From NCBI GenBank assembly GCA_902728285.1, contig CACVBU010000491.1, positions 434,001-498,000 on the forward strand: a stretch of 64,000 nt of DNA. Direction: 5' to 3'. A program made the position numbers and the translations under genes. Below are positions 1-64,000 of this stretch, one piece after another; position 1 is the first letter of the stretch, and each line of letters opens with the position of its first letter. The notes under the pieces are model-generated. The model ran no database searches and was not told where the DNA came from. It worked only from the letters and a program-made list of their open reading frames with translations. The DNA is from Clytia hemisphaerica (taxonomy: Eukaryota; Cnidaria; Hydrozoa; Leptothecata; Clytiidae).

Positions 1-274
1 TTTACAAGTGAGCAAAAAAAATAAAATAAATGTTATCAATTTTGTAAAAAAAGACCAAAAACAAAAACAAATTAAAATAGATTGTCACTTTTGCCAGGTG
101 AAATTGTGTTTGTTTATGAAAAGGCTTGTATCATTGTGGAGATTAAGTCTTCAAAGATAAATACCTCTTTTGTCATTTTAATCAAGTATAATATGAAAGA
201 CTAAATTGTAAACATCATGTCAGCTAGCCTAATTATACAAACATTAAAGATGAAGTCTTTCAGTCTAAGATCCT

Positions 275-3200
275 TCATTGTCTGGATATGCTTGTGACAG
301 TGTTAGTTCCAGAATTATATTCCATAATGAAGTCACTGCCACTTCCCAACAATTTGTCTTCTATGTCATCCATGTCTTCAACATCTGCATTTGAAAGTTT
401 TATAAACGATTGAACCACATCATGTGGCATGTCTAGTGATATAACTACATCATCTTTCTTCATGAGGGTTACCTTTGCATAAAAGAATTTGGGTCCAAGC
501 CGCCCTTTACCACAAATGCTACAAACACCTAATTTACCTTTCACGATAACATTCCTGTTGCAAATAGCACACCGATGGTTGACATCCAATGTTGCAATGG
601 TTAAGATTGGAAATTGTATTGTTTCAACTTGGTTGTGGTTTTCCTTTTCATTGACTGGATGAAATATCGCATCAGCTGTTGAAATTTCTGTGTGAGCCGT
701 CGAAGTTAAATACTTCCCATTGTAAGTCTTGACGCGGAGTTCTTTAAACTTATAAGAACCACTGGTGCGGATGCGATTGGCATAGTTTCCCCATAATATC
801 AGCCGCATCTGATCGGATACTGAGTCATTGTGTATGTAAGTAGTCAGCTTAAGTCTACTCCCAAAGCGTGTCTCTTTCTAAAGGAGCAAGATTGAAAACA
901 TTCAAACATAATTTCAAACATGTTGGCCTGTGGCTCAGGGGGTACTTATCCAAAATTGAGTACTCTTGGATGGGATGACAAAGTGACAATATCGTCAATT
1001 CTGACAATTTGATCATTTTGAGACAAATTTCACAACTACTATAAATTTTAGGAAAAGTCAAGAAGTTTCAGAAAAAAATTTATTGAAGGAGCTGTGAACA
1101 AAAGTATATCCCAAAAACATAAAAGGCCTCCCTAGTAGATATAGGGTTTAACTTTTAAATTCTGTCCAAGCCTGTAATGCAATTTTCACTCACTAACCTC
1201 TTCAGCTTGGTGGATTACAGAAACATAACATTGTACATTCACTATGGCATCTTCAGGTTTTTGTTCAATTTGACTCAATTGAGCTTGAACTTTGCTTTTC
1301 ACAAGATCGAAAGACAATTTCCGTGTTGACATCTCGACGGCAGACTGTTGCCCAAGTTTGAAGGTTGTAACATCCCTGACATCATCATGCATTGGTTGGA
1401 AATTCACTAATTTTACGGGCATATCTTGCAACTTGGCTGACTGGAACGTTTGGTGTAGTTCCGGCTTGTAGCAAACCAAAGAGCGTTCTGAATCACCATC
1501 ATCAAGAAGAGCATTGAAGTACCTCACCCTTGATGGTGATGTAGTCAAGTTGAAAGAAAAGCTTGATAACGTACCCATGATATTCTTCATCTAAAATAAA
1601 AGAGCAAGAAAAGTTGACTACAATTCAATGGTTCGATATATACCAAGTAACCCTCCGTCCTTACTGTAGTTCAATAAATTTGAATTTAAAAACCTGAAAC
1701 ATTAGCATGCCACAAGATATCTGTCAGAATGTTAAAAGATGCAGGTGCATGTTAAAATCTTGCAGCTGGATGATCTGAAAGTTCAACTGTACGTAGAATT
1801 ATTTGTTATTTTTCAAGACCTGTGGTTGCTTATCTAATGACCAAAACTTTGGGCACAAAATATGGTCTGGTTTACCTTCAGAATTCAGTTTCTGTATTTT
1901 AGGTGTTGTTGGGATTGAATCTTTATCTCGTGAGCAGCCTGATTTAATAAATAAAAGAGGTGCGATTATAAAAAGATATTTCTCAAATATTGACTTGAAG
2001 TATTCCGATATTCCGATGCAAATAAAAGTCATTTTAGTTATAAGATTGTTTTATTTATCACCCCAATCAGCAATATAAGTGAGAATTCATATTTTAAATT
2101 TCTTAAGACCAGTCTCTCCTATTGGTACAACCAATGACTTTTTCCAATTGATGGATTAGATATTTATTGGTTTTTGAGCCTTCTTTGGAAACCTGACTTA
2201 ACCGATTGTTTATCTGTTTTACAGTAACCATAGCCAAAAAGTCATTCAAAAGTCACTTGATAATTAATCAATCATTTACAAGCCAATAAATGACCAATAG
2301 ATAAATCAATAGGTAAAAAAGCCTCCCTCATAATCTTGATAATCGATTGTCTATCAATTATCAGAACCAATCGATAGCCAATCAATCGGTTGGAAAAAAT
2401 TATTAATTGTATTGAGTGGGAGGGACTGGTTTGAGATGAATTTAGAAGCTATGCGATGACTTTTTTTCTTGTCAGGCATTTGTCAACTGACCAGGACAAT
2501 TACTTAAAATTTTTACCTGCTACTTGATTGTCTGGTTTAGCTTCATTTTCTGAAAATAAGAAAGTAATTACAGTTTATAGCCTGTCAACTGCCAGATGCT
2601 CCAGAGGTTACTAGGTTTGAGAGTTGAAGTATGTGAATGCCAAACTTCAAAACTCAAATAACAGTTGACGCTATCTAATCTATCTTCAAGGGGGATTGGA
2701 TTTTAATCGCATAAGGGAGCTTATCGTATAATAGAGCGTTGTTTAGGAGTTTCTTGTTAAGGAATACTTTATCGAATAAAACGGATATTGGATAGTGGAA
2801 CCTCAAATTAGTGTGTCAACTGTAAAAAAAAATTTAAACTCAAGACACTATAATTATCTTGATCAATTTACTTTAAATTTTGCTCTTCTCTTCATCTGGG
2901 CCATAAAAAGTTGAAATTTTCTATATTAGAGATCCTTTTGAAGAGTTAAAATAACTGATTGATTTTACAGGTCTTTGAGGTCCCATAAGAGGTTCTATTC
3001 TTTCAAACATCCCTCTTAGCCATTCCATTCACACCTGTTGCTCAATATTTCTTAATGATGCCACTTGGAAACCATTTAATTGAAGGAGGATACGGTTAGG
3101 AAAATATTTTGATATTAAGCTATTCTATTGATTCTGATATTGTTATATCGGTGTAAAATTTACTGGTTATCAAAGATGCTCATTGTAAGAATATGAATCA

Positions 3201-3705
3201 TGTAATGTTTACCTACCTTTCGTTGGAGTAAGTGTTGCTTGGGATCCAGAATCCAGTTCTAAATTGAGAAAGTGATTTAATGAGTTTCTCACTGTAAAAT
3301 TGAGCATTATTATGTGACCACTTTGGTCTAGAGGTAGTGTGGGTAAGTCTGGGTAAGTGCAGATTACCTGTCAGATACACAGACAACAAACAACAAAGGT
3401 TGCTGAAAGTGTGCTAAACTCTTGCCAAAGGATACAGAGGAAATCTATGGTAGAGAAATTTCTTAAAAGTGATCTGAAACAGGGCCACAAGGGTGTTACA
3501 TATTTAAATTTCAATCTGAATTCTGAATATACCATAATTTTCAGTTTTAATTTCTGCCCATGAGTTGTGTTATCCTCCTTCAGATAACATATCTTTAAAA
3601 AAATATCGAAGTAAACTCATCTTTTAAACCCCAATACATTAGACGGATTAATTGCTTACCTTGAGCTGCTGCTTTTGGTGATTGAGGTTTGATTTTCTTT
3701 GGCAT
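275..3705 (-). CDS. RPA1-like single-stranded DNA-binding protein gene, multi-exon
   Basis: This looks like an OB-fold ssDNA-binding protein of the replication protein A large-subunit type. The last exon (819-275) joins the exon 1590-1194 through a GTGAGT donor and a CAG acceptor in matching phase. Across the junction it reads into an OB-fold segment (LILWG, then YKFKELRVKTYNGKYL), followed by a CxxC...CxxC zinc ribbon (CAIC, CSIC). Candidate upstream exons with good splice sites are 1938-1876, 2549-2517, 3258-3217 and 3705-3660; the last starts at an ATG (MPKKIKPQ). These short exons are mutually in phase 1, but the 1590 exon must be entered in phase 0, so one exon is missing from my model or the gene is damaged. 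RPA-like genes are known cargo of some Helitrons. This one lies on the same strand just downstream of the Helentron, so it may be part of that element (inference). Confidence 0.6.
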
Positions 3706-4012
3706 TGTGATCATTCAATTTTGTGGTTTGCAAATGTAATTAAAGTCAATTAGATCTCGTGTAATCTTTCCTTGTCTGAGGTTGATCCGCAAAGAGAGAG
3801 CTCATGCATGGTTTTCAAGCTTCATGCTGCCATAGATGTATTTTGATTGGACAAAAATTAATTACGCAAACTGATTGGTCAATAGAAGCAAATTTGAGCA
3901 TGTGACATAGGCAAATGGCATATTAAGATTTTACTCCAGGTTTTTTTCCACTGCGCACATGTTTCTTTACGTCGCGGTCTTGCTCTCTGTTATATTTTTC
4001 CTTGCTCGCGCC

Positions 4013-4279
4013 CATTGAGTTCTTCTAGCCCGAAGGGGCTAGAGGCGACTCTTCTGGATGACGCGTATTTTTTACACAAACGCCGGATTGAAACTAAAAT
4101 CTATCGCTAGGTTTCAAAAAATGTAGTCCTCCGAAACAAAAGAACCACTAGATACAATCCGTTGTCATGATTATGGCGCGTTCTATGCGCGTTTTGGATG
4201 GGAAATAAGAGGCTTCAATTTTTCTTGCCTGAGAATGGTTGTAGATTCGCCTCTAGCCCTTCGGGCTTGAAACTCAATG
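4013..4279. mobile_element. hAT-like MITE with 8-bp target duplication
   Basis: The ends are inverted repeats starting CATTGAGTT and closing AACTCAATG. They continue about 35 bp with small gaps, and each arm contains the palindrome around CTAGCCCGAAGGG. The same 8 bases, CTCGCGCC, flank it at 4005-4012 and 4280-4287. An 8-bp duplication with a CA-starting terminus is typical of hAT elements. It has no coding capacity. It lies between the Helentron 3' side and the RPA-like gene. Confidence 0.88.
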
Positions 4280-4541
4280 CTCGCGCCTTCCCTCTTCATC
4301 TATTATCCCTACGCCCTCTAATATTTCGATGGCGTATTATTGGCGACCGCCCACGCTAGAGAACATATGGGATGGAGGAGGCGACGCGGGTAGTCAATCG
4401 TCGGGAATAGCGCGTTGTTTTCATCAACTGACGCACTAAAGCTCTGTAAGGTTGGGAATATGATCGTTTTTGTTGATATGAATATGATAATGGATTTTTA
4501 CTTTTTTTCGCGATCATGAATGCCTTCTTCTTTTATTAATG

Positions 4542-6437
4542 TTAGATAGAGATTTTGATTTTTATTGCATCGTGATCTGAATAATATATACTGTGAATAT
4601 TAGTACTAATATTGAATGATGTCTTAAAGTCATTATGAACATAAACATGATCAATTAACGAACCAGAAATGTGCGTTCCTTCATGAACAATCATTTCATA
4701 ATCTTGTAGTAAGTAAGTTTTCAGGAAGTTACTTTCTTCAGTAAAAAAGTTCTTGTTAAAGTCTCCAAGGATGATATAAGCTTTGTCGACAGTTCCTTGT
4801 AAGTGGTGGATTATATATAAAAAGTTTTCATTGTTAAGATTCTGTTGGCGGTATAGAAGAATAATTTTCAAAGGAAAATTTATTCTACAATGCTTGATCG
4901 TAAATCGTGACGCTCCAGGTATATTATAAGTTTCCAATATTTCTATTTGTTCTTTATAAGCAATAGCTGTTTTAGAATAAGGGTGATTTGTTTCATTATT
5001 ATAATTTAGGGAAAACATTTCCAGTACATTTTCTATTTCATTACAGTGAGAGTGGTCCGCTAGTTGAAATTCTGTCATACAAATTAAACAACTCTCTGTG
5101 AGTATTTTGTCAGCTCTTATATCTATAGAATGTTTTCTCAAAGATCGAACATTTAGGAGAGTTATAATGATGTCATTTGCATTTGTTTCATCGCTATTTT
5201 CAGTTTGAAATGATAGGTTTTCTCTCAAGTAGTTGTATTCCTCGGAGGCCTTCTCGTCACATTTTATGATTTTTTTATTAAAATTACCCATCAAATACAG
5301 ACCTTGCAATGAAGTAACACGACTCAAAGCAACATAAACTTGACCTGGCTTAAAACTTCTTTGCCCGTGTAAAGTAACATCAAAAACGATTTGAGAAAAT
5401 GTTTTTCCTTGTACTTTATGAACGGTGCATGCCCATGAAAGCATTAGTGGAAACTGGATGCGTTTTACAGTGGGAAAAGGTCTAGTAGTCCTAACACCAA
5501 ACTCTTTTTCTATTTTTTCTATAGGAACAAGTTTATTAGATCGACCATAGTTATCATTACCTTTCGCTTTCAAACCAATCTCGTCACTTTCCATTTTCAA
5601 GTATATGCATTTTACGTTTCCACGATCGTCAAACTTTATATGTTCGACTACTCCAATCTGACCATTGCAAAGTTTATCTTCGACATCGATATTTGATGTT
5701 AGCATAACTCTAGCGCCATATTTGAAAATAAATTTGTTCGCTAAGCCTCCTGTTTGCATTTGCCCCCTTTTGTACACGTCATTTATATCGGCATTGCTTA
5801 TATTTCTTGGAAACTTTTCTGATGAAACTACTTCGAACTCTTCACCAGGAAGCTCATCTAGTTTCTTTTTGTTATGAGCATGTACTGGCTTATTTTCAGC
5901 CCATAAATGAATTGCTTCCTTTGGATAATTAGGGTGGTCTTCAGTGATGGTTCTCTGAGCAAGAACTTCCATGTCATTGTCTCGGATGACCCCTATTCTG
6001 ATATTGTTTAAAATATCAATGAACCTTTGATCGCCCCTTTGTCTCATCACCTCAGTAAGCTCAACAATTTTGAAGTTCCTCCAGCAAAGATCAATGTTCA
6101 GCAAATCCTCTGAAAATCGGGAAAATATTGTACCACCTTTAATCGGAGGCAATTGATAGAAATCCCCACAGGCTATGATTGAAATACCTGCAAATGGGAT
6201 ATCTTCACCGCAGCCAAAGATATCACAAAGTCGTTGATGAATATGGAGTAAACGATATTTTGAGACCATTGAGATTTCATCAATGATTATAACTTTCAAT
6301 TCTGATAGCCGTTCCCTGAGATTTGACCTAGGTTGATCATGGAGTCGGGGGATATGTTTAGAGTATTCGTGATTAGGTGGGATACTAAAAACCGAATTTA
6401 GGGTTGAACCAGATACATTAACTGCTGCTACACCAGT
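4542..6437 (-). pseudogene. Helentron helicase C-terminal part plus AP-endonuclease domain
   Basis: This continues the PIF1-type helicase after the frame break. The open frame runs upstream of the first ATG (6299) to about 6437 and includes the motif APTGVAA. Visible motifs in order are IIDEISMVS (Walker B), GDFYQLPP (motif III), WACTVHKVQGKTF, and VYVALSRV (motif VI). From about residue 390 an exonuclease-endonuclease-phosphatase fold follows, with LLNVRSLRKH, LGDFN, IDHVYVHND and a final SDHDAI. This is the pattern of AP endonucleases in non-LTR retrotransposons and Helentrons. All motifs needed for catalysis appear to be present, but the segment is separated from its Rep/Walker A half by the frame change, so this copy is probably non-functional. 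Confidence 0.85.
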
Positions 6438-9400
6438 CGGAGCTGGTTCCGTACGTCAAAGCCTTCTGGAGATAAAACTTGATGGTATTTAGAGTGTATG
6501 ATTTTCCGCAACCCGCGCTACCTGTCAAAAATATATGAAAAGGTGTCTGTCTTTGAACTCTATTAGTTCTCAAATTTTGGGATAATTTTCTGCTCCATTG
6601 TACAATAAAGTCAAAAATTTCTCTCTGCTTCACATTGAGTGATCGAATTCTCAAACTTAATTCGTCATCTGATATCAACGGCTCGATTGTTTGTAAGGAA
6701 GTGCCCCCACGGTAATTGTTTTCATTTCCTTCTTCTTCGTCTGATCCCTCGCCATTTTCATTATTTTCTTCTTCTCTAACCATATCGTTTTCTTGTTCAC
6801 CGTAAATGTCATACCCTCTGGCATTTTCGTTGAAGTTCATCATGGCTTCATCTACGACATCGGCAAAAGGTTCAAAAATGGCTTTATTTCTATTAATGAT
6901 CTCTAAAACCTCGGGTGATGATAATCTGTATGTTCCAGAGGGGATAGCTTTTAGTTCTTCTTCATTTCTGAATGGGTAGAACATGAATAGCAAATGATGT
7001 GCATAGTGCTCTGGCTTTTTCTCTCTACTTGGTACATGGTATCTCAAAACGCACCTAGTTTTTCGCAATTTCAACTGCTCCTTACTTGACATTAGTGGAA
7101 CTGATTTTGGTAAGCTCAAGTCCGCTACTTCAGATGCATCTAACTCTTCCAAAATTTCTGGTTGATAATCATTTTCTTCTTCTTTGTTTTTTGAGTCTAA
7201 AGAGTAATTTGCTAAAAATTGTGCATAACATAACCGATCCATTGCACTATATCTGCCGTTCTTAAAACTTGCATTCGGCCTATCCAAATATCGATCCAAC
7301 ATATTTCTCTTGAAAACATTTGTGTCGTTCTCATCCATAATTGAAATTTCTTCTTGGGTTTTGCAAACACGATACCGGTTGTCGGGTAGATTACTGTTCG
7401 CAAAAATAACAGCTGGAGATGTTTTTCGTAACCAAATCTCTGGAAGGATAATAGAAACAGCTTCTTGGATTGACATTTCCCTATGCGTTCGATATGCTCT
7501 TGAAATGGCTTTCATTTTTTCTCTTAAAGATACGTTTGTTTCTAGAGCTACTTTTGCTGCTTGCTTCATTGCTTCTGTTGATTCGTCTTCGGATTTCGAA
7601 ATGTAAGCACACATGTAGGACACTGCTCGGTGATAATCCAGGACGGGCTGGATATCTATATTTGCTTCCCATGCAAGCAACCCTTCTTCGAAATAGTTGT
7701 TTATAAAACATGCTGCTGGTGAGCGTTTAAAATGTATTTGGAAACTTCTGTCTGTTGAAATTGCAAGTTGCTCGTAATAACTCTCTTTTGAAATTCCTAA
7801 TTCTCTGAGAATTTCGTCAATAGATTTTGGTTCTTTATAATTATCTTTTGATGGATCAAGTACATTATTATGCCTTGGATCAAAATTTTTATCAATGTAT
7901 TCTTTCACTGGGGCAAGAATACTTTTTCTCGTATTCAAGATTTCATCTCTATTTGGTAAATTTTCCTCTAAGGGCAAGGCAACTATCGTTCTTTCAGTGA
8001 AAAATCTACCGAAATGGTATCTGCAAGTTTGATTTTTATATTTCTGACACGACTTTGTATGACGATGTGTTTGATATGTTATGACTAATTCATAGAGTTT
8101 GCTATTCTTATCCTCTGGCAGGTCACATTTAATAACTCCATCAATAAATTTTACATATTCATTGATAGTCTGGTATGTTAAAATGGGAGCATTTTCGATC
8201 CAAAGAAGACAGTGAAAATGAGCACTACCTCGAGCCTGGAATTCTATCCTTGAAGCGTGATGTTTTAGTTTTCCTCCAAGTGCTCCTTTGGCAATGATAT
8301 GTTTAAAGAAACATTCTAGACGATATTGAAAGTGTCTTGCTAATACAACAGGATTGGATTGCAGTATTTCTGTTCTTTCCATATAGCTCAAATTACTTAT
8401 TTGATCTTCGTTCATGTCCACTCCTTTTATTTTTTGAATAATTTCAACTAATTCTGGCCATTTTAAGTCGGCGCAAGACAACGTCATAAAAAATGTTGGC
8501 AATCCTAGTTGTTTTACCATTGCGAGAACTTCATAGAGGAATCTTTTCCAGTATGCCGGAGTACCTTTCAAATTATTCATAAAACTATACGCATTATCGT
8601 TAGCAATTAAATTAGTTATTGTTTCTTTAAAATTTTGTGATAAACGGCCAGCTGTCAATCCTTCTGTTTGAATCTTTTTCAGTGCTGTATTAATGCTACT
8701 GTTCAAATTCAAGTGTTGCATTAAAGATTGTGCATAAAAGATGTAATCACTATCAGATGAAAACTTTTGAGAATAGTTTAGTAATCTCTGATTAAAATAT
8801 CTGCAAGGTGTTAATTTTTCTTCCCTTTCGTGCGTATATCCAAATTTACCGGTAGGAAACAAATGAGGGTGGGCAAGTATTTCGCAATCTTTATCACAAA
8901 TTATGGGCAACGGTTCCTTGTTTTCCCCTGGAGCTACAGTGACATTCGAGTCGTCAACAATCTGGTGCGGCAACTCTGGTACGAACACTGTTTCAGAAGC
9001 GGGAATTCGGAAATTGTCCAATGGGTTATCATCTTCCTGTTCTTCGTCAACTTCATTGCATTCAGTGTCACCATCTGTTGCAATTTGCTGAATTTCACTC
9101 TCATTGACAAAATGAATATCATTACTTTGTTCATTTCCATCTTCGTTATTGATAGAATCTATCCAGAATCTAGGTATAGAGTCTATATTTATTTCGATGT
9201 CGGCATATAAAGCATTATTTTCCTTGAGATAAGTCAGGATCTCTCTTATATAGAGTGGTCTAACGGGTTCGAAGTAAACATTTGACTTGAATGTCATTTT
9301 CTTTTTTAAGGCCACTCGAACTACACCATTGTTGTCCATTCCGCGAGGCAGTATGTTGCAAATATCATCGGCTTTTATTGGTACGTTACATATAGCGCCT

Positions 9401-9567
9401 TTCATTTTAGGGGCTTGACCTTTGCTCATAATTGTTATCCTTTTGAATAGTAGTCGCTTAGCAATAATCACCTTTTCTAGCTCTCTGATATCTGAAAATC
9501 TCTCTGGTAAATTTATGATTTGTAAGTCATTTGCAACAGCTTGGCAGGGAATTTTGTTTTTAAGTAA
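6418..9567 (-). pseudogene. Helentron Rep (HUH) and N-terminal helicase part
   Basis: This is the Rep/helicase core of a rolling-circle transposon. The frame is open upstream to a TAA at 9568-9570, so it begins before the first usable start (about 9471). It opens with the conserved Helitron stretch KGQAPKMKGAICNVP and LPRGMDNNG. The HUH motif HFHCLLW lies near 8205-8240 and the tyrosine region YMCAYISKSEDES near 7580-7623; only one Y is in the expected YxxK spacing. The helicase starts with Walker A, GSAGCGKS, at about 6494-6526. The frame stops at 6418. About 20 bases that normally separate YGTSS from APTGVAA seem to be lost, which shifts the frame into the next ORF. An acidic low-complexity stretch (ENNENGEGSDEEEG) precedes the helicase. 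Confidence 0.87.
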
Positions 9568-9611
9568 TTATTTATGGCAAGTGTTACATATGTACTCCTT
9601 GTTATCAAAAC

Positions 9612-10919
9612 TTAAAACGCGATAAAAAATACCTCTTGATTGACATTACCATACCTATTTTCATCAAATAAGATTACTGATACTTTGTAAAGAAGCCTGT
9701 TACATATCACGCAAATGTAAAACGGTCCTTGTCGTATTTCAATTTTAAATCCCTCTATTCTAGCTGTTCTACTATCTTTTTTTCTTGTTGCTCTCAATTC
9801 AGACCTCTTTTTGTTTATTTCAGTCCTTTTTTCAGGAGTGGCGTTTGCACGCAAATTTCTCATAGTGACACGGCTTCTTTCATTTAGTGCAGTTCTTTTT
9901 TCGGGAGTGAAATTAGCACGAAATTTGGCCGTCTTAGTACGATTTTTTTCATTTTCTTTAACTTTCTCAGGAGAGGCATTTGTGTTATTTCTCGTGTCGA
10001 CATGACTTTTCTTATTCAATGCAGCTCTTCTCCACTTTTCCTCTGCAGTAGATATGCGTTTCTTAAACGCTCCCACTAAAGTGCGAAAATGGGTTTTCAG
10101 GTTTTGGAAAGACTCGCCTGTAAGAGAAACTTTTATATATTGCACTTCCATGCCAACACTCTCCTTTGAAAATTGAGTAAGATGAAAAGATTTCAAATAG
10201 CGTTCAATTTCAAATTTAGACCTGAATACTAACAAAACCGACGTTCCCGTGACACCGTCAAACATACCTTCCATGTCACGGCTGTGTGAATCAAATAGGT
10301 AGTATGAATTATTGTGAAACACGAATGCTGTACCGCTAGACCCTCCTAAAAATATTCCGCTATTATAACCGGCTGGTATATCTATGAAATTGAGACTTTC
10401 TGCCGACAATATGGACGTAATTGGTTGTGTTTTTTCAAAGTCAATAACGTTATTTTCAAGTACAATTTGTGAAGGCAGGTCAGTAACATACAAAAAGTCA
10501 TCTACATATCCAAAACTGCCGTAAAGGTCGTTGCCTATCTTTAGAATTACATCTAAATCATTTTGGGTCCAATAATGTATTGCTTTTACACGCGAATAGA
10601 CTATCGCCGATAGGGACATGAACATACACTGGGAACCCGCTGTACGACCGAAAACTGCTGCATTACCTTGGTGAGTGGATGCTTTAACTACTTTGTGAAT
10701 CGTAACAGGGCCTGGATTAGTTTCTATATCACCCGACTGAACTAGTATAATGGAAGAGAATAAAATAACTGCTAAAAATGGGAGGGGTTTTAGAAATGGG
10801 GAAATTTCATTACTATTTGGGGAGCCGTTACTTAATTTTCTATATATAGAACGAAGGTTAAATTGCCTGGTAGAATCAAAGTTGCCGATCGAAATCCGAT
10901 AAGCTTCGATAGATATCAT
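9612..10919 (-). CDS. 2A motif plus cysteine-protease-like N-terminal module of the Helentron
   Basis: This 435-residue frame starts at ATG 10919. A hydrophobic segment (about residues 47-60) leads straight into a canonical 2A motif, GDIETNPGP. A globular domain follows, with GSQCMFMSLSA (candidate nucleophile Cys) and YYLFDSHSRD (candidate His in a D-S-H motif). This is the arrangement of the herpesvirus-tegument-type/OTU-like deubiquitinating protease fold; here it belongs to a transposon, not a virus. Next come basic repeats with the core TPEKRTxxNxxSR, then a zinc-like CVIC. The frame ends where the homologous protein would continue into the Rep ORF (EYICNTCHK, TAA, LLKNKIPCQ), so the two were once one polyprotein. 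Confidence 0.75.
   Translation of the reverse strand: MISIEAYRISIGNFDSTRQFNLRSIYRKLSNGSPNSNEISPFLKPLPFLAVILFSSIILVQSGDIETNPGPVTIHKVVKASTHQGNAAVFGRTAGSQCMFMSLSAIVYSRVKAIHYWTQNDLDVILKIGNDLYGSFGYVDDFLYVTDLPSQIVLENNVIDFEKTQPITSILSAESLNFIDIPAGYNSGIFLGGSSGTAFVFHNNSYYLFDSHSRDMEGMFDGVTGTSVLLVFRSKFEIERYLKSFHLTQFSKESVGMEVQYIKVSLTGESFQNLKTHFRTLVGAFKKRISTAEEKWRRAALNKKSHVDTRNNTNASPEKVKENEKNRTKTAKFRANFTPEKRTALNERSRVTMRNLRANATPEKRTEINKKRSELRATRKKDSRTARIEGFKIEIRQGPFYICVICNRLLYKVSVILFDENRYGNVNQEVFFIAF
10707..10736 (-). other. 2A ribosome-skipping motif
   Basis: The codons read S-G-D-I-E-T-N-P-G-P, matching the D(V/I)ExNPGP consensus exactly. Skipping would occur between the last G and P. That would release a roughly 70-residue leader carrying a hydrophobic segment from the protease-like domain. 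Similar 2A sequences at protein N-termini are known in some non-LTR retrotransposons and invertebrate NLR genes. Confidence 0.85.
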
Positions 10920-11556
10920 CTTATTAAACGGTGTATTAGGGATGTAAAATGCAACAGAAATTTCGTAGAGATTTCAATTTATATCCAAACAATTATAATA
11001 AATTATGAATTAAATAAATTAGACAGTAAAAGGCTTTGGCTTTGGCTATGGCTTTGGCTGAATGAATAGGTGGTAAACAATCCACGACGAGGGCTTAATC
11101 GTAGATGATACCGAAACGTTAGGTGATACCAACACGTTAGTTGTCGAATCCTAAAAATAAAGGAAGAGTAATAAATTGAATAAAATTTAGTATTTATATC
11201 GGAGGGGGGGTTTACATCACCCTGTCAGTTTTTTGCTTATAATTCCCTTAGATTTTTTTTAAATCTCATGAAACTTTGCGACTTTTAACATAATCACATA
11301 ATGCAAAGGTATACCAAATTTCAAAAGGGATCTCCAAGAGCTAGTACCAGGGCCAAGCTTTTTTCTAACAGTATGGCAGTATTTCACGAAAAAATTGATA
11401 GTATTGTGTATTTGAGCAAAAGATTGATTAAATCTTAAGTCACTATTATGGGCATTGGAAACAGACTCTGCTATTATTAAAACATAGTCACAAAATAGAT
11501 ATTTTTTCAAAAAGGACGTTCTGTTGAATAATAATGTAGTCCAGCAGAAATTACAT

Positions 11557-12378
11557 AATGAAAAATACCTTACATCAGCTGATCGGCCGCAGTGACGCAT
11601 GCTGAGTATTTTTCTGTATGGCTGTTAGCTATATAAGTGTCTGCACGGCAAACTAGAAAATGGAGATACATCATCAGGTCTCGAATTCAAAACCTAACGA
11701 ACGCATATGTACTTTTAAGTTTGCCGCACGGACACTTGTATAAGGTAAACAGTAGCCTGGGAATCCAAGCGTTAAACTTTTTTCACAGTCTAGTTTATGA
11801 TATTTTTGCTGCTGGTTTAACGCTTGGTGCAGGTAACTCGCCTGCAGGGAGATTTTTCCCTGCAATGCAGGTTCGGCCTGATTGGCCAGCTTTTGGCGTA
11901 TTACTTAGCAGTACTTTCGCGCGCATTTTGATAATTTCGATGCGCGCGCATAATTTATGGAAAAAGCTGACTCTGCAGAAAAAAGGAAAACAAATGAAAA
12001 TGAAAACATACATTCATTTAGAAACAAAATGGCTGTTGACTGGAAGTATAAATACATGTGGTTGATGTTTTGATGTGGTTTTTAGTAGTTTTGAAAGTCT
12101 TTAGAGCTTGTGAAAGAGTTTTTATGGTAAGTTGATTATGTGTGTTTGCCTGGGTTTCCAAAGTTCAGAAAGTCTGTCAACACAGACTGTTTATAACATT
12201 CTGTGTCAGACTAATCTACCTGCACCAAGCTCTATAATTTTAGAACTTTTTGAGGTGAGGTATTTTTTGTTTTTTCTAAAATTATGAGCTTGGATTCCCA
12301 GGCTAGGTAAACAGTTGTAAAGAAAAAACTCAGCTTGTGTCGCTGCGGCCGATCATCTGATGTAAGGTATTTCTCATT
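11557..12378. mobile_element. TIR element split by a nested MITE
   Basis: About 38-bp inverted repeats with core AAATACCTTACATCAG and GATCGGCCGCAG lie at 11557-11594 and 12341-12378, with few mismatches. I see no clear target duplication and no coding potential. An independent element (11753-12305) is inserted inside it. Confidence 0.65.
11753..12305. mobile_element. Nested MITE with 9-bp target duplication
   Basis: The termini TAGCCTGGGAATCCAAGC (11753-11770) and its exact reverse complement (12288-12305) form perfect 18-bp TIRs. GGTAAACAG flanks on both sides (11744-11752 and 12306-12314). A 9-bp duplication suggests a Mutator-like origin. A short internal palindrome is present around GCAGGGAGATTTTTCCCTGC. 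Confidence 0.88.
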
Positions 12379-12738
12379 GCTACTCACCTGGAATCAAGAT
12401 AGTTGAAGGGATCGATTTCTTTGTAGAAAGTACCACGTTTGATAGGTTGCAAATCTGAAAAAACAATGAGTGAGAAACAATAAACACCAGCTCTTGTCTT
12501 GATCAACCATGAACCTGTGTACTCTCAGGTGCCTAATAAACGTGCCCCCACGCTTATTAATTTTTCAAAAATTTTCCAACCCCCACGGACTATACATTTT
12601 TGAAAAATTATTAAATTTCCAACCCCCACGTTCATTTGTACCCCAATTCTGCCATAGCAACCTTTTCGTATTCGGGTGTCGATTAGACTGCTTAATATAA
12701 TATGGTCTGTGGTTTATACAATATAAATAGCCGTGAGA

Positions 12739-12821
12739 AACTCCGTGGCGCAGTGGATAAGGCATTGGGTTTCTGATCAACAGAACTTTGCATTTAGTGG
12801 GTTCGAATCCCACCGGTGGCG
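12739..12821 (+). tRNA. tRNA-like sequence, possible tRNA-Arg(TCT) derivative or SINE head
   Basis: The A box TGGCGCAGTGG and B box GGTTCGAATCC both match pol III consensus. The anticodon loop reads TTTCTGA, which places TCT at the anticodon, and the T arm pairs (GTGGG/CCCAC). The acceptor stem pairs poorly (AACTCCG against CGGTGGC) and there are extra bases between the anticodon arm and T arm. It is probably a tRNA pseudogene or the head of a SINE rather than a working tRNA. Confidence 0.4.
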
Positions 12822-13175
12822 ATCTTTCGGTAAGTCATTCAACAAGCATTCAACAAGTTGAAAAACATAGAAAATAACTCACAAAGTACCAGAACATCAG
12901 AAAAATATCAAATCAGAGACTGGAAAATACGAAACAAGTCAAGATGTGACTTTCGAGGTTATGAAGAAGCCACGACCGCATCACACATGGGAACATCGTT
13001 TGGATTATTCGCGTGTGCGTATAGTTACTTTTTACATGATTAGCACAGCGAGCGCTATCGGATTTATATCGCGGAAATCATGCACCAAGCACCGTGAACG
13101 TTCCGGTGCAGCTCGATCCGGAGAATTCTTCCACCGGAACGTTCCGTGACATCCCCTGGGTTTGATAATTTTAAA

Positions 13176-13320
13176 CAGTCGAGTACTATTGCAAATTAGG
13201 AGAAATGCAGGTATTTCGCTTAAATAGGATGAATTATCCTAAATAAGATAAAATCGATAGCTTAGTTAGGAGAAATAGAAGAAAAAGTTGATTTTCTGAA
13301 CAAATTCAGAGATCCGCGTC
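13176..13320 (+). repeat. Left TIR of element A
   Basis: Starts CAGTCGAGTACTATTGC and includes an imperfect hairpin around AGGATGAATTATCCT. It matches 16721-16865 in inverse orientation with one A/G difference. Confidence 0.92.
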
Positions 13321-13539
13321 AAGTTTTGCATAAATTTAAGAAATTTGGAGCCAGCATAGTATGCTTGTGAAGTCTGATCCACCAGTCAGCGTGCGTTCAG
13401 AAGTTATTCAACTTTTAAGTAGTACGCATGCGTAGTTCAGAAAAATACTTGGAATTCCGCTGAGCTAAGCGAAATTGATTCCGAAATTCTGCTGACTCGG
13501 CATAAACTTTCACGGAAATACAAAATTGAAATTTTAAAC

Positions 13540-14130
13540 ATGGCGGATGAACAATCAGTGACTGAGGAGGCGAAGAAAAGTAAATTTTATTGTTGCTGCC
13601 TATTCCACGAGATTTGGAAGGATTTCACACCAGATGAAAGTGTCCTGCACATTGTACGGTCAAAAGTATACGTGGAAGTTGTCGAGTTCCTCAGAGACCA
13701 CCTTTTTCTTGGTGAAAGAGAACAATTTCTATGTCAGGCATGTATTGCAAAGACAAAACGTATTATTTCACCTAGTGACAGGCTCCCTGAACCAAAATCG
13801 CTTAGTAGTGCTGTTACATCATTCAATTCAGCCCTAACAGAATTTTCCAAGGATATTGACACTGTTGAGGAATCAATTTGGAAAAAATGTTTCAGAACAT
13901 TGGGGAAGATTGTGTTAAATCCAAGGATTCAACAAACTGGAGAAAGCCTATCCCAAAAGTACACAAATGTGAACTATCTTCAATCAATACTTCCAAAAAA
14001 CGATGTTGAACACTACGATACCTTTCTGGTCTCTTTTCTTGAAGGGCTGTCTAACAGAAATATTTCGTGTTTGGATTCGCAATTACAATATCAGCTAATC
14101 ATGACTATTGAAGCTATCTACTCTTTTTGA
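13540..14130 (+). CDS. Truncated N-terminal transposase-like protein of element A
   Basis: A 196-residue frame starts at ATG (MADEQSVTEE), about 220 bp inside the left TIR. It has a cysteine-rich start (FYCCCLFHEIW), a CxxC pair (FLCQAC), then a helical segment with WKKCFRTLGKIV and FLVSFLEGLSNRN, ending EAIYSF. The same order (CLCKLHHSW, FVCDICI, WCDLLKTIG, LKAFIEGS, LLESFYGL) is found in the 5' exons of element B, where the protein continues into a transposase-like core. The abrupt end at EAIYSF suggests a deletion junction. The segment may be a DNA-binding domain (inference). The 3' end overlaps the end of the opposing minus-strand ORF by 36 bp. Confidence 0.7.
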   Translation: MADEQSVTEEAKKSKFYCCCLFHEIWKDFTPDESVLHIVRSKVYVEVVEFLRDHLFLGEREQFLCQACIAKTKRIISPSDRLPEPKSLSSAVTSFNSALTEFSKDIDTVEESIWKKCFRTLGKIVLNPRIQQTGESLSQKYTNVNYLQSILPKNDVEHYDTFLVSFLEGLSNRNISCLDSQLQYQLIMTIEAIYSF

Positions 14131-14681
14131 TGAATTTGCTCGAACGATCGGATTTGGTGCATTTGTTCGAACGACTATGGACTTTGGTGTATTTGTTTGT
14201 ATGGTTGACGTTGGTGCATTTGTTCGAACGATTGGATTTGGTGCATTTGTTCGAACGATTATGGACTTTGGTGTATTTGTTTGTATGGTTGACGTTGGTG
14301 CATTTGTTCGAACGATCGCATTTGATGCATTTGTTTGAACGAATATGGACTTTGGTGTACTTGTTTGGGTAGGTTGTTCTCCGTGTACTGGTGTAACTTG
14401 AGAACAAAAGTCAAGTAGATCTGTCGATTCAGGAGATGAACCTAGAAAAAGTGGAGAGCCCAGAGACATAGGCGAGCCAAGTGACCTTGGTGATGTGATG
14501 GTAGATGAGGAAGACTGAAGTTGTTCATTGGTTTCTTTCATTCTCTTATCGTGCATCATACCCAATGATGAGCTGTATCTTTCTGTAACTTTGCTTTTTT
14601 TCCTGCCATCTTCGTATTCAAATTCAATATACACTCTCCCACCAGTGACCAACGTATATTGATACGCTGAGAGAAGAAGTC
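14095..14681 (-). CDS. Repeat-rich protein of element A (exon)
   Basis: The coding exon probably begins at the acceptor TTCTTAG at about 14682 and opens with LLLSAYQYTLVTGGRVYIEFEY. This resembles the start of the minus-strand protein of element B (LQLVTDDHVYVEF), so the two are likely homologous accessory proteins. A serine-rich stretch (SSSSTITSPRSLGSP) follows. The C-terminal third consists of a 28-residue repeat rich in TNAP and IVRTN units. No zinc finger is present, unlike the element B copy. The frame extends further upstream, but that part lies in a MITE. Function unknown. Confidence 0.55.
14108..14372. repeat. 84-bp coding tandem repeat
   Basis: The block ATGGACTTTGGTGTA recurs at about 14177, 14261 and 14345, an exact 84-bp spacing. 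Each unit contains two GGTGCATTTGTTCGAACGA sub-blocks. As 84 is a multiple of 3, the repeat stays in frame as 28 residues. Confidence 0.85.
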
Positions 14682-14742
14682 CTAAGAAAAAATAAATAAA
14701 ATCTTGCTGTTTTATACTTCTAGAACTATCAAGATCTACACT

Positions 14743-15105
14743 TTTTCTTTTTATAAGCAACTCCATTTTTCGGGTCAGGCCTAGAGTTGCTAAGGATTTT
14801 TCGAAGTCCAGGCCCAAAGTTGCTTGTAAGGTTGCTTAAAAATTTTCAAGCTTAAAATGGTTGAAAAGCACAGTTTTGCATTTTTCAACAATTCTTCAAT
14901 TTTGAATGGGCAGTAGAGGTATTTTTCAAAGATTTTCAAGGCTTTCTTTTAAAGTTGTGTCAAAGATATTTTTTATTGTCGAGGAAAAAAGTTGCTAATT
15001 TGAATTTGAGGCCTCAGGATTGCTAAGCAAGTTGCTTATTTTTTGGGCAATTTTGAGGCCTGAGCCCTCAGCAACTCGGTTGCTTATTAAAAAAAATGTG
15101 TACCA
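14743..15105. mobile_element. MITE of the TATAAGCAAC family inside element A
   Basis: One end reads TTTTATAAGCAACTCC followed by ATTTTTCGGGTCAGG. The other ends AACTCGGTTGCTTAT followed by an A-run and TGTGTACC. Two better-conserved relatives lie at 48966-49235 and 50288-50555. It abuts the start of the 14095-14681 exon and supplies a spurious upstream ATG to that ORF. Confidence 0.65.
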
Positions 15106-15936
15106 CAATATATTTACATTTTGCCCTAGTACCCACCTCAGGATATTTTATCATTTTAAAAACTATTTTAAGTTCTATTGTCGCTAGATTCATACAGTAT
15201 ATAGGCAATTGTCAATTTGTTTATGGAGAACGGAGTAAATAAATGAAAAATTGTATTACATAAACAAATCAATACCGTTTTTCCTTTTATGTCTGGCATC
15301 TGATCGCTTAGACGGATTTGTTATATATCCTTCAGCCCTTCTTCTTGTTTTTTTTACCATTGGCCAGGGTTTCTTCTTTCGTAGAGTGTTTCTTATTAGA
15401 GTCGCGAATTAGATACTTTTTGAGATTTTCATCATAAACAAAAGGTGTTTCTTCGATTTCTTCTAATGTTTCTTGTTCCATTCTATTTCTATGTTGTTTT
15501 TTTTACTTTTTTCTGTAGAAGAGAAGTTGAAATTAAGTAACTGATATTTTATACTTCTTTTTTGTAAAGAATTGCGTAAACTCTCCCTGATTCGAACTTC
15601 TTATTATCAGTCTTTGTAATTCGAAAAAAATGGATATTCTGTTGATGAGAATTCGAATTCGAAAGGGTACACTGTAAAACGCTTGCAAATAGTCCGAGAA
15701 AAGTCATATCCTGTCCTCCAAACGAGCAAAGTTTCAGCTGGAGATGTAGAAGAAAAAAAATAGGACTAAGAGAAATCTTGTAGTCAAGAAAAAATTGTTT
15801 ATTACTCGCAGACTATACATTGCATACTAGATGGAGATAAATTTTTACATGGATTCTCCTAAAATAATCAAAGTGTTATATTACTTCGTATAATTCTAAG
15901 TGCAAAACAAAACATCAATAATATACGCTATACTGT

Positions 15937-16446
15937 TCAAGGGACGTGAGCTTCTTCAACGGCAATTAATTTATTCATCAGTTCTTCTGCGAGTTCGTTT
16001 CTCTTCTGGACGGATTCGAACTCGAAAGCATAAAAAGAAACGAGTTTAGGGCCATCACCAAAATCAATGGAGGGTCCATGTTGCCATTTATCATTTTTCC
16101 AGTAAACACTGGTTTTAATTATATGGCCAAGATCGATGTACTTGGATACAATGCGGCAGCATGTCGCTGGCATCCTTCCAACACATGTACCATCTTCTTT
16201 CAGGATTTTGATCGCCTTTGGGTCATAATTGTTTTCTGGTTCTCTCATACAAGTCATCCTGCATGAGTAGGGTCTCACGTGAAAGCGATGATACCCATTG
16301 ACTGTAGAATAAAACCCTAAAAAGGGCTTTTTACGGAGATTATTGTTGAACCTGAATCGGTTGTGCTGAACAATATCTTCCAAATCGGCTTCTTGAAACA
16401 CTTCAGATGTTAAACATCTAATTCTTTTAGTAAAAACTTGACTCAT
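15937..16446 (-). CDS. HIRAN-like domain protein of element A
   Basis: A complete 169-residue intronless frame starts at ATG 16446. The centre carries the HIRAN-type pattern FHVRPYSCRMTCMREPENN, YDPKAIKI and VGRMPATCCRIVSKYI. HIRAN domains, found in HLTF/Rad5-type proteins and as stand-alone proteins in mobile elements, bind DNA ends or damaged DNA. A carried copy could help recognise transposition intermediates (inference). The gene lies 275 bp inside the right TIR and is transcribed inward. No disabling mutation is visible. Confidence 0.75.
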   Translation of the reverse strand: MSQVFTKRIRCLTSEVFQEADLEDIVQHNRFRFNNNLRKKPFLGFYSTVNGYHRFHVRPYSCRMTCMREPENNYDPKAIKILKEDGTCVGRMPATCCRIVSKYIDLGHIIKTSVYWKNDKWQHGPSIDFGDGPKLVSFYAFEFESVQKRNELAEELMNKLIAVEEAHVP

Positions 16447-16720
16447 GTTTTGAAGATATAGAAATTAAGATGTATTAAACAGTAATTGTAACAGACACGA
16501 TTGAACGCTTTCGACACTTTTCGTCCACTCAAACCTTTTTAATTTTTTATCTCTTTTATTACGGGAAAGAGAGTAAACAAAAATACTATTTCTCTTATTT
16601 AGTACATTTTATCCAAAATAGGATAAATGCTTATATTTTTTCACTCCGCGCTGATAAGAAGCTAACTTTTGGTTTAAAATGATCTTCTGTATAAGCACAA
16701 TTGATTTAGAGAGTAATAAA

Positions 16721-16865
16721 GACGCGGATCTCTGAATTTGTTCAGAAAATCAACTTTTTCTTCTATTTCTCCTAACTAAGCTATCGATTTTATCTTATTT
16801 AGGATAATTCATCCTATTTAAGCGAAATACCCGCATTTCTCCTAATTTGCAATAGTACTCGACTG
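16721..16865 (-). repeat. Right TIR of element A
   Basis: Inverse copy of 13176-13320, ending ATAGTACTCGACTG immediately before the TTAAA duplication. Confidence 0.92.
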
Positions 16866-16870
16866 TTAAA

Positions 16871-19800
16871 GTCTCAAGGGCAACATCACTGAAAATTGGC
16901 CTATTTTGTCACTTTTTCGGGCTTTTTAAGCTTTTTTGAGTGGGTTCACAGATTTTAGGGGCAGGATTTTAATGTTATAATTTTTCCTTGGGGGCAGCCA
17001 TGACATGCTCTGAAAACTTGGTGGCAGTGTATCTAGGTAAAAATTGTTTCCTTGCCACACCAAAGCAGTTATACTTTTACAAAGTTACCAGTAAGTAAAA
17101 ATTAAGTTTTAAATTTACCTTTTGTAATGTCACAGTTGTCAAAATATGTTAGGTTTTTCCTGAGAGCTTCTTCTTTTCTTTTTTTCTTTTTTAAAGTTCC
17201 AACAACCAAGATTTGTGAGGTGGCTAAACCACACAGAACTTCACATGAAAATATCATAGTACAGTAGAGAGATTTTGACCAACGTTTGAGTATACTTTAC
17301 AAAGATCAAAATTCAATTTCTCCCAACCAAATTTCAGAAGCAAGAAGTTAAAAAGATAGAACGTACGAAGGTGCGCACGAAAATACTAGTTCTTATCCGC
17401 TAAGCGAAGATTTTAACTAGCTAGCCTGTAAAATGTGCGAAGTATATTTTGAAATCCCGTCTAGTAAACAAATGGTAACAAACACACACCACAGCGCTCT
17501 TGAAAGGCCCGTTCGCTTGCGCTGGGCCAACAAGTGCAACAAGATAAGAACAAGCTTAATGCTGAATGGACCTACCTGATGATGAAAGTTAGATAGCAAT
17601 GCGAGGAGAAAAATGAAAAAAATCAGTCAGAAATTATAGGGTTTAGCGAAAATGCATAACGCAATAAATTCATCATTAATTGTTGATGTGGGGAGAGGGA
17701 AGGGTTGTACGAAAAAAAACAAATAGAAAGTTCTTTTCGCAAAAATCAGTTTTAATGACAATTGAATCATGCTTGATGGTGAGCATTGTATCAATAATGT
17801 TTTTGTGTAAAAAAGATAGAAATACAAGGAAAAATCTAATGAAAATCTGCAAAAACGGCGATTTCTGGCATTTTCAACCGGAAAAATTTTTTTCTCAAAA
17901 ATCGGGCTCTCGGCCCGGAAAAAAATGTTTTTCAAAAATCGGTCTCCATCACATTTTAGGTATTCTCATGCATCAGTGTGCAAAATTTTATAAAAAAATT
18001 GATATAAAGTACAGCTTGAGAAATTCAAGAAATACTGTCTTTCTGGCAAAAATAGGTTGTTCCGGCGATTTTAAAATAGCTCCGGCTTCAAAAATAAATT
18101 TTATTGAAAATTGAAACATGCTTGATGCCCACAGGCATTGCTATTAATAATGTTTTTGAATGAAAAAACAAACAATTATAGAGAAAAAGTCAAATGAAAA
18201 TCCAGAAAAACGGCAATTTCCGGCATGTTTTCAGCTTTTTTTCTCTCTCGACCATGTTTCGGGCATTGTTAATTCGCACCTTTGAGCAAAAAATCAGAAA
18301 AAACTAATGATAAAATCTCGTAAAAATGCCGAAAAACACGTTTTTCCGGCATATTTTTTCAAAAATCTGGCTCCGTCACTTTTTAGGAATCATCATTTTG
18401 CATCATTGTGCCAAAAAACAGAAAAAAGTAATGAGCCAATCCCGAGAAAAGCTGGTAACAGACGAACGAACAAACGGACGAACATGGGTTAATTTAAAGG
18501 ACCTCCACCAGGGAACCCAGAGGTAGGTCCAAAAAGGTTTTGAAAAAATGAAAATACATTGAGCAAAAAAACATTCCTTTTACTGACACTCTTTCGAATG
18601 TTTTTAGGTTTATAATTTTCGTTACTAAGCAATCTTTTGTCTATCAGTGGTTCTGACCTTCATATTTTTCATATCTCTACAGCAGGATGTCCCGAAATTT
18701 TTTGGGGATAGCCAGACGGTGTCAATCGAACGAATCGAAAGCCGAATCAATTGAACGCGATCGAATCGCAATCGCATATTACCTAGGATTTGCCGTTCGA
18801 TTGCTTCGATTATGTTCGATTGTATTTGATTATTTTTGATTACGTTCGATTGATTTAGATTTTATTCGCTTTTGTACGATACTTTAGCGCTCGGCCGACC
18901 ACGCTAAAAAGCTCTAACGGGGTGATCCAATTTAATTTAATTGCAATCAAACTCATCGAACGTTATCGTAATGAAACGAAATCGAATATTAATTGAATGT
19001 AATTGACAATCAATCGAATGTAATTGACAATCAATCGAACCAATGAAACATACATGTGTTTTTTTTAAGAAACTAGCTTTACCAAGCAGCCTCAATGTTC
19101 TTAAGAAATCGGCCTTTTGAGCCTTTATTGTTTCTTACATGTTTCTAAACTTTTTGACATAATCAGCCTATTTTTCATGCAAAGAAAAAAAACATTTGTT
19201 TTGATTTGAAGGTTCTTAAAAGAAACAAGGTAAAAAATGTTACTTTCTCATTCTCAGCCTCAGCATGTTTCTTAGGCGGCAATCACAAATATCTTCGTTT
19301 CGCGTCCTCGTTGGGTCTAAAAAGTGAGTCGGTCGTAAAAAAATTTCTGGAGTTAGCAACAGTAATCTGGACCTGGTCAGTAAAAAAGTTTAAAAAAAGT
19401 CTAAAAAGTGTAAATTTAGTAAAAGAAATATGAAAAATATTCTTACTTGTTGTTATCATCATAAGCATTAATTGTTGGTTGTACAATCATTTCATCATCC
19501 TATTAATAACGCATCGTTATCAGGATTATCACTGTTTTCTGCGTCTGCGTCACTACTTCCATTTTGTCCATCATTCATGCTGCTGCTATCTCTCAAAGCA
19601 CAGCCAATCGGTATTAATTTTCGCGCACAAAGGCCTCCTATATATCTTTTTTCTAGACATACAAGTTAAATGAAGCAATTTTTTTAAAGATAAATGCCAC
19701 TTTCTTTCCAAAAAAATTAATTTTTGGTATTAATTTTTGCGCACTCGCTGACTGCGCATAATCTCGGTATTAATTTTCGCGCCAATAAGGTAGCTTTTGA

Positions 19801-22800
19801 GCACTCCAGGCATAGCCAGGTACCAGAATATAGCTGTAAAGTGAATTATTTTGAGCCTTTTTGCCCTTTTCTGGGTCAAATAGCAAAGAAAACAAAACCT
19901 TAAGCGTGATTTTCTCAATGAAATATTTTGAAACGCCGCAGTAAATGATTCGGGAGTCGTTTTTACTATTGAATTGAAAAATTCCGGGTTTGTTTATTTT
20001 GAAGTTACGCATGTTCCCTATAAATTATGTTACTATAGAATAAAATTTGACGTCACTGTCAGGAAATTTTTCGCACATTTGGCAAAATTAATAACTTTGT
20101 ACTTAAGATTGCATATCTCGGCGAATAGGTTTCCAAAAAGCTTGAAATGTATAAGGAACATGAAAAAAAATATGTAAAATGTATCTGCAAATTTTGAAAT
20201 CGATCCAACGTTCTTCATCCGTTATTTACTGCAAAGTGAGCCCCTTAAAATATCTAATTAATTATGCGTAATTCTGAATAATTAACGAAATTGATTATAT
20301 TTTTTAAAATACCCATTTTTCATCGAATCTTCAATATGACCAAAAATCATTTTATTTGGACAACTATTGAGCAATTTAAGTTTTTGGTGGGGAACCACCT
20401 TTAATATTTCACGAAGAGGCATAAAATTGCGACATCGCAAAATTTAATCTTGCAAAAATTAATTCGCTTATTGTTTTGAGAGATACAACAGTATTTTGCT
20501 TGTTTGAAATTGTTTGTCTTTTTTAACAGATAAAAATAAATTTACAATAAATACGATAAATACGTACTATACTATAGCACCAAAAATAACTAGTCATTCT
20601 ATCCCTATTAATGTCAGGCTTTTTTGAATTTGACAGGCTCAGGGGGGGGGGGGTTTACACCACCCTCGATAATTTTTGATCTAGAAGAGGTATGATCATG
20701 AAACTTTGCACTAAGGTTCCCTATTACTATTAGAACTATTTGGAAAAATAATTAACCCGATGACGTCATCCAAAAAGTGATGACGTCATCAAAAGATTTA
20801 CACCTGCCGCTGAACTGTGAGAAAGTATATCTCACTAAAATGTCATTCAGCAGACCGAACCAATAAAGATTTTTCCATTCTGTTTTGATTTTCAGAAAGC
20901 TATAAGGTCAGTCTTTCATATATTTGCCTGAAAACATTTAGACGGAATATTTAGACGGAAAATTAAATCTGGCTCGTAAAAGCTATGCTGAATGTGAATT
21001 AATATTTCAAAACACGATGACGTCATAAATGATTTTTTAAACTTGTTTTTGATATCTAATAGCTGTCAAAATTTGAAGTAAATTCAATGGCTCTATCAAA
21101 AGTTATGGTCATTTTAAGAAATTGAGGTTTTACGGGATTTTAGTAGGGATTTTTGACCTCTTTTGACAATAAAGTCATAAATCCCGAACTAGAGGGTCTA
21201 TAGATGTGAAAATTGGCACAGTTTTGCTTTATAAGATTTTATTAAAAGTCAAAAATTTCAGAGGTCCTCAGATATTTTCCATAAGTTTTGTAATTAAGAG
21301 CGAAAGATTGTTTTTAAAGAAGCATTACATTCTACCTGAGTCATTGCATTGTCATTTTGTAAAATTAAGTCGGGATGAAATAAACGGAGCTTTTTTTACA
21401 CGATCACTAATTAATGTGGATAAATGTACGCAGGTATTTATGTAACGCGGGTTTTAAGTAATGCGAAGCAAGCCCATTCGCGTTAATAACATGAGTAATA
21501 GTGTAACAAGGTAGTAGTTTCTAGGTTAAACTTAGACCTTTAAAATGCATATCTACAAAGCATAAAACTATAAAGAATTTCGGTAAAAGGGATATAATAA
21601 TGCCCGAAAAATCAATATGGTAAAACAAGTAAAGTAAACAAAAGCAAACTACGATCGCCCTGAGGTATACTTTTCTTCTCAACTTCTCAACTATATTTTG
21701 TTTTTTTGGGAAGAAAAGTACAGAGAAAGTTGAGAAGAAAAGTATGGCCATCGTACAAAACTATCAATAAGCTCGTATAACAGATCACTTTTGACCAAAA
21801 TATTCATTACTGAATGCATAATCATAAAAGCCAAAAAGATCTTCTTCGTTTGGCAATTTTATCTGATGGTTAGAAATTGGCAAATTAAGATACACGTACT
21901 GGTCGTGGGAAGGTAGCTTCCGTTGTCACCCACGTCAGGGAGTATAATACTCGGCCAGATTGAGAAGCCAAGTATCGGTTCGTTCTCAGCTCCTGTTGTG
22001 AATTTCAAAATGTGACCAAGAGAGATTTTGCCTTCCCGTCGCCTACCACCTTACAAAAAAATGTTTAAAACTAAGTTTAATCATCCTATTATACATATGA
22101 GAAAGATGCACGAAACAATTTTTAACCTACGTTAAGTGGATTAATAGACTTTTCCGAAACCTATGACGTAATCAAAATATGACGTCATTTCAAAATTCAA
22201 ATTGTGAAATTCACAAATATTTTTTCTTTAACATGTAGCTTATACAAAAGTGAGTAACTTGTGAAAGTTTCAAATCAAAAGAATTTCTCGTTCTTTAATA
22301 AAAGAGGTTTAAAAATACGTGTTTTCATGAAAACATGATTAACGGTATCTACAAAAATAAGAGGCGCTTGATAGAAAACGAAAGTGAAATATCTTTTGAT
22401 CTAGTTGATGAAATCTCTTGAAATATTCAGGGATGTTTTTTCAGACTAAAACAAACAACATGTTCAAAATTTACAGTTTACAGAAAGTAATTTTTTTGAG
22501 GGTGCCGGGAAAGGTCTATTCTCGCATGGACCTAATTTTGCGAATCGAGAATTTAATTATTTAATTTTGCAAATTCCTGTTTTTGAATTTATTTTTCCTG
22601 GGGGATTTGACCAAAAGCATGAAATAAAATATTGTGGGAGGATTAAATTTCGGGAAAATACCTTAAAGGAAGAAATTTTGGCGGGAATCTAATTTGGCGG
22701 ATGGCCAAAAAAGTTTTTCAGAGGGAATTTAATTTGCCGGATGGACAAAAAAACTTAATTTGGTGGGAATTTAATTTGGCGGTCGCTGAAAATTTTAACC

Positions 22801-24100
22801 TTAAAATGGCGTCAAAACAGCGAAAAAAATAGCAAAAACACCTTTAAAGAGATCGTATTTTCAAAAAGTTTAATTTGGCGGGAATTTGATTTGGCGGATG
22901 GCGGAAAAAAGAAATTTTGGTGGGAACTTAATTTGGCGGATTTCCGCCAAATTTTTTTCCGCCAAAATTTCTTCCTTTAAGGTAGCCAAAAATCACGAAA
23001 ACCGCGAAAATTAATCCACTTAAGGTAGTTTCTACAATGCAGTTTTAAAAATCGGTGATATTCTTTAATGTGAATTTTCAGGACCTAAAATTAATACCTG
23101 TTGGTCATTAATTAGGCTGTTCCAGAAATAAAAGTATGCAGGAATTGGAGAATAAGCCTCCTCTCAGAATTTACCCCAAAGATTTCCGACCCCTAGACAA
23201 GCATCAATTTGCCCGCCTCAGACATGAACAATTTCACGTTACCCATAGACAATATATCCTCAACCCCCCATAAAATTTAGTTCTGAAACTGCATATTTCG
23301 TGAGTGAACGGGAGCCCCGTGTGTAAATGTTATTAACTCATAAAATTAAGTCTAGCAAGTATCAAGTAAAAGTTGTATGTCAGCATTCACAAGTAGCGAT
23401 GTGTAAAAAAAATTACTGGCAACTTCCCGAGTGTACTTCACGAATTTGGAATACACAGAGTCCTGAAACAATCTTTTATTTTGTCCAGCCTTGGCAAAAT
23501 CTGGTTTTAGAAGATTGATAAGCTTCTTGTGTGTTAAGAAGCCCGTATTCGATCGAAATATATGCAGAAACACTGGACGGGCTCATGCAATCTTAAAGAG
23601 GGAATTTTTTGGAAGGTTTAAGGACGTCATAAGATTACAAAAAGTATTGATCATCAATCAATGTAATTCAATCATACATCGTTTTACCCTTTTAAAATTG
23701 ATATCTCGGTAAACCTTATATCGAAAATCTTTAATAAACAGGGGGGGTGTCGAAAAAGACGGGGGGGGCTGGAATGTCAACTCTTGAAAACACTGAAATA
23801 GGTCAAAAATAGGCTAAAAACAGGCTTTTCACAGCAAAATAAGAGACTTTGCTTTGGTACTTCCGAAACGTTGTCAAAAATTAATAAATTAATAGGGGGG
23901 TCTCATGACAGCTGTAAAGTCCATTTTGAAATTTTTAATTCCTCAATCTTGTTTTCGATACACCTCATTTAGTAATTTTTTGAGTGTCTTCAATGTGATT
24001 CTATATATATATATAAGTTATACTGGCCCCTGGCCTGGAAACTCTAATTGGCCTACTCCTGTGGATTTGTGAGAAATGTATACCAAGATAACTTTTCAAT
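16871..24100. other. Gene-poor AT-rich region with MITEs
   Basis: I see no supportable gene. The stretch holds low-complexity repeats: CCGGAAAAA-type repeats at 17.85-18.4 kb, a CGATTGAA-rich block at 18.7-19.05 kb, several GGTATTAATTTTCGCGC copies at 19.6-19.8 kb, a G10 tract at 20.64 kb, and the MITE listed at 22.66 kb. Short open frames here look like chance. Confidence 0.6.
22661..22982. mobile_element. CCTTAA-ended MITE flanked by TA
   Basis: The ends CCTTAAAGGAAGAAATTTT and AAAATTTCTTCCTTTAAGG are inverted repeats flanked by TA on both sides. The interior is built of short TTTGGCGG / AATTTAATT blocks. A relative with the same plan is at 34867-35181. Confidence 0.75.
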
Positions 24101-24146
24101 CAAGGTGACACAATGGTTTAAAATGAAAGAGTTTGAAATCACTAAC

Positions 24147-25884
24147 CTGTAACAAACCGAACTCTTCAAATGCTTTTCTAATATCCTTCAAATGCTTTTC
24201 TAATATCCTTGTATCCTTCTTTTGGGTTTGGGGAGGTAAAAATTTCTTTTAAGCCGTCCTCGTTGATGAAGCTGGGAATATCACCGTTTTGAAGGATGCT
24301 GAGTGCTGATTTATTAAAGAATAGTGAAATATTATTTATTATCAAAGTTTCAAGATATTCCTGATTGACCGCCAGCCTGAATTGTCCCAACTCCATTAAG
24401 GGTATAATTTCGCTAATTTGGCGCTTTTTATATGAATGAATTCTTCATTAACATAGGGGATTAGAGCAAATAGCATGAAATCAAAGATTTTGCGGGGATT
24501 TAAATTCACGAAAATGGCCCAAATTCACCAAAATCGTGAAAGTTAATCACCTTAAAGGATAATTATTCATTAAAAGTTTACGCACAAAGTTATCCTTTTA
24601 AGGTACTCTCCCCTCTTAAGTCCCTCACTCTCCTTCGATTTTAATAACAACATCAGATTACACTATGCTTGGGATAGAAAAACAACAAAAAAAGCTGGTA
24701 TATAGTAACGTACCAAAAATAACGCCAATCAAATAGAAGTCCGTTTGTTCTCTTAGACCGTCATCAGTGAAGTAATTCTGCTTGATGGCTTTCATGATAA
24801 GGTTGAAAAATTCTTTTCGCGATCCTCCAAAATCTTCCGCAAGCTAAAAATAAGAACCAGGAAATTAGTAAAAAAGTGTTTGTAGCCCCCTCACTTTTTT
24901 GCAAAATAATGTTTGGTTAATAAGTTAAGGATTTTTCTATTGAATTCATCTCTTAAATTCTCCGGGGGGGGGGTACTAGGATTGATGGGTGTCGGGTATG
25001 TGCGTGCCAGACCTCTGGACCCTTACCCTTAGAGAGACTCAGTGTAGACAAACCCAACCCTTAGAGAGACTTTTTCACAAAAAAATTCTATAATGGGCCA
25101 AAGAAATTCGATTTTTAAATGAATTTCTCAAATTTTCTCAAATTTTCCCACTTTTTTGACTTTTCACTCTTCTTTGACCCGAGTTTGAACCGACCCTTAG
25201 AAAGAGAGACTGATTTTGACTTTTTGTTTTTGTAACCCTTAGAGACACCCCTGTCTCAGTGCCCCGGTGGCATGATTTCAGTACATGATTTTTTTCAGTA
25301 CATGGTTTCAGTACATGATTTTTTCCTACGTCACTGCAGTAATCAAATTTTTATTGCACTCCCCCGGGTTAAATTATATCAAAATGTAGGTTAAAATGGC
25401 AGTTTCTACCCTTAAAATTGCCAAAATTTTCACGTTGCACAATTATGGTGGACCCAATTTGGACCCCTACATAAAGAATAAAAGTTCTTCTAACCATCGT
25501 GGTGAAATAATCAGTACCATGTACCGTTACTCTTTAGGTATTGAATGTTGAGGAAATTTAAAAATGAACCTTACCTCACCATAAAACTGCACTTCCAGAC
25601 AAAGAAATTTGTTTGTGTCTTCCTTTTCCAATAAAGAACCTAGAATGGCAGTGTCAGCTGAAGGAATTTCTAAAGCTCTTCCTCTTATAAGTTGTTTTTG
25701 TAGAGCTCTCAAAATTTCAACTGGATTTAGAGAGTCTGTTTTTCCTAGAACTTTTGTAACTTCCAGACCAATGTCTTTTACAACTTCTTCTTTTATAAAA
25801 TATCACATCATCCAGTATCCAACCAGGATTACTCTCGGTAGGATAAAGTTGGTGTGATATTTCGGGACATTTGCGATCGTTATC
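24147..25884 (-). pseudogene. G2E3-like HECT-domain gene fragment, broken
   Basis: Minus-strand exons resemble the HECT region of G2E3-like ubiquitin ligases. The exon 25884-25575 (acceptor TTTTAG, donor GTAAGG) carries PTESNPGWILDD and, after a frame problem, PVEILRALQKQLIRGR and EVQFYGE. Exon 24843-24714 joins in phase with LAEDFGGSRKEFFNLIMKAI, the typical HECT N-lobe signature. A third exon around 24400-24147 carries LSILQNGDIPSFI and IRKAFE. There a 22-bp tandem duplication (ATATCCTTCAAATGC and following) introduces a stop and a frame shift. No C-lobe with the catalytic Cys is visible. This is a decayed partial copy of a family that is expanded in cnidarian-type genomes. Confidence 0.65.
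24961..25368. mobile_element. MITE with G-run and C-run ends
   Basis: It begins CCGGGGGGGGGG and ends CTCCCCCGGG. The flanks TTAAATTC (24953-24960) and TTAAATTA (25369-25376) match at 7 of 8 positions. The interior contains repeated CCCTTAGAGAGAC blocks. It lies within an intron of the HECT pseudogene. Confidence 0.6.
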
Positions 25885-26589
25885 CTAAAACAGCTATGTA
25901 ATTTGTAAAATATCAGTGGATGAAATTGATGGACCCTCAAAGTGTTCGAAATTATGTAAAGTTTTGGAGTTTTTGAGGTTTCGAAGTTTGTTGAATATAA
26001 TATGTTTCAGAGTTACATCAATGTGGATATTTTGTAAATGAAGTATTTTGTGGAGCATGTAAAAATATTTTATTTTAATCGGCTTTTGGAAAAGTCCCAA
26101 GGCCAAGAGAGTTAAAAGTGAGAATATGTCGAGTCTATGTGAAAAAATTGAAAATTAGAATAAGAAGGGAACCTTCTGTGCTCTGGAGGTGGAGTATGCA
26201 CAATATTTTCATATTTATTTGGTTGACTTGAGAGCCCCAAGACTGTGTAACTGAATATAGCTGTGAAAGAAAAAATCTGGTAGAATGTCTTTGGGGTGAG
26301 AATAGACTAGAATTGTAGATTTAAAATTCAGTCATCCGCGAAAATAAATTCCCGAAAAATATTTGAAAATGACTCATCCGCGAAAGTTAGCCCCCGCGAA
26401 ATGCTGAAATTTTGCGGATAGCCTCATCCGCGAAATTTTATCCCATTAAAGTATCAATTTGCAACCGAATAACAATCGACAGATAATTAATTAATCAAAA
26501 AATCAATTGTATCGATTATCAATATTACAATATTATATTTAGTTAATTGATTGCAATCGATTAGCACCATCTATTATAAGAGACTTATA

Positions 26590-26934
26590 AGTATCAACTT
26601 TTGCCTGCTTGGATATGAAAGTTTACATTCAGTACATTTCTCTAGTAATCCGATTTTGTGAACAACTTTCTTGTGGTAAGTGAGTCCATTTTTACTCTTG
26701 AAACTCTTTGGAACAATCTTCACATTTAAATAAATCACCATCGTGAACAACTCTTACATGCACATTCAGTTCATAGTTACCACGGAAACTCTTCTCGCAT
26801 ATATGGCATCCTGCTGTACCATCATCTTTGGGTTTATGTTTCATTATATGCAAAGCATGTTCTTCCTTTGGAAATAATTCACCACAAAATGCACAAATTA
26901 CCATCTTCTGGTTTCTGTGGTTGTTATTATTCAT
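26590..26934 (-). pseudogene. C2H2 zinc-finger fragment with frameshift
   Basis: From ATG 26934 the frame encodes two C2H2 fingers (CAFCGELF...HIMKH and CHICEKSF...HVRVVH) and the start of a third (CEDCSKEF). One extra base near 26700 ends the frame. In the shifted frame the third finger continues with KSKNGLTYHKKVVH, followed by CTEC of a fourth. The series was therefore a multi-finger protein now inactivated by a 1-nt insertion, or the insertion is a sequencing error. No neighbour suggests a function. Confidence 0.6.
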
Positions 26935-28345
26935 TTCTATACTATTTTTAAGGTCTATAGATGAAAATTAATTAGGAAATTTATTAGAAAATATCAAATA
27001 CAGATCTGTCTCATCGTTCACTTTAAGAAATTTATCATTTTATTATGAGAAGTTGTTAAGAGTATTTTATCTTCTCTAAATCTAGAAATTCATGGGAAAC
27101 TTTCAAGACACTAAGACTAAAGTGGCCATAGTGCAGAAAGGGGTCTGATCCCCCCCCCTTCTGGCATCCCCCAAGCTTTTCACACTAAATTTTCTAAAAT
27201 TCTCTTAACCCCCCCCCCATTTTCCAGGAAAATTAATGAACCCCCTGCTTCAGTTTTTCGGAAGGTGTCCCCCCTAATTTTACAAACCACAAATTGCTCT
27301 GCATGTGAAAACTTTTCAAAAATCAAACTTTCACGGCAAACAAAAATAAAAATACAAGAGAACTGAAGCGGGAAATCCATTGTTACCGTTACCGTAAAGA
27401 TTTTTACTACCGTTGTAGTACCGGAGATTTTGAGCGAAATTCTTGCACCGTGTAAGGCTAATCTAATTTGTCCCAGAGAATAACTTGATATAATTAAGGT
27501 AATTAAATTTAGGTTAGTTTAAGTTTAGTTTTTAAGTTAGTTTAGTGTAGGTTAAGGTAATTTATTTAGGTAGTTTTATTTTTAATGCAATCCATTAGAT
27601 TTTTTAGTTATTGGGCTGAAATATAGAATGAAAAGGGTTAATTATGTTGCAAATTAATTGATTTAAATGTGATAGTCATCTGATTGAGAGTATGATTATC
27701 GATGTAATTACTTATACAATATTTTAGAAACAATAAGCTTGAAACTAACTAACTTAAAACAAGTTATGTCTACTTTGCAATACTCTCAATATTTAAACTA
27801 CATTTAGTGTACAAATGATTAAGAATTTAGTCAATATTACTTTCTCATAATTTACACTCAAATTGTCTGCTATTACTAACCCTTTACTTACTAACTATTT
27901 ATGAGGGCAAAGGCAGAAAATATTGACCAATGTCATGTCAAAAAGTATTGCGAGGGCAATACGTTTGACACTGCTTATCACACACCTAAATTACTAAAAT
28001 TAAGGTTTTTGGAGTGTGATCAGCCATTCTAACTCGCGTCGGCATTCGGCTATTGCTGACACAAATGCCTACGTAAATTTTAGCCACTATATACCTAAAA
28101 TTCACTTCTTTATTATCCAATAACATGCACACACAACAAGTTTGTGAATGATAAGGCCATTGGAAAGAAAATCCCCTTTAGTGGATAAATTCACAAAAAT
28201 ACATTTCTTACTGAATTGCAGCCAACGTTTTGGCAAAAGGTATCGGATTTCATAAATTTCCCCCGATTTAGTGGCCATACCTAAGTATTGGTTAATAATT
28301 TAGCGATTTTTTTAGATTTTGCAACAGGAATTCCTCAATTTTTCC

Positions 28346-29192
28346 AAGGACACTTGTATAGCGTAGCTGGACTGAGCACAAATTTATTTTCTTTGAACCA
28401 TGTGTGTCGTCGTAATAATAGATATCGTCTTTCTTTGACCAATAAGAGGTCGTTCCTCATGTTTTTTCAACCAATCAGAAATACTTTTTAATAAAAGTAC
28501 TTAAAAATGAAAAACCATCGTCAGACAGATGGATTTTGCACGGAAAGTTTGTTGCTAAAAAATATTTTATGAAATTTCTTTGACATGATTGCAATAACAA
28601 GAAAATAACAATCGAACAATTACTTTATAATGAGTTTTATCACACCTTTATACAATCAAATCATTAAAAAAGAGAAACTTTTCTTTCTCGTGAATGATGT
28701 TTAGATTTTTCTTTTAGCAGCTGTAGTATGATGTATTCCGTTCCTTGTTCGACATCTTGCTATAGCGATTATAAGATTTGGGTACTTTGGTGAAAGTTTA
28801 GGCTATTTTTTACTCATTTTTTCTTCGTCATTTTCAACTTCAACCTTCTAAGAGTTGTTTAAAATATTTGTTACACCTTGAAATAATTTACGTAATTTAC
28901 AATTTAACTTTTTCGAAGGACCCTTTTTTCAAGGTTATTGGCTTATAAATCAATCAAACTTATATTTTATTTTAAAAATCTTCATTCAAGATAAAGTCAA
29001 ATATAAAACCTTGCAAAAAAGTCCCTTATGAAAACTAATAAACTTTGCAATACTAATTTTTTGCAATTAATTTGAAAATAATATTCTCAACCGCTGAGCA
29101 GGGTTTGCAGATTCGCTCCGACAGACATGTGTTAAAAAGAGAAAGAGAAATAGCCGTTGTACTCAGTCCAGCTACGCTATACAAGTGTCCTT
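28346..29192. mobile_element. Non-coding TIR element
   Basis: A 34-bp inverted repeat starting AAGGACACTTGTATAGCG lies at 28346-28379 and 29159-29192. A possible 8-bp duplication with one mismatch (ATTTTTCC / ATTATTCC, offset by one base) flanks it. The interior is AT-rich without coding potential. Confidence 0.65.
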
Positions 29193-29754
29193 GATTATTC
29201 CCAAGGCTGTTCGTAAAAAAATCCTTGGTTCCCATCATTCCATCCATCAAAAAGTGGGTGGGTTGGTCGGGTAAATATGTTTATTGAGCAAAAAAGTCTG
29301 AGACGGTGGAATTTTCTTTTAAAAAGGACGGGTGTTTCATTACCCCCTTTAGCCTCTTTTTCACTTCACAAAAGTTCTGCAGGTTTGTTTTGATGTTTAT
29401 GATTCGAACGTGAACAAGTTTGGGATTGTAAAAGGTAAGTTATGATGGATTGAATGTGATATTTTGATTTTCTAATTGTATCTGCGCAAAAATTTCTGAC
29501 GAACGTCCTCCCTATCAATGGAAAATCAGAGTTCGAAATCGGGAACAATGGAATTAAAAAGTTTTTTTTTTTTTTTTTTGGCGAGAAAGTGTTTGCTTTT
29601 CTCTTGAAAAAGAAAACAGAGGGGTGATGGTGGGTTTCAGCTGGTCAGGAAAAATGTTTTCTGATTTTTCAGTAGAATCATCGTCGATCGGGTGACGGCA
29701 ACCAAACATTTTTTTACGAATGACGCAAACTTTTTGCTAACTGCCTGGCTAAGT

Positions 29755-30000
29755 AAGGCGGCCATCGAAAAATTGTTCTATTCGCGTCATCCACCCGCAT
29801 CATATTATTTGCTGATTTTCCGAGGCGGAGACGCGGAAAAAAATTCGGGAAAAATAATTTGTTCTTTTATTTAAAGTATATAGCTTTTTTCTCAATCACT
29901 CTGCTGGCGGCCATCCATAATTGTTTTGTTCGCGTTACCCCCGCCCTCGAATTACTGACGTGATTAAAAAAAACCGGGAATTTTTTTGACAACACCCGTT
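29755..30000 (+). repeat. Dispersed repeat, copy 1
   Basis: Begins GGCGGCCATCGAAAAATTG and shares about 240 bp of patchy similarity with 60125-60360 in the same orientation, including the TATAGCTTTTTTCT and CCGGGAATTTTT blocks. Confidence 0.6.
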
Positions 30001-31828
30001 GTGTGACGCGTACAGATCAGAGCATTTTTTCGATGACCGCCTAAAGTTAAGTAAGGAAATTCCGTCAGTCCGTCTATATGTCGTTCACATAAAGGGACTA
30101 AAATGAACTAAAACTGGAGCAGCCCATTCACCCCCTCTTCATTTTGGAGCATTAAGGTGAAGTTTAATGTTTTTAAATTGGAAGGGCAATAAGTGAAAGA
30201 ATAAAAAAAGATCACATTTTAGAGAGGAAAGCCAGTATAGTTTCACTCTCAACTTACCAGGTGAATTCTTCGCAGGAATCAAGACATGTTCCAATTATAT
30301 AATGGAGACGAAGAGAAAGAGATGTTTTCAAGTAAATTAACAATCAAAAGCAGCTATAAATCAATCATAATAATATCCTGTCAAAATGAAATGTTCACTG
30401 TAGACCAGAATCTTGATTGCCATTGAAATTTTCCATTAGGGTACTTTACTGCTAATATGAATACGGTTTTCATCGTCCTCTACCACGGCTTTCTTTTCGA
30501 TCCGGTGCCGAAAAAAGTACAAAGCCGTATCAATATTGAAAAGCGTATCAAAAATTGGTAGCGTATAATAAAATTTTTGCGTTGCCGACTGACTCTCGCC
30601 TCCAAAAAATATTTCGTCAAAATTATTTTGGCGAGAAAATTTTCGTCTGGTCTGTAAATTGTTTTTTGATGAATTTCCGGGGGGTTTTTGCTAATTTTTA
30701 AAGAAAAGGTACGAAGTAGCAGTATATTACAAAGTGCAAAAGGTTGGACCTCAGGAGGATAGCAACTTTGTACTTTTCAAAAAGGAGATAAAATTGCAGA
30801 CCTAATGATGGGTCGGGGCTTTTTTTCTGAGGCTCTGAAGAGCCGCAGTGGCCTGATAAAGTTGAAAGATCTGTTTTTTCTGACATTCAAAATGAATTAG
30901 TATTTTTTCAAAGGCTTTAGAAATTAGCCCCGACCCTTGGTTCGATTCCCCCTAAATAGGCCTACAAAATTCAGAAGGATTTAGGTCAGAAGAGTCATTG
31001 ACAGCGTTGCACTTTTAGAAAAACTGCAATTTTAGGACCAAACTTTGAAGTCAAATTCTGAGCGCAAAAAGGCATCTAGAGACTTGATTTTTCTTTTAAA
31101 AGAGAGAATGAAGGTTGTATTTTATAAAAAAACTTATTTCACTATCTTCACATTGGTAAGTAACTCAAAAATACACCTCGAAAATCACTTTCGTTAAAAT
31201 CTCGAAATTCGGTCTATTTTGCTGACCCGCATTTTCCGGCTCATTGTTTCACTCGAGTAGCTTCAAATTTATCTAACGTTTTAGGGGATGAGATTATAAA
31301 TGATTTCACAAATTCACCGTAAATATTTCTTAATTTCACATGAGATTCAATCCTGGTAAAACCAATTTTAAACATTCAGTCACCTTTAATAATGAATTAT
31401 TAAAAGAACAAAATTTTCACATTGAAAATATATTGTAATGGTCAATATCAGTTAATTTACATTTAAAATAAGAAAAAGAAAGTGATGAAAAGGAAAAATT
31501 TGGGAATCGAATTATATGTACCCACCAAACTCATATTGCAATTTGTTTGAAGAATCAATATTTCCATCAAGATAATATTTGGAACAATTCAACGAATCAG
31601 AATCAGCTTAAAATACCAAAAAAACTCTCAAAGAATACAATCGAATTGAGTTATACAGTTGGGTACAGAAATTCATCAGAGAGAGAGAGATGAACCATCC
31701 CATCAGGGGAACTGGCCTAGAAAATAAACTAAAAATATTAGAATATTCTAGGAAATCACTACGCTAAAAAATGTTGGTAAAATAAAATAGTAGCTAAAAA
31801 GAAATTTCAATTTCAAATATTAAACATA

Positions 31829-32464
31829 TCATACACCAATTACACCATTTAGCACACCATTCCAGACAATTCTATCCAGTGCCATATCATACCAATCAAC
31901 AATATTAACATTAACTTTTCTTGGAGCTTTATAAATGCCTCGGCCATATGTAAATTCCGGGGCTCCTTTTGGACGACGATTATTAACCCAAGACGAGAGA
32001 AGCTTGCGTGGCAGTCTGTTAAAAGGCATTCGCGCAACATGCCCAAGCCAAGCAAGCTGGCGAGAGGTGACATAATGATCAATATTTTTGAGAGATAGAC
32101 GTTGTAGGAGGCTTTCGGTGCTAATCCTGTGGGTAAATACTTGTGTACGGTTTACTCGACACATGGCTCTGATGCAAATGTGGTGAAAGTTTCTTAGGGA
32201 TCTAAAAAGCTTCTCTGTGAGACACCAGGTTTCAGCACCGTTTAGAAGTATCGGAAGGATGGGCGATTGATAGGCAGAACTCTTTGCCTGGTACGATATC
32301 GAGCGGTTTGAGAAGAGCGATTTTCTCAAAGAACCAAAAGCATTACCTGCTTTACGAATTCTATGGTTAACATCAAATTCATCTATACAATTTCTTGAGA
32401 TGAAGGTTCCTAAATAGCAGAATTTGTCGGTGATTGGGAAGAATTTTTGATTTCCAAGGTCGAT
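31829..32464 (-). mobile_element. 3' part of a LINE reverse-transcriptase ORF
   Basis: The frame is open from 32464 down to a stop at about 31829. It reads DLGNQKFFPITDKFCYLG, HRIRKAGNAFGSLRKS, LPILLNGAETWCLTEKL and LAWLGHVARM, the hallmark C-terminal region of non-LTR retrotransposon RT proteins. The polymerase FADD box is not present; it would lie upstream. The coding frame is cut exactly at the first base of element B's TIR (32465). The missing 5' part should therefore lie on the far side of element B, outside the window. Confidence 0.82.
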
Positions 32465-34866
32465 CAGTTAGTACCTTTAGCCAAATTAGGAAAATTTTTC
32501 TTAATTTTACGAGTATTCCTTATTAGGAATCTGATACCTAATTAGGAAGAAAAAAAATTCCTAATTAGGAATATGAAGCAAATACCTAGATTTTCTCCAA
32601 AAATAGAAAAAATCGCACGTTAGAAAGTACTTCATAAGATTCTTACCATTCCATTTAGGTGGGAAAGAAAGATTGAGCTCTTGATTTGCTCGGGGGACCG
32701 AGCTATAATTCCTAGAAAAACCTTCACTTCTCCCGCGGGAAAACGCGGGCATAACGCGTATGAATTACGCGTAAAAGCCCTTTCTATATGCCGATTGAAA
32801 AAGTACTTTATGTGTAAACGGGGCCTTACGGATAATAACAAACATTCAAAATGGCGCGCGAATGCTTGTGCAAGCTGCACCATTCCTGGACAGCCAAAGA
32901 GAGTTTTACTGTATTTAGAATAAGTACCTCGAAGAAATTTAAAGTTGATTATCTACAGTATTTACGAGTTAAAGGACTAATCGCACGATGAGTTATTTTT
33001 TCCTCTTTGGCGCGCTTTCAAAGAGAGCAATTAATCGTTAATTGTATCCTGTAGAGAGCAATTAATCGTTAATCACACTCTTCAATGACGCGCCAATGTT
33101 TACAAAATTGATTTAATGTTTTTCTTACATTTTTTTATCGAACGTTTTAATTGCATTCGAAATTCATTTTGTGAGAAATAAAATCTTTAAGCAAACAATA
33201 AAAGAAAAACATAAAGAGAAGAGTAAAATGTTAAACTTCCAGTGTAATTTACTTTCCTGACAGGGAAAAAAAGTAGTGAATAAAATTGGGCGATTAGCTC
33301 GTAATCACATAATAACTCGTACAATTCGAAAATTACACTCGTGATTTTGTTGTTTCGAATTTTCTTCGTCCTTTCGGACTCGGAAAATTAATAACGAAAA
33401 ACTCACTCGTGCAATTATTCTCAAATTGCACTCGTTATCATGTGATTACATATACTTATCCCAGAAAGAGGAGATTTTGTTTGTGATATATGCATAAGAA
33501 ATGGAGGAGAGTTGAAAAGATTGGAAGATGGCGGTGCTGCTGATGAAAGAAGTTGTAGTTATGAAGGTGCAGTTGGAGGAGAAGATGATATACCAGAAGA
33601 AGAGGATGGACATAAGACGTTAGAAGCTACACTGAAAGAAGTTATTTTGTCTTTAAAATCCTCGAACAAAGAATTGGGATGTGTTTCAGATCATGTTTGG
33701 TGCGATTTATTAAAAACCATTGGCTCGAAAGTCGTCAACCAAAACCTTGATGAAGACGGAAATAATATTTCACAATTGTTCAAATCAGTTGATAAACTTA
33801 CACATATTGAAATTGACCCCTATGTGAAATCAAGAAGTTCACTTTTGAAAGCTTTCATTGAGGGATCGGTCAACAAAACATAGGAGAACATGAACAATAC
33901 AGGAGAATCAAGGTTTGCATGTCTTCTTGAGAGTTTTTATGGACTCTTAAATCTCAAATGGGTTATGCCCATTTCATTTTCTAGTAACTTGGTTCAATCA
34001 GCCATTTCTGGTTCCAAGACAGTAACTAAAATTAATGGGAAATCTGCTCCAGCTGGAAGTGTCACCTTATACAATAATTGGTTCACCAATAATGGGAAAA
34101 TACCCGTTGATTGCCCTAAAGGAGATTTAGAAACATTTTTTTGATAATCTTGGGAATATCAGAAAAAAAGCTACAAAGTATCAAAAGACAAAACTGGATC
34201 TGCAGACATTGTCACATCCACTTTGCACCTGAGTCTTCCTGACAAAGGCTTGCAATTGAGAGAAGAGTTGAAGCCAATCAAATGGCCTAAAATGGCCAAA
34301 GAAGGTGAACAAAAGAAAATGGAAGAAATCATTGAAGATTCCGAAAAAGTATTTCGTCGATGTCGTCTACAATACCTATCAACCATGATCAATATTTTCA
34401 AATCTCAGCAAAATGTTGAGAGCAGGATTGAGGAATTGATTAAATTACAAAACAGAAAATGTGTTAATGAGGTTTGTATTTACCAATTACTCTTGTATGT
34501 TTTGAACATGTTTCCTAGTATTTAAAATGATGATCATTTTACTGTTGACAGTGACTCGTTAAAGAAGTCGAAATATTCAGGAATTTACCATCTCTCTCTT
34601 TTTTGTATTTTGAATGTCAAGATCAAGAAGAAGAGCTTATTCGGTTTAAGTTTTGTTTTACTTGTATGCCTTATAAACACACTTCATTAATTTTACATTT
34701 TTTAATTATAAGTTTAAAAAGGACAAAAGAATTCCAATCACATTTTTTTGCTAATATTATTGATTTAAAAGATTGATAATTAGGATCATGAAAAAGAGAT
34801 CATGAAATAGAGATAATGAACATAATAAATTTTCCTATTTTCTTCTTGAAAATAAAAAAGCAACTA

Positions 34867-35181
34867 CCTTAAGGGAAGAAATTTTCGCGGGGAGAAAGTT
34901 TCGCGGTTTTCGCGGTTTTTGGCTAAAACCGCCAAATTAAGTTCCCGCGAAATTTTACAAAATTGTCAATCCGCGAAATTTAATAAATTCTACATTTATT
35001 CTGAAAATTGTTAAAACCCATAGGAAAATTAAAGAAATTGTATTGGAAATCTTATGAACCGCGAAATTAAGTTCCCGCGAAATTTCTTAAATTTTATTGA
35101 CCGCGAAATTAAATTCCCGCGAAATAAACTTTTTCAGCCATCCGCGAAATTAAATTGCCGCGAAAATTTCTTCCCTTAAGG
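34867..35181. mobile_element. CCTTAAGG-ended MITE in element B intron
   Basis: The ends CCTTAAGGGAAGAAATTTTC and GAAAATTTCTTCCCTTAAGG are inverted repeats flanked by TA. The interior repeats CCGCGAAATT AA-type blocks. It sits in the intron between exons 2 and 3 of the element B gene and is related to 22661-22982. Confidence 0.78.
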
Positions 35182-35585
35182 TATTTATTATCTTTTTAGG
35201 ATTGTGAGAAAATGTTCTTCAATAGAAAAAGAGTATGTGATGAATGTAGTTCACAAGTTAAGAAGGTTGAGAAAGAAATTCAAGAAAGAAAACAAACTAC
35301 CTCTTCTGGTGAAATATACATTCATCTAGGTGGGAAATCAAACGTAAACAAAGTCCCTCAAAAAGTGGGTGAACCAGTTCTTAACACCCTTCAAGATTAT
35401 CTACAAATAGGTCGTGATCGAGAATGGACATACTATCACAGCACACAGGGCTGCATGCTTGGTTTTCCAATTATACTATTCATTCTTTTCTCGTTATCTC
35501 AAGCATTAATTAAAATTCCAAAATATTTTATTGCTCTTAACATTTCATTTATTTATTTATTCATTTTTCATTTTTTTAACAAACA

Positions 35586-35642
35586 AATGTACGGATAATG
35601 GGTCCTAGGACCTTTTAGTATGAAATATATAGATAGATAGAT
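35586..35642 (+). repeat. Shared tail sequence with GATA microsatellite, copy 1
   Basis: GGATAATGGGTCCTAGGACC followed by an ATAGATAGAT tail. A second copy at 36842-36897 has the same layout, which suggests a retroelement 3' end with a microsatellite tail. This copy disrupts an element B exon. Confidence 0.5.
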
Positions 35643-35864
35643 ACCTTGGATGCGATGGACCACCCTATTGTTTGGCTAGTCGAATCATAGAGAATAATCC
35701 TGACCTGTACGATTGGGCTGTTATGTTACCAGGACTTGGCCACCTAAGCATGAATCAAGTCAAATCCTATTTTCAGGTACATTTTTTTGTATTTACACCA
35801 TAAATATTTCATGTGATCATTTATGATTTAAATCTGACAACTTTGATCATGTACATGGAGTATT

Positions 35865-35991
35865 CACCCGTCAATGGAAGTAGTAACTGATACGCATCAA
35901 TACGATGCGCTCAAATCAGACTGATGCTTATCAAGTTGATTCGCTGTTCTCGTGCGCTAGAGCATAGCGCGACTGATAGGCATCAGTTACT
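35865..35991 (+). repeat. Left TIR of element C
   Basis: 127 bp starting CACCCGTCAATGGAAG. It contains internal inverted blocks (AGTAACTGAT / ATCAGTTACT) that could act as repeated binding sites. It is 122/127 identical to the inverse of 61106-61232. Confidence 0.93.
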
Positions 35992-36680
35992 CTTTTCAAC
36001 GCAATGAGCATGCGCGTAAAACGCTTTAACCATATTCAAAATGGTAGCAGTAGCTGTAGCGTTAATGGCGGTAAAAATATTCGCTTGGATTTGGATGGAT
36101 GATGGAAGCAACGTGACGAACGTGACCCCTTTTGTTTGGACTTTTGGAAGATGATATCTTCTGTTCTCACTATTTATGCTGTACTGTGTTAATCATGTTT
36201 TTTAATATATCACATTCACATTGAATAATCATTGGATTAATTTAAGATTACACCACCGAGCGAACATCTTGAATGAAATTATATGATCTTGCATGATTTT
36301 TAATATCCAACGACGCTGTTTTATTTACCCGCAAGAGATTCTATAATGGTAGATTAAGGAGCTGCAGCACGGCATTGCACTGCATGCACAGTACGACCCT
36401 GCTCTGCAGCCCGGCGCACCGGACACAATAAGTGGATGTCGGGTGTGTCAGAATACTTTTTACCACTGCACAGCCCCAACACCGGACTTATGAAAGTCCA
36501 AAGTTCAATGTGTTCAGTGTGCTGGTCTGTAACTTTTTATTGAATGTAGATTGTAGATAGAATGTAAATTAAGTTGTAAGTTAAGTAATATGTTGTTTTC
36601 TTTTCATATACAAAATTGCCATACCAGAAAAATTTGCTGTCTAGCGTTGATGAAAGTCACCCCTTGCTTATGAAAGTATA

Positions 36681-37060
36681 ACCTCGATTGACAGTATCAA
36701 GTTAGTGCCTTGACCAGACGTAGACGATCTCAATCGAATGGAATGAGGAATCGACGATCGAACCAATCAAACCAAATCGAACGCAATCAACCGATTGAAA
36801 TTCGATTGTCGAAAGCAATTGATTCTCAATCGAATATTACCACTATGTATGGATAATGGGTCTTAGAACCTTTTGATACGTAAAATATAGATAGATTTCA
36901 GATTCGATTGATGTTCAATAGACCTTTTTTTAAAGAGACAGCCATGTTGAATAATATGTCGAAAAAAAGGTCTATTGCGTTCGATTGATGTTCGATCGTC
37001 GATTCCGTTCGATTGAGATCGTCTGGTCAAGGCACTAACTGGATAATGTCAATCGAGGTT
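36681..37060. mobile_element. CGATTGA-rich foldback MITE
   Basis: The arms start AACCTCGATTGACA and TTAGTGCCTTGACCAGACG and recur inverted at 37010-37060. The interior is made of CAATCGAA-type repeats. A related CGATTGAA-rich block is at 18.7-19.05 kb, and partial arms recur near 37.26-37.38 kb. It lies upstream of the KDZ coding start. Confidence 0.65.
36842..36897 (+). repeat. Shared tail sequence with GATA microsatellite, copy 2
   Basis: GGATAATGGGTCTTAGAACC followed by AAAATATAGATAGAT; pairs with 35586-35642. Confidence 0.5.
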
Positions 37061-38390
37061 CAGAGGTTAGGATTACAGAAGTCTGCCTTACTGTGCCACA
37101 GATTTTACAGTTAAGTTCCGTAATACAACTCTTAAGGTAGCTGATCCGGACAGGACATCAAAGGGCGTCAAACACTCTTCTTTGCTTTACGTTAAATGCA
37201 ATCGAACGATATAATCGAATGCAGTCAAACAACAATCGAACCAATCAAATATTACCCAGAATTTTGATGTCGATTGAGATTCGGTTGCGTTCGACAATCG
37301 AATTTCAATCATTTGATTGCGTTCGATTCGGTTCGATTGGTTTCATCGTCGATTCCGTTCGATTGAGATCGTCTGGTCTTGAGCACCCACCGACACGTCT
37401 GGTGTATATAAGGGAAAGATACTTTTTGACACCAGACAAAAACACTGGACTGTCGAGTGCGCTGACAGACAGGTGGACACTTCTAAAATTTGTTTCAAAT
37501 TTTTGCTGTTTTGGTTGGTCAGGCATTTGATGGCTACACAAATTTCCCTCCATTGATGCAAGTTTACTCGATCTCACGGTAGTCCTTTAGGCAGGGTCCT
37601 ACCATTTTGTTTTGATTGACATCTACACCACAGCTTTGTTCTTGTTTACTTCATAGAAATTCTTTCGTAACCATTGAAATCAACTTAAAAAACCTTGGTG
37701 TTGTAAACATCAATCAAGATGGTAGTAGGATCTCTACAAAACATAATGTAACACAGCAGATTTCTAATGACACATACATCATCATTCATCATTTTGTTTA
37801 CATTTTGTTTGAAATTGCCTGTTAAGATGAGCTCAAATGAGCACATTGAACTGCATTGAATACACTTTATCAGAAAGTATAAAATCAGGGGTGAATCAGG
37901 AGGTAGACAAACACTGAACTCTAAAAAAAGTGGCTTGATAGATCCTAGCCAGTCCCCGAAAGCTCATTCTAGAAGGTTAGAACAATGGCATTGTTTACCT
38001 CCCAAAATAAGAAAAGGCTGAATGTTAAATTAAATGAGTAGATGAGTTTCATGAAAATTTCTATTGTGTCACTAAATGCCTAGTGCGCATGCTCATGAAT
38101 CAGAGATTTTCAATAAACTTGAAAATTGAAATAATTGAAATAATTCCTATGGGAATCAATTTTTTTTAATAACCATAATTATAGGTTTTATTTTTTAAAA
38201 ATTTGTGTTCTTCCTCAAAGAGAAATCTGCTCCCTCAATGAATGAAATTGTACATGCCAAATAGAATGATTTGAATTTACAAACAAAAATGCACAAAAAT
38301 GATTGCTGTGTACTTGAAAATTATTAGCAAAAAAGTTTGTTTGAAGTCTAAATTGATGAATATAATATAGATTGTTATTGTTTTAAAGGT

Positions 38391-41300
38391 ATGCAATTTT
38401 CAAGAAAAAGAAATGCATCAAAAATTAAATCAAAATGGATTGGATGTGGGAAAACAAAGACCAAATTGACAGGTCCACCAGAACGTTCCTCCCACCAAAA
38501 GCCTAATGATACTTCTAAATTGCCACCTGATGTTATTAATACTGATGAAGAAATTGAAGTTGGAAATTTCCACAATTTTGACGAGGAATTGATCATACCT
38601 AAGACTAAGAGGCAGTGTTATGGTGTGAGCAAAGAAAAAGAATTTAAATGTTGGGAGAAGCATAACATTGACTATTGCTCCCTTTATTCAATGAAGTTTG
38701 ACACTCTCCCAACATATTGCTGCTTTTGCAATGGAGAATTCAGTTCAAGCTTTATATGGTGTAAATCATGTGGACCTCTCTCGTTTTATTGTCACGATTG
38801 TGCAAATAAAGTTCACCAGAACACTCTATTTCATTCCTTGGTCGAGGTGAAGGTAACAGCACTCTTTTTATTTTTGTTGATTTCTGAACTAATTATTCTA
38901 TTTTACTAAGCTTTTTATACAGGGAAGTAAAGCTTTTGTCTCAATTATCCATTTTTCTATTCACTTCAAATACAGAAAGTTTATACATGCTCATTTTACT
39001 TTCTAGGTTGATGGAAGTATTGAGTCATTTCAGGTCAAGTCCATTTTGCAAAGCGAGCATACACGAAAGTGCTTATCAGCTTATTCAAGAATATTGACTG
39101 TCATCTCAGAAACAGGTTTATAGATTTTTATGAGCATGCCTTTTCATTAGGGGATGCCAACATTTTGGATTTGCCTTACATATTGTGTTGTGTTGTCTTA
39201 CTTACTAATTGTGGAATAAAATGCTATGTGGGTGGTTTTCATGAAATTTTTTAAAGGGGGGTTACTATTAAAATGATGGGGGTCAAAGTTTCCATTTTGA
39301 ACGTATGGCTACAACGGGTAACTGAAATAATTAAATTGATTTTTTGAAATTATTGTTAATATATATATTGTTAAATAAACTGAAGCATGACATTTATTGA
39401 ACGTTTGCTTTACTACTGGTCTGGTCTAAATTGGCATTCAGAGTCTTAAAATTGGGGTTAAGCACAGAAGAGTAGATAAAAAGCCAAAAGACTTCATTGT
39501 GTGAATATGTTGATTGTTAGATTTGTTATTTTTTGTCCTAATAGTCACTCATGGGAAGATTGAGCTTATTAAAAAAGTAAAAAAGTTTCCAAAAAGTGGT
39601 TTGTCTTTTCAAAATTCAAATTTTAGGGCTTTATACTTTCTGAAGCTTGAAGTTATCTCCAAAACAATTTGTTTTTTCTCTTTAATGTTTCAGAAAACTG
39701 TCCATATTTTATGCATATTTTATCATAATATTGTACTCTAGGTTCCAGTTACCAATGTGTTATATATTTTTGCAAATGTCAAGAAGAGTTCAATACATTG
39801 ATACACCTTGATTTATGGCCAGTGACACCCTTGAAGCCAAACACAGTTTTATCAATAAATTTGCTGCATCTGTTTGTATCATTGCAATTAGAAGGGAAAA
39901 TATCTTTTACATCTTTTTGTGATGGCCTATCATGGAAAAGTGGTGTGGTAGACTCTGATCTGGTAAATTCTTTTTCATATTTGTTTTAGAAAAAAAGCCC
40001 TCTTTTTTACATTTCTTGGTGAAAATATTTTAAACTAAAGCTTGTATGCATTTGTGATTGGCACAAAAATGGAAAAGGGTGTAGACTCTCTTCTAGACAG
40101 TTAAAACAAATTAACATACCACATACAATTGACTTTTTCAGAGGAGGCACCTAAACCGCATGTCGCAAACTGATTCATTGGACCAATTTAGACATTTCCG
40201 TCGGCAACTAACCAGTCTGAAAACAATATGTGGAAATTATGATGGCTTAGGAAAGTGTGCATCCTGTCCAAAGGTAATAAGTCAATAATAGGTTTCAGAC
40301 TTAGCAAAGAACAAAACTAATCCGTAGATGGTATTTTAATTTATATATACTTTTAATTGGCTTAGAAGTGATGCAGTGTGAAAATTCAGGTTCAAGCTAA
40401 TTGCAATGTTTTTGTTATTTTTAGGATAATGGTTGTGTCTTTTATTGCCTTGATGCCAATTTTGGCCTTGTGCTTAAAGCTTCTGCATCAAAATCAAAAC
40501 GACTTGCCATTCGGTCTGAAAACTTGTTCATTTTGGATCAAGATGTCAAAGCATTTATGGAAAGTTATGATGACTCGTTGAAAACAAAGGTATATAGATT
40601 GACACAAATTATAATAAAAATAAGATAAATGAACAGAATTTCTCAAAATAGTTTTACTGATTAAAATCTTATTACAGGATGCCAAATTTTCACAACAACA
40701 TACTGTGAACCCCTCCTTTACAAAGGTAGGGGTAGAGCCTCCAAAAAATCGGGGAAAATAATATAGGGAATAGGGAAAAAATCTTATAAAAGGAGGGGTA
40801 GATTTTCAAAAGGAGGACAAAGAATTTTGAATTTTTAGAGGGAAATTTGTAACAATAGACAGCAGCTTAAAACATGAATTGTATACCCTGGAGTATATAA
40901 TATTTAATTTAATTTAATGCGTCTGCAGATGTCATAATCATTCTTTTTAAATCTTAGGATTGTAGTAACTTTCAAGCTGGAAACAACTTAAGATCCAAGC
41001 GGAAGACAAAGAAGCTCAGTGTCACAGGAATATTTGGAATGTCATGCCGGCACGAATTCCCAAAACTTTTTTTGAACATGCAACATGGTGAAAGGTAATA
41101 TCTATTTACAACAGCCTGACAAACAGTGGTTAGTTAAAATCTTTGAAATATAATTTTCCTGAAAGTACATGATATTAGATACATTACTTTTCCGTCAGAT
41201 TCTTTCCCAATTTCTGCCATACCATCTAAAACGGAAACCAAGATTCTCTTACCAGAAATTTCGTTGAAATGCATTGTTTTTGTCGAAGATTTCAGAAATT

Positions 41301-44300
41301 TTGATACTATGCAAATTCCCGAATTCCGACTTGCGCACCTTCTGCCATCTAGCTCCTTCGTCAATTGTGAAACCCCCTTCAAATAGGGTTGTTGTACGTT
41401 GTTATATTGAGAAAAAAATTGCACTTTTGTGTTTTCAGACTTGGCTATGCTGTACTTTTACTTGAACGCATACTGAAGGAAACCGAAAACAAGAACTTAA
41501 ACATTCACATTATATATGACATTGCTTGCGTTTTGAAGTCCCATTTGCAGGTTTTACTTTACATAATATTATTAGAGTAGTATGCTGCTGTACTACAGCT
41601 AAAATATCCCATCAAAGCCATTCAGTTCTTTTTTTAAAATGTTGATAAAAAAGGAGAACCTTCAAGAGGCATTGATACTGTGTACTGAAATGACACTAAA
41701 GTCTGTCTCGAAATAATTTGCAGCTGGAGAAAAAAATGGCTGTAACTTTTGATAGAATTCGAATCAAGTTGCGATTTTGTGCTCGTTAAAAAGATATTCG
41801 TGAGTGGGATATTATCAAGTAGAAAAATTGAGAAAAAAAAGGAAAATGAAAATGAAAAATGAAGAAGAAAAAAATCAACTTTTTGTAGAAATGTGGTATA
41901 TTTACCATTTTCACAGGAGTGACTCTTCAATCTTAGATCATCATCAATGTGAAAAAATTTTATAAAAGTATTCATTCAATCAAAAAATATCAAACAAAGT
42001 TTATTACTGGTTGATCGACAAAAGGCTGTTTTTTTGTCGTTTTTTACCAGTTTTTACTATTTTATAGAGTCAACCAGCAATAAACTTTCTTTGATATCTT
42101 TTGATTGAATGAATATTTTTGAATTTTTTTTTGACAGTGATGATGATCTATGATTGAAGAATCACTCCTGTGAAAATGGTAATTATACCACATTTCTACA
42201 AAAAGTTGATTTTTTTCTTCTTCATTTTTCATTTTCCTTTTCCTTTTTTTTCTCAATTTTTTTACTTGATAATATTCCACTCACGAATATCATTTTAACA
42301 AGCACTTAATCGCAACTTGATTCGAACTCTATCAAAAGTTACAGCCATTTTTGTCTCCAGCTGCATTATTCCATCTCCATTATTTCGAGACAGACTTTAC
42401 ACTACTTTTTTTATTTACTATATTTTTAGAAAAAGAAAACATTTAACAAGTATCAACACTTCAAGTTTGGTATCCCAGTTTTCCATTCTTATGGTCATAA
42501 AGGAGACTGCCAGGTTATTAATATGCTAATGATTTTATATGATTTCAAACAGTTTAGTTTTTTCAGTTTGGCCTTTTTCAATTTACTTTGGACTTTGTCA
42601 CAAGTGGACTCTCACCCATTTCTTTCAAATCTTTGCTTTTTGAAAGAAATATCCCACGTTTTTACAGATACCTCAAGCTTTTTATAAAGCTTATAAAAAT
42701 AAGGTTCTTTGAGAAAGGAGAAGTCTGTATGAATACATTATGTAAAACACTTTACTTTGAGACTTTTTAAAAATATATCCCAGCATCTAGAATGACAGAT
42801 GGGCTTTCTTGAAGTGACTGAGAAAGAGCTACAATGTGATTTAAAATCTACCAGTTCTTTTATTTACTCCATTAATCGATTATCAGGTCATTGTTCCCAA
42901 CTCATACGTTTCATATTCTTTTTCTTAATTATAAGGTGAAAAATTCAATAAGGAGATTGGATACATTCGGACTGATGGATGGAGAACTAATGGAGAGATT
43001 ATGGTCTTACCTTCGATCATTTTCAAAAATAACAAAGGAAATGACCCCTGCCCACCGCACAGATTTGCTAAGTGATGCACTGATGCATTTTGGCTCTAAA
43101 AAAATGGGAAACATCGGTATTTGTTACTTTCTAAAACCTTAGCTTCTGTTATTTTGGGTTTTCAATACGACATGATTTTTGGTGTTGCCACCAAAGTTGT
43201 GTTATTTGAAAATCATCAACAAAAATGAAACATTTCCATACCAAAGTATTGTACAGCCTTAACTTGTATTTTCAAACATGTTCAAACATAATGATTTTAG
43301 CGGTACTCAAATAAAGCCACTATGGCTAAAATTCCTGATAAAAGGCCTAAAATGTTAACACAAATAGGGGAAAAGTTATCCAAGTATTCTATTTGTTCGA
43401 TTTCTGTCTCTTTTCGTCTCAATTTTACGGAAGTTTTCTTCTATAATATAAAAAATATTGTTAAGGCTCATTTGTGGAGTAGTTTAATAATCTAAGTACT
43501 TTACTGAAATCAATTCTATATCCTAAAATCTTTGTAGCCCAGTTGTTATCGTGACCCGATTATCAATTTGAATCACCTACTTTTTTACATAAAACTATGT
43601 TCTTTCAGGAAAATACCTTGTGTTTTTACATCACAAAGCAACCGAAACTGTAAATTCTTGCAACACAGAGATTGAATCGATATGCTCAAAACTACCTGGT
43701 AAATAAATGTTTTGAATTAAAACGTTTGCTTCTTCTATTAATCGTACTAGATCTTTGTAAAAACAGCTATAACTGCAATGTCTTTTTGGTTATATTATCG
43801 TAAAGCCTTTTATTTTTTGCTTATTTCTGATTATGACTTTTTTCTGTGTTTCTAGTTGTTGTGAATGAGGAAATTATCAAAACGTGGAAAATAGAGGAAG
43901 ACAATATCGTAAGCAAGAACGGAAAAGCTCTAGAAGCAGGTAACTACACTGTTCCTACTATGTACTACTACTACTACTACTGCTACTACAATCAATATTT
44001 GATGACACACACATCGCAGCTGATTAATTTCTATCTACATTAGGTTTTATCGCCACTGTCGAAAGGTCAACAGTATATGTAAGGGAGTGAATAATAGGGG
44101 GGGGGTAATGTGGTTCTTCGAAAAATTATCAACAGATAAAAAATGTTTTGGGTGTCTCATTAAAAAGAGTTTTCAAAGATTTTGTATGTAATCTTTTTGT
44201 TCCTCTTCAGTTACAGGGACTATTTGACTAAACTATCAAGGAGACTTGACATGACGAATTAACAGCTCAAAAAGACAGTGACACAAACAAAGACAATGAC

Positions 44301-46825
44301 AAAAACAAAAACAAAGACAATAACAAAAAGCAAAAACAAACACAACAGACAATGACGCCTCTGTAATTTAGCTTATGGAATTTTCGTGGAAATTTGATTT
44401 TTGAGGGTTTGAGTATCGTCCGCGAATTAGGTCTTAAAGGAAATCTGGGAAGACTGTTTTCCGCGAAGTAGAAAAATAAATCAGCAATGTCAAGTAACTA
44501 TCAAAATCTTTACTAGCATCCAATCCGTAATTTAATGACTAAAATTCGAAATCCGCGAAAGTCCTTGTGAAAGTTTATCCCATTTAAAAGGTTGACTTAG
44601 TTTTATTAGTTCTGTTAGTTTCTGAAAAAACATGTCGGACCTGGTTAATGAAAAAGGATGCACTGCACTGTGTTTCCATCATTCTTACTTAAACGGAAAC
44701 ATGAAAACTACTCTTCAATTCTTATTCATTCAATTTCCGTTTTCTTCAGCACCTGCAGATTGGAAGCACTCCTATTACCTCAAACTTAAAGATTTCTACA
44801 AAGAGTCTGCTTTAGTTCTAATGAGCGAAAAAGTATGTGACGCTGCAATGCACCAACGTAAAGCTAAAAGGTAAATGGTTAAGACAAATCATAATAAAAT
44901 GTATTCTTTCATTTTATTTATCATTGAAAATTTTTTTAATCCTTCAAAATCTTTCACATACTGTGGAACTGTATATTATAGAAGCAAATTATGTCTTCTT
45001 TCTGACCCTGATGCTTTTAAAGAAAGTTTTTGACCTCTAACGTAAAATGTTGCACTTCTACTTTTCAGACTCGAGCGAAGCTTAACATCGTTTGAAAAGG
45101 TTCATAAAATAGCTAAAAGATGGAAAACCACAGAGAGCCAATTTCGCAATCAACATCTGTCTTTTTTGCAAGAAAAGTCGAACGAAACAGCATCCACACT
45201 GTACAGCAGGTGCTCCGAAAGACTAATGTTGCTAACTCTAAAGAAACGATATGCAGGTAAGTGTTTTTAGTGACACCTATTAACATTCTATTCAAAAATC
45301 TCGAGTTACCATAGAAAATTACAAATTAGGCGCGTTGATACTTTAAACGTTGTAGTGTATGAGGAACTTTCAATTCAAATGATAAAGTGAAGTGTGATGT
45401 GTCGATTTGGTTGTAATGAAGTGCAATAAAAATCCGTTTTTCTACTTTTAGATGGTTCAGCTATAGCAACGAGGTTGAGCAAACAAATCAATAAAGTGTG
45501 CAAAGAAATAAAGAATTTATTGGCTTCATACAATTCCATGCGATCAGAGATTTCGCCTAAATTCAAACCTGTTGATTATAAAGAGGCTCTAGATGTCAAG
45601 TCTTCAATATATAACGAAATAAATCTTGTATCCAACTTGGATGAGGTAAGTGTAAAAGTGTGTAAAAAAGGTCATAAGTAGAGGAGCAAAAAGAGAAATC
45701 TATTAGTTTGAGCTAAGCCCGGGGGGGCACTTAAGGTAAATGACTTACCAGACGTTCGGCCCTTAAGGGTCGGTTTTTCATAGTTCAGTTAGTGCACTGT
45801 AAGGGTAGGAAATTACAAAACTTCACAGAACTGCACTGTAAGGGTAGGAAATTGTAATAAAAGGCCAATTTTTTGGTAAAATTGGCAAAAAAATTGGGCA
45901 ATTATGGAGTAAAATTGGTCAATTTTGGAGGAAAATTTCCACATTTTCTTGGAAATTGCAAAAATTTCGCCCTTACGGGCAAGAAACTTTGAAAAAGTGC
46001 ACTGTAAGGGTACGATTTTTCATGGAAATTCACTGCACTGTAAGGGTCCGATTTTGGAAGCCAAATTTTGGGCCGAACGTATGGTCGTTTTCAGATCGAG
46101 TGCCCCCCCCCCCCGGGGAGCTAAGAGATTGGGTGAAACGTTCGAAGTATTTCGAGGGTCAATCGGTGCAAGTTTAGTGTGTGTAAAGAACCATCCATTG
46201 ATGGTACTAAGTCTTTAAGTTCCAACCGGGTCTTCCTATAAACTTTCGACCACATTTCGATATTGTCAAATTTTCTTCAAGGACGTTTTATGGATGAAGT
46301 CTACTATCGCAAAAAAGTGTCCTTCATAATGGTTTGGTCTCAAATTTGAATCCTTACAGTTTCTTCTCTCCTCTTTCATTTTAGGCAAGAAGTTCACAAG
46401 TCCCTATCAACGTAGTGAAGTCACTCGTACAATTCTACCTCAGAAAACAAAGAGCACAAGAAGAAATAATTATCGTCGAGGAAGAAATGAGATCGACATT
46501 GCACTTTTGGGAAAATCAATTGACTTTTCTTGATGAATGTGCTTCACACCAAACTTCTGTTGGGATTAGATACCTCTTAAGAGAAAGAATCTTGATTGTG
46601 AAGAACTTCCTTGGGGATTTAAAAAAACTCTTTGAGTTTGCTACCGAGCCAGTAGAACGAGTAGAAATTAATCACACGAATAATCATATCTCCTTGAATG
46701 GCTCCGAAAATGAAGAGTACCTATTCAGTGATCAAGATTTTTCGAGCGATGAAGAAGCCATATCATCTGGTGACAGTGACAGCGACACTGGTGACTCTGT
46801 TTTAAGTGATGACTTGTACATATAA
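38391..46825 (+). CDS. KDZ (Kyakuja-Dileera-Zisupton) transposase, 16 exons
   Basis: Exons are 38391-38852, 39007-39115, 39742-39962, 40142-40273, 40425-40589, 40678-40725, 40958-41094, 41439-41550, 42430-42513, 42936-43116, 43609-43698, 43856-43939, 44750-44870, 45069-45256, 45452-45645 and 46385-46825. All have GT-AG borders and consistent phases, giving about 922 residues with no stop. Exon 1 has a zinc cluster (CCFC, WCKSCG, CHDCANKVH); exon 3 has CKCQEEF and LWPVTP, both typical of KDZ proteins. Catalytic acids are D in LDANFG (codon 40452), D in YDIAC (41518) and E in DGELMERLW (42984). FHSYGHKGDCQ is also diagnostic. The C terminus is coiled coil ending in an acidic tail. An upstream non-coding exon is possible, because TTTTAAAG before the ATG resembles an acceptor. 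The frame appears intact. Confidence 0.93.
41695..42401. mobile_element. Foldback element in a KDZ intron
   Basis: Two arms of about 330 bp are near-complementary over their whole length around a centre near 42,040. The outer ends are TAAAGTCTGTCTCGAAATAA and its inverse. The arms share TGTAGAAATGTGGTATA and GTTACAGCCATTTTT-type blocks in opposite orientation. It lies wholly within the intron between exons 8 and 9 of the transposase, and the transcript could form a very long hairpin. Confidence 0.8.
43960..43992 (+). repeat. TAC microsatellite
   Basis: A run of TAC trinucleotides just after a transposase exon. Confidence 0.7.
45718..46117. mobile_element. Poly-G/poly-C ended MITE with 8-bp duplication in the last KDZ intron
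   Basis: It starts CCCGGGGGGGCAC and ends GTG-C-run-GGG, with subterminal inverted AACGT/CGTTCGGCC blocks. It is flanked by GAGCTAAG at 45710-45717 and 46118-46125. The interior repeats GCACTGTAAGGGTA. It is a relative in style of 24961-25368. Confidence 0.8.
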
Positions 46826-47089
46826 ATTATTTTGCCAATGATGTTTGCTATTTTTTACTGTTGTATATAACTATCGTTACAAAGAAAAGCATTTTTTACC
46901 TGCGTCTTTTTCTTCTCTGATGTATCTTGGTAGTGGTTCTCAAAATACCCTGAAAGAAGTTTATTCCGAACTGAATTTATGGGCTTTTGTTTGAGTTACC
47001 CGTATTTAGTTTAAGCAATCTGATTAAATTCATTCCCCTCAAGTATCTTTCCTTCATTACACAATTTCGCCCATATCTTTTCTACTTTG

Positions 47090-47377
47090 CTAAATACCTT
47101 TGACGCAATCGTTCACGATACGTGTTGAGGTGGATAGCTTAGTATGAAAGTATCCCTCGCTACTCTCTCGCTTTTCTAAATACCTTTGACGCAATCGTTC
47201 ACGATACGTGTTGAGGTGGATAGCTTAGTATGAAAGTATCCCTCGCTACTCTCTCGCTTTGCTAAATACCTTTGACGCAATCGTTCACGATACGTGTTGA
47301 GGTGGATAGCTTAGTAGGAAAGTATCCCTCGCTACTCTCTCGCTTTGCTAAATACCTTTGACGCAATCATTCACGAT
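47090..47377. repeat. 86-bp tandem repeat (about 3.3 units)
   Basis: CTAAATACCTTTGACGCAAT starts at 47090, 47176, 47262 and 47348, an exact 86-bp period with very few differences. A detached partial unit resumes at 47664 after an inserted MITE. It lies just downstream of the transposase stop codon. Confidence 0.9.
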
Positions 47378-47663
47378 CACTGACCTATATTTAAAACCCT
47401 GGACTAAGCTACATCCGCCATCTTTGATTGGAGTTTTTTGAAAAGTGGTACCCGAGGAGAAGCCATTGCAATGTTAAAAATTAACGTCTAACGCCGCTAC
47501 ATCATCAAAAGAATTTGAGGAAAAGTAGACCTAGCGCTCTCGATGCATTTACACCGCTATTGAGTAGTGCCGCCATTAGGGTACCACTTTTTAAAAAACT
47601 CCGATCAAAGATTTTGGTTGGCCGAGATTGAGTAGCTTGGTCCAGGGTATATAAAGGTCAGTG
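47378..47663. mobile_element. hAT-like MITE inserted in the 86-bp repeat
   Basis: It starts CACTGACCTATAT and ends ATATAAAGGTCAGTG, with TIRs of about 32 bp and inner inverted blocks (GGTACC and AAAAAACTCC). TTCACGAT flanks at 47370-47377 and 47664-47671. Removing it and one duplication restores the repeat unit. Confidence 0.9.
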
Positions 47664-48965
47664 TTCACGATACGTGTTGAGGTGGATAGCTTAGTAGGAA
47701 AGTTACTCCATTTTTGCACCCTTCGATCCAAGGAAATGGCGTAATTATAAGTTTTTATGATCAAACTCTCAACATTATTTACAAAAAACCCTTTAAATTT
47801 ACTTCCTTCGATTTCGATTTAAAGAGCATTCGCACTAATTTTTAGAGGAAATAAATTACACGCTTTTTTATAAGAACCGTTAAATTTTGACTCGGGCTTG
47901 GCTGTTCTTATTTTTTCGAATCTGACTTCAAAAATAGAAATAATTAATCCGCATTAATTAGAGGACGCGCTAAATTAGAATAATTACGGTATGTTCAAAA
48001 CATTGAAAACCTATGAGAGTCGATTCCCTACCGATAAAACCCCTCAAGATTGTTTAGTTTTTTTCACCAATTAAAGCTACAGGTCAAATACCCTCTGATG
48101 ACGTCACATAATAAGAATTTATGCTATATCTTTTTAAGTAAAAAACAGGCTACATTTTTTTAAACCTCGTATATTCTCCTTTTAAATACACACTGGTCTT
48201 TTAATTATATAAATGGGCCTACTTGGCTATTATTTTTCGAAAGTGCGGCGTCTTTTTTTCGAACTTGGTCAACGGCCACTTAAGTGATGTTTCATTTGAC
48301 GAAAACTTCTTTATGTTTAATTTCAGCTGGGTGACCGTTAAATGTATAAAACATAAGAAGGCCGTATGATAATTCTTAATTATAAAGGTAAGGCATAGCA
48401 TACAGTAGGTAGGTGAAAAAACATAGCCAAAATAATTTGTCGTACTTTTTGCTGATCATGAATTTTGAAAATTTCCATTTTTATTACATTAACCGGCTGC
48501 CCCGTATTTTAGACAATCTGACAGTGTAGGACACAAATAACGCGAATTTAATCCAAAAGCAATAAAAATGTGAAACTTTTTTTCTTTTTTATTTGGAAAA
48601 CGTTGGGCGCGTGTTCACACTGGAAAGTTTCCTGAATTAAATCCATCAAAGTCAAACAATGAGATTCATGATATATGAATACACTAGTTTATTACACTTC
48701 CTTGTAGCTTCATGAGTAGACTGGAAATCCAGTCGTTTATAACGTTTTTTTGAAAGCGGGAAATTTTTATGTCGGGATATGGTTAAAATATACTATATTG
48801 ATGCTCCTGTTAAGTGTTCTACTTCCTACTTTCTACTGAGTTAAGTCGTCTAGCATGCTAGACTACTTCATGAGCAGATCTATCATAATAACGCTAATTG
48901 ATTTTGCTAGGCTTTTTTCATTGGTTGATTTTTTTATTAATATTTCCTATTTTGCATTGAGTACG

Positions 48966-49235
48966 GTTGTACACATTTTTTTTTTTATAAGCAACCAGGT
49001 TGCTAAGGCTTGAGGCCTCAAATTTGCCAAAATTTTTCACTATCTCGTAAAGTAAAAGCTTTTTAGATGATCTAGCTATGGCAAGCGATAGCCCTTGACC
49101 CAATAAGCATAAATATGCTATAATATTAGGGGTGGTCAAAGCAAATTTTTCAGAAAATGAGCCAGAATGCTAGCAACCCCCAGGCCTGACCCGAAAAATG
49201 GAGTTGCTTATAAAAAAAAATGTGTACTCAATAGC
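48966..49235. mobile_element. MITE of the TATAAGCAAC family, copy 1 in element C
   Basis: GTACACA, a T-run and TATAAGCAACCAGG at one end; TGGAGTTGCTTATA, an A-run and TGTGTAC at the other. It is nearly the inverse of 50288-50555 over its full length. Confidence 0.78.
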
Positions 49236-50287
49236 TGCATTAGTTTTTAAACGTCAACACTTACTGTTTGCACTGTTTCGAGATTTTTTCTCCAAGTCAT
49301 CTGTGTTTGAAATCGCAACACATTTGTTTATTGCACGCATCTTTTGTTCAAGTTTCCTTACTAAAATCTTTTATTTTAAAGGGTGCCCCTACCCAATTAA
49401 AGAAGATCGATTAAAAGTGACAAAGCAATGCGTTCAACCAGGGTCTGGTTCAACCTTTTGTTGCGTACACGCTTCTATTGCATATCGATATGATTGGATG
49501 CATGCAGTAAACCGCAAGTTTGCTTTCGTTTGGATAGGATAATTTGTCTTACCTTCGACCAAGACATACCGCCACTTCCCAAACCACTTAAAGGGACGGC
49601 CAGATAAAAAATGAAACTTCGCTAAAAGATTCTTTTCATGGTGCTCAGTAAGAACTCCAAATATTTTTACTGATAAACATTCTGAAGTTAAGATATGACG
49701 ATTTTTTTGAAATCTTAGATTTTCGTATCTCACGTTGAAATTTTATTGTTTTCGAGCATAAATTGAATTTACAAATCTACATATCTCAGCTTTGAAAAAA
49801 GGTAGCCTGTAAAATTTGGAGCTTTTGCTATGGATCATGGAAGGAATCTTTAGGCTAGATTTTAAGTTTTATGTATCTGGTTATCCATTTAAGAATTTGA
49901 TCGTATTTTTATTAGACACTCGCATTCTATTTCGAGTTTTGATTAAATTACTACTAAAACTAAGTACTACTAATGTCAACAAGAAAACCTTGTATAGGGT
50001 ATAGAAGCGTTATTGTTCTATTTAAGTGTGCTCAGAATAGTTAAAAGCCTCTTTTCGTCTTTTTTTTCATGAGAATTTATTAGGAATGAGCTGAAGCGAA
50101 AGAAATTATTTACGTCCATTCGATTCGGGCAAATAAGCTTAATCGCTTAGATTTTAGCTTATTCTAAAGTCAAAAAATGTTAATTACAACTGAACAGTTG
50201 TTCATTCCAAGAAATTTGAAATGATACCTTATGCATCGCTCTTTTTTACTTAAAGCGACATTACTTTTTGACGGTTTTTCTTAATTT

Positions 50288-50555
50288 ATTTGTACATTTT
50301 TTTATAAGCAACTCCATTTTTCGGGTCATGCCGGGGGGTTGCTAGCATTCTGGCTCATTTTCTGAAAAATTTACTTTGACCACCCCTATATTATAGCATA
50401 TTTATGCTTATTGGGTCAAGGGCTATCGTTTGCCATAGCTAGATTATCTAAAAAGCTTTTAATTTACGAGATAGTGAAAAAAAAAATTGGCAAATTTGAG
50501 ACCTCGAGCCTTAGCAACCTGGTTGCTTATAAAAAGAAAAATATGTATGTGTATT
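50288..50555. mobile_element. MITE of the TATAAGCAAC family, copy 2, opposite orientation
   Basis: GTACAT, a T-run and TATAAGCAACTCC, then CATTTTTCGGGTCATG; it ends AACCTGGTTGCTTATAAAAA. It shares TTATGCTTATTGGGTCAAGG with copy 1 inverted, so the two copies make a 1.3-kb spaced inverted pair. Confidence 0.78.
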
Positions 50556-51165
50556 TAAAATGTGTATTTAGGTATCATTGGAATAACGGGTTAGAGTAGG
50601 TGGATTAAGAACTCATGGAAAACACTCCTTGTTAGGTTATCAACTTTTATGATGGATGGATATCTTTTGGAGCTAAGAAAGAAGTTAACCACCTATTCTG
50701 GGTCTGTTGATTAGAAGATAGAAAAACTAATTTACTGCACATCCAAATCTTCACAAAAAATTAGTCATTTTCTACAAAGAACTTTTCAACAACTACTACC
50801 GAAAAAAGACATTTTAGTGTAAATTTTAGTATATAAGTTTTTAAATAAAAGTTGACGCTCTCCAATTCTTTCCTCAAGGGGAATTCCGATTTTCTTGCCT
50901 TTTATGAGTTTCTTGTTGACAAATAATTGTAATAATAGAACTATAGAAGGCGTCAACTTTTCTACTGTTGTTTGAAGCCTGAATAGCGAAACTTGCAAAT
51001 TTTGGCATTATTTACGGTTAACGTAATAAGGGCCGACGTTAAATTAAAAACGACGTAAAAAGGGCCGATAAAGCTATTGAAGATTAAATTTTACAATATT
51101 GTTATAAAGTCACGTCATGCATACCTCTACTCAATTTATTACGATTTTACAAAAAATTGGGCCGC

Positions 51166-51239
51166 CGGGCGGGTCAGTAGAATATAACAAATATGGTTCG
51201 AAATGAACCATATTTGTTATATTCTACTGAACCGCCCGG
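51166..51239. other. Long near-perfect hairpin
   Basis: Arms of about 34 bp (CGGGCGGGTCAGTAGAATAT ... GGTTC, and its complement) pair around a 4-5 base loop, with one unpaired base near the stem foot. It lies between the transposase and the homeo/HMG/chromo gene and could be a transcript-end hairpin or a small foldback element. Confidence 0.75.
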
Positions 51240-52228
51240 CTCACCACGCCTAGAAAAAGTGAATGAAATTATTCTTTCTCATAAAAAATGAATGCCGAAT
51301 GAAAACACACGTCAACGCATATTATTTTTTCTTCAAAAAAAATAAATGTATCTAAAATAATGTTCATGCTAAAATATATTTATGTTGCTTCTTTTGAAAA
51401 ATAGAAAAACATAAAAATAACATCAACTACTACACGAAGCTCCAAAATAATTTAAAGGCGGCCTTCGACAATTACAAATGTATATCACCAAAATGTACCA
51501 TCATTATTCTAGGGTGAAAAAAAAACCAGAAAGGCTGAAAAATTGCATTCAAATAAATTTAGTTCATATGTACTATCAGTCAATTGTCCTTTGGGTAGTG
51601 ACTGTTTCAAAATATAACGACAGTCTTTTGTTGTTGCCTTATAGAATAAACAAAAAGGATGATTGATTATCAAGTTCTGCAGTTGAAAGTTTATTGTCTA
51701 TTGCTCGAACTCGATTAATAAAAGTCGGTCACAAAAAATATCCAAAGAATAATGGGAAGAATAAACTCTTCAAAGACTAGCAAAAACCAGCTTAGATGAA
51801 AAAGGCATCAGATATTTATAAAAATGCAGAATAAAAGGCTTTTCTTACAGTGGGGATACCCTTTAACTCGAACACGCGAGGAAAAGCAAATATGTTCGAG
51901 GTATGGAGAATTTATCTCAAAGTTTCTTTCATAAGATCAGGCAGAAATTCATATTTTTCGAGGTATAGAAAGGTCCGAGGCATGGAGACTCCACTGTACA
52001 GTACTCTTCTGTGCTTAATTGTAGGGGGTCGAATAAGCAGGGGATCGACAGTCCGGTAGAAAAATCATAAAATGGGGTGGCCATAATGAGTGATTTTAGT
52101 GATTTTCCCTAGGAAAATTGGGGTTAAAATGGGGGATGATATAAAGTGATTTTGAAAAAAAATCGAAAAATGGAAAATACCCCCTCCCTTACAAAAAGCA
52201 CCGGAGAGTACACCGAAAAAAAACCTTT

Positions 52229-55200
52229 TCATTTTAAGGAGCACTTATAATATGAAAGGATGTGCTCTGGGATGTGCTCAGCTTTCTCCCACGTCAACTT
52301 TTTGAACCCGATCCATTTTACAAAATATCGTTCCCCTCCTTTCACCTTCCCGTGTGTTTTTATGTACTCAACATAGCCCTCGTTTCTTTCATCCTTCTCT
52401 TTCACTTCCTTCAGGGTGACTTCTTGGTCACTAGCATTTGGCACCAAGTCGTCATCGTCCAACATCCTGCAAATATCTTCCAGACGATCGTCAAAGGCTG
52501 CCTTTCTTTTGCGATGGTTTTTTTTGTGGGTAACTTCTTCAGGTTCTGTACTCACTTGGTCAATTGCTTCCACGTTCTGACCTTCAAGTTCGATATTCTG
52601 ATCTTCAATCGGTTCTGTATTTTTCATTTGGTCAATTGCTTCCACATTCTGACCTTCAAGTTCGATATTCTGATCTGATTCTGATTCTGTATTTTTTTCT
52701 TCGAGAGGTTTTTCACGTGTCTTGACAACTAAAATGAATTTTTTTTCAATTTTATCTTAACTTAATAAAAACACCTAAAGTCTTTTCAGGATAAATGGAC
52801 AGTCTTTTTTCTTTTGTCTCTGACTTTTCAAGAAGCTCTTCAATGCTAATGAAGTTTTATGGTGTAAAAATCAAATTCATGCCATGCTTGTATCAAAAGC
52901 TCATTTTTTTCATCTTCTTTTTTCTTTACTTTTGCTTAATTCTTTAAGACAAATACTAATGTAGAATGTTGTGCTTTTGAATATTTTTCCAATGGTACCA
53001 AAAATAAAAAAGACTGCACACTTATCCTGAATAGACCCCAAACTAACTAATTTTCGAAAATTATCAACCCAGGACATTCTTAGTGCAACCCTCGCTCATC
53101 AATTTTTGGTAGTTGTCACAAGATACAAGACTTTGAAGTTGAACTTCACTTTTCAAAAAGTGCAAAGAACACATTAAACAGAGAGAAAATTTTTCTCTCA
53201 AAGGGTCACGATTTCCAAAAATTTGGTGAAAATAAAACCAAAATTTGGAAAAAATAGACCAAAAATAAAAAAAGTCTCTCAAAGGGTCCCAAAATCATCA
53301 AAATTTAGGCTCGGACAAAACCGTACCTCGCAAACCTAGTACCCCCCGGATTTTACGACCTAATTTGTTATTGAAATACTTCAAAAGCGATTTTTTTGTA
53401 ACACAGTCAGATTTTAATAAAATAGGCAGTTTAAAAAAAAAAAATTCGTATCGAAAAAGCTTGAAAAATGCTTAAAATTTAATACCTTTTTACATGTTTT
53501 CACATTTTTCGAAAAGTATTTTTAATTCCAAAGTTAACAAGTATATATAAATGACCCAGAAATATATTAATAATGTCGTTGATATAACATCCTGTGAAGA
53601 CTGCTAGTGAGATAAAAGGTAAAAAAATTACCAAGGAATGAAATGTTTTCCATGTGCTGTTTAATTATGTCCAATTCCCAATTAGCGCATTTCGAAGGGT
53701 TTCGGAGCTCGAAATCGTTTGGAAGGCCATCAACTTTTATTTCACCCTCTGATATCATTTTATAAGGCACAGAGCTTCTATTTCCAATTTGCTTGCCTGA
53801 AAAGGTACAGAAAGTGAAAAGTTTTACTTTTTATTTCAGAATTTTCCTGCAGCTAAAAAATACCACTGCCTGGTTGTTATACTTTGCATGACGCCTCCTT
53901 CTCTCCTTCATTTAATTTACTTAAAGAATTTAATAAATAATGTCCTAATAATACTTACGGAACCTGCTGTTCAATAAATCTGCAACTTCTTGTCGGACAG
54001 ATTTCGAAGGTTTCTGATCGGCCTTATTGTGGGACGTTCCTTTAAGAGAAACAAAACAGTAAATTTTGTCCTGAACAAGATAAGATGTAAAGTTGATTTC
54101 AGTTACAATAAAATTAACAGAGCCCCCACAGAGCTTTACCGTTTTCTCTTGAAAAAGTAATACACGTTTTTTTCAATTAGAACAAGTTTATAAGAACACG
54201 GGGATGAAGATTGGCCAAAACCTAAGAACAAATTAAGACTGAGCCTCAGATTTTAGAAATTACAAATAAAGTACAGATTTTAACGGATTTTAAACCATAT
54301 TAAGTTCTTAAGTAAAGAAACTAAGCGTATTTTAAGAACATCTTAAGAACATTTTAGCCTGAAAAATTCAAAAATTCAAGAACAGCCCAGTCTGAACAAA
54401 GATTCATTGGTTCTTAGTTAAAAAAAAGCTTTTGTGTTAGAATTTATCTTAGAATTACGAGTCAAGACTTACCATTAATAAATGTCGAAAAATCCCAGTA
54501 TAAATCTTCTTGGGCTTCCCAAAAATCACGTGCTTTAGTACTGCCGTACGCGTTTATGTGCCTCCCCATTCTAAGAGAATCAGCCTCAATTACCAAGGTG
54601 TCGACGCCGTACGATTCCAACTCCGTGCACTAAAAAAGAAAAATTTGAATCTGTATTATAAGAACCTTTCGTAACGTATAAACGAATACTCATGCCTGCA
54701 CTATACACTTAAGATTTCTCAAAAATAGACGCAAAAGCTAAACGTATGAAATATACGTTCATCGTTCACGTTCAATTTTTGATTTATATCACTCGACATA
54801 ATATCTCTAATATGGCTGAAAACTCACTCATCTTTTACATCACTTTTTAAACTTCTCTAACTATAGTGAAGCTGTAGAACTTTCTATCTTCTCCCAATAT
54901 TATTTACCACTATCCTTATAGCTTTTATACTTTTATACACCATCCACTATCCTCTATTTACTTACTAATTGTTTTATTTTGTTTCTGATCGAAGTCAACT
55001 TAATTTTCTGCGCATCAGGTGAAAGGTCTTCAAATTTTGGTATAACCACTTGAGATGCCCTTTCGTTGAATTCCTTTCTCTCTTCTGCGGAGAGATCAGC
55101 CCAAGCCTTGTTTGCCGCAGCCACGGAGTTTGTTGGGTTGACCTTGCCTGTAGAGAAATAAAAAAAATACCACCTTAATTATGTTTAACGCATAGCAATG

Positions 55201-55833
55201 AGTAATGCAAAAATAGAGTTGTGTACATTTTCTAGGGGATTGCGTCTGAACTAAAGGGTAATATGATTATCAAAGAAAAAACATATCGGAAAATTTATTG
55301 GGAACCTGGTTTATTGACCTAAGAACTGACCCCAGTGAGAACATTCAATGAACCTTTGGTATCCAAACCAAAGATCTAAATTGGTTAGATCTTAGATTAC
55401 ATGCTACTTTCAACATACCTGCTAATTCTTCTCTCCTAAACAAATCATAGCCTCGTGGTTTTCGAGTCAACACTTTTTCTTTTTTGCTATCATCCGTAGG
55501 CTTTTTCTGGTGGTTTATCCAATTCTATAAAATGAATGGATACTAAGGAATTCAAATACTTTAAAGAAAAAGATAAAACATTTTCAAAATATAAAATCAT
55601 AACTCTCGCCGTGGTTGAGCAAAATCCGAATTCGACCCGAAATAGACTGCGACATTTTCATTAGCGAAAATTACCTTTATTTGTTGTGCAGTCAAACCAG
55701 TCCTCTCAACTGCTTCTTCGATCAATTTCTTTACCTCTTTATGATCTCGTCCATAAGAGGTCATCCCTCTTTCATATAACTCATCAAGAATTTTAACTTG
55801 CTCTGGAGTCTTGATAACACGTTGAACAGACAT
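52229..55833 (-). CDS. Homeodomain-like / HMG-box-like / chromodomain protein of element C
   Basis: Seven exons: 55833-55675, 55524-55419, 55147-54966, 54629-54473, 54039-53959, 53796-53632 and 52728-52229. All have GT-AG borders and consistent phases; they sum to 1,350 nt, or 449 residues. Residues 1-65 resemble a homeodomain (TPEQVKILDELYERG, then GLTAQQIKNWINHQKKP); the invariant Asn of WFxN appears replaced by His. About residues 75-125 resemble an HMG box (KPRGYDLFRREE, NKAWADLSAEERKEFNERAS). The middle has no recognised domain. The last exon has a 16-residue duplication (DQNIELEGQNVEAIDQ) and a C-terminal chromodomain (YVEYIKTHG, RYFVKWIGF, LTWE). It probably acts in the nucleus on DNA or chromatin; a role in element targeting or TIR binding is inference. 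Confidence 0.88.
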
Positions 55834-56508
55834 TTTTATATGTTTCCTGTTTAAAAGATGACAGTGAATACACACTATGTTATAAGAAAAGGGCTTCTGT
55901 GAGAGTATCACAGTAAAAATTGGCCAATTCGTAAAGAGGCACTATATATGAGTATGTTGCCATGGTGATTACTTCACCCTCAAACTTAGCAAGCTCTCTT
56001 AGCATAAGTGTACTATTCTATTCTTATTCTTATAAAAACATGTAAATTATAGAATTAGTGTTGATGATAACAGGTTTCCTTCCCAAAAAAGAATCTGTAA
56101 TGTGAACAAACCCATATCCATGACTAACACTTTAGACATTGGCACCGACATAAATATAATTCAGACTCTCTGTTAATCGATTTACTGTAACATTTACGGT
56201 TATAATTGTGATCATTCTACAAAAAAAAGGAGATAAAAATATTCAAACCGAAAATTGAACCGTTCAAATAAAGCACAAATAATACGCAGATATATTCGAC
56301 AAGAAAAATGGGATATCGAAAATTATTCAGTCGAGCTTGATGATATTCAACGAAGCTACGTTGAATATGTGGTTTATAGTTTTAAGCTTTTATTGTACTT
56401 TTTGATTAAATGTGTTATCTGGTTAAAATTTTCGCAAAATGTGACAACATGTAGGGCTCTGAAATATAAGGCTAATTGACAAAGTGAAGATAAAAATAAA
56501 AAATTCCA

Positions 56509-59500
56509 TCATGCGGCTTCAAGCATTACTTTTACTCTATTTGCAAGAAAAATATAAGCGGGTCTTTCTTTTGGGTTTCGTTTGAGACAGTGATCAGCAA
56601 GAACCGTAAGTCGAGTTTCCAAACAATCGTCGATATCAAAATTAATCTTTCTCTTTAGGATAAGCTTGAGTAATACACCGAATGAAAACATGTCAGAACC
56701 AAACTGACTTTAGCACCTTTGAAAAGTTCCGGAGCAAAATGGTGTTGATCGTGGAATTTCTTCAATACATCTGCAATGTTGAACTTAGCAGTGTCAACAC
56801 GACAGGCAAACGTAAACCCAATAATGATGGGCTTGTAGCCATCAAATATGATGTTGTCAGCAACCAAATGGTTGTGCAATACGCCCTTTTCAAATAAAAA
56901 ATTCAGTCCTTCAATTATGCCATTGAGCAACCCTTTCAGTTGCAGCAAAGAACTAATTGGTTTCACTATCTTTGACAGGGTCATGCCAGATTGAAATTGA
57001 AGAACATGTGAAAATTTTTTTGAGGAGTGCACTAGCCCAATAGTATTTACTATGTTTGAATGTTTTCCAATAAAAGTTAATAGTCGGTGCTCGTGGCTTA
57101 GAGTAGCCAGTTCTTGAGGCCCAAAGGCACCATCTAGGTGGTATTTACACATCACAGTTTCACCATCCAACAAAGAGACTTTCTCTACTGTTGAAAATGA
57201 TCCCTGATGGATAGCAATTGGTTTAATCCCATGAAATTGAGCAGGATCTAAAAGAACAGGTTCCTGATTTTGAAGGAGATAGTCGCCTGTATGAAATGCA
57301 TTTGTGAAGAGAGAAGCATCAACTAAAAATGTTGACCGTTTCCGTCCAATTTGATCTAGAATTTTTAGCTTTGTAAAGTGAGCATTTCTAAGGGTTAACG
57401 AAGCATTCTTTTCTTTCAATAAATCTATCTCATGGTCTTTCTGTTTTTGAATTTCTTTGAGTGATTTGATATGACTCTTTGCATTTGAAAGCCTTTGCTC
57501 ACTTTGATTTTTGAGTGTCCACTTAAATTTCTTTCGAGCATGGGTAACCTATAACACAAATATATTGCTGTTGTTTTATCAATTAAAGATTTTTAAATTC
57601 AAAAAAAATTCTTTGTCTCTTGTTTTTAATTTCATGGCCGAGTTTAATTTTTAGACGTGAACAAGATGAAATATTGCTCCATAAATCTCTTTAAAAATAT
57701 AGTAAAGCATTTGCTTTTGTTTTTTTGGAAGAATTTTTGATAGTAAATTACGAGATGAAAAGAAAACTACATACTTCTTCCTCTCCACTGCTTTCATTAC
57801 TACTGCTTTTATCACTACTACTTTCTTCCACGATATTTTCACTGGTACTCTAAAACAATGATAAAGAGGTAATAAAAAGGCTTTTGTTATGAAACGAAAA
57901 TAACCATTTATTTGGTTGCTTATGCCAAAGTATAAAATTAAGATTCTAGCTCAGTATTTATTCTTTGTATTTTATTAGAATGTACTCTACCCTTTCTATT
58001 ATTTCCAATGGTTTTTTCTCATTCTCATCTATTTTGAGGTTTAAAGTGACCTAAAAAGCACGAAGAAAGCTTATGCCAAAGTATTAAATTAAGATTCTAG
58101 TTCAGTATTTATTCTTTGTATTTTATTAGAATGTACTCTACCCTTTCTATAATTCCCAATGGTTTTTTCGCATTCTCATCTATTTTGAGGTTTAAAGTGA
58201 CCTAAAAAGCACAAAGAAAGTTGATCTTAAAATGGGTAAATATTGAAAAACTAAGATTCAAGGCTGGAAATAGGTTAAAAAAAACTGATTTGTAAAGCTG
58301 GGTTGAGTATTTTTCAAATTTTAGACAGTTTTACACAAAATTACATACATTGAATCGTGATGACAGGTCTGCTCCAACAGTTGTTAGAGTCTTATCAACG
58401 CTTTCTTTTATAACTGTTTTGGAGATTTTTTTCTAGGAAAAAATATAAAAACACAGTTATATAATAATAATGAAAAAGTCAAAAAGTTCTGACTTGCAAC
58501 AGAAAGCTGTGCACCAAACAAATACAAATAAAAAGGCTATTAAAAAATAATGAAGAACTTTTCTTCTAACCTCTAACTTTTTCCTTATCTTTTTCAAAAT
58601 CTTTGTCTTTCGTTTCGATGGCTTCTTAATTACAGGTTCAATGCACTCAAAAACTTGAGCCCAGATAGCTTAAAATTGAAAGAGAAAAACTATTAATAAT
58701 GCAATAATACTATAATGCAAATGGGGCTAAAATGAAAAAAAGAGTCTCGTTTCCAAATGATATTCTAAAATACCAGCAATATTTCTTTTTCGGATCAGAT
58801 TAGTTTAGATTTTTGTGGCAATTTCCCTCCTAATATTGCTTCAACTTCATTTCAGCATGAATTTCTTTGGTATCTATTTTGTAAATTTTAAAAGGTTTTT
58901 ATGTACCTATTGAATTTAAAATCTTTCAAAACCTTGTTATTTTCCAGAATCATTTTTTGTTTTTTATGTACGAAACAGACCATATTACTCAAACAAGCAA
59001 AAAATTATGAAGAGTTTGAGAAGCTTGATCAAGGAAGTTCTATAAATTTCGATTGGAGAAAAGTTCAATGATTTAGAAGAATAAGTTTGATAGAAACCTT
59101 TCTACTTTTACTCTGCCAGAGAACATTCCATTTGAGGAATTAGAGGAAATATGCCACAATTAAACTAGAGTAGGCAGATTTTCAAAATTTTCAAACTTAC
59201 TTGAATTTTACTCAAATTTTTACCATACCTTAGAGTTCAAAAGTTTGGCTAATTACTCAAACTTACTCGAACTTCATGTTTTTGAAAAATTGTGAGGAGT
59301 TTGAGTAATTTGTAAACTTTACAATGCTTCCGGGCTTTTCTGGGGTCTATTTTTCGTAAATCTAAAACAAGTTGCATGGACACTATTAAGTGCCAGATTG
59401 GTCATATAAAAAATTATCTGATATTCCAATGACGTCCCGGGACCGGGAGTCATGCCTCGGCAAAAGGAGGTTACGAAACGACCCTAGGTGTGGCCCGCAC

Positions 59501-61050
59501 AATTCAATTCAATTCAAAACATACATTTACCCGAAGGAAGGGACACCAAGTTTAGAAACCTAATTACAATTCCCACATTTTTTGTCTCAGGTTAAATATC
59601 ACTGAGGGTAGTTGGTTTTCTAGAAAAAATTGGATTTGTTCACATCCCAGCACATCCATGTTTTTGCGAAGCCCACACGATGTGGGCCGCCCTAAGGTTT
59701 TGTTACGAATCACAACGAAAATATCCGTACACAGATATTTTGATTTGATGTCAAAATTGAATATCTGTTTTCGGATATTTGCCAGACTGTTTGATGGTAA
59801 ATTGGCCTGCTGATTTAGAATTCTAGCACAGCACATGGTGCTTATGAATTATTTTTGAATAACTCATTTACATTTATAATTTTTTTTGTTAAAATGTTTT
59901 TATATTTTGTTACTACTTTAATAATATAGATGGATAGCTGCCAAAACCCCATCCACCGGAATATCAGACAACCAAGAACAGAGCAACATTTTGACTTCCA
60001 AGATCTCAGCATTTAACAACAAATTAGATGAAATCTCTGCAAATGAGACCATGAAAAATGAAAACTTGTTAACCTGCCCTTTTTAATTTATTGTTTCTAT
60101 TCAATCAAAATAGCTAACACTGATTAGGCGGCCATCGAAAAATTGTTCTATTTGTATCACCCGCCTGCATCATATTTTCCGTTGATTTTCTGGTGCAGAG
60201 ACGCGGGAAAAAATCCAGGTAAAGCTTTTAAAAGGTATAGCTTTTTTCTTCATCGCTCTCTGGCAGCCATCAAATAATTTAAACTTGTATTGTTTGTGTC
60301 ACCACTCGCCTCCGACATACTGTCCCAATTTTAAAGAACCCGGGAATTTTTCCGACCGCCCAACCGCCCATCTACCCGCATGCATTAACTCCCGCTGCAA
60401 CGCGAGAGAAACTTTTCAATGGCCACCTCAGAGAGAATTATAGTACATTATCATGACGTCTAATACCATCAAATGGGATTACTTTCATAAAAGGGGTAAC
60501 TTTATTTCAACAGCAGACTGTTCTGGTCTGTGATTTAAAATTTAGCTAGGATATAAACAAGTCATGTCATGACTTCTAGCTTTTATAAATTTAGGACCAG
60601 AAAATGTTGTGGTGATGAAAGTTAACCCAGTAGTAATAGTCATTTATGAAAAAGTAACTCCACACTCAGCAATTGAACCGTATGATCTTGAGGGACTGTG
60701 AATCGCTAAATCCATGAGTGAGGACCAATAGGAACAACAACCACCATTCATGGCATTGGAGATTTGGTTTTAGCCTAGGATATGATTAAATGGACCCCTT
60801 GGACAATATGCCCTGCTCCTGCTGTGAAAGTTTTTTTCTGGAAGTCAAACACAGAAGTCACCCTATTTCCCCACCACATATATAACAAGAATAATGTTAA
60901 AGAATTTTCTGCGACTATTTTCTTCAGAATGTTCCAAACAAATATTTTTTACCAGACAAAATTCCTACCTTCAAAATACAATTTCATAAATTCATCGCTT
61001 TCTTGTTGGTTGGAACAACGTGCACCAGTACTACAGCTATTCGACGCCAT
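56509..61050 (-). CDS. Pseudokinase protein of element C, 7 exons
   Basis: Exons: 61050-60969 (ATG, MASNSCSTGARCS), 58668-58571, 58432-58349, 58201-58142, 58050-57991, 57849-57775 and 57548-56509. All junctions are GT-AG and in phase, giving about 500 residues. The N-terminal part is short helical exons, including a duplicated 20-residue exon and a Ser/Glu-rich exon, then a coiled coil. The kinase-like domain has GSFSTV (Gly loop), VMCKYHL (Lys), VLHNHLVADN where HRD Asp is replaced by His, IIIGFTF where DFG Asp is lost, APELF, and SDMFSFGVLL. It should not transfer phosphate and could be a scaffold. One missing base near 56690-56696 separates APELF from SDMFSFG, so the C-lobe is frameshifted in this copy or there is a sequence error. 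The start codon lies 56 bp inside the right TIR. Confidence 0.85.
57918..58219. repeat. 151-bp tandem duplication containing one exon
   Basis: GCTTATGCCAAAGTAT starts both units (57918 and 58069). Each contains a 60-bp exon encoding VTLNLKIDEN and flanking splice sites. Both exons are in phase, so both may be spliced in. Confidence 0.88.
60125..60360 (+). repeat. Dispersed repeat, copy 2
   Basis: GGCGGCCATCGAAAAATTG start and a CCGGGAATTTTT block near the end, matching 29755-30000. It lies in intron 1 of the pseudokinase gene. Confidence 0.6.
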
Positions 61051-61105
61051 TTTGGAATTTGGTATGTACCTTGGTTCAGAAGCTCAATAGCGGTAAATGA
61101 TCGTT

Positions 61106-61232
61106 AGTAATCGATGCTTATCAGTCGCGCTATGCTCTAGCGCACGAGAACAGCGAATCAACTCGATAAGCATCAGTCCGATTTGAGCGCATCGTATTGA
61201 TGCGTATCAGTTACTACTTCCATTGACGGGTG
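61106..61232 (-). repeat. Right TIR of element C
   Basis: Inverse of 35865-35991 with five mismatches, ending TTCCATTGACGGGTG directly before the GAGTATT duplication. Confidence 0.93.
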
Positions 61233-61648
61233 GAGTATTTTGGAATGATATTTTCTTTTTTAATGTAATAAATAACAAAATATGACAATTTCAAATATTT
61301 ATCAACCTTAACTTGCTGCAAAAAAAATTAACACAAACATATATAATGAGATTAACATAAGTATATACAAAAAAAGTGTTCAATCAAATGCTACACCTAA
61401 TCTTGGCTTTGAATATCATTTATCAAATCTAAATTGATGTAGAAATACACGTTTTTATTATTTTTTTTCAAGATATGAGCCTGGATTTGCTTATAAGCTT
61501 GCTTTTAAAAATGTTTCTTCTTAAGATTCCCCAAATCAACCTTAAATCATCAATTTTTCTTCTGTACAATGAAATCATTTTTATTTTCTAGCATAGATCC
61601 TTTACATAAATAACGCAACCCTAGAATTGAAATTTCTTTTGTTTTTAG

Positions 61649-62508
61649 ATTGCAGAACTGATTTGCATGGAGCCCCTCAGAACAGATGTTTTGAACTTCA
61701 AAACGATCAAAGCATCTAATTTTTTTATTGCGGCTGGTGACACACATAAAGCATGGCAATCATTCGAAATTTTTATCCATGGTATCGTCCTTGAGTTGAT
61801 TCATATTTATTCAAAGACTACAAAGGAATTAAGTGCTATTGATTTTATTGCTTGGCAGAAAAGTTGCCAATCTGCTACACTAAATATGATTTTTAGCTTT
61901 GTTTTAAAATTTGGTTTTGCAATCTACACTCAACGAGTTGGTATAATGATGTATCTATCAGTGATGCTGGCCGTTATTCATTTATTAATTTTTTTTATGC
62001 CTTCAATCATCCATTTTATCAAGAGATTGAATACCGTGACCTACGCAACAAGGTCAGATATCCAGAATCCATTCGTAAGCAACTTGACAAAAATTTAACC
62101 TTTTCCAGTCATAACAAACCTTGTTCGAATCAAGGTGGAGACTTTTTAATGGAGCAAAAAATTAAAAGGCAAAAACTAATTTCACCAAAAGGACCTATTG
62201 AAAATGCAACATGGCAGAAAATATCACGGAGTGTTGACAAATTTGATGAAATTTACGAAAATGTTTCAAAATCTTTCAATCTTAAAGATGAACCAGCATC
62301 ACGGATTACCCTGCTTGGCGAAGAAATACTCGAGTGGCGTGCAGTTTTAAGACACTCTAAATTTTTAGAATCCAATGACCCGCTAGTAGCTTTAAATATT
62401 GATGGTAAAGTTTTGAATGATCAGCTACAAGATTTCTCTAAAACCCTTAAAGATAAACGTTTATCTTCTGGAAAGCTCATTTGGGAGGAACGCCTCTTCA
62501 AAACATAA
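61649..62508 (+). pseudogene. 3' exons of the element B transposase-like gene
   Basis: The acceptor TTTTTAG at 61642-61648 opens a phase-0 exon that fits the donor at 35777. It reads IAELICMEPLRTD, GDTHKAWQSFEIF and FAIYTQRVGI. One frameshift near 61940-61950 follows, and the protein continues in another frame with FYAFNHPFYQEIEYRDLR, then GGDFLMEQKIKRQKLISPKG, ending at 62508. This order (DHHK-like, NHPxYQEIEY, GGDFxLE) is that of the DUF6589-like transposon proteins and completes the half at 32.85-35.78 kb. The frameshift adds to the lesions in the 5' half, so this gene is inactive. Confidence 0.7.
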
Positions 62509-62768
62509 GAATTGGTGCTATATTGCCGGACAATATACTACCACAACATATAATTACAGAAGACTATGGTGACGAAGATGAAGATGACTAATAAACTATA
62601 ACACGTTAACGGTCCATTTTAAAATAATCCTTGCACTTAAGAAATATCTACCAGTTTCTCTTATTAGCTCTACTTATGATTTAAAGAGTTCAATTTCTTT
62701 CAGCAAAGGTTCGTGTAGAATGGTCTCAAAGAAGACTTTATATAATTTTGCTATTTTATCAAACGTTT

Positions 62769-63452
62769 CTAAAGTGAATTCAACTTTGATTGTCTATGTG
62801 TTTCACACCAATATCTAAGAAGATCTTTGAGTTCCTTTTGGTCAGCTCCATTCTTACATTCCAAGCCAATACAAATAAAGTGCACCCAGTGATTGCACCT
62901 TCTAGCTGAAAAATTTATCCAACTATCCTCAATATCGTCTTTTGTGTTCCAGAAAGCTTTACACACTTGACATTGGTTTCTGTCTAGTGCCCTTTTCTTT
63001 ACATTTTGGGAGGAAGGGGAGTTTTCCAACAAAAAAGAGTCCAAAAGTTCTGGTGTTACTTCGGTAGAATGATCTAAAAGTCTTTGGAACTCTGGAACAT
63101 ATGTGTTGCTTGTTGATAGGAGTGAATCGGGCCCTGGTGCTTGAGGTGTTGTGCACCCAACATCCTGGAAACAGGGTGCTGCTAAAGAGCTTTCTGACGA
63201 TGCAGAGCTGGTCGTGGTGTTTTGAGTAACAGGTGATGTAGTTTTTGGTGTCAATAACCCACTCAAGTTTTGAAAGTCTTGGGTGGAGGAAAGAGCTGAC
63301 GAAGTCACTGTTACTGCTACTGGTGATATATCTTTTGCTTTCTGAAGAAGAACTTCCAAACTGGTACAAAAAACCTGTTGATCTGATTTCTTATCAGAGT
63401 GATAAAACTCCACGTACACGTGATCGTCTGTAACTAATTGTAGTTGTGCCAT
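62769..63452 (-). CDS. PHD-like zinc-finger accessory protein of element B
   Basis: A 227-residue frame starts at ATG 63452. The start (LQLVTDDHVYVEF) resembles the element A minus-strand protein (YTLVTGGRVYIEF). A low-complexity Ser/Thr/Pro region follows. The C-terminal 70 residues form a PHD-like finger: CQVC, a tryptophan, RRCNHWVHFICIGLEC, and a closing WCETH. It is intact and intronless as far as seen. PHD fingers usually read histone tails; a chromatin role for the element is inference. It is convergent with the element B transposase-like gene. Confidence 0.7.
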   Translation of the reverse strand: MAQLQLVTDDHVYVEFYHSDKKSDQQVFCTSLEVLLQKAKDISPVAVTVTSSALSSTQDFQNLSGLLTPKTTSPVTQNTTTSSASSESSLAAPCFQDVGCTTPQAPGPDSLLSTSNTYVPEFQRLLDHSTEVTPELLDSFLLENSPSSQNVKKRALDRNQCQVCKAFWNTKDDIEDSWINFSARRCNHWVHFICIGLECKNGADQKELKDLLRYWCETHRQSKLNSL

Positions 63453-63962
63453 ATGTTCGATAATTCCTTTTCTTCTTTTTGTTCTTGTGTTGGAGCGTTT
63501 TGTTTTATTGGCCCAGCTAGCTTTAGCGTACTGGGCCTTTCATTAGCATTCTGCCCGGTGTCAGTGTGTAACAATTTACTAGGCGATACGCGTTTTCAAG
63601 CACAGCACAGGCTAGTACATATTGTGAAGGATTTGATTGGCTGTTAGAACATGATTGACAGAATAAAAAACAATTGAAATCGTCTTTATTGGTTAAAAAC
63701 ATAAAAGGAGAAAATACAATTAACTATTAAAAGTATAAGAATATAACAGATGTAGTACGTTTTAAGAAAAACAATGTGATTTACACAGAAATAATCGTAA
63801 CAAACCTTTTTCTCTTTAGGAAGATGTTCTTTTAAAAAAAAGTTGTTTTTACATTTCTCTATCATGTGAACAGTTCAGTTGTTCACGTGTTAGGAAAAAA
63901 ACTAACATCTCTGTATATAAGATTAAATGTTATGTAGTATTTCTCATTGTTGTAAATAAGAG

Positions 63963-64000
63963 ATAGCCGAATGGTCTAAGGCGTCTATGGCTTGTATTAG
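63963..64000 (+). tRNA. Partial tRNA-like sequence cut by window end
   Basis: TAGCCGAATGG is close to a pol III A box. The layout TAGCCGAATGGTCTAAGGCG resembles the D arm of Leu/Ser-type tRNAs. The B box and 3' half are outside the window, so gene, pseudogene or SINE cannot be separated. Confidence 0.4.

What the first reader, a model, noticed from the sequence alone, without database searches (positions are those of the whole stretch)
35865..61232. Complete 25.4-kb KDZ transposon with precise ends and three intron-rich genes
The sequence shows 127-bp TIRs, a 7-bp duplication GAGTATT, and continuity of the interrupted gene on both sides. The KDZ transposase keeps its D-D-E residues and an open 16-exon frame. 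KDZ elements are known, but a fully delimited one with this cargo seems unusual, and it may still be capable of movement.
Basis: partly seen in the sequence, partly recalled or inferred. Interest (0 to 1): 0.92.

Follow-up and report, generated by a model that had tools for sequence, protein, structure and literature searches.

The report
Giant jellyfish transposon with pseudokinase cargo
A 25-kilobase piece of DNA in the jellyfish Clytia hemisphaerica has the matching ends of a jumping gene and carries an unbroken KDZ transposase gene beside genes for a kinase-like protein that lacks its two catalytic residues and for a protein predicted to bind chromatin; the same three genes, in the same order, recur at nine other places in that genome, so they likely move and work as one unit.

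Summary
Window 35865-61232 is a 25,368-bp DNA transposon with 127-bp terminal inverted repeats (122/127 identical) and a flush 7-bp duplication GAGTATT, in an intron of another gene. The host is Clytia hemisphaerica: a database protein of that name equals one splice form read from the window letter for letter. The KDZ transposase is open across 15 coding exons, not 16. Ten of 14 KDZ loci listed in the same genome have both cargo genes within 40 kb, all ten in the same order and orientation, and against four sister elements synonymous sites are near saturation where replacement sites are not. One cargo protein is a conserved pseudokinase; the other has a GTF2I-like repeat and weak homeodomain and chromodomain matches. 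GATNNNNATC-like boxes sit at positions 25, 59 and 111-112 of eight TIRs from four elements. Four further right ends of this family lie at other sites. Against: this copy's pseudokinase is frameshifted, its left half is found only here, and four of six two-ended elements lack a matching duplication.

The parts
35858..35864 (.). left copy of the 7-bp target-site duplication GAGTATT
61233..61239 (.). right copy of the 7-bp target-site duplication GAGTATT
35865..35991 (+). left terminal inverted repeat, begins CACCCGTCAATGGAAG
   Evidence: 122 of 127 identical to the right one
61106..61232 (-). right terminal inverted repeat
35889..35898 (+). box 1 GATACGCATC, position 25 of the left TIR; predicted transposase-binding site
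35923..35932 (+). box 2 GATGCTTATC, position 59 of the left TIR; predicted transposase-binding site
35975..35984 (+). box 3 GATAGGCATC, position 111 of the left TIR; predicted transposase-binding site
61199..61208 (-). box 1 of the right TIR
61165..61174 (-). box 2 of the right TIR
61113..61122 (-). box 3 of the right TIR
38391..46825 (+). KDZ transposase gene, 906 aa; coding exons 38391-38852, 39007-39115, 39742-39962, 40142-40273, 40425-40589, 40958-41094, 41439-41550, 42430-42513, 42936-43116, 43609-43698, 43856-43939, 44750-44870, 45069-45256, 45452-45645, 46385-46825
   Evidence: DNA matches to sister elements inside the gene fall mostly on exons
52229..55833 (-). homeodomain-like / HMG-like / GTF2I-like / chromodomain-like gene, 449 aa; exons 55833-55675, 55524-55419, 55147-54966, 54629-54473, 54039-53959, 53796-53632, 52728-52229
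   Evidence: P0002 equals the exon-6-skipped product exactly, P0001 is an exact part of the full product; domains
56509..61050 (-). pseudokinase gene; exons 61050-60969, 58668-58571, 58432-58349, 58201-58142, 58050-57991, 57849-57775, then 57548 down; the frame shifts at about 56700, so this copy stops at 56655 whereas the relative P0040 matches on to 56509
41719..42365 (.). nested foldback repeat (296-nt arms) in a transposase intron
48970..50547 (.). nested inverted-repeat element (about 250-bp arms); all but its first 29 bases are also in the C486 copy
35645..35776 (+). exon of the interrupted gene, ends at donor GTACAT (its start is not settled)
61649..61940 (+). next exon of the interrupted gene, phase 0 (its end is approximate)

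Best explanation
Window 35865-61232 is a giant KDZ transposon of Clytia hemisphaerica that likely moves by cut-and-paste, and its two cargo genes likely serve that movement rather than the host. Shown: ends, duplication, open transposase frame, cargo genes, their recurrence as an ordered module beside the transposase in sister elements, and near-identical right ends at other sites. Inferred: the transposase binds the three GATNNNNATC-like boxes in each TIR, pairs the ends, cuts and inserts with a 7-bp stagger. Inferred: the homeodomain/GTF2I/chromodomain-like protein binds DNA and chromatin, either steering insertion or keeping the element from being silenced. Inferred: the pseudokinase, whose first exon begins 182 bp from the right end and so is probably driven from the TIR, acts as a binding scaffold or decoy rather than an enzyme, for instance regulating the transposase or blocking a host kinase.
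For: Ends and TSD. KDZ and CxC2 domains; conserved D318, D436, E491, E494. Of 14 splice junctions 11 fall in stretches well aligned with Clytia relatives and 3 (after residues 564, 592, 760) in variable ones. Of 2304 bases of the gene that align to the C207 element, 2105 are exonic, though exons are 32% of the span. Module: 10 of 14 KDZ loci have both cargo genes within 40 kb, 10 of 10 in the same order and orientation; 20 of 26 chromo loci have a pseudokinase gene within 20 kb on the same strand, chance about 0.004 per locus. Constraint: pS 0.68-0.88, pN 0.16-0.39 over the three genes against C22, C207, C432, C254. Termini: a degenerate 21-mer of the ends has 26 hits in the genome against 0 for the reversed control, 21 of 26 within 10 kb of a module gene. 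A second complete element, C22:331262-360317 (29,056 bp), has its own 7-bp duplication TTCAGCA. Recent spread: right ends at C486 (15 mismatches in 12,258 aligned columns), C626 (13 in 5,942) and C13 (0 in 291), and C561 (3 in the 127-bp TIR, 0 in the next 173), each with a different outer flank.
Confidence: 0.72

Rival explanations
1. The cargo genes are passengers that the element happened to enclose; they are kept because they help the host or simply ride along, and play no part in transposition.
For: Giant transposons of a brown alga, KDZ among them, carry additional genes (PMC12477816, passages). Four of 14 KDZ loci lack the cargo.
Against: Same order and orientation in 10 of 10 module loci, synonymous saturation with constrained replacement sites, and presence in elements so diverged that, apart from repeats, DNA matches lie mostly on exons.
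Confidence: 0.2
2. The full-length window element is an assembly mosaic: several near-identical copies exist and their left halves were collapsed onto this one.
For: Right-end sequence is in at least five places (C341, C486, C626, C13, C561), three of them with about 6-12 kb or more of the right half, but left-end sequence in one; C486 stops at an N and C626 at a contig end.
Against: The flush GAGTATT on both sides and in-phase exons either side fit one insertion. Even if collapsed, the kind is unchanged, since C22 is a second complete element.
Confidence: 0.2
3. A dead relic: it inserted long ago and only looks intact.
For: The pseudokinase frameshift, nested repeats inside, and 5 of 127 differences between its TIRs.
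Against: The transposase frame is open over 906 codons. The family's right end sits at C486, C626 and C13 with 0 to 0.22% mismatches, and C13 shares the window's right-TIR letters, so the left-right difference need not date this insertion.
Confidence: 0.15

Closest known systems
Kyakuja (KDZ superfamily), fungal families
   Same: 7-bp TSDs and 5'-CA..TG-3' termini, and a KDZ transposase (PMC12730594, passages and section 3.2.1).
   Different: The fungal Kyakuja families described there have no TIRs and carry TET/JBP dioxygenase; here TIRs are 121-134 bp in four elements and the cargo is a pseudokinase and a chromatin-type protein.
KDZ1, KDZ2, KDZ3 of Cryptococcus neoformans
   Same: KDZ plus CxC transposase and long TIRs (139-241 bp) (PMC12810828, passages).
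   Different: About 9-11 kb; 8-bp or 4-8-bp TSDs; the passages I saw mention no such cargo.
Giant KDZ elements of Ectocarpus, and a 31.7-kb KDZ of Chlamydomonas
   Same: Over 10 kb up to about 30 kb, nested TEs inside, additional genes in many giant families (PMC12477816, passages; the Chlamydomonas element only as cited there).
   Different: Algal; the passages name no pseudokinase or chromodomain module.
Zisupton elements of fish and nematodes
   Same: Multi-exon KDZ transposase; TIRs (PMC9297572, passages).
   Different: Zisupton makes 8-bp TSDs (PMC12730594); here 7.

Membership tests
KDZ transposon superfamily | KDZ transposase domain (PF18758) | tested here: met
   159.4 bits against a cut-off of 26.6
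KDZ transposon superfamily | CxC cysteine-cluster domain beside it | tested here: met
   CxC2 39.2 bits, cut-off 27; CxC1 27.8, cut-off 26.9
KDZ transposon superfamily | conserved acidic triad | tested here: met
   D318 in 30 of 31, D436 in 33 of 33, E491 in 33 of 34, E494 in 33 of 33 aligned rows; which glutamate is catalytic, and the geometry, not settled
KDZ transposon superfamily | RNase-H-like (DDE) fold | tested here: inconclusive
Kyakuja | 7-bp TSD | tested here: met
   window GAGTATT and C22 TTCAGCA; 2 of 6 two-ended elements, the other 4 unmatched
Kyakuja | 5'-CA..TG-3' termini | tested here: met
   CACCCGT...ACGGGTG
Kyakuja | no TIRs (as described for the fungal families) | tested here: not met
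   127-bp TIRs; so it is not filed as Kyakuja
Kyakuja | place in the Kyakuja clade of the transposase tree | not tested
   no named Kyakuja reference was at hand; the tree groups the window with Clytia and Hydractinia rows and one unnamed row
Zisupton / Dileera | 8-bp TSD | tested here: not met
   the eighth base does not match in the window or in C22
protein pseudokinases | kinase fold | tested here: met
   Pfam Pkinase E 8e-12; model of P0040 (99% identical over 53% of the window model) matches IRAK4 at E 1.8e-12
protein pseudokinases | catalytic Asp of HRD and of DFG absent | tested here: met
   HNH and G-F in all 11 aligned rows that reach the region (12 rows in all); the invariant Lys kept; motif names recalled
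protein pseudokinases | no phosphotransfer | not testable with these tools
   needs an assay

The most novel reading that the evidence does not exclude
An animal lineage of giant KDZ transposons has turned transposition into a three-protein business: a transposase, a chromatin reader that finds or opens the target, and a dedicated pseudokinase that regulates the complex or the host, kept together as one ordered module through deep divergence. It would be the first transposon family I know of that depends on a pseudokinase (none in the listings).
Probability: 0.4. Interest if true: 0.82.

Novelty: new variant of a known kind. Interest (0 to 1): 0.68.

Why it matters
[quoted passage not shown] Fungal ones carry TET/JBP enzymes that likely help escape silencing (PMC12730594). 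Here an animal lineage keeps a different, constrained pair of genes, one a pseudokinase, in a jellyfish used in laboratories. That makes it testable whether accessory genes of giant transposons are parts of the transposition machinery, with a defined set of ends, boxes and copies to do it.

Tried and rejected
Passenger cargo was considered and set lower after the module census and the selection test. A Zisupton label was rejected on TSD length, a Kyakuja label because TIRs are present. My first chromo-gene exon 5 (start 54147) was wrong and went into; database isoforms place the acceptor at 54039, and P0001, without the error, keeps the GTF2I-like and chromodomain-like matches. Viral-contig scans with the transposase and pseudokinase alignments gave no relatives. 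Rfam at gathering scores found nothing in the window. Foldseek on the transposase model gave no row at E 0.001 or better; the 50 shown are mostly helical proteins. C781 and C308 gave no TSD. C207's left flank and C432's right flank share AAAGATT, which neither element has on both sides: recombination or an assembly switch, unresolved. Some rows (C486 CHR and KIN, C626 CHR and KIN) rest on overlapping, tandem-repeat or short alignments and are not used. In the census I dropped 22 rows at 23-32% identity that look like ordinary kinases. Scored candidates were 50 of 254 (transposase), 94 of 132 (chromo) and 92 of 172 (pseudokinase), so counts are lower bounds. Searches used 4 sister elements (C22, C207, C432, C254); of the ten module loci, C662, C899 and C866 were not fetched at all, C781 and C308 only at their ends. 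The box pattern was loose ([AG]AT, 3-5 bases, A[TA]C), without a control; in C207 and C432, near-twins, boxes 1 and 2 end in AAC and the left box 1 begins AAT.
Full report
The claim. Window 35865-61232 was said to be a complete KDZ transposon. The two ends are inverted repeats of 127 bp, 122 positions identical, and GAGTATT sits flush outside both. An eighth base does not match, so the duplication is 7 bp. The element is 25,368 bp.

The host. A protein named as Clytia hemisphaerica (P0002) equals, over all 394 residues, the window's minus-strand gene with its sixth exon skipped, and P0001 is an exact part of the full product. The assembly is 417 Mb in 951 contigs, and the window is C341:434001-498000. 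Contig lengths tie other database proteins to it: C486 is 409,328 bp, as for P0001; C22 723,691, as for P0041; C207 3,589,940, as for P0007; C254 3,414,762, as for P0004 and P0008.

The cargo. The gene at 55833-52229 (minus) has a GTF2I-like repeat above cut-off, and chromodomain, homeodomain and HMG-box-like matches below theirs. The gene at 61050-56509 (minus) is kinase-like. In all 11 aligned rows that reach the site, HRD reads HNH and the DFG aspartate is glycine, while the lysine and the catalytic-loop asparagine remain (motif names recalled). The fold of P0040, 99% identical over its span, is a kinase fold, nearest IRAK4. In this copy the frame shifts at about 56700; the C486 and C626 copies show no stop there.

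The module. Searching the whole genome with each protein (50 of 254, 94 of 132 and 92 of 172 candidates scored) gave 14 KDZ loci, 26 chromo loci and, after dropping 22 weak ordinary-kinase rows, 39 pseudokinase loci. Ten of 14 KDZ loci have both other genes within 40 kb, and in 10 of 10 the order is transposase, chromo, pseudokinase with the transposase facing the other two. Twenty of 26 chromo loci have a pseudokinase gene within 20 kb on the same strand, against about 0.004 expected per locus. KDZ loci without the module: C797, C672, C820, C784. Against four sister elements, synonymous differences are at or near saturation (pS 0.68-0.88) while replacement differences are 0.16-0.26 for the transposase, 0.36-0.39 for the chromo gene and 0.24-0.34 for the pseudokinase. 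This points to constraint on all three proteins; the test uses aligned stretches only, and three transposase comparisons held one stop codon each.

The ends. Complete sister elements are C22:331262-360317 (29,056 bp, duplication TTCAGCA on both sides), C207:2578968-2607092 (28,125 bp) and C432:1865781-1893452 (27,672 bp); the last two are 97.8% alike over their longest aligned stretch and lack matching duplications. C781:658573-686673 (28,101 bp) and C308 at about 77939-102868 also have inverted ends but no matching duplication. Two of six two-ended elements thus show a 7-bp TSD. A degenerate 21-mer of the ends, one mismatch allowed, hits 26 places (21 exactly) and the reversed control none; 21 of 26 lie within 10 kb of a module gene. 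In the eight TIRs aligned from four elements, a GATNNNNATC-like box lies at 25, 59 and 111-112, exact in the window and C22 apart from spacer length, looser in C207 and C432. C308 keeps such boxes at 22, 56 and 109 among other matches; in C781 the right TIR has all three, the left only the first. In the window the stricter 12-mer CTGATNNNYATC is seen only inside the TIRs. Evenly kept boxes suggest transposase binding, which is inference.

Recent spread. Right ends of the window's own family are at C486, C626, C13 and C561 as well. Mismatches, gaps left aside, are 15 in 12,258 aligned columns, 13 in 5,942 and 0 in 291; at C561 3 in the 127-bp TIR and 0 in the next 173 bases. At C486, C626 and C13 matches stop at the TIR, and all four outer flanks differ. 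Left-end sequence beyond the TIR was found only in the window, apart from short repeat matches. C486 stops at a single N and C626 at the contig end, so missing left halves may be assembly gaps, or the window's left half may be a collapse of several.

The site. An exon of the interrupted gene ends at 35776 with a donor, and the next opens at 61649 after an acceptor, both phase 0. The element is intronic. A Pfam scan of the joined exons gave nothing, and the paralogue search did not complete.

What is known. Fungal Kyakuja makes 7-bp TSDs with CA..TG ends and no TIRs; Zisupton and a Dileera family make 8 bp (PMC12730594, passages and one section). Cryptococcus KDZ elements have TIRs of 139-241 bp (PMC12810828, passages). 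Algal giants reach about 30 kb with nested TEs and extra genes (PMC12477816, passages). A likely KDZ transposase is listed in the Hydractinia sex locus (PMC9926710, one passage). Seven full-text searches showed, in the part of their listings that I saw, no KDZ element with this module: 40 of 73 papers listed; 11 of 11; 20 of 15,983; 1 of 1; 3 of 3; 10 of 24; 10 of 350. The library holds open-licence papers only, so that is not proof of absence. Iyer 2014 is not held; Bohne 2012 was not looked up.

Verdict. A known superfamily, soundly delimited, with an unusual and conserved module. The mechanism of the cargo is inference.

Noticed in passing
4542-10973: Helitron-like region on the minus strand: a 1049-aa ORF with Helitron_like_N (E 7.7e-34) and DUF6570, beside a second long ORF that overlaps it at about 6418-6455 and looks, by eye, like a helicase with an endonuclease.
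   Followed up: partly
57918-58220: A 151-bp tandem duplication (96% alike) doubles one whole exon of the pseudokinase gene; it is also in the C486 copy.
   Followed up: partly
C207:2578968 and C432:1893452: The left flank of one element and the right flank of its near-twin share AAAGATT, as if the two had recombined or the assembly had switched between them.
   Followed up: no
C486:21778-23340: The C486 copy has two extra short insertions with inverted ends inside its right part that the window lacks.
   Followed up: no
13423-14130 and 33446-33883: Two regions share a distant protein family (23% identity, E 1.3e-7); the second lies upstream of the exons that the transposon interrupts.
   Followed up: no
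62769-63539: Minus-strand 256-aa ORF with weak SRF-TF and PHD-like matches, below cut-offs.
   Followed up: no
31829-32467: Minus-strand ORF that looks, by eye, like a reverse-transcriptase fragment; Pfam gave nothing.
   Followed up: no
C13:84534-84824: An isolated right end of the family: 291 bp identical to the window, including the pseudokinase's first exon, then unrelated sequence.
   Followed up: partly
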